Below, in pieces: positions 1 through 33,242 of a stretch of 33,242 nt of DNA. Each line of letters begins with the position of its first letter. Positions within the stretch are counted from its first letter, which is position 1. This stretch comes from Terriglobia bacterium. Lineage in GTDB: Bacteria > Acidobacteriota > Terriglobia > Bryobacterales > Bryobacteraceae. The stretch spans positions 1-33,242 of the forward strand of contig JAJPIT010000096.1 in the NCBI GenBank assembly GCA_021324615.1. Reading direction: 5' to 3'. The notes beneath the pieces were generated by a model, which was not told the origin of the DNA, made no database searches, and saw only the letters and a program-made list of their open reading frames with translations. The translations under genes and the position numbers were made by a program.

Positions 1-2
1 GC

Positions 3-2474
3 CGCGTCGATAAGGAGCTGGGCCCCAAAAAGGCCGCCCTGTCGCCCGCCCAGATCCGCGAAGCCTGCCGCAAATATGCCGAAAAATACGTGAATCTTCA
101 GCGTCAGGATTTTATCCGTTTGGGCGTGTTCGGCCGGTGGGACCAGCCCTATCTCACTATGAGCGCGCACTACGAAGCGGTCATCGCCGGCGCCTTCGTC
201 GAGTTTCTCGACCGCGGCTACGTATATAAAGGATTGAAGCCGGTCCACTGGTGCATTCACGACCGCACGGCCCTGGCCGAAGCCGAGGTCGAGTACGAAG
301 ACCACACCAGCCCTTCGATCTGGGTGCGATTTGCTCTCGCCTCGGATCCGCGCGCCATCGATCCCGCTCTGGCCGGCCAGAAAGTCTGGGGGCTCATCTG
401 GACCACCACGCCCTGGACCATGCCCGGCAACCTGGCCATCGCCTATCATCCGAAGTTCGCCTATGTCGCCGCTCAGGTTCACGGCGATGTGTACATCGTC
501 GCCAGGGATCTGCTGGGCCAGACCGCGGAGGCCTGCGGATGGGAGCCGCCGAAAATTCTCGCCGAATTTTCCGGCGAGCGCATGAACCGCGCCCGCTTTC
601 GGCATCCCTTCCTGGACCGGGAATCACTTGGAATCCTGGGCGAGCACGTCACGCTCGAAGCCGGCACCGGCGCCGTCCACACCGCTCCCGGCCACGGCCA
701 GGAAGACTACGAGGCCGCCCGTCAATATGGCCTCCCGATCTATTGCCCGGTCGACGCCGCGGGCCGGTTCTTTCAGGCCGAAGGCGCCGCGGGAAAAATT
801 CCGGATGTCTTGCTCGGTAAAACGGTGTGGGAAGCGAATCCGATTGTGAACGATCTTCTTTCGCATCACGGCGCGCTGCTGGCGCTGCGGAAAGTCGATC
901 ACAGCTACCCGCACTGCTGGCGCTGCCACCACCCGTCCATCTTCCGCGCCACCGAACAGTGGTTCATCGGCATGGACCGCAACAATCTTCGCGGCCGCGC
1001 CCTGGAGGCCATCAAGGCCGTGAAGTGGATCCCGGCCTGGGGCCAGGAACGCATGTCGAACATGATCGCGCTCCGTCCCGACTGGTGCATTTCCCGCCAG
1101 CGTTTCTGGGGCGTGCCCATCACCGTGTTCTATTGCCAGGCCTGCCAGGAACCATACACCGACCGGAAAGCGCTCGACCGCGTGGTGGAACTGTTTCGCC
1201 GCCATTCCGCCGACGTGTGGTATGAAAAATCCGCCGAAGAACTGGCCGGGCCGGACGCGAAGTGCGCCAAATGCGGCGGCTCGAAGTTCCGCAAGGAGAT
1301 GGACATCGTCGACGTCTGGTTCGAATCCGGATGCAGCCATCTGGAAACGCTGAGGCCGGAAAACGGCTTGCAGTGGCCCTCGGATATGTATCTGGAGGGC
1401 GGCGATCAATATCGCGGATGGTTTCACAGTTCGCTGCTGGTCGGCGTCGGACTGAAGAACGCCGCGCCGTACCGGGAGTGCGCCACGCACGGCTGGACAC
1501 TGGACGAGCACGGCCGCGCCATGCATAAATCCAAGGGCAACGCCATCGAGCCGCAGGAAATCATCAAACAGGGCGGCGCGGAGCTGTTGCGGCTGTGGGC
1601 GGCCTCCGTCGATTTCACCGAGGACGTGCGCCTGTCCAAAACAATTCTCGACCGTCTGGTGGAAGCCTACCGCAAGCTGCGCAACACGTTTCGTTATGCG
1701 CTGGGAAACCTGCACGACTTCGACCCGGCGCGCGACCCCGTGCCGGCCTCCGAGATGCTCGAAATCGACCGCTGGATCCTGGCGCGCGCCGAAGATCTGA
1801 TCCGCCGCTGCCGCGCCTATTATCGCGAATTCGCCTTTCACAAGATCTATCGCGCCGTCTACGACTTCGCCGCCGCCGATTTGAGCGCCGTCTATTTCGA
1901 CATCCTCAAGGACCGCCTGTACACCTCGCCGGCGCGGAGCCGGGCGCGGCGCAGCGGCCAGACCGCCCTGTATCGGATTCATTACGCGCTGGCGCGCCTG
2001 GTCGCGCCGCTGCTCTGTTTCACCGCCGAAGAAGTATGGGGTTACACGGCCAAGCCGGCCGGCGCGCCGGAGTCCGTCCATATGGCGCTGTTTCCCGAAC
2101 CCGAGGAAGTGGCGGCCGGCCTCGATCAGGCCAAACTGGCGGCGTGGGATCGCCTGATGGAGATTCGTAACGACGTTTTGAAGGCGCTCGAGGAAGCGCG
2201 GCGGGCCAAGGTCATCGGCGCGCCTCTGGAGGCGCGCGTTCGCTTGCAAGGCTACGACGTCGCCGGATACGAAGCGCAGTTGCCGGCGTTGTTTATCGTC
2301 TCCCAGGTCGCCGTCGACGCCGGCGCGGAAAGGCGGATCACGGTAGAGCGCGCCGACGGCGTCAAATGCGAGCGCTGCTGGAAATATTCAACGCGGGTCG
2401 GAAGCGACCCGGAGTTTCCCACCGTGTGCGATGGCTGCGCGGCGGCGCTGCGCGAGATCAGCAACGGTGAGTAG
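3..2474 (+). CDS. ileS: Isoleucine--tRNA ligase, 5'-truncated by window edge
   Basis: Cytoplasmic class I aminoacyl-tRNA synthetase that charges tRNA-Ile. The frame is open to the left edge, so the first methionine inside the window (90) is not the true start. About 823 codons are present of a usual 930 or so, and the HIGH-motif region is missing. Visible are the editing-domain signature TTTPWTMPGNLAI and the downstream HTAPGHGQEDYEAA, the KMSKS-loop equivalent in the form GRAMHKSKGN, and a C-terminal zinc finger CERCW...CDGC typical of bacterial IleS. The KMSKS loop departs from the textbook K-M-S-K-S; MHKS forms are known in the family, so I read it as normal variation. lspA follows 63 bp downstream on the same strand, a frequent ileS-lspA pairing. 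Confidence 0.97.
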   Translation, partial: RVDKELGPKKAALSPAQIREACRKYAEKYVNLQRQDFIRLGVFGRWDQPYLTMSAHYEAVIAGAFVEFLDRGYVYKGLKPVHWCIHDRTALAEAEVEYEDHTSPSIWVRFALASDPRAIDPALAGQKVWGLIWTTTPWTMPGNLAIAYHPKFAYVAAQVHGDVYIVARDLLGQTAEACGWEPPKILAEFSGERMNRARFRHPFLDRESLGILGEHVTLEAGTGAVHTAPGHGQEDYEAARQYGLPIYCPVDAAGRFFQAEGAAGKIPDVLLGKTVWEANPIVNDLLSHHGALLALRKVDHSYPHCWRCHHPSIFRATEQWFIGMDRNNLRGRALEAIKAVKWIPAWGQERMSNMIALRPDWCISRQRFWGVPITVFYCQACQEPYTDRKALDRVVELFRRHSADVWYEKSAEELAGPDAKCAKCGGSKFRKEMDIVDVWFESGCSHLETLRPENGLQWPSDMYLEGGDQYRGWFHSSLLVGVGLKNAAPYRECATHGWTLDEHGRAMHKSKGNAIEPQEIIKQGGAELLRLWAASVDFTEDVRLSKTILDRLVEAYRKLRNTFRYALGNLHDFDPARDPVPASEMLEIDRWILARAEDLIRRCRAYYREFAFHKIYRAVYDFAAADLSAVYFDILKDRLYTSPARSRARRSGQTALYRIHYALARLVAPLLCFTAEEVWGYTAKPAGAPESVHMALFPEPEEVAAGLDQAKLAAWDRLMEIRNDVLKALEEARRAKVIGAPLEARVRLQGYDVAGYEAQLPALFIVSQVAVDAGAERRITVERADGVKCERCWKYSTRVGSDPEFPTVCDGCAAALREISNGE

Positions 2475-2537
2475 CGCCGGCCAATCCAATCCGCAGAGAA
2501 CGCCCGTCGGTACACGCCGCTTTGCGGAGCCCGCCCG

Positions 2538-3038
2538 TTGACGCACCGCCTGCAATCGGCCGCGATCATCGCCGGCGTGGTGCTGCTCGACCGCGCCAGC
2601 AAGCTGTACATCCGCGCCAACCTCTCGCCCTGGGACCTGATCCCGGTGATTCCCGGCTTTTTCAACATCGTTCACACCGAAAATCCGGGCGCAGCCTTCG
2701 GAGTTTTCGCCGACGCCGGCGGAGCCTGGCGAAGCTTGCTGCTGATTGGCGTGTCGATTGCGGTGATGGCCGTCGTCGGCTACCTGCTGTTCCGCGCCCC
2801 GCGTCCGGCCGATACCACCGCGATGCGGATCGGCTTCGCGCTGGTCTTCGGCGGCGCGCTGGGAAACCTCTGGGATCGTCTTTTCCGCGGCACGGTGACC
2901 GATTTTCTGCAATTCTTCTTCGGCTCCTACGAATTTCCCTCTTTCAACGCCGCCGACAGCGCCATCACCATTGGCGCGGCGCTGCTGCTGATCGATCTGT
3001 GGAGGTCGCGGGGCGCCGGGCGATCCCCAGCCGGCTAG
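2538..3038 (+). CDS. lspA: Lipoprotein signal peptidase (signal peptidase II)
   Basis: Inner-membrane aspartyl peptidase that removes signal peptides from prolipoproteins after diacylglyceryl transfer. The 166 residues match the family length. Four hydrophobic segments lie near residues 6-18, 66-86, 98-112 and 139-153. Motifs seen: NPGAAFG (49-55), GNLWDR (109-114), the catalytic VTDF (Asp122) and FNAAD (Asp140). The TTG start at 2538 is supported by GGAG at 2526-2529 and by alignment of the N-terminal helix; no ATG lies in a sensible position. Probably co-transcribed with ileS. Confidence 0.95.
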   Translation: MTHRLQSAAIIAGVVLLDRASKLYIRANLSPWDLIPVIPGFFNIVHTENPGAAFGVFADAGGAWRSLLLIGVSIAVMAVVGYLLFRAPRPADTTAMRIGFALVFGGALGNLWDRLFRGTVTDFLQFFFGSYEFPSFNAADSAITIGAALLLIDLWRSRGAGRSPAG

Positions 3039-3051
3039 AGGCCGGCCCGGC

Positions 3052-3088
3052 TTGCACTCCGGGATTCGGACTCCCTTACTATAGAGGA
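3052..3088 (+). promoter_or_regulatory. Predicted promoter of the M24 peptidase gene, leaderless type
   Basis: TACTAT at 3077-3082 is followed by six bases and then the ATG at 3089, so a normal -10 to +1 distance puts the transcript start on the start codon. TTGCAC at 3052-3057 could be a poor -35 with a 19-bp spacer. The AGAGGA between the box and the ATG resembles a ribosome site but abuts the start too closely to work as one. Confidence 0.45.
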
Positions 3089-4321
3089 ATGCGCAGCCTT
3101 TGGGCGCTGATCCTGGTGCTGGCGCCGCTGCATGCCGGCGGCATCTCCGGCGAGGAGTACCGCTCGCGGCGCGCGGAGTTGCGCAAATCGCTCGACGGCG
3201 TGATGGTCCTGTTCGGCGCCAACGAGCCCGAAGACCTGCACGTCAGCTTTTTCCAGGACCCCAATTTCCTGTACCTCTCCGGCTGGCGCGAGCCGGGCGC
3301 CGTCATGATGCTCACCCGGGAGGAAGAGATCATCTTCCTTCCCGAACGGAATTTCCGGGAGGAAAACTTCACCGGCCGCAAACTCGGCGCGGGCGACCCC
3401 GACGCCCGGGACAAAACCGGATTCGATCGCGTGCTGCCGCGCAGCGCGCTGGAGGCGGAATTTGCGCGCCTCGCCGCGCGGTCGGAAAAAATCTATTCCA
3501 TCCCCGCGGACCCCCGCGCCGGCAGGCTGCTGGCGCTGGCGCCCCTGCATGAGCAGCGGTCCGCCGCGGCGCTGCTCGCCCCGATGCGCATGATCAAGTC
3601 GCCCGCCGAAATCGAGCTGCTCAGCAAGGCCGCCGAAGCCAGCGTCGCCGCGCATCTGGCCGCCTGGAAGCGCATCCGCCCCGGCCTGTACGAATACCAG
3701 ATCGCCGCGGCCATGGTGGACACCTACCAGGAACTGGGCTGCGAGCGCAGCGCCTATGCGCCGATCGTCGGCAGCGGACCCAACAGCACCATCCTTCATT
3801 ACATGGCCAACCGCCGCCGCATGGATTCCGGCGAAGTGCTGCTGATGGACGTCGGCGCGGAATGCTCCGATTACGCCAGCGACGTGACGCGGACGGTTCC
3901 GGTCAACGGCAGGTTCACGGCGCGGCAGCGCGAGATCTATAACATCGTGCTCGGCGCGCAAAACGCCGCCCTCGCCGCGGTCAAGCCCGGCGTCAAAATT
4001 CGCGGGGACCATTCGCTTTACAGCATCGCCTACGATTACATCAACACCCATGGCAAGGATCTGCACGGGGAGCCGCTCGGCAAGTACTTCACGCACGGCC
4101 TGAGCCACCACGTCGGGCTCGACGTCCACGACCTGAGCGATGCGAACGCTCCGCTCAAGGCCGGGATGGTCATCACCATCGAGCCGGGAATTTATATTCC
4201 CGAGGAGTCCATCGGCGTGCGCATCGAAGACACCGTGCTGGTCACCGAAACCGGATCCCGAGTCCTCAGCGGCGCGCTGCCGCGCGATCCGGACGAAATC
4301 GAAAAACTTGTACGCAAGTGA
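3089..4321 (+). CDS. pepP: Exported Xaa-Pro aminopeptidase (M24 family, aminopeptidase P type)
   Basis: Metallopeptidase that removes an N-terminal residue preceding proline. Residues 1-16 form a hydrophobic signal-like segment (MRSLWALILVLAPLHA), suggesting export. An aminopeptidase P N-terminal domain (about 20-165) precedes the pita-bread catalytic domain (about 170-405). Metal ligands seen: Asp254 in LLMDVG, Asp265 in YASDVTR, His340 in HGLSHHVGLDVHD, Glu365 in ITIEPG and Glu380 in RIEDTV. The frame is open back to 2522, but that extension overlaps lspA in another phase; the signal peptide and promoter both place the start at 3089. The stop overlaps the kinase start by four bases (GTGA). 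Confidence 0.93.
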   Translation: MRSLWALILVLAPLHAGGISGEEYRSRRAELRKSLDGVMVLFGANEPEDLHVSFFQDPNFLYLSGWREPGAVMMLTREEEIIFLPERNFREENFTGRKLGAGDPDARDKTGFDRVLPRSALEAEFARLAARSEKIYSIPADPRAGRLLALAPLHEQRSAAALLAPMRMIKSPAEIELLSKAAEASVAAHLAAWKRIRPGLYEYQIAAAMVDTYQELGCERSAYAPIVGSGPNSTILHYMANRRRMDSGEVLLMDVGAECSDYASDVTRTVPVNGRFTARQREIYNIVLGAQNAALAAVKPGVKIRGDHSLYSIAYDYINTHGKDLHGEPLGKYFTHGLSHHVGLDVHDLSDANAPLKAGMVITIEPGIYIPEESIGVRIEDTVLVTETGSRVLSGALPRDPDEIEKLVRK

Positions 4322-6177
4322 GCCGCCGAGCGCAAACCGCCGCCTACGCCGCCGCCGTGGCCGCGTGTTTCGCGGCGGGTATGACCATCGGCTGGCTGCC
4401 TCCGGCCGAGAGCGTCAATCATATTTTTTACGACGCCCTCCTGGCGCGCGAGCCGCGGCAGGACTGGACGCCGCAATCGGCGGTGGTGGCAATCGACGAG
4501 CAGACGCTCGGCCGCCGCGGCGGCATGCGGAACATCCGCTCGATTCTGGCCGACGCCGTCGCGCGGGCCGCCGCGGCGGGGCCGGCCGCGCTGGCCGTGG
4601 ACGTGCTGCTGGCCGACGACAATTTTGACGCCGCCGGAAACCAGGCGCTGGAAGCCTCGCTCCGCCGCGCGCGCCATCTGGTTCTGCCCTGCGATCTCGT
4701 CCGCGTCGATGGAGCGCTGAAGTGGGAGGATCCCCTGCCCCGCTTCGCCTCCGCCGCCGCCGCGCTCGGCCACGTCTACCGCGACGCCGCCGATGACAGC
4801 AACCGCCAGGTGCCGCTGGAGGAGATCGCCGACGGAAAGCGCCGCTGGGCGCTGGCGCTGGAAACCTTCAGCGTGGCGCACGGCGAAACCGCGCCGCTTG
4901 AAAACGGACCCTCGGAGATCGACACCGGAGGCGTCGCAATTCCCGCTCCCCCCTCCGAAACCGGGCGCAAAATGTATGTCCGCTATCTGCCCCCGGTCAT
5001 TCCGGTGGTCTCCGCACTGGAGATCGAAGCGCATCGCTTGTCGCTGCGCGGCAAGGCGGTCTTTATCGGGGTGACGGCGCAAGCCGCCAACGACCAGGCG
5101 CTAATCCCCTTCGGCTACGCCATTCCCGGAGTGTTGCTGCACGCCCAGATTTATGAGACCATCGCGCGCGGCCGCTTTCTCACCGACGCCCGCTACGACG
5201 TGCAGCTTCTGTTTTGCGCCCTGCTGGCCGCCGCCGCAGGGCTGATCTTCGCGCTGCGCTCCGGATGGCCGGCATACGCGCTGGCCGCTCTCGTTCTGGC
5301 GCTCTCGGTCTGGATTCCCGTCGAATTTTTCCATCACGATCTCGTCTTCCCCTTTTTTCAGCCGGTGGCGGTGGCCTGGATTTCGGTGGGCGGAGCGGCC
5401 AGCTTCCAGCATTTCTTCGTGCAGCGGCAGTTGCGCCGCAGCGAATCGGAAAAGTCCCGCTACCAGCAGGCCATCCACTGGGCCGCGCACGAAATGCGCA
5501 CGCCGCTTACCGCCATTCAGGGGTCCAGCGAGATCATGGCCCGCTATCATCTGCCCGAAGCCAAGCGCCAGCAATTGAGCGAAATGATCCACTCCGAATC
5601 CAAGCGCCTGGCGCGGATGATTCAGACCTTCCTCGACGTCGAGCGCCTGGCCGACGGCCAGATGGAGCTGAAACGGGAGCGCTTCTCCATCGCGCAGGTC
5701 ATCGAGACCTGCCTGGCGCGCGCCGCCCCGCTCGCCGAGCGAAAACAGATCCGCCTGAATACGGAGGAGATCGCCGATGCGGCCCTCACCGGCGACCGCG
5801 AATTGATGGAATACGCGCTCTATAATCTGCTCACCAACGCCGTCAAATATTCACCCGCCGGAAGCCAGGTGTGGATCTCGGCCGAGCTTCGCCGGGGCGA
5901 GCTCCGCGTCGCCGTCCGCGATCAGGGCATCGGCATGGACGCCAGGGAACTCAAAAATATCTTTAAAAAATTCTACCGGACCAAGCGCGCCGAAGCCTCC
6001 GGCGAAGCGGGAACCGGCATCGGCCTGTCCATCGTCGACCAGATCGTCGCCCACCACGGCGGGCGCATGGAAGTCCGCAGCGAGCCGGGAAAAGGATCTT
6101 GTTTTACGATGATAGTTGCGGCGCAACCTGCGGCCGCAACGGCGGAAAATGCAGAAGCTTCTCCTGGTCGAGGATGA
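4318..6177 (+). CDS. CHASE2-domain membrane sensor histidine kinase
   Basis: Two-component sensor. Layout: an N-terminal membrane segment (about 8-27), an extracytoplasmic CHASE2 domain (about 33-290, with AVVAIDE, ALAVDVLL and VFIGVTA typical of that fold), three closely spaced membrane helices (about 294-314, 318-338, 342-362), then a HisKA domain with phospho-acceptor His391 in HEMRTPL. The ATPase domain has an N box (NLLTNAVKYSP, about 503-513), G1 (DQGIGMD) and G2 (GTGIGLS). GTG start, translationally coupled to the peptidase by a four-base overlap; its 3' end overlaps the response regulator by 29 bp, so the two almost certainly form a cognate pair. CHASE2 ligands are generally unknown and nothing here names one. 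Confidence 0.93.
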   Translation: MSRRAQTAAYAAAVAACFAAGMTIGWLPPAESVNHIFYDALLAREPRQDWTPQSAVVAIDEQTLGRRGGMRNIRSILADAVARAAAAGPAALAVDVLLADDNFDAAGNQALEASLRRARHLVLPCDLVRVDGALKWEDPLPRFASAAAALGHVYRDAADDSNRQVPLEEIADGKRRWALALETFSVAHGETAPLENGPSEIDTGGVAIPAPPSETGRKMYVRYLPPVIPVVSALEIEAHRLSLRGKAVFIGVTAQAANDQALIPFGYAIPGVLLHAQIYETIARGRFLTDARYDVQLLFCALLAAAAGLIFALRSGWPAYALAALVLALSVWIPVEFFHHDLVFPFFQPVAVAWISVGGAASFQHFFVQRQLRRSESEKSRYQQAIHWAAHEMRTPLTAIQGSSEIMARYHLPEAKRQQLSEMIHSESKRLARMIQTFLDVERLADGQMELKRERFSIAQVIETCLARAAPLAERKQIRLNTEEIADAALTGDRELMEYALYNLLTNAVKYSPAGSQVWISAELRRGELRVAVRDQGIGMDARELKNIFKKFYRTKRAEASGEAGTGIGLSIVDQIVAHHGGRMEVRSEPGKGSCFTMIVAAQPAAATAENAEASPGRG

Positions 6178-7468
6178 TCCATCGGTTCGCAATACCATGG
6201 TGACCTGCCTTGAGCTGGAAGGGTACGACGTGGATGCCGTGGCCTCCACGCGCGAGGCGATCGACCGCCTGCGGTCCGCCGCTTACCCGATCGTCATCTC
6301 CGACATTTACCTGGACGAGCGCACCGGCATCGACGTGCTGCGCACAGCCCGCCAGCAGAATCCCGATTGCGCGGTGATCCTGATGACCGGGCGCGGCAGC
6401 ATGGAGACCGTGATGCAGGCCACCCAGGGCGGCGCTTTCGAATATCTGGCCAAACCGTTTGAAATGGCGCAGATGATCGATACCATCCGGCGCGCCGAAA
6501 AGACCCTCAGCGCCGCGGACCGCGACGACGACGCCGAGCCCATCGACGACCTTCCCGAAACGGAGATGATCGGCAGCTCGCCGCGCATGATCGAAATTTA
6601 CAAAACGCTCTCCAAAGTCGCCCCCACTGACGCCACCGTTCTCATCGAGGGCGAAACCGGGACCGGCAAGGAGCTGATCGCGCGCTTGATTCACCGCAAC
6701 TCCAAACGCGCGGCACAGCCGTTTGTGCCGGTCGATTGCGGCTCGATCGCGCCGTCGCTGCTGGAAAGCGAGCTGTTCGGCACACTCAAGGGCGCCTACA
6801 CGGGGGCCGATCGCGACCGCATGGGAGTGTTCGAGGCCGCCCACAACGGAACCGTTTTTTTGGACGAAATTGGCGATATTGACCTCGGTTTTCAGCTAAA
6901 ATTGCTGCGTTTTTTGCAGGAGCGCGAGATCCGCCCGCTCGGCTCGGCGCGCGCCAAAAAGGTGGATGTGCGGGTGCTGGCGGCGACCAACAAGGACGTC
7001 CAGAAGATGGTCGACGAGGGAAAGTTCCGGGAGGACCTCTGGTACCGCCTCAACGTGGTCCGCATCACCGTGCCGCCGCTTTGCGAGCGCCCCACTGATA
7101 TTCCGCTGCTGGTTCACTATTTCCTGAAGCGTTACAACGAGCGGTACAAGCTGGAAACGCGGTTGAGCGATTCCGGCTTGAAAGCCATGACCGAGTATAG
7201 CTGGCCCGGCAACGTCCGCCAGCTCCAGCATATGATGGAGCGCCTCACCATTCTGGCGCCGGGCGGGCGCATCGACGGCGGCGCGGTGCGCCAGGCCATC
7301 GAGCAGATGGATTCGCGCGACGCCTCCAGCGAAACGCTTGCCGATACCGAAGCGGATCAGATCCGCCGGGTACTGGCGGCCACCAACGGGAACAAGAGCC
7401 GCGCCGCCAAAATCCTCGGCATCGAGCGCAAAACGCTGTATCGCAAGCTGGAGCGAATGGGCCTGTGA
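6149..7468 (+). CDS. NtrC-family response regulator (receiver, AAA+, FIS-type HTH)
   Basis: Sigma-54-type transcriptional activator paired with the upstream kinase. Receiver domain 1-115 has acidic pair Glu8-Asp9-Asp10, phospho-acceptor Asp52, Thr80 and Lys102. The AAA+ domain has Walker A GETGTGKE (168-175), the sigma-54 contact loop as GAYTGA (215-220; the consensus is GAFTGA) and Walker B GTVFLDEIGD. A FIS-like helix-turn-helix ends the protein (NKSRAAKILGIERKTLYRKL). Eleven codons upstream (TTG, 6116) are also open, but the ATG at 6149 opens directly into the first receiver strand (MQKLLLVEDD) and has GGCGGAAA before it. 439 residues, normal for the family. Confidence 0.94.
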   Translation: MQKLLLVEDDPSVRNTMVTCLELEGYDVDAVASTREAIDRLRSAAYPIVISDIYLDERTGIDVLRTARQQNPDCAVILMTGRGSMETVMQATQGGAFEYLAKPFEMAQMIDTIRRAEKTLSAADRDDDAEPIDDLPETEMIGSSPRMIEIYKTLSKVAPTDATVLIEGETGTGKELIARLIHRNSKRAAQPFVPVDCGSIAPSLLESELFGTLKGAYTGADRDRMGVFEAAHNGTVFLDEIGDIDLGFQLKLLRFLQEREIRPLGSARAKKVDVRVLAATNKDVQKMVDEGKFREDLWYRLNVVRITVPPLCERPTDIPLLVHYFLKRYNERYKLETRLSDSGLKAMTEYSWPGNVRQLQHMMERLTILAPGGRIDGGAVRQAIEQMDSRDASSETLADTEADQIRRVLAATNGNKSRAAKILGIERKTLYRKLERMGL

Positions 7469-7477
7469 GGCTCCGCC

Positions 7478-7516
7478 CCCGGTAGTTGGTCTGCCCGGGC
7501 CCCTTTCTTTCTTTTC
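7478..7516 (+). terminator. Weak candidate terminator after the response regulator gene
   Basis: CCCGG (7478-7482) can pair with CCGGG (7495-7499) across a 12-base loop, and a pyrimidine-rich T tract (7504-7516) follows. The stem is only five base pairs, so this is a tentative call; the T tract may equally belong to the promoter just downstream. Confidence 0.25.
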
Positions 7517-7526
7517 CCATCCGGAA

Positions 7527-7532
7527 TATAAT
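7527..7532 (+). promoter_or_regulatory. -10 box (perfect TATAAT) for the small membrane protein gene
   Basis: TATAAT at 7527-7532 lies 42 bp before the ATG at 7575. No good -35 hexamer sits 16-18 bp upstream, where there is a T/C-rich run. Just beside it, CCCCGGTAG occurs twice (7477-7485 and 7533-7541). Unlike the leaderless promoters in this window, this one leaves a leader carrying a strong ribosome-binding site. Confidence 0.5.
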
Positions 7533-7574
7533 CCCCGGTAGCTCGGCTCATGGGAATGGGAAATGGAGGTTTCT

Positions 7575-7724
7575 ATGTTTGACAGCCTCGACGAGCAGAT
7601 CAAAAGAGACGAATCGCGTGTGGTGAGCAGCAAGGAACGCGTGGTTCGTGTGGCGCTTTATGTGATCGCCGCCGCGGTCATCTTCGGCGGCTTGATCGTC
7701 GGCGTTCATCTGGCCGGAAGCTAG
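7575..7724 (+). CDS. Small single-pass membrane protein, 49 residues
   Basis: Function unknown. The reading frame runs from ATG 7575 to TAG 7722-7724 and is preceded by the ribosome-binding site GGAGGT (7565-7570, four bases from the ATG) and a perfect TATAAT further upstream, so it is very likely a real gene. Residues 1-25 are charged and polar (MFDSLDEQIKRDESRVVSSK...), and residues 26-47 form one hydrophobic helix rich in Ala, Val, Ile and Gly that ends in HLAGS. A cytoplasmic N-terminus is likely because the flanking Arg and Lys residues are on that side. It stands alone, convergent with the VWFA gene 16 bp away. It resembles short proteins that I believe recur in acidobacterial genomes, but I cannot name a family. 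Confidence 0.8.
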   Translation: MFDSLDEQIKRDESRVVSSKERVVRVALYVIAAAVIFGGLIVGVHLAGS

Positions 7725-7740
7725 TTTCCGCGGCAGCCGG

Positions 7741-9852
7741 TTATTTCTGCGCCACCGTGCCCGGATTCGGCGGCGCCAGCAGGACGATTTCGTTCCGGGG
7801 AAAGGCGAATTTCCGTCCCGTTTCGTCGATCACATTGATCTGCGCAACATATTGCCCCGGGGGAAGTTTGCCGAGCGGGATCTGAAAGGAAAACGGCGCC
7901 ACGCCGGGACGGGTGGACGCCAGTTTGGTCACACGTGCGGGGGGCGAGGTGTAGATTTTCCGCCCGCCGAGCAGCAGTTCGACGTCCGCCGCGAGGCTCG
8001 GAATTTTGCGCTCCGGATCGAGCGCCGGATCGTACACTTCGAAGTACACAAATAAGGTTTGATCCCGGCGGAAGACCCGCGTGATGCTGGGAACGATCTT
8101 CTGGTTGTCCTGCACCAGCGGGCTCTGCGCGGCCAGTTTCCTGCTGGTTCCCGCATCGCCCACGGCGGCGGTGATGGGCTCCTTCTGGCTGCTCCACACC
8201 ACGGAGCTGAGGCGCAGGGATTTGGCGGAATTTAAATCGGGAATGGTGAAGCGGGTTTCGAAGGTTCCCATCTTCCCGGTCAGATTCTCGCGGGCCAGGA
8301 AGCGCAGCGTGTAGGTTCCCGGCGCAAGCGCCAGTCCGGTGTCGTATTGCAGATGCCTCTGCGCGATTTTGGAGGCGTTTTCTTCGTCCAGCTTCACCGT
8401 AATCTCATCGCGCACGCCCGAAACGAGTTTGCCGGAGGCGTCGCGGATCTGGCCGATAAAATCGAGGACGTTGGTCTGTTTTGCGCCCTTCCGCGCCAGT
8501 CCCACGGCCGATCCGGGAAGCTTCACCGAAATCGGAACGAAATAGCGCTCGCGCGCGACGCGGAAATAATCCACCTCGACCGCCAGCGGCAGATCGTTCA
8601 CCGGATCGCCCAGCGTCAAGGCTTCTTCAAGCTGCCGTTCCTTATCGGCCGCGGTGAACTTCTGCCACGTCTTGTCGCCGTAATATCCCTTGCGATAATC
8701 GAGCCGCGCGTTGATCTCCTTGTTGAGCAGCCGCACCTCGATGCGGCGGAATTTTCCATCCTCCCTCGGATTGGTGCTGTAGTAGCCGAGGATGTAGTAG
8801 CTGCTCATATCCTGCTGGGCGCGGCGGATGCCCATGGCCAGGTCGTTGGTGTCGAGCATGGCCTTTCCGCCGGTGTCCTCGGCGATGGTCACCAGGGTTT
8901 CCTGCGTGTCGTTGAAGCTGCTGCGGAGGCCGGTTTGCTTGGATTGCGACAGAAGACCCGTCCCGCGCGGGGAAGCCTGCGAGGCGTCGCCGCCCGGCGG
9001 AAGCGCCACCAGCCCGCGCGCGTCCACCGGATAGATGGAGACGTTGGCGCGATTGGCGGCGTTCGTGGTCGCCTTGATCTGCGACTGATTTTCGACGCCG
9101 GTCTTCCCGATCCCGCTTGAAAAATAGATGAGCGCCTTCTTTTCCGGGAAGATGCTGAGTTTGCGCGCGGCGTCCTCGATCGCGCTCAGCTTGCGGTCCG
9201 TGTTAAAGATGTTGAACTCGGTTTCATCGGCCACGAAGCTGCCGCTGTCGTCGTTTTCATCGGCCGCGGTCGCCGCCATATCCGCCAGATCCGCGCCTTC
9301 GCCCAGCGTCAGCTTTTTGATCGCCGAAATGAGCGCATCGCGGTCATCGGTCCATTCCTGGACCACCTTGAGCGCGGTCGTATACGTCATGATTTCGACC
9401 AGATCAGAGGAAGTCATTTGCGAAGACAAAAACTTCACCGCGGCGTCTTCGGCGCGGACCTGCTCGGGCACATCCATGGAGCTCAGATCGAAAAACAGGC
9501 ACAGCAGCCTGCGGTCCTGATACCGCACCACGCTGTTTGCCGCCGGCGCAACCTGGGTGGGCTTGCCCGCGGCGCGTTCCTCGAAGGTGCGCGGCGCCTC
9601 CGCCTGGAACGAGAGCGGAGCGAGCGGCTCGCCGCTGAGCTTTTGCAGTTCGAAAACGCGGATCTGCTGCCGCACGCCGTCCTCAAACAGGGCGATATCG
9701 TCCTTTTTGAGCGTGGTGACCGGATTGCCGTTCTTGTCCTTCGCCGTGAGATCGACGATGACCAGCTTGGTTTCGCTCTTGAACGTCACCTCTTGCGCGC
9801 AAAGCGAAACGCCGGCCAGGACGATCAGTCTTTTCATCGATCCGCTTTTCAT
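7741..9852 (-). CDS. VWFA-related exported protein (TIGR03436-like), long form
   Basis: Predicted secreted or surface protein of the Acidobacteria-expanded VWFA-related family; the role of the family is not established. 703 residues: a signal segment (MKRLIVLAGVSLCAQ, residues 6-20), the family N-terminal beta domain with KDDIALFEDGVRQQI, a von Willebrand A domain from about 112 to 375, then about 300 residues of beta-rich C-terminal domains. The metal-site motif reads D-L-S-S-M (Asp122), so the third position of DxSxS is Met and metal binding may be impaired. The first ATG (9850-9852) overlaps the receptor stop as TGATG; an in-frame ATG at 9835-9837 starts the signal peptide proper and is a fair alternative. 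Last gene of a three-gene operon. Confidence 0.88.
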   Translation of the reverse strand: MKSGSMKRLIVLAGVSLCAQEVTFKSETKLVIVDLTAKDKNGNPVTTLKKDDIALFEDGVRQQIRVFELQKLSGEPLAPLSFQAEAPRTFEERAAGKPTQVAPAANSVVRYQDRRLLCLFFDLSSMDVPEQVRAEDAAVKFLSSQMTSSDLVEIMTYTTALKVVQEWTDDRDALISAIKKLTLGEGADLADMAATAADENDDSGSFVADETEFNIFNTDRKLSAIEDAARKLSIFPEKKALIYFSSGIGKTGVENQSQIKATTNAANRANVSIYPVDARGLVALPPGGDASQASPRGTGLLSQSKQTGLRSSFNDTQETLVTIAEDTGGKAMLDTNDLAMGIRRAQQDMSSYYILGYYSTNPREDGKFRRIEVRLLNKEINARLDYRKGYYGDKTWQKFTAADKERQLEEALTLGDPVNDLPLAVEVDYFRVARERYFVPISVKLPGSAVGLARKGAKQTNVLDFIGQIRDASGKLVSGVRDEITVKLDEENASKIAQRHLQYDTGLALAPGTYTLRFLARENLTGKMGTFETRFTIPDLNSAKSLRLSSVVWSSQKEPITAAVGDAGTSRKLAAQSPLVQDNQKIVPSITRVFRRDQTLFVYFEVYDPALDPERKIPSLAADVELLLGGRKIYTSPPARVTKLASTRPGVAPFSFQIPLGKLPPGQYVAQINVIDETGRKFAFPRNEIVLLAPPNPGTVAQK

Positions 9853-12800
9853 CAGAATCTCAGCCTCACCGTGGCCGACATCTGCCGCATACCGCCGGCG
9901 CCGGTAATCAATCCATACTGGCTGGAATTGACGATGGTGATCAGGCCCGACGGATTTACGTGATTAAAAGTGTTGGTCGAATCGAGCCGGATCTCCAGGC
10001 GCCGCCGTTCGGAATGAAGATTGACGCTGCGCGCCAGCGAAAGATTCCAGACAAACATGCCCGGCCCGATGATGGTGTCTCTGCCCGCGGTGCCGAAGGT
10101 TCCCGGCGGCGGAACCGCGAACGCCGCCAGGTTGAAGTACCCCGGGCCCGCGTTTACCGGCAGTCCGGTGGCGTCGGCGCGCAGCGGCGCCAGCGATGCC
10201 GTTCCGTCGCGATCGCCGGCCACCGTCGCCGTCAAAGGCAGACCCGTTTCCGCCGTGACGCTGCCCGATAGCGTCCAGTCCTTCAGCGCCTTGGCTACAA
10301 ACTCGGGATGCGACAAAAATCCCCGCGTGGCATCCACCGGCGAGGCGAGCACCCAGTTGGCTGTCACCACGTGCGTCCGGTTGGTGGGCGAAAGAGCATA
10401 TTCGGCGCGCTGATCGTAAAAATTCTGCGCCAGCGCGATGTCGTCCAGCGATTTCGAAAAGGTATAAAAAAGATTCCAGGAAACGCCGCGCTGGAATCGC
10501 CGCGTCAGCCGCACCTGCATCGCGTTCATGTTCAGCCGGCCGACCGGATCGTCGAAGATGAAATTGCCGGCGTTGGCGATCGGCAGCTTCTCGTATCCGG
10601 TCAGCGCCGAGCCCAGGGGCGCCTGATTGGGCGCCTGCTGCACCGTCAGATGCGTCGCCGCCGTGCCGGTATACATGATTTCGGCGATCATCCGCTTCGG
10701 CAACTCCTCCTGAATCGAAACATTCCAGGTCTGAATGAAGGCATCCGGATAGTTGAGCGCGGCGGCGTAGGAGTTGGTCACCGTCTTGCCGGGCGGAACC
10801 GCCACCAGCCCGGTCGCCAGCGTCAGCACATTGGCGGCGCTGGTGGTGACGCTGTTGGTGACCGCAAAGGGAGGCTCCGCGGCGAGCTGGCTTTCCAGAA
10901 CGTTGTACTCGTTCGGCTGGTAGTAAATTCCGTATCCGGCGCGGACCAGCATGCGCCCGGCCGCCGACGGTTTCCACGCCAGCGCCAGGCGCGGCCCGAA
11001 GTCGCGATGATCGGGGCGGATCAGCGTGGCCGGAAAATAGGCGCCGGTCAGCGGGCCATAGCTTGTGGGCAGCACCGGGGCAACCGCGGCGAAGTCCGGC
11101 GCGATGTCCAGATTCGCCGCGTGCCCGTACTCTTCGCGCCACGGCGTGAAATATTCATAGCGCAGGCCGAGGTTCAAGCTGAGATTCGTCGCCAGGCGAT
11201 AATCGTCGACGACGAAGGCGTTATACAAATTGCTGCGATAATACGTGCTCGAATCGCCGTAGCGGATGGAGCTCGATTCCGGCAGGCCCAGCAGAAAATC
11301 GGCGAAATCGTAGCCGGTTCCGCTGATCGGCAAACCGGCGGAATTGTAGCCCGCCGTCGAAAGCCCGGTGAAGTTGAACGACCCGCGGCCGTTCTGATCG
11401 GTCACGGTATTGTTCAGAAAATGCGTGAATCCGCCGCCGATGTTCCAGTTGTGCTTTCCCTGATGGATTTGCACGTTGTCGGCGGCCCCATAGCTCCATA
11501 CCGCGCTCTGCGATTCGCTGACGTCGGTCAACGAAGAAAAGTTCGCAAACCCCAGCGACGGCGGCCCGTAATTGGCCGGATTCGGCGACGCGCCGGCGAT
11601 GCCGAGCATCGCCGCCACGTCCGGACCGTTGGCGAAAAACGGAATGGTGTGGTTGGTGTTCCGGTTAAAACTCAAAGTGACGTTGTTGAAGTTGCGCTGG
11701 CCCAGCCTGCGCCGCCAGTTCAGGTTGGCGTTCACACCCTGGCCGTTCACCGTATCGCAGCATCCGAAATACTCAAACGTGGACAGGTCGCGCCGCTGAA
11801 GATTGAAGGTCAGCGCGAGGGTGTCCCTGGCGGTGAGCGTGGTATTGACGCGCGTGTTGAGGCTTTGGGTGTTGTTAGGATTGGCGGCGATCAAGCGAAA
11901 ATCCTGATTGGTGGTCGCCACCGCCTGGTTGGGAAGCGGCAGATAGCTCATCAATCCTTGCGCGATGGGGCTGATGCGCGAAGCGGGAATCACGTTGTGG
12001 GGGAACGGGGCGCCGCTGGCGGGATCGTAGATGATCGCGTTGGTCTGCGAAAAGTCGCCGGCGCGCTGCAACGGCGTCGGTTCGCTGAAGGCCTGGTCCA
12101 CCCCGTTGCGCAGCAGGTTGCCTTGATAGTTGACAAACCAGAAAATCTTCGACAGATCGAATAATTTGGGGATAAACAGCGGACCGCCGGCGGAAATGCC
12201 GAACCGGTTTTGCGCGTAGGCGGCTTTCGGCTCCGGAATCCCGTTGACCGCGAAGGGCCGGGCGTTCAGCGCCGAATTGCCCAGTTGATAGTAAAGCGAT
12301 CCGGTGATCCGGTTGTTATTCGGCCGGCGATTGCCGATGAACGCCGGATTGCCGCGCGCTCCCCGCCCGCCTCTTCCGCCGAATCCGCCCCCGCCGCGGC
12401 CGCCCCCGCCGAATCCGCCCCCGCCGAATCCGCCTCCGCCGCGCCCGGCAAATCCGCCGCCGCCCGGGCCGGCCGCCAGGGCAGGACCGGCAGAGGGAAT
12501 TTGCGGCGCCGCGCCGCTTCCATCCGGCAGTTGCAGCGGCAGTCCCGGACCGCCCGGCCCGGCTGGCCCCAGCCCGCCGCGCCCTCCGCCGAGCATGTCG
12601 CGGACGTCCGCCTGGCTGGCCTGCAATCCCTGGCTGATGCTCCCGTTGACGAGCAGAGATTCGTTGGAGGCATCGACTGGCGCCTGGGGTGCAGCTCCCA
12701 GATCCCCCGGCGCCGCGCTGATCTGGCCGGCGTCGAAGAGGTCATCGGTGGGGATGCCCGCGCCGCCGCGGCCCGCCGGACGCGCGCGAAGCTGGAGCGT

Positions 12801-13082
12801 CAGCTCGATCCTGCCCGGAATCTGGACCTCCTTGCGCGCGGTCTCGAAGCCGAACGCCTGGGCTTCCACACTCCATTGGCCGGGGGTCATCCCGTCGAAG
12901 TGAAACTCGCCGTTCTGATCGGTGAGTGTGGTCAGAACACGGCCGCCCTGCGTAGCCCGCACCGTCGCCGCCGGAATGGGCTGCCCCTCCGCCTTCACCT
13001 GCCCGCTTTGCGCCAGGCACGCGGCCGCGCCCAACAGGCAGACGCCGGCGGCAAGAAGTCTGTTCAGGCTGGTGATCCTCAT
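9852..13082 (-). CDS. TonB-dependent receptor, Oar-like, with carboxypeptidase regulatory-like N-terminal domain
   Basis: Outer-membrane beta-barrel of the large acidobacterial Oar/SusC-like group. 1076 residues: signal peptide (1-24, cut after CLAQ), a CarboxypepD_reg-like beta sandwich (about 26-100, with TLTDQNGEFHFDGMTPG), a low-complexity linker that is almost pure Gly/Arg/Phe at 206-248, then plug and barrel ending in an aromatic C-terminus (TVRLRF) as outer-membrane proteins do. No plug TonB box is obvious to me. The substrate is unknown; members of this group are usually linked to polymer or peptide uptake, but nothing here shows it. It lies 24 bp after the small secreted protein and overlaps the VWFA gene by one base. 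Confidence 0.9.
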   Translation of the reverse strand: MRITSLNRLLAAGVCLLGAAACLAQSGQVKAEGQPIPAATVRATQGGRVLTTLTDQNGEFHFDGMTPGQWSVEAQAFGFETARKEVQIPGRIELTLQLRARPAGRGGAGIPTDDLFDAGQISAAPGDLGAAPQAPVDASNESLLVNGSISQGLQASQADVRDMLGGGRGGLGPAGPGGPGLPLQLPDGSGAAPQIPSAGPALAAGPGGGGFAGRGGGGFGGGGFGGGGRGGGGFGGRGGRGARGNPAFIGNRRPNNNRITGSLYYQLGNSALNARPFAVNGIPEPKAAYAQNRFGISAGGPLFIPKLFDLSKIFWFVNYQGNLLRNGVDQAFSEPTPLQRAGDFSQTNAIIYDPASGAPFPHNVIPASRISPIAQGLMSYLPLPNQAVATTNQDFRLIAANPNNTQSLNTRVNTTLTARDTLALTFNLQRRDLSTFEYFGCCDTVNGQGVNANLNWRRRLGQRNFNNVTLSFNRNTNHTIPFFANGPDVAAMLGIAGASPNPANYGPPSLGFANFSSLTDVSESQSAVWSYGAADNVQIHQGKHNWNIGGGFTHFLNNTVTDQNGRGSFNFTGLSTAGYNSAGLPISGTGYDFADFLLGLPESSSIRYGDSSTYYRSNLYNAFVVDDYRLATNLSLNLGLRYEYFTPWREEYGHAANLDIAPDFAAVAPVLPTSYGPLTGAYFPATLIRPDHRDFGPRLALAWKPSAAGRMLVRAGYGIYYQPNEYNVLESQLAAEPPFAVTNSVTTSAANVLTLATGLVAVPPGKTVTNSYAAALNYPDAFIQTWNVSIQEELPKRMIAEIMYTGTAATHLTVQQAPNQAPLGSALTGYEKLPIANAGNFIFDDPVGRLNMNAMQVRLTRRFQRGVSWNLFYTFSKSLDDIALAQNFYDQRAEYALSPTNRTHVVTANWVLASPVDATRGFLSHPEFVAKALKDWTLSGSVTAETGLPLTATVAGDRDGTASLAPLRADATGLPVNAGPGYFNLAAFAVPPPGTFGTAGRDTIIGPGMFVWNLSLARSVNLHSERRRLEIRLDSTNTFNHVNPSGLITIVNSSQYGLITGAGGMRQMSATVRLRF
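12339..12467 (-). repeat. Gly-rich low-complexity tract inside the Oar-like receptor
   Basis: On the plus strand this is an imperfect array of short units built on CCGCCGAATCCGCCCC. It encodes residues 206-248 of the receptor, a run of GGGGF, GGGGR and GRGG units between the N-terminal sandwich and the plug. It probably expands and contracts by slippage. It is in frame and not a CRISPR or intergenic repeat. Confidence 0.8.
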
Positions 13083-13106
13083 CCTCTTTACCGCCGGCGC
13101 CGTTGC

Positions 13107-13463
13107 TTACTCTTGTTTGGTCAGTGTGATCTCACGCGGGCCGCGTCCGGCATCCATGGTGAGCTTCATGCTGTTGCCAGAGACGCTGCCGGAGTACTTG
13201 ATGGTGATCGAGTTTCCGTTGAACTCCCGCACCACTTCGAACGAGACGTTGTCGCCGTCCACTTTCCCGTTGGAAATTTCCACCGCGCCGCCGCGCCCGC
13301 CCGAAACCGTGCCGGTGAGCTTCGATCCATCCTGTTTCAGGTCGAAGGTCTGCGTGCCGCCGCGGCCGTTGTCGGCGGTCCATTTCCCGGTGACATCCGC
13401 GCCCAGCGCCACCATGCAGCCGAGCGCCAGCAATGCGGACATGTGAGCTATGCGTTTCTTCAT
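13107..13463 (-). CDS. Small secreted beta-sheet protein of unknown function
   Basis: 118 residues with a clear signal peptide (MKKRIAHMSALLALGCMVALGA, cleaved near residue 22). The rest alternates polar and hydrophobic residues in short strands, beginning VTGKWTADNGRGG and including DLKQDGSKLTGTVSG and FEVVREFNGNSITIKYSG, which looks like a small beta-barrel or sandwich of about 96 residues. I recognise the style (short secreted acidobacterial proteins with a TGKW opening) but not a function. The ATG at 13463 is supported by AGAGGA eight bases upstream. It heads the operon with the Oar-like receptor and the VWFA protein, so a joint surface role is an inference from context. Confidence 0.85.
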   Translation of the reverse strand: MKKRIAHMSALLALGCMVALGADVTGKWTADNGRGGTQTFDLKQDGSKLTGTVSGGRGGAVEISNGKVDGDNVSFEVVREFNGNSITIKYSGSVSGNSMKLTMDAGRGPREITLTKQE

Positions 13464-13626
13464 TTGTTGTGTCCTCTTGAATCCTTAAAGTCGCGGTTCT
13501 TCGAAAAAACCACGCCGTAGTAAGGATGACCGCGCGGCCTGTCCAGGTTACAGCGCCGGCCGGGTTCCTTATCCCTTAATGACGGGCGGCTGCGGCCAGG
13601 GATGACAAAAGGTTGTGTTAGGGTAG

Positions 13627-13632
13627 TACATT
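13627..13632 (+). promoter_or_regulatory. Candidate -10 box before the 157-residue acidic protein gene
   Basis: TACATT at 13627-13632 is the best -10 candidate in the 188-bp divergent gap 13464-13651. It would start transcription near 13639, about a dozen bases before the ATG at 13652, leaving no room for a standard ribosome site; none is visible. No convincing -35. The rest of the gap shows no gene. Confidence 0.3.
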
Positions 13633-13651
13633 CTCGGACAGTTGCCGAACG

Positions 13652-14125
13652 ATGAACCCCGACCTTGATACCCTCCGCTCCGAAATTCAGGATTATGTCG
13701 AATCGCGCGGGCTGGCGATTTTTCACGGTTTTCCCGGTAACGAGCCGGCGGGTGCGGTGTACTGGGACCGCCAGGCGCATCCGGATTTTCGCGATTTCAT
13801 CGGCGCCGCCGAAAAAGCCGGCGTCCGGCTCATCACCATGTTCACCAACGAATTCTCCGGCGATATGATGGAGGACGCCGAGCAGCGTCTGGACGCGCTG
13901 GCGGGCCCGGAGCGGGGGGAAGTGGAAGCGCGGCTGCGCGCGCTCCGCCGCTACGCCGGATTGATCTGCCAGATCGAGTTGTCCTTCGATCTGGGGCCGC
14001 GGGTCTATTTTTTCGACATCCGCACCGACTGGTACGAAGAGTGGAACGACATCCTCGATCAGATCGAAGAAGCCGAACAGGAGGACGAAACCCCTCTGGG
14101 CGGCGGATACTTCTCCAAGAACTGA
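13652..14125 (+). CDS. Conserved-looking acidic cytoplasmic protein, function unknown
   Basis: 157 residues, no signal peptide or membrane segment. The protein opens MNPDLDTLRSEIQDYVESRG, has a central GAVYWDRQAHPDF and LITMFTNEFS, and a strongly acidic C-terminal part (DILDQIEEAEQEDE). Codon use matches the neighbours, which supports it as a gene. It lies one base before the recJ start and is probably co-transcribed with it. I do not recognise a family and assign no function. Confidence 0.8.
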   Translation: MNPDLDTLRSEIQDYVESRGLAIFHGFPGNEPAGAVYWDRQAHPDFRDFIGAAEKAGVRLITMFTNEFSGDMMEDAEQRLDALAGPERGEVEARLRALRRYAGLICQIELSFDLGPRVYFFDIRTDWYEEWNDILDQIEEAEQEDETPLGGGYFSKN

Positions 14126-14126
14126 C

Positions 14127-15863
14127 GTGAGGTGGATCGAAAACTCCTGCCCGGCGGCGGGCGCCGCCGCGCTTTCCCGCGATCTCGGCATCGCCCTGCC
14201 CGCGGCCCGGGTGCTGTGGTCGCGCGGCTATCGCGACCCGGCGGCGGCGCGCCGTTTTCTTCAACCCTCGCTCGCCGATCTGCACGATCCCTATCTGTTA
14301 ACGGACATGCCCCGGGCGGTGGCCCGCCTGCGCCGCGCCATCGAACAAAAAGAGTTGATCCTGCTTTACGGCGATTACGACGTCGACGGCACCAGCGCGG
14401 TGGTGATTCTGAAAAAGGGGCTGGCGCTGGCCGGCGCCTGCGCCGATTTTCACGTTCCGCACCGCCTTCGCGACGGTTACGGCATGAGGAGCGAAGTGGT
14501 GGAAGCCGCCGCTGCGCGCGGCGTCAAGTTGATCGTCAGCGTGGATACCGGCATCCGCGCCAACGAAGTCGTCCGGCACGCCAAAAACTTAGGCATCGAC
14601 GTCATCATCACCGATCATCATCTGCCGGAGGCCGAACTGCCGCCGGCGGCCGCGGTGCTGAATCCGAACCGGCCCGGCTGCCCGTATCCGGAGAAAAATC
14701 TGTGCGGCGCCGGCGTCGCTTTGAAATTGATGGACGCTCTGGTCGCCGCGCTTGGCTGGGAAAAATCGCGGCGCGATCGTCTGGTCTTATCGCTTTTGAA
14801 GATTGTCGCGATCGCCACGGTGGCCGACGTGGTCCCGCTCACCGGGGAAAACCGCGCCATCGTGAAGCTGGGGCTGGATGGCTTGCGCGACGTAAAAAAC
14901 GCCGGCCTACGCGCGATTCTGGACGTCTCCGGCTTGGCGCACGGCCAATCGCCCAGCGCCGGCCAGATCGCTTTCCAGGTCGCCCCGCGCATCAACGCCG
15001 CCGGCCGGATGGCCAGCGCGAGCGAGGTGATCGAAATGTTCCTCACCGAAGATCCGGCGCGGGCCCGCGAACTCGCCTCGCAGCTTCACGATCTCAATCA
15101 GGACCGCCGCGACACCCAGGACGAAATCGCCCGCGCGATTTTCCAGCAGTGCATGGCGCAGCCGGTGACGGATCGCGACGCGGCGCTGGTGTTCGCGGGC
15201 GAAGGCTGGCATCGCGGCGTCGTGGGAATCGTGGCCAGCCGCGTCGTCGATAAATTTCACCGGCCCGCGTTTGTTTTAGGAATTGAAAACGGCGTGGCGC
15301 AGGGCTCCGGCCGCAGCGTCCGGCGGTTTCACCTGCTCGAATCGCTGGAGACGATGCGCGAGCTGTTCACCAAATTCGGAGGACACCGCCAGGCCGCCGG
15401 CGTCACGCTCGATGCGGCGCGCCTGGAGGAGTTTCGCGAGCGCTTCCGCACGCACGCCGCAACCGTGCTAGGACCCGGAGACTTCGAGCCGGAGCTCGAA
15501 ATCGACGCAGAGATCTCTTTTCACGAAATCGACGACCGGAGCGTGGAGGAGATTTTTCGCCTGGCCCCGTTCGGCTTCGGCAACCGCGAGCCGGTGTTTC
15601 TGGCGCGGCGCATCGCTGTCGAATCCGCGCAAATCCATAAGGATCGTCACATTTTCGCGTGGCTCAAAGAGGGCGGGCGGAGATTTCGCTTTAAGGCCTG
15701 GGATTCCGCCGAACGGGCCGCGGAGTTCTCCGGCCGCGTCGATGTCGCCTTCCAGTTCAGGGAGGATCCCGGCTCGGCCAGCCGCGGCTACTCCTTCTGG
15801 CAGGCAGTGGTCTGCGATCTGCGGGCCGCGGCCGAAGGCCCGCCAGCGGCGGCCGCTTCCTGA
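14127..15863 (+). CDS. recJ: Single-stranded-DNA-specific exonuclease RecJ
   Basis: 5'-3' single-strand DNA exonuclease of recombination and mismatch repair. 578 residues, the normal length. DHH-domain motifs are visible: GDYDVDGTSA (motif I), SVDTGIRANEV (II) and VIITDHHLPE (III, the DHH itself); the DHHA1 half contains GWHRGVVGIVASR and the late SGRSVRRF and GGHRQAAG motifs, and a C-terminal OB-fold follows. GTG start one base after the stop of the upstream acidic-protein gene, implying translational coupling. No missing catalytic residues seen. Confidence 0.96.
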   Translation: MRWIENSCPAAGAAALSRDLGIALPAARVLWSRGYRDPAAARRFLQPSLADLHDPYLLTDMPRAVARLRRAIEQKELILLYGDYDVDGTSAVVILKKGLALAGACADFHVPHRLRDGYGMRSEVVEAAAARGVKLIVSVDTGIRANEVVRHAKNLGIDVIITDHHLPEAELPPAAAVLNPNRPGCPYPEKNLCGAGVALKLMDALVAALGWEKSRRDRLVLSLLKIVAIATVADVVPLTGENRAIVKLGLDGLRDVKNAGLRAILDVSGLAHGQSPSAGQIAFQVAPRINAAGRMASASEVIEMFLTEDPARARELASQLHDLNQDRRDTQDEIARAIFQQCMAQPVTDRDAALVFAGEGWHRGVVGIVASRVVDKFHRPAFVLGIENGVAQGSGRSVRRFHLLESLETMRELFTKFGGHRQAAGVTLDAARLEEFRERFRTHAATVLGPGDFEPELEIDAEISFHEIDDRSVEEIFRLAPFGFGNREPVFLARRIAVESAQIHKDRHIFAWLKEGGRRFRFKAWDSAERAAEFSGRVDVAFQFREDPGSASRGYSFWQAVVCDLRAAAEGPPAAAAS

Positions 15864-15916
15864 ACCTCCGCCGGCGGCGCGAAAGCGCGTGAAACCGCGG
15901 CCTGATGGGACCAGTC

Positions 15917-15931
15917 TGATACTATGAGCAC
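15917..15931 (+). promoter_or_regulatory. Predicted extended -10 promoter of the MoaDE operon, leaderless type
   Basis: TGA-TACTAT (15917-15925) gives an extended -10, followed by six bases and the GTG start at 15932. No -35 is visible. The spacing matches the other leaderless-type promoters in the window and supports GTG rather than the out-of-frame ATG at 15924 as the start. Confidence 0.5.
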
Positions 15932-16657
15932 GTGCAAGTCCGGGTCTTATTTTTCGGGATCACGCGGGAAATCGTGGGTCTGCGCGAGGATACCATCGAA
16001 GTGCAGCCGGGCGCCAGGCTGCAATCGATCTTCGAAGATTACGCCAGCCGTTTTCCCCGGCTCCGCCAGATGGCGCCGAGCCTGGTGATGGCCCGCAACC
16101 AGCAGTTCGCCGATCCCGATTCGCCTGCGGCCGACGGCGACGAGATCGCGTTTCTGCCGCCGGTGAGCGGCGGCTCCGGCGTTTTCACGCATCAGATCGA
16201 GGATCCGCAGGCCGGGCATTTTTTTGCGCTGACGCGCGCGCCGGTGGATGGTGCGGCGCTGGCCCGCCGGCTGCTGCGCGGCGAGGACGGCGCCTTCGTC
16301 AACTTCGAGGGCGTGGCGCGCAACAACACCAAAGGCCGCCCGACGAAGTATCTCGAATACGAATGCTATGAGCCGATGGCGGTGAAAATCATGGCGGAGA
16401 TCGGCGCCGATCTGGCGCGCTCCTTCGCCATCGGACGCATCGCCATGGTGCACCGCCTCGGGCGCATCGAGATCGGCGAAACCAGCGTCAGCGTGGTGGT
16501 CACCGCGCCGCACCGCAAGCCGGCGTTTGAAGCCGCGCTGGAAGGCATCAACCGCCTGAAGCGGCTGGTGCCGGTCTGGAAAAAGGAGTTTTTCGCCGAC
16601 GGCGAAGTGTGGGTGGACGGCGAATGGGACGATTCGGTTCTCCGGACGCGCGCATGA
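15932..16657 (+). CDS. Fused molybdopterin synthase, MoaD-MoaE
   Basis: Converts cyclic pyranopterin monophosphate to molybdopterin by transferring sulfur from the MoaD C-terminal thiocarboxylate at the MoaE active site. Residues 1-81 are a full ubiquitin-like MoaD (MQVRVLFFG... to LPPVSGG), and residues about 88-235 a full MoaE: GAFVNFEGVARNNTKGR, YECYEPMA, the basic APHRKPAF and the lysine-rich KRLVPVWKKE at the catalytic site. The MoaD Gly-Gly (80-81) is therefore internal. This matches the arrangement of mycobacterial MoaX, reported to need cleavage after the Gly pair. Heads an operon with a VWFA protein (four-base ATGA overlap), Hfq-like protein and a phosphatase. No other moa gene is in the window. 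Confidence 0.93.
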   Translation: MQVRVLFFGITREIVGLREDTIEVQPGARLQSIFEDYASRFPRLRQMAPSLVMARNQQFADPDSPAADGDEIAFLPPVSGGSGVFTHQIEDPQAGHFFALTRAPVDGAALARRLLRGEDGAFVNFEGVARNNTKGRPTKYLEYECYEPMAVKIMAEIGADLARSFAIGRIAMVHRLGRIEIGETSVSVVVTAPHRKPAFEAALEGINRLKRLVPVWKKEFFADGEVWVDGEWDDSVLRTRA

Positions 16658-17538
16658 AACTGATCCTCACGCTGGTCGCCGCGGCGATGGCTTTCGCCCA
16701 GCGCGAGCCGGCGCGCTTCACCGCGGACGTGCGGCTGGTGCGGTTGCTGGTGAACGTTAAAAATTCCAAGGGCGAGCTGGTCGGCTCGCTCGAAAAAGAT
16801 CAGTTCGCCGTCTTCGACGACAACGTCCGGCAGGAAATCAAAGTGTTCGAGCGCTACACGACCACCCCGCTGTCGGTCGCAATCCTGGTGGACACCAGCG
16901 GCTCGACCCGCATCGACTGGCAAACCGAAGTCCGTTCCATCACCAAATTTCTGAAGGCTCTTTTCAGCCAGGGCAACCCGCTTGACGAGGCTTCGCTGTT
17001 CACCTTCAACTACGACGTCACCCAGCAGAGCGGCTTCACGCGCAACGCCAAACTTCTGGAGGACCGCCTCAAATACGTCAGGCCCGAGGGCGGCACTTCG
17101 CTCTACGACGCGATCTATCATGCCGCCCGCAATCTGCAAGGGCGTCAGGGACGCCGGGTGATGGTGCTGGTCAGCGACGGCGGCAACACCACCAGCTCCA
17201 AGCAATACGCCGAAGCCCGGGAAGCCGCGCAGCGCGCCGACGCGGTGATGTATCCGATTATCGTCGTGCCGATCCGGAACGATGCCGGGCGCAACCTCGG
17301 CGGCGAGCACGCGCTCCAGCAACTGGCCGCCGATACCGGCGGGCGCTGGTTCAGCGCAACCCTGGAAGAGCTGGACCAGACCTTCGCGGAAATCCTCAGC
17401 GACCTGCGGGCGCAATACATGATCGCCTATTATCCGACCGACGCGCGCCCGGGATTTGATCAGGTCCGCGTCGAGCTGAACCGCCCGGATTTGCGGGCGG
17501 CGACGCGGACTGGCTATTATGGGGAGGATCCCCGCTAA
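16654..17538 (+). CDS. VWFA-related exported protein (TIGR03436-like), short form
   Basis: 294 residues, less than half the length of the other VWFA protein here. Signal peptide MKLILTLVAAAMAFAQ, the family beta domain with LEKDQFAVFDDNVRQEIKVF, then a von Willebrand A domain with an intact metal motif DTSGS (Asp80, Ser82, Ser84) and a later VSDGG; it ends shortly after YMIAYYPTDA. The frame is open back to 16609, but the signal peptide and the ATGA overlap with the MoaDE stop place the start at 16654. It probably binds a divalent metal and a partner at the surface; the partner is unknown. Why it is coupled to molybdopterin synthase is unclear. Confidence 0.9.
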   Translation: MKLILTLVAAAMAFAQREPARFTADVRLVRLLVNVKNSKGELVGSLEKDQFAVFDDNVRQEIKVFERYTTTPLSVAILVDTSGSTRIDWQTEVRSITKFLKALFSQGNPLDEASLFTFNYDVTQQSGFTRNAKLLEDRLKYVRPEGGTSLYDAIYHAARNLQGRQGRRVMVLVSDGGNTTSSKQYAEAREAAQRADAVMYPIIVVPIRNDAGRNLGGEHALQQLAADTGGRWFSATLEELDQTFAEILSDLRAQYMIAYYPTDARPGFDQVRVELNRPDLRAATRTGYYGEDPR

Positions 17539-17547
17539 GCCCCGCCC

Positions 17548-17778
17548 ATGGCCGGTAAAGTCAGCAACACGAAAGCGCCGGAGCAGACCTTCGAGGAGGT
17601 CCGCTATCTTCGCCATCTCATCGAGCAGCGGATTCCGGTGCGCGTGCGCCTGAGCGACAACCAGGAAGTGGAAGGCGTGGTCGAGTTCTACGACACCAAC
17701 TTCATCCGCATTACCCGCCAGGACGCGCCCAATCTTTTCCTGTTCAAGCACGACATCAAATATCTGTACGAGATCTGA
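17548..17778 (+). CDS. hfq: Hfq-like Sm-fold RNA-binding protein, divergent
   Basis: 76 residues, the size of a minimal Hfq. The pattern fits a short N-terminal helix (FEEVRYLRHLIEQ) followed by five strands: PVRVRLSDNQEVEGVVEFYD (Sm1) and FLFKHDIKYLYE, which corresponds to the Hfq Sm2 motif usually written YKHAIS. The Phe-Lys-His core is kept but the following residues differ, so ligand preference may differ from classical Hfq. The ATG at 17548 follows the VWFA stop by nine bases. A one-gene overlap with LSm-like proteins in general cannot be excluded, but small size and the KH motif favour Hfq. The next gene starts immediately at its stop. Confidence 0.8.
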   Translation: MAGKVSNTKAPEQTFEEVRYLRHLIEQRIPVRVRLSDNQEVEGVVEFYDTNFIRITRQDAPNLFLFKHDIKYLYEI

Positions 17779-18606
17779 TTGCCTTCCTACCTGGAAACCG
17801 CCCAAGACATCGCGCGCGAATCCGGAGCGCTGCTTAAGGAGTTCCTGGCGCGCCGCGTCGGCTTTGAGCTCAAAGGCGAATTCGACCTGGTCACCGAAGC
17901 CGACCGCTCCAGCGAGCGCCTCATCGTCGAGCGCCTCAAAAAATCCTTCCCCGCGCATTCGGTGGTGGCCGAGGAAGGCGGCGGCCAGCACCGCGCCTCG
18001 GAGTTCTGCTGGTACGTCGATCCGCTCGACGGCACCACCAACTTCGCCCACGGCTTTCCCATGTTCAACGTGACGCTGGCGCTGGAGCGCGCCGGCGAGC
18101 TGATCGCCGGCGTCATCTTCGACCCCGTTCGCCAGGAAATGTTCAGCGCCGAGCGCGGCGGCGGCGCCTTCCTGAACGGCTCCCGAATCTCCGTTTCAAA
18201 AACCTCGACCATCGAATCCAGCCTCAGCGCCACCGGCTTTCCTTCCCGCAAGCGCCACCAGAACGTGAACATCCATTTTTACTATCAGACGGCCATGCTC
18301 TCGCACGGCGTGCGGCGCGCCGGCGCGGCCGCCCTCGACCTGGCTTACGTGGCCTGCGGCCGGCTGGACGCGTTCTGGGAGTTTGGCCTCAAGCCCTGGG
18401 ACATGGCCGCCGGCATTTTATTGATCCAGGAAGCCGGCGGCGCCTGCTCGGATATGCACGGCGCGCCGGTGAATCTGCGCGGCCCGCATCTGCTGGCCGA
18501 CAACGCCGTCTTGCATGGGCCCATGCTCGAACTGTTCGCCGAAATTTTCGCGGGGCGGTTCCGTTTTCCTCTGCCCGAAATTCAGCCTTCCGTGATCCCG
18601 TCGTGA
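17779..18606 (+). CDS. Inositol monophosphatase family protein (SuhB/CysQ-like)
   Basis: Mg-dependent sugar phosphatase, 275 residues. Motifs: DLVTEADRSSE near the N-terminus, EEGG (metal ligand Glu), DPLDGTTNFAHGFP (metal-binding core) and WDMAAGILL near the end. The exact substrate (inositol phosphate, fructose bisphosphate or PAP) cannot be told from sequence. TTG start directly abutting the Hfq-like stop (no intergenic base), so translation is probably coupled. Last gene of the operon that begins with moaDE. Confidence 0.92.
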   Translation: MPSYLETAQDIARESGALLKEFLARRVGFELKGEFDLVTEADRSSERLIVERLKKSFPAHSVVAEEGGGQHRASEFCWYVDPLDGTTNFAHGFPMFNVTLALERAGELIAGVIFDPVRQEMFSAERGGGAFLNGSRISVSKTSTIESSLSATGFPSRKRHQNVNIHFYYQTAMLSHGVRRAGAAALDLAYVACGRLDAFWEFGLKPWDMAAGILLIQEAGGACSDMHGAPVNLRGPHLLADNAVLHGPMLELFAEIFAGRFRFPLPEIQPSVIPS

Positions 18607-18618
18607 TCTTTTTCAGGT

Positions 18619-18624
18619 TATTCT
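18619..18624 (+). promoter_or_regulatory. Candidate -10 box for the lipase gene
   Basis: TATTCT at 18619-18624 would give a leader of about 33 bases containing AAGGAG (18651-18656), eight bases before the ATG at 18664. This gene thus looks like a conventional leadered transcript. Confidence 0.35.
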
Positions 18625-18663
18625 GATGAAATCGAAGCGAATTTTCGGAAAAGGAGACCGGAA

Positions 18664-19527
18664 ATGGCTCACCCCTCGCTCGCCGTTCCTCCCCAATCGC
18701 CGGACCCCGCGGCCGCGATTCATTACGCTCTGCTGGTGAAACTCGCCGAAGCCGTCCCGCCGGATCAGATCGCCTACAATCCCGGCGACGTCCTCAATGT
18801 CGCCTATGACGCGATCAACGTGAATTACACCGTAGTGACAACGTTGTTCGGCAACGATCTCGCCACCGACATCAATCCTCTGCGGGTCCAAAAGATCGTT
18901 TCCTTCGGCTTCGTCGCCCAGGACCCGGCGGGAAACGCGGTGGCCGCCATCCGCGGCACCGACAGCATCGAGGAGTGGCTCCAGGATGCCCGCTTTCTCG
19001 CCGTCAAATGCCCGGTCACGCCCGGAGCCGGCTTGAGCGAAGACGGCTTCACCGACGTCTACGAATCGCTGCGCGTCGCCAGGGACCCCGGTTCGAAGAC
19101 CGTGGCCTCCGCGCTGCCCGGCATGAATTTTCCGAATCCTCTCCAGTCGCTCACCATCTGCGGGCACAGTCTGGGCGGCGCGCTGGCGACTTTGCTCGCC
19201 CTGGATGTGGCGGCGAATACGCCGTTGGCCTCGCAGTTGACGGTCTACACCTACGCCAGCCCGCGCGTGGGCGATCCGTCCTTTGCCGATACCTATGATC
19301 AGCTGGTCCCCCACACGGTGCGGATCGCCAACCGCCTCGATATCGTGCCCAAGCTCCCGCTGCCGCCGCTGTATAAGCACGTCAACCAGGTTTTCGATCT
19401 GAATCCGGGGCTGAAAGTGAAGCTGGACATCCCGTGCCAGCATCATCTGACGACGTATCTGCACCTGCTGTCGCTGCTGACCGGCGGAACCGTACTGCCG
19501 CTCGATCCCGGCTGCGCGGGACTGTAG
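18664..19527 (+). CDS. Lipase class 3 family protein, no signal peptide
   Basis: Alpha/beta hydrolase of the class 3 (fungal-type) lipase family, 287 residues. The nucleophile elbow is GHSLGGALA (Ser169); Asp226 in NRLDIVPKLP and His260/261 in CQHHLTTYL complete the triad; AIRGTDSIEEW (95-105) is the expected oxyanion/lid region. There is no signal peptide or membrane anchor, so a cytosolic or unconventionally released enzyme is implied. A Pro-rich opening (residues 6-16) is unusual. ATG with AAGGAG eight bases upstream. Convergent with the DnaC-like gene 12 bp away. Confidence 0.9.
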   Translation: MAHPSLAVPPQSPDPAAAIHYALLVKLAEAVPPDQIAYNPGDVLNVAYDAINVNYTVVTTLFGNDLATDINPLRVQKIVSFGFVAQDPAGNAVAAIRGTDSIEEWLQDARFLAVKCPVTPGAGLSEDGFTDVYESLRVARDPGSKTVASALPGMNFPNPLQSLTICGHSLGGALATLLALDVAANTPLASQLTVYTYASPRVGDPSFADTYDQLVPHTVRIANRLDIVPKLPLPPLYKHVNQVFDLNPGLKVKLDIPCQHHLTTYLHLLSLLTGGTVLPLDPGCAGL

Positions 19528-19539
19528 CGGAGAAAAACT

Positions 19540-20301
19540 CTATCGCGCGTGCCGCACCCGGTAATCCTCAGTCACCTGCATCCGGATCAGTTTGCACATC
19601 TCAAACAGCCGCGACCGCGCTCTGGCGCCGATCGCCTCGGCCAGCGTCTTCTTATACACCGCCACTCCGCCCGCGGTGGTGTACTCGGCGACTTTTCCGG
19701 TAATTTCCGGGTCCGGAAGATTGGTGGTCGCAATCAGCGGCTTGCGATGATTACAGCGATGCGTGATGATCGAGGTCACAATATCTTCCACCCACTCGGT
19801 GACGCGATGCGCGCCCAAATCGTCCAGCACCAGCACCTCGGCGTCCAGCGCCGTCGCATACGCCTCGCGGTCGCTGGTGCCCGAAGACGCGTCGTAGCTG
19901 GAGCGGATGCGGTCCAGCAGATTCTGGTAATCGAAAAAGACGCACTCGTGGCCTTTATCAAGCAGCGCCTTCATCACGCCGACCGCCAGGTGCGTCTTGC
20001 CGGTTCCCGGTTCGCCGATCAGCAGCAGGCCCGGCGGATTCACCGCCGGAAAGTCGCGGGCGAATCCCCGGGCGCTCATCAAAGCCGACGCCAGACCGTT
20101 TCGTAACACCGGATTATCGTGCGGCAGCACAAAGCTGTCCAGCGTGGCGCGCTCATAGTTCGGCGGAATCCTCGCCTTATCCCGCAGGACGGCGCCGCGG
20201 GCGCTGGAAACGCAGTCGCACCGTTCGGCGCCGGACAGTCCCGCGCGCTCCACGATCTGCCACCCGGATCCGCCGCATTTGGGGCAATTTTCCTCGGCCA
20301 T
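19540..20301 (-). CDS. DnaC/DnaI-type AAA+ ATPase with N-terminal zinc motif
   Basis: Probable replicative helicase loader. 253 residues: N-terminal Cys cluster (CPKCGGSGW at 6-14 and CDC at 28-30), a linker, then AAA+ with Walker A GEPGTGKT (96-103), Walker B VLVLDDLG (157-164), sensor ATTN (191-194) and an Arg-finger region ARSRLFEM. The zinc motif and the absence of any istA or inverted repeats argue against an IS21 IstB. It follows the biotin carrier gene after 18 bp and is probably read from the same transcript. Whether it is the main loader of this organism is not shown. Confidence 0.88.
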   Translation of the reverse strand: MAEENCPKCGGSGWQIVERAGLSGAERCDCVSSARGAVLRDKARIPPNYERATLDSFVLPHDNPVLRNGLASALMSARGFARDFPAVNPPGLLLIGEPGTGKTHLAVGVMKALLDKGHECVFFDYQNLLDRIRSSYDASSGTSDREAYATALDAEVLVLDDLGAHRVTEWVEDIVTSIITHRCNHRKPLIATTNLPDPEITGKVAEYTTAGGVAVYKKTLAEAIGARARSRLFEMCKLIRMQVTEDYRVRHAR

Positions 20302-20319
20302 GGATATCCGCCGTCAACG

Positions 20320-20802
20320 CTACTCGATCACGACCAGCACCTCGCCGGCCTGAACGGTCGCGTCCGCCTTCGCCTTCACTTCCACGACCTTCCCCGCTTT
20401 CGGCGACTTCATCTCATTCTGCATCTTCATCGCTTCGACGACAACCAAACCTTGGCCCGCCTCCACCGTCTCGCCCGCGCTCACCAGCACGCGCACGACT
20501 TTCCCTGGCATCGGGGACGCGATACTCCGCCGCCCTTCTCCGAAGGCGCCCGCGCCGCGCCCGCGCATCTGGCGCGGATCGAAGATCTCCACCGCAAACG
20601 GACGCCCGTTGACGCGAATCGCTCCTTCCACGGAGATCACCGAGTAGCTGCGGCCCTCGATCAGCACGCTATAGGATCCGGGCGCCAGCGCCGCGATCGA
20701 ATATTCGCGCTCCACCGCCTGGCCGTTCCGCTCATAGCGGAGGCGCGCGCCGTTCACTTCGAACTTCGCTGCGCTCCCGTCCACCTTCGCCTCAAGCTTC
20801 AT
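20320..20802 (-). CDS. Biotin carboxyl carrier protein of an acyl-CoA carboxylase
   Basis: Carries biotin between the biotin carboxylase and carboxyltransferase. 160 residues: an N-terminal beta region (1-75), a short Gly/Arg linker, then a biotinyl domain (about 93-160) with the attachment motif EAMKMQNE (Lys126) and the PMPGKV opening. It resembles the C-terminal third of acetyl/propionyl-CoA carboxylase alpha subunits more than AccB. Starts inside the stop of the biotin carboxylase gene (four-base overlap). No carboxyltransferase gene is present in the window. Confidence 0.92.
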   Translation of the reverse strand: MKLEAKVDGSAAKFEVNGARLRYERNGQAVEREYSIAALAPGSYSVLIEGRSYSVISVEGAIRVNGRPFAVEIFDPRQMRGRGAGAFGEGRRSIASPMPGKVVRVLVSAGETVEAGQGLVVVEAMKMQNEMKSPKAGKVVEVKAKADATVQAGEVLVVIE

Positions 20803-22282
20803 CGCATCATCTCCGCGCGGCCGATGGCCAGCCAGGCGCTCGATTTCGCCGGAGCCGGCGCGGGCGTCTTCGCTTCTTTCAACGACGCGATCAGCACCGC
20901 GACCGCTTCTGTCTCCAGATCGGCGGCTTCCGCCGCGGGCGGCTTGAAGCGGTCAAGAAACGCGGTCGACAATTCGCCCGCGCGGAAACATTCGTCGGCT
21001 AAAATCCCGTCAAACCATGCGATATTCGTGCGAATTCCTTCCACTACATACTCGCCGAGCGCCCGCCGCATCCGCTCAATCGCCGCCTCGCGCGAGGGAG
21101 CCCAAACCGCCATCTTCGCCAGCATCGGGTCGTAATCGAGCGGAACCGTCCATCCCTGATACACGCCAGAATCGAGCCGGATACCCGGACCCGACGGCTG
21201 TTCGAGATACGTAATCTTTCCGGGCGACGGCAGATAGTTGTTGGCGGGATCTTCGGCATAGATGCGACACTCGATCGCCGACCCCCTCCATTGCACGTCC
21301 TCCTGCCGGATCGTAAGCGGCTCGCCCGCGGCGATGCGCAGTTGCCAATGCACCAGATCCAGGCTGGTGGCCAGCTCGGTCACCGGATGCTCCACCTGCA
21401 ACCGCGTGTTCATCTCCAGGAAATAGAAGTTGCGGTCGCGGTCCACCAGAAACTCCATCGTCCCGGCGTTGGCGTAACCCGCCGCGCGGGCGATCTTCAG
21501 CGCCGCCGCGCCCATTTTTTCGCGCAGCTCCGGATGGGCCAGCATCACCGGCGACGGGCACTCTTCGATCACTTTCTGATGCCGCCGCTGAATTGAGCAT
21601 TCCCGCTCGCCCAAATGGATCATGTGGCCGTGATGATCGCCCAACACCTGGATCTCGATGTGCCGCGGCTCCAGCACCAGCTTTTCCACGTACACTTCAT
21701 CGTTGCGGAAGGCGCGCAGCGCCTCGCTCCGCGCATCGCGCAGCGCCGATTCCAGATCCGCCTCGCGATCGACGCGGCGCATTCCTTTCCGCCGCCGCCG
21801 GCCGAGGCCTTGAGCAGCACCGGATAGCCGATCTCGCCGGCGATCCGCTTGGCTTCCTCAATTTCGCCGAGCGGCTCCTTTGTTCCCGGCACCACCGGCG
21901 CGCCCGCCGCGATCGCCACCTGCCGCGCCGCCGTTTTCGATCCCATCCTCCGGATCGCCGACGGCGGCGGCCCGATAAAGACGATGCCGGCGGCGGCGCA
22001 CGCTTCAGCAAACTCGGCGTTTTCGCTCAGAAACCCGTAGCCGGGATGAATCGCCTCAGCGCCATGCCGTTTTGCGGCATCGATGATCTTATCGATGCGC
22101 AGATAGCTCTCCGAGGATGGCGCCGGGCCCAGATGGGCCGCTTCATCGGCCATCCGCACCGCCAGCGAGGCGCGGTCGGCGTCGGAGTAAACGGCGACGC
22201 TCGAAATTCCAAACTCGCGCAGCGCGCGGATGATTCGCACCGCGATCTCGCCGCGATTAGCCACCAGAACTTTACGAAACAT
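20799..22282 (-). CDS. Biotin carboxylase of an acyl-CoA carboxylase, interrupted by a frameshift
   Basis: ATP-grasp enzyme that carboxylates biotin with bicarbonate. The N-terminal part (22282 to 21785, residues 1-166, [17 protein letters not shown] to ASAGGGGK) and the C-terminal part (21782 to 20799, 327 residues from MRRVDREAD) lie in different frames. The break falls between the Gly-rich GGGGK and MRR, where the family has GGGG(K/R)GMR; restoring one base gives an unbroken protein of about 494 residues. Intact downstream motifs include [10 protein letters not shown] and [14 protein letters not shown]. At 494 residues plus a 160-residue carrier, the pair looks like a propionyl/methylcrotonyl-type alpha subunit cut in two. 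The missing base may be a sequence error or a real lesion. Confidence 0.9.
21783..21787 (-). other. Frameshift site in the biotin carboxylase gene (one base missing)
   Basis: On the minus strand the codon AAG (Lys166) is followed by GAATG. The family sequence requires Lys-Gly-Met, that is AAG-GGA-ATG, so one base, most likely a G of a short G run, is absent. Both flanking frames are well conserved right up to this point. Confidence 0.85.
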
Positions 22283-22300
22283 GAAGGATCGATTTTAGCA
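22283..22300 (-). promoter_or_regulatory. Predicted extended -10 promoter of the biotin carboxylase operon
   Basis: On the minus strand TGC-TAAAAT (22300 to 22292) is an extended -10; nine bases separate it from the ATG at 22282, so the leader would be about three bases at most. No -35 and no ribosome site are apparent. Confidence 0.45.
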
Positions 22301-22335
22301 GGGAACGCGAAAGGGATCCGGCGGGCGCCGTCGGT

Positions 22336-22611
22336 TTATTTCAGCGTGACCACGGTCGCGCCCCATCCGCCCGCCTCCGCCGGCGCATCCTGGTACGAGA
22401 GGACCCGCTCGCTTCGCGCCAGCACCTGGCGAACCGTCTCCCGCTGCACGCCGATGCCGCGGCCATGAATAATCCGCAGCGCCTTGAATCCTGCACGGCT
22501 TGCTTCAATCAGGTACTCCTCCACTACGGCTTTCACGTCGCGCGGGGAAACCGAATGCAGGTCCAGCACATCCTCAATTGGAATGCGAAGCGGTTCGTCG
22601 GATGGATACAT
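22336..22611 (-). CDS. Stand-alone Smr domain protein (MutS2 C-terminal type)
   Basis: 91 residues making up one Smr domain. Motifs: LDLHSVSP (16-23), IIHGRGIGVQRETV (47-60) and GGWGATVVTLK at the C-terminus, all typical of Smr endonuclease domains. With no MutS part it is probably a small nucleic-acid nickase or binding protein; Smr domains act in DNA recombination control or mRNA/ribosome quality control, and sequence alone does not decide which. ATG start; TTTAGAT around 22621-22627 (minus) is a possible -10 with a very short leader. Convergent in direction with nothing; it lies 53 bp beyond the biotin carboxylase gene start. Confidence 0.88.
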   Translation of the reverse strand: MYPSDEPLRIPIEDVLDLHSVSPRDVKAVVEEYLIEASRAGFKALRIIHGRGIGVQRETVRQVLARSERVLSYQDAPAEAGGWGATVVTLK

Positions 22612-22731
22612 AGCGGCCGGATCTAAAGTACTAATGCGCTTCTCTCGATTGTATACCTTAGAGCCCGCGCCCAGGTGGCGGCAAGACCTTAGTCTTTCTT
22701 CACTTAGGACGGTTAGCTCGCGAGAGGTTAC

Positions 22732-22745
22732 TGGTAGAATCGGGC
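22732..22745 (+). promoter_or_regulatory. Predicted extended -10 promoter of the zinc-ribbon/LamG gene, leaderless type
   Basis: TGG-TAGAAT (22732-22740) and five bases lead to TTG at 22746. This supports the TTG start; the in-frame ATG at 22767 would have a leader of about 20 bases without a ribosome site. No good -35. The rest of the gap 22612-22731 shows no gene; ACCTTAG occurs in it twice. Confidence 0.5.
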
Positions 22746-23747
22746 TTGAAGTTCCAGGTACCAGGCATGCTGTGCTTCTTATGCGGTAAAAAGATCGGCC
22801 TGCTGCGAACGCTGGTGGACCAGCAATACTGCTGCGCCGAACACCGCAGGGAAGCCCGGCTTGCGTCGGCGCAGGCGCTCCGCGAGGAAGAAGAAATCGA
22901 GCTTTGGACCGTCTCCAAATCGAGGCAGAAAGCGGCGGTTCGCTACGGCGGTTCGGCCGGGCAGACGGCGTCCCTGGCGGCGTTCCTGACCGTGGGCGCT
23001 CTGCTGATCGCGGCGGTCATGCTGCCGGGACCGGGCGGCGGAGGCGGCAGCGGCAGCTCGCCGCGCGCCAGCCTCGATCCGGCGCTTGAGCGCGGGTGGT
23101 TCCAGCGCGTCGGCGACGGCATCGGCGAGATGGTTCGCTCGCGCGCGCCGGTGACCCTGCATCAGGATTTCACGCGCGGCTGGCAGGGGTGGACCACCGC
23201 GGCGCTGCACCGGGTCGACGATCCGCGGCGCGCCGAGGATCCGCGCCTGGTCTCGGCGGCGGCGCCTGTGCTGCGGATCTGGAGCCGGTCCACCGCCATG
23301 CAGAATTATCAGATGGAGTTCAGCGCCGCCATCGAGAAGCGCAGCCTGAGCTGGGCCTTCCGCGCCGCCGACGGCAAAAATTATTACGCCACCAAGCTGA
23401 TGATCTCCAAGCCCGGTCCGCTGCCCAACGCGGGGCTGGTCCGCTATGTGATGATGGACGGCCGCGAGTGGGACCGCGTGGCGCTGCCGCTGCCGCTGAC
23501 GCTGGCGCGCGGGGAGACGTACCGCGTCCGCGTCACCGTGCAGGACGACCGCTTCGTCACCTATCTGAACGGCCAGGTGATCAGCTCCTGGAGCGATAAG
23601 CGGCTCCGCCGCGGCGGCATCGGCTTCTTCGACGATGTCGACGATCCGCAGAAGATCGCCTGGGTCAATCTGTCCGAACGCGACAGCCTGATCGGCCGGA
23701 TGCTGGCGCACTTCTCTCTGTTCGTCCTGCCCGATCCACTTCCCTAG
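22746..23747 (+). CDS. Zinc-ribbon, single-pass membrane protein with LamG-like C-terminal domain
   Basis: Function unknown. 333 residues in three parts. Residues 1-40 carry a Cys/His cluster (CFLC at 10-13, CCAEH at 29-33), a likely treble-clef or zinc ribbon. Residues about 76-93 form one hydrophobic helix, followed by a Gly/Ser linker. Residues about 130-325 look like a concanavalin-type fold related to DUF1080/LamG: LHQDFTRGWQGW, NYQMEFSAAIEKRSLSWAFRA, YRVRVTVQDDRFVTYLNGQVI and RRGGIGFFDD are the expected strand pattern. The zinc part would be cytoplasmic and the sugar-binding-like part outside. TTG at 22746 preferred; ATG 22767 is the alternative and keeps the Cys cluster. Confidence 0.8.
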   Translation: MKFQVPGMLCFLCGKKIGLLRTLVDQQYCCAEHRREARLASAQALREEEEIELWTVSKSRQKAAVRYGGSAGQTASLAAFLTVGALLIAAVMLPGPGGGGGSGSSPRASLDPALERGWFQRVGDGIGEMVRSRAPVTLHQDFTRGWQGWTTAALHRVDDPRRAEDPRLVSAAAPVLRIWSRSTAMQNYQMEFSAAIEKRSLSWAFRAADGKNYYATKLMISKPGPLPNAGLVRYVMMDGREWDRVALPLPLTLARGETYRVRVTVQDDRFVTYLNGQVISSWSDKRLRRGGIGFFDDVDDPQKIAWVNLSERDSLIGRMLAHFSLFVLPDPLP

Positions 23748-23790
23748 CTAGTATGCATCCGCGCCCGCCACGTCATCCACGTTGTCGGGT

Positions 23791-24753
23791 CTATCGAATA
23801 GGGAGAGGTACTGGGGAGCCGGTGCAAACAATCCTAGTTCCACCACCGCCTAGTGAAATGCAGCCTGCGCCGGCATTCGCAACGAATGTGGCGCCCATTC
23901 CGCCGCAGGGCGTGCCTGATATGGTTGCGCAGGTGGACCTCTGGAGCTGGATGGTCACATTGCCGGAAGGCATCGAGGAGAGCACTACGAAATTCAATTG
24001 ATAAACGCCGACAGTTCCTGGCGTCAGCCCTAGCCACAAAAGATTGGAAGGCTGGCATGGAGAGTTCGCAACCGGGCAGCCGTTGGCGACCACGGTTCCA
24101 TTAAGCAGGAGAGCGAACTGGTCTACCTGCGTAATCGTGTTGATCTGAGGTACGATCGCCAGCGGTGAAAACGGCGAGGCTTGGCCTGTTGGAACGAGCG
24201 GCTGCGTGCCCGGCAAACCTGTAAGATAACCAATCAGAATCTCACCGGCATGCGCTGGATTCTGATCGGAAACGAGGGAATAATCCGACGCGTGTTGGAA
24301 CGCAGCCAGATTGGCGCCGATCCAAAAAAAGTCACCCGGAGATTGCAGGCTTGCCACGGCCGTAGTTAGTTGGACCGCATTCTGGGTCACAGTTACCGTC
24401 CACGATCCGTCCGAGTTGGGGATAGCCCCCTGGGGAACCTCGAAATTGATCTGCTGATATCCTCCGTCGTCGGCGACCGCCAGGATCGGCGCGGCTGCTC
24501 CGCCAATCGTAATCGAAATCCCGCCTAGCGTGAAGGGCAATGGCATCGTCGTAGCGTAAATCACTCCCTGGACTTGTAGCCCGGTACAAAAAGCTACGCC
24601 AAGCGAACCCTTTGAGGGCAGAACCCTCTGAAAGCTCGCGGCTGAAGTCACAACGATGTTCTGCGTCGATTGGGCGCAGCAGATCACTCCAACTCCGAGG
24701 GCAACCAAGCATCGGACGCATGATATCGGGTGGACAACACTTCTGAATTTCAT
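23791..24753 (-). CDS. Secreted protein with TIGR03437-like Solibacter domain
   Basis: 320 residues. Signal segment at 8-28 (ISCVRCLVALGVGVICCAQ) followed at once by a domain with the TIGR03437 pattern: VTSAASFQ, GSLGVAFCTGLQVQ, LPFTLGGISITIGGAAAPI, YQQINFEVPQG and WTVTVTQN, then a second half with similar strands. In this family the domain normally sits at the C-terminus of large exported proteins; here it is N-terminal and the protein is short. Six Cys residues in the last 120 residues could form disulfides. ATG with GAGGGTG nine bases upstream. Its GC content looks clearly lower than its neighbours. Function unknown. Confidence 0.8.
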   Translation of the reverse strand: MKFRSVVHPISCVRCLVALGVGVICCAQSTQNIVVTSAASFQRVLPSKGSLGVAFCTGLQVQGVIYATTMPLPFTLGGISITIGGAAAPILAVADDGGYQQINFEVPQGAIPNSDGSWTVTVTQNAVQLTTAVASLQSPGDFFWIGANLAAFQHASDYSLVSDQNPAHAGEILIGYLTGLPGTQPLVPTGQASPFSPLAIVPQINTITQVDQFALLLNGTVVANGCPVANSPCQPSNLLWLGLTPGTVGVYQLNFVVLSSMPSGNVTIQLQRSTCATISGTPCGGMGATFVANAGAGCISLGGGGTRIVCTGSPVPLPIR

Positions 24754-24771
24754 TTTGCGTCACCCTCATTC

Positions 24772-24791
24772 TTATGTACCGATTATGTACC
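24772..24791 (-). repeat. Tandem 11-bp direct repeat upstream of the TIGR03437-like gene
   Basis: TTATGTACC occurs at 24772-24780 and again at 24783-24791 (GGTACATAA twice on the coding strand of the gene), 19 to 38 bp before its ATG. One helical turn separates the copies, so this could be a protein-binding site; each copy also contains a TACATA that could act as a -10. The remaining gap to 24936 shows no gene. Confidence 0.55.
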
Positions 24792-24936
24792 AGATTTCCT
24801 GCTTCCCCGCGACCTTCAGCGCAATGATCGTTGACGTTCGCGCGGAGCGGTCAGCCATTTAGGCAACCACACCGGCGGCGGGGTCTGAGCCATGGCTGCA
24901 TTGACCGTCGCGCGGTACCCGCTGGCTAGCCTGCGC

Positions 24937-26136
24937 TCACAACCCCAGCCGTCTATCCAGATCCGCGGCGATCGGCGCCAGCCGGTCCGGATTGCGCAAG
25001 AGGTTGGCGATTCCAAACTGCGCGTAATTTTCGTAGAACATCTCGACGGCTTCAAGCGATTCCGCATAGGCCAGACGCGCGTGCGCCGTATCCAGACGCG
25101 ACCAGTCCTGCCCCAGATTCTCAAGCCGCGGCAGCTTTCCGCGCCGCGCCTCCGCCGCAATTTGCGCGCGCGCGGCCGCGCTCGTCGAATCGCCGGAAAG
25201 CTTCTGCGCCAGACCTTCGTGAAACCACGCCGGCCATCGTCCGAGCACCGCCAGGCAGGCGTGCACCGTCTCGTGCGTGAAGACGCGGCGCACGGACTCA
25301 TCCAGCCGCCCGCTGACCGGCACGCGAATTCTTCCATCGAACTGGCCGGCGTTCCACTCCGCGACATCCACAGTCTTGCGGTAAGCCTCCGGGCTCTGCA
25401 CGATGGCGACGATGCGCTCTTCGGCCGCGCAGCCCAGCTCGGCCGATACGCGCAGGAATGCCTGATCGAGCGCCGCCAGCATCAGCCGCGCGGTTTCGGC
25501 GGGCACCGCCGCGGGGTCGTAGCGCAGCGCCACGCGCATGCCGACCAGCCGCTCCGTGCTCTGATCGCCGGCCGTCTCGCGCAGCACGCGCCGGTAGGCC
25601 TGTTCGAGGCTGGCGTCGGGCTTCAACTCGAGCGACGTTTTCCAGTAATCGAGCGCCAGCCGGGCCTGATCGGCGCGCCAGGCAGCCAATCCCGCCAGCG
25701 CAAACAGATTGGGATCCCGGCTGCGCTCCAGCTCCGGCCGCAAGAGCTCCAGCGCCTTCGAAGGCCGGCTGGATTCGATCAGCCGCGCGGCCTCCCTTGC
25801 CGGTGCAGACTTCGGCGCGATCGCCGGTATCGCGCTCGTCATTTCGTTGACGCCCGCCGCGCTCTGGTCCACGATCGCCGCCTCGCGACGCTGCTGATCG
25901 AACTGATCGAGCCCGTCAATTTCGCTCGCCGGCAAATATCCTTCAACGATTCGGCCGTTCTGCTCCACCGCGACTTTGTAGCAGGGCGTTTCGCTGCCGG
26001 AAAGAGCAAAACGAATCGTCACCGGCGCGCCGGCGGAAAGCGTCGCCACCGTCCCGGCGCCCTCATCGCAGCCGCTGCGCAGCGCGGTGTGGTCGCTTTT
26101 GACCGCGATCGCCAGAAACATTACCAGCAGCGTCAC
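24937..26136 (-). CDS. Exported peptidase-MA-like zinc metallopeptidase with TPR-like region
   Basis: 399 residues. A hydrophobic N-terminal segment (MTLLVMFLAIAV) suggests export or anchoring. Residues about 25-75 look like an SH3-type domain with two Cys; 110-190 form helical TPR-like repeats (ALELLRPELERSRDPN, ARLALDYWKTSLELKPDA). The catalytic part carries HETVH (288-292) and WFHEGLA with Glu307 as third zinc ligand, the gluzincin pattern of the MA-like family. The substrate is unknown. The GTG start at 26136 has a -10 box six bases before it and no ribosome site, fitting a leaderless start. Divergent from the beta-propeller gene. Confidence 0.88.
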   Translation of the reverse strand: MTLLVMFLAIAVKSDHTALRSGCDEGAGTVATLSAGAPVTIRFALSGSETPCYKVAVEQNGRIVEGYLPASEIDGLDQFDQQRREAAIVDQSAAGVNEMTSAIPAIAPKSAPAREAARLIESSRPSKALELLRPELERSRDPNLFALAGLAAWRADQARLALDYWKTSLELKPDASLEQAYRRVLRETAGDQSTERLVGMRVALRYDPAAVPAETARLMLAALDQAFLRVSAELGCAAEERIVAIVQSPEAYRKTVDVAEWNAGQFDGRIRVPVSGRLDESVRRVFTHETVHACLAVLGRWPAWFHEGLAQKLSGDSTSAAARAQIAAEARRGKLPRLENLGQDWSRLDTAHARLAYAESLEAVEMFYENYAQFGIANLLRNPDRLAPIAADLDRRLGL

Positions 26137-26148
26137 GTTTAAAGAATA
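26137..26148 (-). promoter_or_regulatory. Predicted -10 of the peptidase-MA-like gene, leaderless type
   Basis: On the minus strand TATTCT (26148 to 26143) is followed by six bases and the GTG at 26136. There is no -35 and no extended TGN. Confidence 0.45.
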
Positions 26149-26211
26149 AAGGGAAAGCGCCGAGGAGTCCGTCGGCGAAACCCCTTAGATCCGGCCCATT
26201 CTAAGGCTGCA

Positions 26212-26226
26212 TGCTACCATCGGTTT
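26212..26226 (+). promoter_or_regulatory. Predicted extended -10 promoter of the beta-propeller gene, leaderless type
   Basis: TGC-TACCAT (26212-26220), six bases, then ATG at 26227. No ribosome site or -35 seen. Confidence 0.5.
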
Positions 26227-27339
26227 ATGACCAGCCGCGGCCTCGCGGCGCTTTCCCGGCGCGGTTTTCTGGCCCTGGCTTCCGGCGCGTGTTTCGCCGC
26301 CGATACCGGCGGTAAAGGAAGAATTTTTCCTTCGTTCCTCCAGCGCTTCCCCGACCCCGCGACCGAATTTCCCATCCTGCGCCTCACCGATCCGGACCAC
26401 ACCAGCTTTCTTCCGCCCTCCTATGCCCGGTCGGTTGCACGGCGCGGAAATTTCCTGGCATACGCCTCCGATATGACCGGCAAGTTCCAGGCGTTTCGTC
26501 TCGACCTCCGAACCGGCCAGTCGCGCCAGCTCACCGCCAGCGAGGATTTCCATCCGCGCAACTTCACCTTGTTCGGCGACGACCGTTACCTCGCCTATTG
26601 CGACGGCCCGCGCCTGATCGCGGCCAACCTCGCCGCCCTACGAACGCGCGAAATCTATCGCATGCCCGGCGATTCCGAGCCCGGCTTCGGGCTTGCCGTG
26701 GCCGAAGACGCGCAGTTCGCCGCCCTGATCGAAAAGCGCGGATCGGCGCATTGCCTGCGCCTGGTCCATCTGGCCGATGGATCGGCGGCCAAGCTCGCCG
26801 AAGCCGATGAAGAGCTGCGCGATCCGGTTCCCCGGCCGCACCGGGCCGCAGTTCTCTATCGCCGCGCCGGATCGGTATGGCTGGCCAACTACGACGCCCG
26901 GCAGAATTACCGCCTGAGACTCGCCGGCGGTGCGATCGGTCCGGCCACTTGGAGCGCCGATGGCCGCACCGTGCTGTACCTGAACTATCCGGCCGATCCG
27001 CGCAGGCTGCACGCCATCCGCGAGTTCACCCCGGATACCAACGAAGATCGGCTGGTCGCCGAAACCTCGCAGTTCGTCGCGTTTTCGGCAAACGCCGACG
27101 GCAGCGTGTTCGTCGGCGCCAGCGGAAGCAAAGCCTCGCCTTACGTCTTGCTGCTGGTCCGCGCCGTGCGCCGCGAGCTGACCCTGGCCGAGCATCGCGC
27201 CAGCGACCCCGCCATGGTATCGCCGGTCTTTTCCGCCAACAGCCAGCATATTTATTTCGTCACCGACCGCGGCGGCAAGCCGGCGATCTACACCATGTCC
27301 GTCGCCAAGTTCGTCGAGGAGACCGCCAGCGCGAATTGA
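26227..27339 (+). CDS. Tat-exported TolB/PL22-like beta-propeller protein
   Basis: 370 residues. The N-terminus has a twin-arginine motif, SRRGFLAL (10-17), before a hydrophobic stretch ending ACFA, so export by Tat is likely. The rest is a repeated strand pattern of a beta-propeller, with YASDMTGKFQAFRLDLRTGQSRQLT, WSADGRTVLYLNY and FSANSQHIYFVTDRGG as blades in the TolB/WD40 style. The opening blades (ILRLTDPDHTSFLPP..., then the TG-QLT blade) resemble oligogalacturonate lyase (PL22) propellers, but I cannot confirm the catalytic residues, so no enzyme is claimed. Confidence 0.82.
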   Translation: MTSRGLAALSRRGFLALASGACFAADTGGKGRIFPSFLQRFPDPATEFPILRLTDPDHTSFLPPSYARSVARRGNFLAYASDMTGKFQAFRLDLRTGQSRQLTASEDFHPRNFTLFGDDRYLAYCDGPRLIAANLAALRTREIYRMPGDSEPGFGLAVAEDAQFAALIEKRGSAHCLRLVHLADGSAAKLAEADEELRDPVPRPHRAAVLYRRAGSVWLANYDARQNYRLRLAGGAIGPATWSADGRTVLYLNYPADPRRLHAIREFTPDTNEDRLVAETSQFVAFSANADGSVFVGASGSKASPYVLLLVRAVRRELTLAEHRASDPAMVSPVFSANSQHIYFVTDRGGKPAIYTMSVAKFVEETASAN

Positions 27340-27399
27340 ACCCCGGTGCGGCCGCCGGCTTAAGGCCTTCGCCGGATTGCGCCCGCTTCCGATCCCGCC

Positions 27400-27411
27400 T
27401 AGCCTGAAAAT
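27400..27411 (+). promoter_or_regulatory. Predicted -10 of the Thr-rich repeat protein gene, leaderless type
   Basis: TAGCCT (27400-27405), the six-base spacer GAAAAT, then GTG at 27412. The same CTGAAAA stretch follows the boxes at 28369 and 29797. Confidence 0.4.
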
Positions 27412-28332
27412 GTGAAGTACTATTCGCTTCTCGCCGTTTGCGCCGCCGCGCTGGGGCAATCGACCGCCACCACCTTCACCAGCGGGGAGACACCCATCAC
27501 CACGGTTTCCACCGACCACACCCAAACCGTGCTCACGCGATCCATCAACGGCGGGGAAATTCCCCTGGAAACCACGGAAACCCGCCTGCTCAGCAAATCC
27601 GAAGACGGATCGGTCACCGAAGTCATCGTGCGGCGCTATGATCGCAACGGGCAGCTCGCCTCGACCGAGCGAACCGTCACCGAAGTGCGCAATCGCCCGG
27701 GAGGTTCGACCAGCAAATCGATTACCTACGCCACCGACATCAACGGCGTGCTGCGTGAAACCGAGCGCAAGACCATCGATACCGAACAGCAGGGCGGCGC
27801 CGCACGCACCGAAACCGTCATCGAGCGCCCGGCGATCGATGGCGGCTTTCAGGCCGTGGAGAAACGCTCGGCGGTGATTGAAAACCGGCCGGACTCGACG
27901 CACCAGGACGAAACCGTCTATCGCCGCAGCGGTAATGGCGGCTTCAACGTGGCGCTGCGCAAGATCGCCGACACCACGCGCAAAGGCAACACCACCACCG
28001 AAACCACCGATCTCTACGAGCCCATCGGCGAGGCGGACCGTCTCCAGCTCTCCCGCCAGCAGGTGGCCACCACCGTCGCCGAGCCCGACGGATCGGAAAC
28101 CCGCCAGATCGATTATTATCTTCCCGCGCTGCCCGGCGCCGCCCGCACCACCGGCGAATCGCAAAAACTTTGGGAGCAGGATACCATCCAGCGGAAGAAA
28201 CAGGCCGACGGCGGTTTCGTGGAAACGGTCACCGCGCGCCGCGCCGACCCCAATCATCCCAATCAGCTCGGCCCCGCGCAGCAGGTCTCTGAAACCGTCT
28301 GCCGCGGCAACTGCTCTTCGCCAGCGCAATAG
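27412..28332 (+). CDS. Secreted Thr/Glu-rich repeat protein, function unknown
   Basis: 306 residues after a short signal segment (MKYYSLLAVCAAALG). The remainder is hydrophilic, rich in Thr, Glu, Arg and Asp, and built from imperfect repeats of about 35-45 residues with the pattern T-E-T-V-x-x-R, then D/N-G-G-F, then an alternating strand: for example TETVIERPAIDGGFQAVEK, DETVYRRSGNGGFNVALRK and QRKKQADGGFVETVTARR. Alternating hydrophobic spacing suggests beta-strands in a stalk or solenoid. Two Cys close the C-terminus (CRGNC). GTG start with a leaderless-type promoter. I recognise no family. Confidence 0.8.
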   Translation: MKYYSLLAVCAAALGQSTATTFTSGETPITTVSTDHTQTVLTRSINGGEIPLETTETRLLSKSEDGSVTEVIVRRYDRNGQLASTERTVTEVRNRPGGSTSKSITYATDINGVLRETERKTIDTEQQGGAARTETVIERPAIDGGFQAVEKRSAVIENRPDSTHQDETVYRRSGNGGFNVALRKIADTTRKGNTTTETTDLYEPIGEADRLQLSRQQVATTVAEPDGSETRQIDYYLPALPGAARTTGESQKLWEQDTIQRKKQADGGFVETVTARRADPNHPNQLGPAQQVSETVCRGNCSSPAQ

Positions 28333-28368
28333 CCGCAGCCCGGATTGATCGGCCGGGACCGCAGGATG

Positions 28369-28379
28369 TACACTGAAAA
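28369..28379 (+). promoter_or_regulatory. Predicted -10 near comF, leaderless type
   Basis: TACACT (28369-28374), spacer GAAAA, then GTG at 28380. That GTG frame stops after nine codons (TAG at 28407), whereas the comF frame is a different one; see the comF entry. Confidence 0.4.
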
Positions 28380-28410
28380 GTGAAGACGGAGGTGGGTCTT
28401 CTCGAGTAGA

Positions 28411-29241
28411 CTGCTGCCCCGTACGGGCAGTTCGCTGTTTTCACCCGCCGGCGCATCGAGCGCCGTTAAGAGGGCGTTTTGCGGTCTGTTCGGGCTGGTC
28501 TTTCCCGATGATTGCCGCGTCTGCGGCGAGCCCCTCAAGGAAGTTTCCCGTATCCCCGTCTGCAAGCGCTGCCTCAGCCAGGCCGCGCCGCTTGCCGCCG
28601 AATATTTCTGCGCCTGCTGCCGCGCGCCATTTCTGAACCGCTTTCCGCTCGATGAATCCGGGCGATGCGCGCTGTGCCGCCTCGGATTGAACGGTTTCGA
28701 CGCGGTCTACTCCTACGGTTTCTATGAAGGTTCGTTGCGCAAGCTGATCCATTTATTCAAATACGGGGGCGTCACTCCGTTGAGCCGCGTCTTCGGAGAG
28801 TTTCTGGCCACCGCGCTGCCGCGCGAGCTGCGCTTTGATCTGATCGTCCCCATGCCGCTGCATTGGCTGCGCCGCTGGAGGCGCGGCTACAATCAGTCGG
28901 CGCTGCTGGCCCGCGAGGTTTCCCGCCGCTGGAATGTCCCGGCCGCGGGTGTGTTGCGCCGCCGCCGCGCCACCGCGCCACAGGCCGGATTATCCAACGC
29001 GCAGCGCCGCAAAAATGTCACCGGCGCGTTCGCCGCCAAAAAGCGTCTGGATGGAATGCATGTCCTGCTGGTTGACGACGTGCTCACCACCGGAGCTTCC
29101 GCCTCCGCCTGCGCCCGGGCCCTGAAGCGGGCCGGCGCGCGCCGCGTCACCGTGCTCACCCTGGCCAGAACGGATCGTCGTACAAACGTTTTTTACGCGG
29201 CCGGCTTGGCCCCCGCCGCGGCCGGGAGTCTTTCCCTATGA
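28411..29241 (+). CDS. comF: ComF family phosphoribosyltransferase-like protein, start unresolved
   Basis: ComF/GntX protein, linked to DNA uptake or processing in transformable bacteria. The open frame runs from 28384, just after TGA at 28381. It encodes an N-terminal zinc ribbon with four CxxC pairs (CRVC, CKRC, CACC, CALC) and a phosphoribosyltransferase domain with the PRPP motif [13 protein letters not shown]. The only standard start codon in frame is TTG 28687, which lies after the whole ribbon and would discard it. CTG codons at 28411 and 28414 are possible; I use the first, as a placeholder. A frameshift from GTG 28380 is the other explanation. A hairpin (CTGCCC 28414-28419 with GGGCAG 28425-28430) sits at this point. 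The stop overlaps the HNH gene as ATGA. Confidence 0.82.
28414..28430 (+). other. Inverted repeat at the 5' end of comF
   Basis: CTGCCC (28414-28419) and GGGCAG (28425-28430) are perfect complements with a five-base loop. No T tract follows, so it is not a standard terminator. It lies inside the part of comF whose start is unresolved. Confidence 0.4.
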
Positions 29242-29768
29242 TCGCCCCGCAGGAGCGTTTGCAACGGCCCGTGCTGGTGCTCAATTCAAGCTATGAACCG
29301 ATCAACGTGTGCGCCGCGCGGCGCGCCCTGGTGCTGGTGCTGAAGGGCGTCGCCGCCGCCGAGGAACACGCCAGCGCCCACGTCCATTCCGCCCGCCAGA
29401 CGATGCGCGTCCCCAGCGTCATCCGCCTGCTTGAATACCGCCGCATCCCGCATCAGACGCGGGCGCTGTCGCGAAAAAACATTTTGATGCGCGACCGTTA
29501 CACCTGCCAGTATTGCCAGCGTACCCTGAATTCCAGCGAGCTGACGCTCGATCACGTGATCCCGCGCTCGCGCTCCGGCGAGACCACCTGGGAAAACCTG
29601 GTCGCCTGCTGCCATCCCTGCAATAACCGCAAGGGCAATCGAACGCCCGAAGAAGCCGGCATGCGCCTGGCGCGCGCCCCGCGTCCCTTCAGCCTGCACA
29701 CCAGCCGTCATCTGATGCGGTTGCTCGGCAAGAGCGACGATCAGTGGCGAAAATACCTCTTTTATTGA
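29238..29768 (+). CDS. HNH endonuclease
   Basis: 176 residues, cytoplasmic. After an N-terminal domain ([24 protein letters not shown]) it has a zinc-stabilised HNH fold: CQYC (90-93), [13 protein letters not shown] with catalytic His106, the Asn in [10 protein letters not shown], and [10 protein letters not shown]. The protein matches the common bacterial NSSYEPI-type HNH proteins, whose biological role is not settled. It starts inside the comF stop codon (ATGA), so the two are translationally coupled; a shared role in DNA processing is an inference. Confidence 0.93.
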
Positions 29769-29793
29769 CCGCCGCGCCCGCTCCGCGCTTCGA

Positions 29794-29808
29794 TGCTACT
29801 CTGAAAAA
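29794..29808 (+). promoter_or_regulatory. Predicted extended -10 promoter of the YeiH-like gene, leaderless type
   Basis: TGC-TACTCT (29794-29802), the six-base spacer GAAAAA, then TTG at 29809. TTGACC at 29765-29770 is too far away to be a -35. Confidence 0.5.
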
Positions 29809-30963
29809 TTGGCGCCCGCCCTGCACAAACTCAGCCCCGAAGCTCTGCTCTCTCTCGGATCGATGGAAGGCGTCTACGAGCTTCCCGTCGTCGAAACCCA
29901 AACCGCTCGAAAACCCGAACAGAGGCTTCCGCTGTGGCGCGGATGGGCCGCCGCTGCCGCCGTTGCCGTGCTGGCGCTCGCCATTCACTATCTTCCCTTC
30001 GAGCCTTTCCGCGTCGCGGGACCTTCCGGCGTGCGCCGCCCCATCAGCCCGGCCATTGTGGCCATCTTCGCGGGCGCGATCGCCGGCAATCTGCTGCCTC
30101 TCGGCAAAGCTGTGCTCGCCGGCGCGAGACAAACTGCGCGCCGCGTCATCCCCGCCACCATTGTGCTCACCGGAGCGACGCTCAGCCTGAGTCACGCCGC
30201 TTCCGTCGTAATTCGCGCGTTCGCCATCGTCGTCGCAACGATGAGCATCGCCATGCTCTCGGCTCTCGCCATCGGACGGCTGCTCGGCGTCTGGACCCGC
30301 ACCAATGTTCTGATCGGAGCGGGCACCGCCATCTGCGGCAATAGCGCCATCGTCGCCGTCGCGCCGCTGATCGAAGCCGAGGATCGCGACGTGATGCTGT
30401 CGATGGGCGCCATCAACCTGCTCGGGTTGGCTCTCATGTTCGCCAGTCCCGCCATCGGCGGCCTGCTCGGAATGAGCGATCAGGGCTACGGCGTCTGGGC
30501 CGGATCGACGCTGCACGCCGTGCCGCAGGCCATCGCCGCCGGATTCGCCTTCAGCGAAAAGGCTGGAGGGCTGGCTACCCTGGTGAAACTGGTCCGGGTC
30601 GCGCTGCTTGCCCCGCTGCTGCTGGTTCTGGCCTTCGGCTATGCCCGCACCCGCAAGGCCGGCGTGACCGTGCACTATGGGCGGCTGGTGCCGCCGTTCT
30701 TGTGGGGATTTTTCGCGTTATTTCTTCTCAATTCCCTGGGCTGGCTGCCCATGCTGCGCTTCGCCTCCGGATGGTCCGTCAATCTCGCCGATGTTCTGGC
30801 CGAAGCCGGAAATCTTTTGCTCACGTTAGCCATGGCCGCCATGGGCCTGGAAGTCAATGTGAAGCATCTACTGAAAGTCGGCGGATCGGCGCTGGCCGTC
30901 GGCGCGGCTTCCTCGGCCGCCGCCTGCGCCGCAAGCTGGGCGCTCATCCGCTGGCTGCTTTGA
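29809..30963 (+). CDS. YeiH/UPF0324-family integral membrane protein (putative anion exporter)
   Basis: 384 residues with ten or eleven hydrophobic helices after a soluble N-terminal stretch of about 45 residues. Typical family segments: ISPAIVAIFAGAIAGN, IPATIVLTGATLSLS, IGAGTAICGNSAIVAVAPLI, STLHAVPQAIAAGF and LAMAAMGLEVNVKHL. Some members have been linked to sulfite/sulfate export; transport is not shown here. The TTG start at 29809 fits the upstream -10 box. Convergent with tyrA, 37 bp away. Confidence 0.9.
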   Translation: MAPALHKLSPEALLSLGSMEGVYELPVVETQTARKPEQRLPLWRGWAAAAAVAVLALAIHYLPFEPFRVAGPSGVRRPISPAIVAIFAGAIAGNLLPLGKAVLAGARQTARRVIPATIVLTGATLSLSHAASVVIRAFAIVVATMSIAMLSALAIGRLLGVWTRTNVLIGAGTAICGNSAIVAVAPLIEAEDRDVMLSMGAINLLGLALMFASPAIGGLLGMSDQGYGVWAGSTLHAVPQAIAAGFAFSEKAGGLATLVKLVRVALLAPLLLVLAFGYARTRKAGVTVHYGRLVPPFLWGFFALFLLNSLGWLPMLRFASGWSVNLADVLAEAGNLLLTLAMAAMGLEVNVKHLLKVGGSALAVGAASSAAACAASWALIRWLL

Positions 30964-31000
30964 GCCGCCCGGCCGCCGCGCCGGTGCAGGCCCGGCGGAA

Positions 31001-31822
31001 TCAGCTCCGCCGCAGCATCCGCGCCCCCTCCGCCGCGCGCTCGAACTCCGCCTGAATCGCGCCCTCGCCGAGCAACCGCCGCAGTTCTTGCAGCTTCTGA
31101 ATATATGCCTCCAGCGCGCGGTCGATCGCCTCGGAATTGGTCGAAAAAATATCGCGCCAGATCTCGAACGGACTCATCGCCAGCCGCGTCAGATCCATCG
31201 CCGCCGGTCCGGCGACCTCGCACGCCTCCGGTTCGGCGGCCATCGCTCCGGCCAGCGCCGTCGAGATCAGTTGCGGCAGGTGCGAGGTCAGCGCCACCAG
31301 GCGGTCGTGCTCGGCCGCGTCCAAAATCACCACCCGCGCGCCGATCCGCCGGATCCAGCGCTCCAGCGTCGCGTCGCGCGAGGTCAGCACGTAAGGCCGG
31401 CCGCGAAACAGATCGGCGTCGGCATGCTCCACCCCGCGGCTCTCCTTGCCCGCCATCGGATGCCCGCCGATAAAGCGCCCGCGCTTGACGCGCATGGCCG
31501 CCCGCGCCACAATCGCCGATTTGGTGCTGCCCGCGTCCGTGATGAGCGCTCCGGAAAAAACATGCGGATCGAGATCGTCCAGCGTCGAAAGTATTTTTTC
31601 GATCGGCTGCGCCAGATAAATCAGATCGGATTGCCCGGCGGCCTCGCGCAGCGGCAGCGCTTCATCGATCACGCCGCGATCGAGCGCCGCGCGAACCGTT
31701 TCCGGCGAGCTGACCCCGATAATCTTGCCCGTGAACCCCGCCTTGCGCAGCGCCAGAGCGAAGGAGCCTCCGATCAGGCCCACGCCGGCCACGCTCACCA
31801 CGGTCCACGGTTTTTCGCTCAC
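31001..31822 (-). CDS. tyrA: Prephenate dehydrogenase
   Basis: Oxidative decarboxylation of prephenate to 4-hydroxyphenylpyruvate in tyrosine synthesis. 273 residues, a single-domain TyrA. The N-terminal Rossmann motif is GVGLIGGS (13-20), followed by DAGSTKSAI and [13 protein letters not shown], the hallmark of the family, and [12 protein letters not shown]. No ACT domain is fused. ATG at 31822 overlaps the aroF stop by four bases. Last gene of the trpA-aroQ-aroF-tyrA run. Confidence 0.95.
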
Positions 31823-32832
31823 GCCGACCTGCCCACCGCCGACGCAACCGCGCGGACCTGCTGCATCATCTCCGCGTACTGCGCCGGATTCAGCGTTTGC
31901 GCCCCGTCGCTCGCCGCGTGATCGGGATCCGGATGCACCTCCACCAGCAGCCCGTCGGCTCCGGCGGCGACCGCGGCGCGCGCCATCGGGAAAATCAGGT
32001 CCCGCCGGCCCGTGCCGTGCGATGGATCGCCGATAATCGGCAGGTGCGAAAGCTTCTTCACCACCGGAATCGCCGAAACATCCATCGTATTTCGCGTGTA
32101 TGTCTCAAAGGTGCGAATGCCGCGCTCGCACAGGATCACCTCGTAATTCCCGCCGCTCATGATGTACTCGGCGGCGAGCAGAAGCTCCTCGATCGTCGCC
32201 GAGATTCCGCGCTTCAGCAACACCGGCTTGCGCACCTTGCCGACCTCGCGCAGCAGATTGAAATTTTGCATGTTGCGCGCGCCGATTTGCAGAATATCGG
32301 CGTAGGTGAGCAGCATCGGAAGCTGGGTGTGATCCATGATTTCGCTCACCACGAGCAGCCCATGCCGGTCCGCCGCCGCCCGCATCAGCTTGAGACCCTC
32401 TTCGCCCAGCCCCTGAAAACTATACGGTGACGAGCGCGGCTTAAACGCTCCTCCGCGCAGCACCTTGGCGCCCTGCGCCGCGACGATTGAGGCGATGCAG
32501 TCGATCTGCTCCCTGCTTTCCACGCTGCAAGGTCCTGCCATCGTCACCACGTGATCGCCGCCGATTTCGACCCCGCCGATTTTGATCACCGTCCCCTGCG
32601 GCCGGAAATGCCGGCTGGCCAGTTTGTACGGCGACACGATGCGATGGCATTCCTTGACGCCGTCCATCACCTCGAAATCGGCCGGATCCATATCTTCCAC
32701 CGGCCCCACGCCGCCCAAAACCGTGTGCATCACGCCGGTGGAGCGATGCACGGTAAAACCCAGGCTCACCAGCCGGTCGATCACCCGTTGAATCTGCTCG
32801 TCGGTGGCGCCCTGCTGCATCACCACTAACAT
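31819..32832 (-). CDS. aroF: 3-deoxy-7-phosphoheptulonate synthase (DAHP synthase, type I-beta)
   Basis: First step of the shikimate pathway: phosphoenolpyruvate plus erythrose 4-phosphate. 337 residues with an N-terminal ferredoxin-like regulatory domain (1-70, [21 protein letters not shown]) and a KDO8P/DAHP-synthase barrel: [55 protein letters not shown] and [11 protein letters not shown]. The N-terminal domain usually mediates feedback by aromatic amino acids in this subtype. Its ATG lies inside the end of the chorismate mutase gene (seven-base overlap), so the two may be functionally paired. Confidence 0.96.
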
Positions 32833-33149
32833 TGTTTTTCTCCTTGTTCCATTCCGGCCGAGCCGTCGCGCCGCATCTTTTGCAGCGCCCGCATCTCGTC
32901 GATGATGCGCTCGAAGATGCGCTTCAGCGCCTCCGTCGTCAGAGGTCCGGCGTTGTGCCCGGCCACGTTGCGGAACACTTCCTCCTCGCGCCGGGGCTCA
33001 TAGATCGGAAGTTGCGCCGCCTGCTTGATCTTTCCGATCGACTCCACCACGCGGGTCCGCCGGTTCAGCAGCTCGAGCAGCTCCAGATCGATCGCATCCA
33101 CTTCGCGGCGATGCGCCGCCAGCGCCTCCAGGGCCTCTTCGCGCGTCAT
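32826..33149 (-). CDS. aroQ: Chorismate mutase (AroQ type)
   Basis: Converts chorismate to prephenate, which feeds TyrA encoded two genes downstream. 107 residues, all helical, with the AroQ pattern: [28 protein letters not shown], a central [10 protein letters not shown], and [17 protein letters not shown]. The C-terminal tail ([16 protein letters not shown]) is a little longer than usual. Starts within the trpA stop (ATGA) and overlaps aroF, so the operon is tightly coupled. Confidence 0.95.
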
Positions 33150-33242
33150 GAATCCATCCCCCGCCGCAGCGATCGCGCGAAGGCTTCGAGATCGCCGCCT
33201 TGTTCAATCAGCCGCACAAACGCGCTGCCGACCACCACGCCA
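33146..33242 (-). CDS. trpA: Tryptophan synthase alpha chain, C-terminal fragment at window edge
   Basis: The last 31 codons on the minus strand open with GVVVGSAFVRLIEQ and end GMDS, then stop at 33146-33148. The GVVVGSA phosphate-binding segment and following helix match the TrpA C-terminus. The gene continues beyond the window. It overlaps the chorismate mutase start by four bases. Confidence 0.85.
   Translation of the reverse strand, partial: GVVVGSAFVRLIEQGGDLEAFARSLRRGMDS

Follow-up and report, generated by a model that had tools for sequence, protein, structure and literature searches.

TANNNT boxes directly upstream of start codons in a Bryobacteraceae genome: putative leaderless promoters and their conservation within the genus

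Several genes in a stretch of 33,242 nucleotides from a Terriglobia bacterium of the family Bryobacteraceae (assembly GCA_021324615.1, contig JAJPIT010000096.1; the whole stretch is referred to below as the window) are preceded by a TANNNT hexamer that ends only a few bases before the start codon. This raises the question of whether these hexamers are -10 boxes placing the start of transcription on the start codon itself, as the original prediction proposed. On re-reading the sequence, we found the hexamers at the positions and with the spacings claimed for all nine sites. As the argument depends on the start codons, we examined these with a self-written gene caller, which was trained on coding hexamers and ignores upstream sequence, and it picked six of the nine starts. 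Each of these six lies 6 nt downstream of its box: TACTAT at 3077..3082 (+) precedes ATG 3089 of an Xaa-Pro aminopeptidase (aminopeptidase P, M24); TACTAT at 15920..15925 (+), with a preceding TGA, GTG 15932 of a MoaD-MoaE fusion; TATTCT at 26143..26148 (-) GTG 26136 of a 399-aa protein with no Pfam match; TACCAT at 26215..26220 (+), with a preceding TGC, ATG 26227 of a PD40 propeller protein; TAGCCT at 27400..27405 (+) GTG 27412 of a 306-aa protein, again with no Pfam match, whose N-terminus resembles a signal peptide by eye; and TACTCT at 29797..29802 (+), with a preceding TGC, TTG 29809 of a YeiH-type membrane protein. Membership in Acidobacteriota is well supported: the 27412 family aligns with MAGs labelled Bryobacteraceae, Bryobacterales, Candidatus Sulfopaludibacter and Terriglobia, and one protein of the window matches the NCBIfam family acidobact_VWFA.

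The three starts that the caller did not pick differ among themselves. At TAGAAT (22735..22740, +), box and spacing are as claimed, with 5 nt to TTG 22746 of a frame lacking a Pfam match. The caller prefers ATG 22767, 21 nt downstream, which may be the true start behind a leader of about 20 nt, and the site is weaker than had been claimed; searches of the conserved block upstream of 22767 for tRNAs and, at the gathering threshold, for Rfam families were negative. Similarly, TAAAAT (22292..22297, -) stands as described, 9 nt from ATG 22282, and the open reading frame that follows encodes the N-terminal half of a biotin carboxylase. This frame is broken downstream and no gene start was called there; the leader would probably measure a few nt. 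TACACT (28369..28374, +) does lie 5 nt from GTG 28380, which had been taken for a gene start, but the frame of this GTG reads VKTEVGLLE and then stops after 9 codons, while comF lies in a different frame. Two further parts of the original prediction were borne out, namely a TGN before five of the boxes (those of 15932, 22282, 22746, 26227 and 29809) and, as judged by eye, a Shine-Dalgarno-like sequence at the comparison genes 7575, 13463, 18664 and 24753. Taken as a whole, the original observation was partly confirmed.

Position of the box across the genome and the phylum

To count the box more widely, we used a sample consisting of the window and 40 further stretches, amounting to 802,443 bases or about one fifth of the 3.94-Mb, 127-contig genome. 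Gene starts in it come from our own simple caller and not from a curated annotation. The sample held 659 genes, of which 649 were scored, the other 10 having an open end or too little upstream sequence. The peak anticipated about 12 nt upstream of starts was recovered: of the 649 genes, 107 have a TANNNT whose first T falls between -11 and -15, against 27.9 expected (the mean of seven 5-nt control bins from -20 on, which range from 22 to 41), an excess of 12.2%. No TANNNT peak appeared at that distance before random internal in-frame start codons (n=1873). We separated genes that are likely to be first in their operon (opposite-strand neighbour, or a gap above 60) from operon-internal ones (gap up to 15), with intermediate gaps placed in neither group, and found the box in 74 of 362 operon-first genes versus 8 of 171 internal ones (Fisher 6e-7). 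These 74 operon-first genes form the core set below.

Within the window, TANNNT begins at 0.29% of positions, and for operon-first genes outside it the rate between -20 and -29 is about 1.1%. Exactly at -12 it begins in 6 of 28 scored window genes (P = 7e-7, uncorrected for the post-hoc choice of this distance). The window is richer in the layout than the remainder of the sample, with the box at -12 in 4 of 11 operon-first genes versus 18 of 351 elsewhere.

The core genes also stand apart in other features of their starts. None of the 74 is preceded by a Shine-Dalgarno 5-mer, which occurs before 24 of the 288 remaining operon-first genes and 23 of the 171 operon-internal ones, and the corresponding figures for a 4-mer are 8/74, 58/288 and 64/171; such motifs are commoner in operon-internal genes, yet are in the minority there too. 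TTG start codons are scarcer in the core than among the other operon-first genes (2/74 versus 44/288, p = 0.003), as would follow from a purine +1 at the first position of the start codon. The core box itself tends toward TA-N-A-(A/C)-T, and A is enriched directly after it. TTG trinucleotides upstream of core boxes gave 12 hits over the four offsets of 21-24 nt and another 12 over the remaining 22 offsets. When boxes rather than hits are counted, a TTG at 22-24 nt precedes 9 of 74 in the core versus 13 of 164 controls, which does not establish a -35 element as a general feature of the genome.

Two embellishments of the layout proposed from the window were also counted across the genome. The extended TGN, found at five of the nine window sites, is not clearly enriched at core boxes (17/74) relative to control boxes (25/147) and was not retained as a general rule. 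The CTGAAAA spacer said to be shared by three sites was rejected as a motif of the genome: core boxes are followed by GAAAA in 1 of 74 cases and by GAA in 8 of 74, control boxes in 0 of 147 and 8 of 147, respectively. A secondary TANNNT peak was seen at -34 in 19 of the 649 genes, some of which look like mis-called starts when read.

In related Acidobacteria the enrichment was patchy, being weak or absent in many families. We compared TANNNT N6 ATG with TANNNT N18 ATG, which preserves the frame, across 149 genomes that are at least 90% complete; this coarse screen takes in ATG only, at one distance only, whether or not the ATG starts a gene. The z-score exceeded 3 in 50 of the 149 genomes and lay below -3 in 4 of them. 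The N6 to N18 ratio was above 2 in five families, 1.75 in f24 (13 genomes) and 1.06 in f4 (16 genomes), and some families fell short of 1, with 1.36 for the genome studied here; the N18 control is imperfect, because leadered promoters can contribute to its counts. The spread suggests that the use of leaderless promoters may differ greatly between acidobacterial families, a difference which could be studied as an evolutionary switch.

Conservation of three putative promoters in the genus

A close relative (G010) is collinear with the window, sharing 88.3% identity over positions 1-23736 and 88.2% over 24927-30996. At the nine sites, among them the boxes of 3089, 22282, 26227 and 29809, the three fixed bases of TANNNT are all unchanged in this relative (27/27), as against 330 identical bases out of 431 in the flanks upstream. 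The middle bases of the boxes (26/27) and the spacers (51/55) are also largely identical.

We followed three promoters over greater distances. For 27412 we assembled 25 homologues, own included, comprising 18 from a first search and 7 from a second; the latter yielded 17 loci, of which 9 duplicated records of the first search and 1 was partial and left out. Although the genus homologues share as little as 31% and at most 84% protein identity, 20 of the 25 keep the arrangement TTG - 17/18 bp - TANNNT - 4 to 6 nt - start. The candidate -35 element, TTG at 27377..27379 (+), is separated from the -10 by 17 bp in the window, and by 17 bp in 19 and 18 bp in 1 of these 20. The distance from box to start, which is GTG or ATG, is 6 nt in 17, 5 nt in 2 and 4 nt in 1. 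Three homologues (L072, L073 and L076) have no box at that distance, and in two the start could not be placed. Just upstream of this arrangement, at 27361..27373 (+), is a conserved element, TAAGGNNTTCNCC; each of its fixed bases recurs in 16 to 20 of the box-keeping homologues. As a regulon motif it was rejected: in the own genome the element with ATTG has two exact copies, in the window and in C30, where the copy seemingly lies inside a coding frame, and twice more with one mismatch. If the motif is loosened and a correctly spaced box is required, the 802 kb yield two occurrences, both of them in the window. The 27412 pattern looks gene-specific, given that 8 of 31 genomes, the present one among them, contain a single copy and the remaining 23 contain none.

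Of 24 matches to 26136, we left out 7 as partial or distant and read 17 homologues of nearly full length, own included. Fifteen of the 17 have TANNNT 5-7 nt before the start, and the remaining two (L093 and L098) have no box at that distance. An upstream element, TAAGGGGTTTCGCC at 26174..26187 (-), begins 39 nt upstream of the -10 of 26136 and is similar to the element of 27412. In the 15 box-keeping homologues, an AAGG-type element stands 39 nt before the box in six and 40 nt in one, with variants in the rest, and GG and TT occupy the same columns in 14 or 15 of the 15. The consensus of the 26136 homologues shows no TTG at the place of a -35.

The third promoter is that of moaDE (15932), which we read in 18 genus homologues including our own, after setting aside a fragmentary one. 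TANNNT lies 6-9 nt before a conserved GTG in 16 of them and 12 nt before it in the other two, and a TGN before the box recurs among these homologues. An N-terminus of the form V/M-R-I-R-V-L-F-F-G, with close variants, is conserved directly after the box. Among 11 homologues from two other families, none has a box at the conserved start, and one has a box before an earlier TTG. Thus, the layout is stable within the genus and changes between families.

Over the fifth of the genome sampled and these three orthologue families, our comparisons indicate that this Bryobacteraceae lineage has retained its putative leaderless promoters while the proteins diverged deeply. Such stability means that start-codon annotation in uncultured lineages of this kind should make use of the TANNNT signal.

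Interpretation and known leaderless systems

In the geometry of sigma-70 promoters, +1 falls on a start codon with a purine first base if the hexamer ends six bases before it. The TANNNT layout is very probably best explained by sigma-70-type promoters that give leaderless mRNAs. The housekeeping RNA polymerase would bind the TANNNT as its -10, with a TTG -35 lying 17-18 bp upstream in at least one family. The distance of about 6 nt from box to start would make the first transcribed base the A or G of ATG or GTG, or place it within a few bases of these. The resulting mRNA would have no room for a Shine-Dalgarno sequence, and ribosomes would start directly at the 5' AUG or GUG. About one in eight genes of this genome would use the layout, mainly the first genes of transcription units. 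We infer the sigma factor, the transcription start and the mode of ribosome loading, the loading on a 5' AUG or GUG by analogy with other phyla. Good support for a promoter that sets the transcription start at the start codon comes from the genome-wide peak, the bias to operon-first genes, the lack of Shine-Dalgarno sequences and the three promoters conserved in the genus, one of which has a TTG -35 at 17-18 bp.

The boxes could also be ordinary -10s of leadered promoters, with the true starts further downstream behind short leaders. The downstream ATG preferred by the blind caller near 22746, the leader of a few nt that 22282 would have and the rarity of TTG starts among core genes all lean this way. 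We nevertheless regard this explanation as improbable, because the box-to-start distance peaks at -11 to -15 in the absence of any Shine-Dalgarno 5-mer from the core, the homologues of 27412 exchange GTG and ATG at nearly the same distance from the box, and the conserved N-terminus of MoaDE follows the box directly.

A still less probable explanation is that the box is an A/T-rich translation-initiation signal, ensuring an unstructured start region, and not a promoter at all. It would account for the A enrichment directly after core boxes, but not for the narrow position of the box relative to the start or for its preference for operon-first over internal genes. The latter bias, together with the TTG found at a 17-18 bp spacer in the 20 box-keeping homologues of 27412, points to a promoter rather than a translation signal. 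Finally, TANNNT fixes only three bases and any 33-kb window will hold some copies near starts, but chance has next to no probability as the explanation, given the six of 28 window genes with the hexamer at one exact position, the excess across the genome and the conservation in relatives.

With leaderless sigma-70-type promoters as the preferred reading, the layout is of a known kind, and it was already counted in Acidobacteria in 2011; knowledge of the mechanism is unchanged. The original prediction fared well in its leaderless -10 mechanism, which we too infer from sequence, and less well at 28380, not an ordinary start, and at the weaker sites 22746 and 22282. Its claim of novelty, that no systematic account in Acidobacteria was known to it, is outdated, as Zheng et al. 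2011 (BMC Genomics 12:361; PMC3160421) list leaderless genes in all three acidobacterial genomes they cover, at a mean of 13.3% and a range of 9.7-19.4; the excess found here is 12.2%. Their TA-led genes likewise have TANNNT about 12 bp (10-12) upstream of the start and are mixed with Shine-Dalgarno genes. Their abstract mentions comparisons of closely related genomes; their acidobacterial counts concern three genomes, whereas we screened 149 coarsely and followed three promoters through one genus.

In Deinococcus-Thermus, Zhong et al. 2025 (PMC12340547) describe a -10 motif adjoining open reading frames, with the role of the -10 shown by experiment and transcription raised by adding a -35. 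As in our sites, their TANNNT lies 6-7 bp before the frame, and its commonest form, TACACT, is identical to the box at 28369. Nearly one third of D. radiodurans genes are of this type in that study, as compared with about one eighth here. The scan of Zhong et al. spans the whole bacterial domain, and the term Acidobacter is absent from the main text of the article. The portions of an anti-Shine-Dalgarno survey (PMC10783764) consulted here mention Acidobacteria without giving leaderless counts. A narrow literature search found no 5'-end mapping data for Acidobacteria. Mycobacterium tuberculosis is also said to have TANNNT promoters and many leaderless mRNAs; these were reportedly mapped by 5'-end sequencing.

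The start of comF

The conserved start of comF is the most novel by-product of this analysis. We read 21 comF homologues (17 from the genus and 4 more distant) out of 29 matches, leaving out 8 that were weak or partial. All 17 genus homologues have a TACACT, TAAACT, TACAAT or TAGAAT box followed by a stretch conserved at the nucleotide level, GGAGGTGGGTCTTCTCGAGTAG or a near variant, which lies at 28388..28409 (+) in the window. TACACT at 28369..28374 is likely to be the promoter of comF. The element reads GGAGGTG-N-GTCTTCTCGAGTAG with small variations throughout these 17 homologues and is more diverged in the four others. Across the phylum it was found exactly in 1 of 149 genomes, our own, which is the sole member of its family in the draw, and with 3 mismatches in five others; the reversed-sequence control of this screen also gives hits. 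As an RNA hairpin, the comF leader of the window was not convincing (z = -1.53, with 19 of 200 shuffles as good).

All 21 homologues have a start-like codon at a fixed place (GTG in 20, TTG in 1) in a frame other than that of comF, and in 19 of them this frame stops a few codons on. The comF gene lies in the +1 frame, and in none of the 21 does a stop interrupt this frame between the element and the CxxC motif. Along this stretch 9 of the 21 have no ATG, GTG or TTG in the comF frame, and in 6 of the 21 an in-frame TGA directly precedes the element. Downstream of the element, differences at the first, second and third codon positions number 0-4-8, 1-0-1, 4-5-9 and 10-12-16 in four pairs, two of which lean to third positions. 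It is possible, if rather doubtful, that comF is started in an unusual manner in this genus; these features would agree with a programmed +1 frameshift, with a leader peptide or with initiation at a non-standard codon. The order of a Shine-Dalgarno-like sequence, 3 nt and CUU at comF recalls the frameshift site of prfB.

An upstream element common to two putative leaderless promoters

Upstream of two genes with GTG starts and putative leaderless promoters, at 26136 on the minus strand and 27412 on the plus strand, we noted a TAAGGNNTT(C)NCC-like element (26174-26187, minus, and 27361-27373, plus, respectively), whose first base lies 39 nt upstream of the -10 box in both cases. Across both homologue families the element is conserved or varied, and it may represent a regulator site common to the two promoters.

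Start regions at 22767 and in comF

The approximately 75 nt upstream of ATG 22767 (22690-22766, plus strand) are near-identical in G010, a collinear relative, whereas other intergenic stretches diverge more. This block contains no tRNA and has no Rfam match at the gathering threshold. In the comF region (28369-28450) an ordinary start codon is absent from the comF frame, both in the genome itself and in G010, and the region carries a conserved 22-nt element with a GTG outside this frame. A +1 frameshift, a leader peptide or a non-standard start is possible.

A split reading frame and annotation hazards

Compared with G010, the biotin carboxylase gene (20799-22282, minus strand) is split by an indel of one base, which could be either a real mutation or an assembly error. 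Six homologues of the MoaD-MoaE fusion gene (L148, L150, L153, L154, L158 and L160) have an ATG in frame that shares bases with the -10 box, and automatic annotation may mistakenly prefer this ATG to the downstream GTG. The public record L069, which matches the same-genus genome G014, is titled as a Bordetella parapertussis MAG, and this looks like a wrong name.
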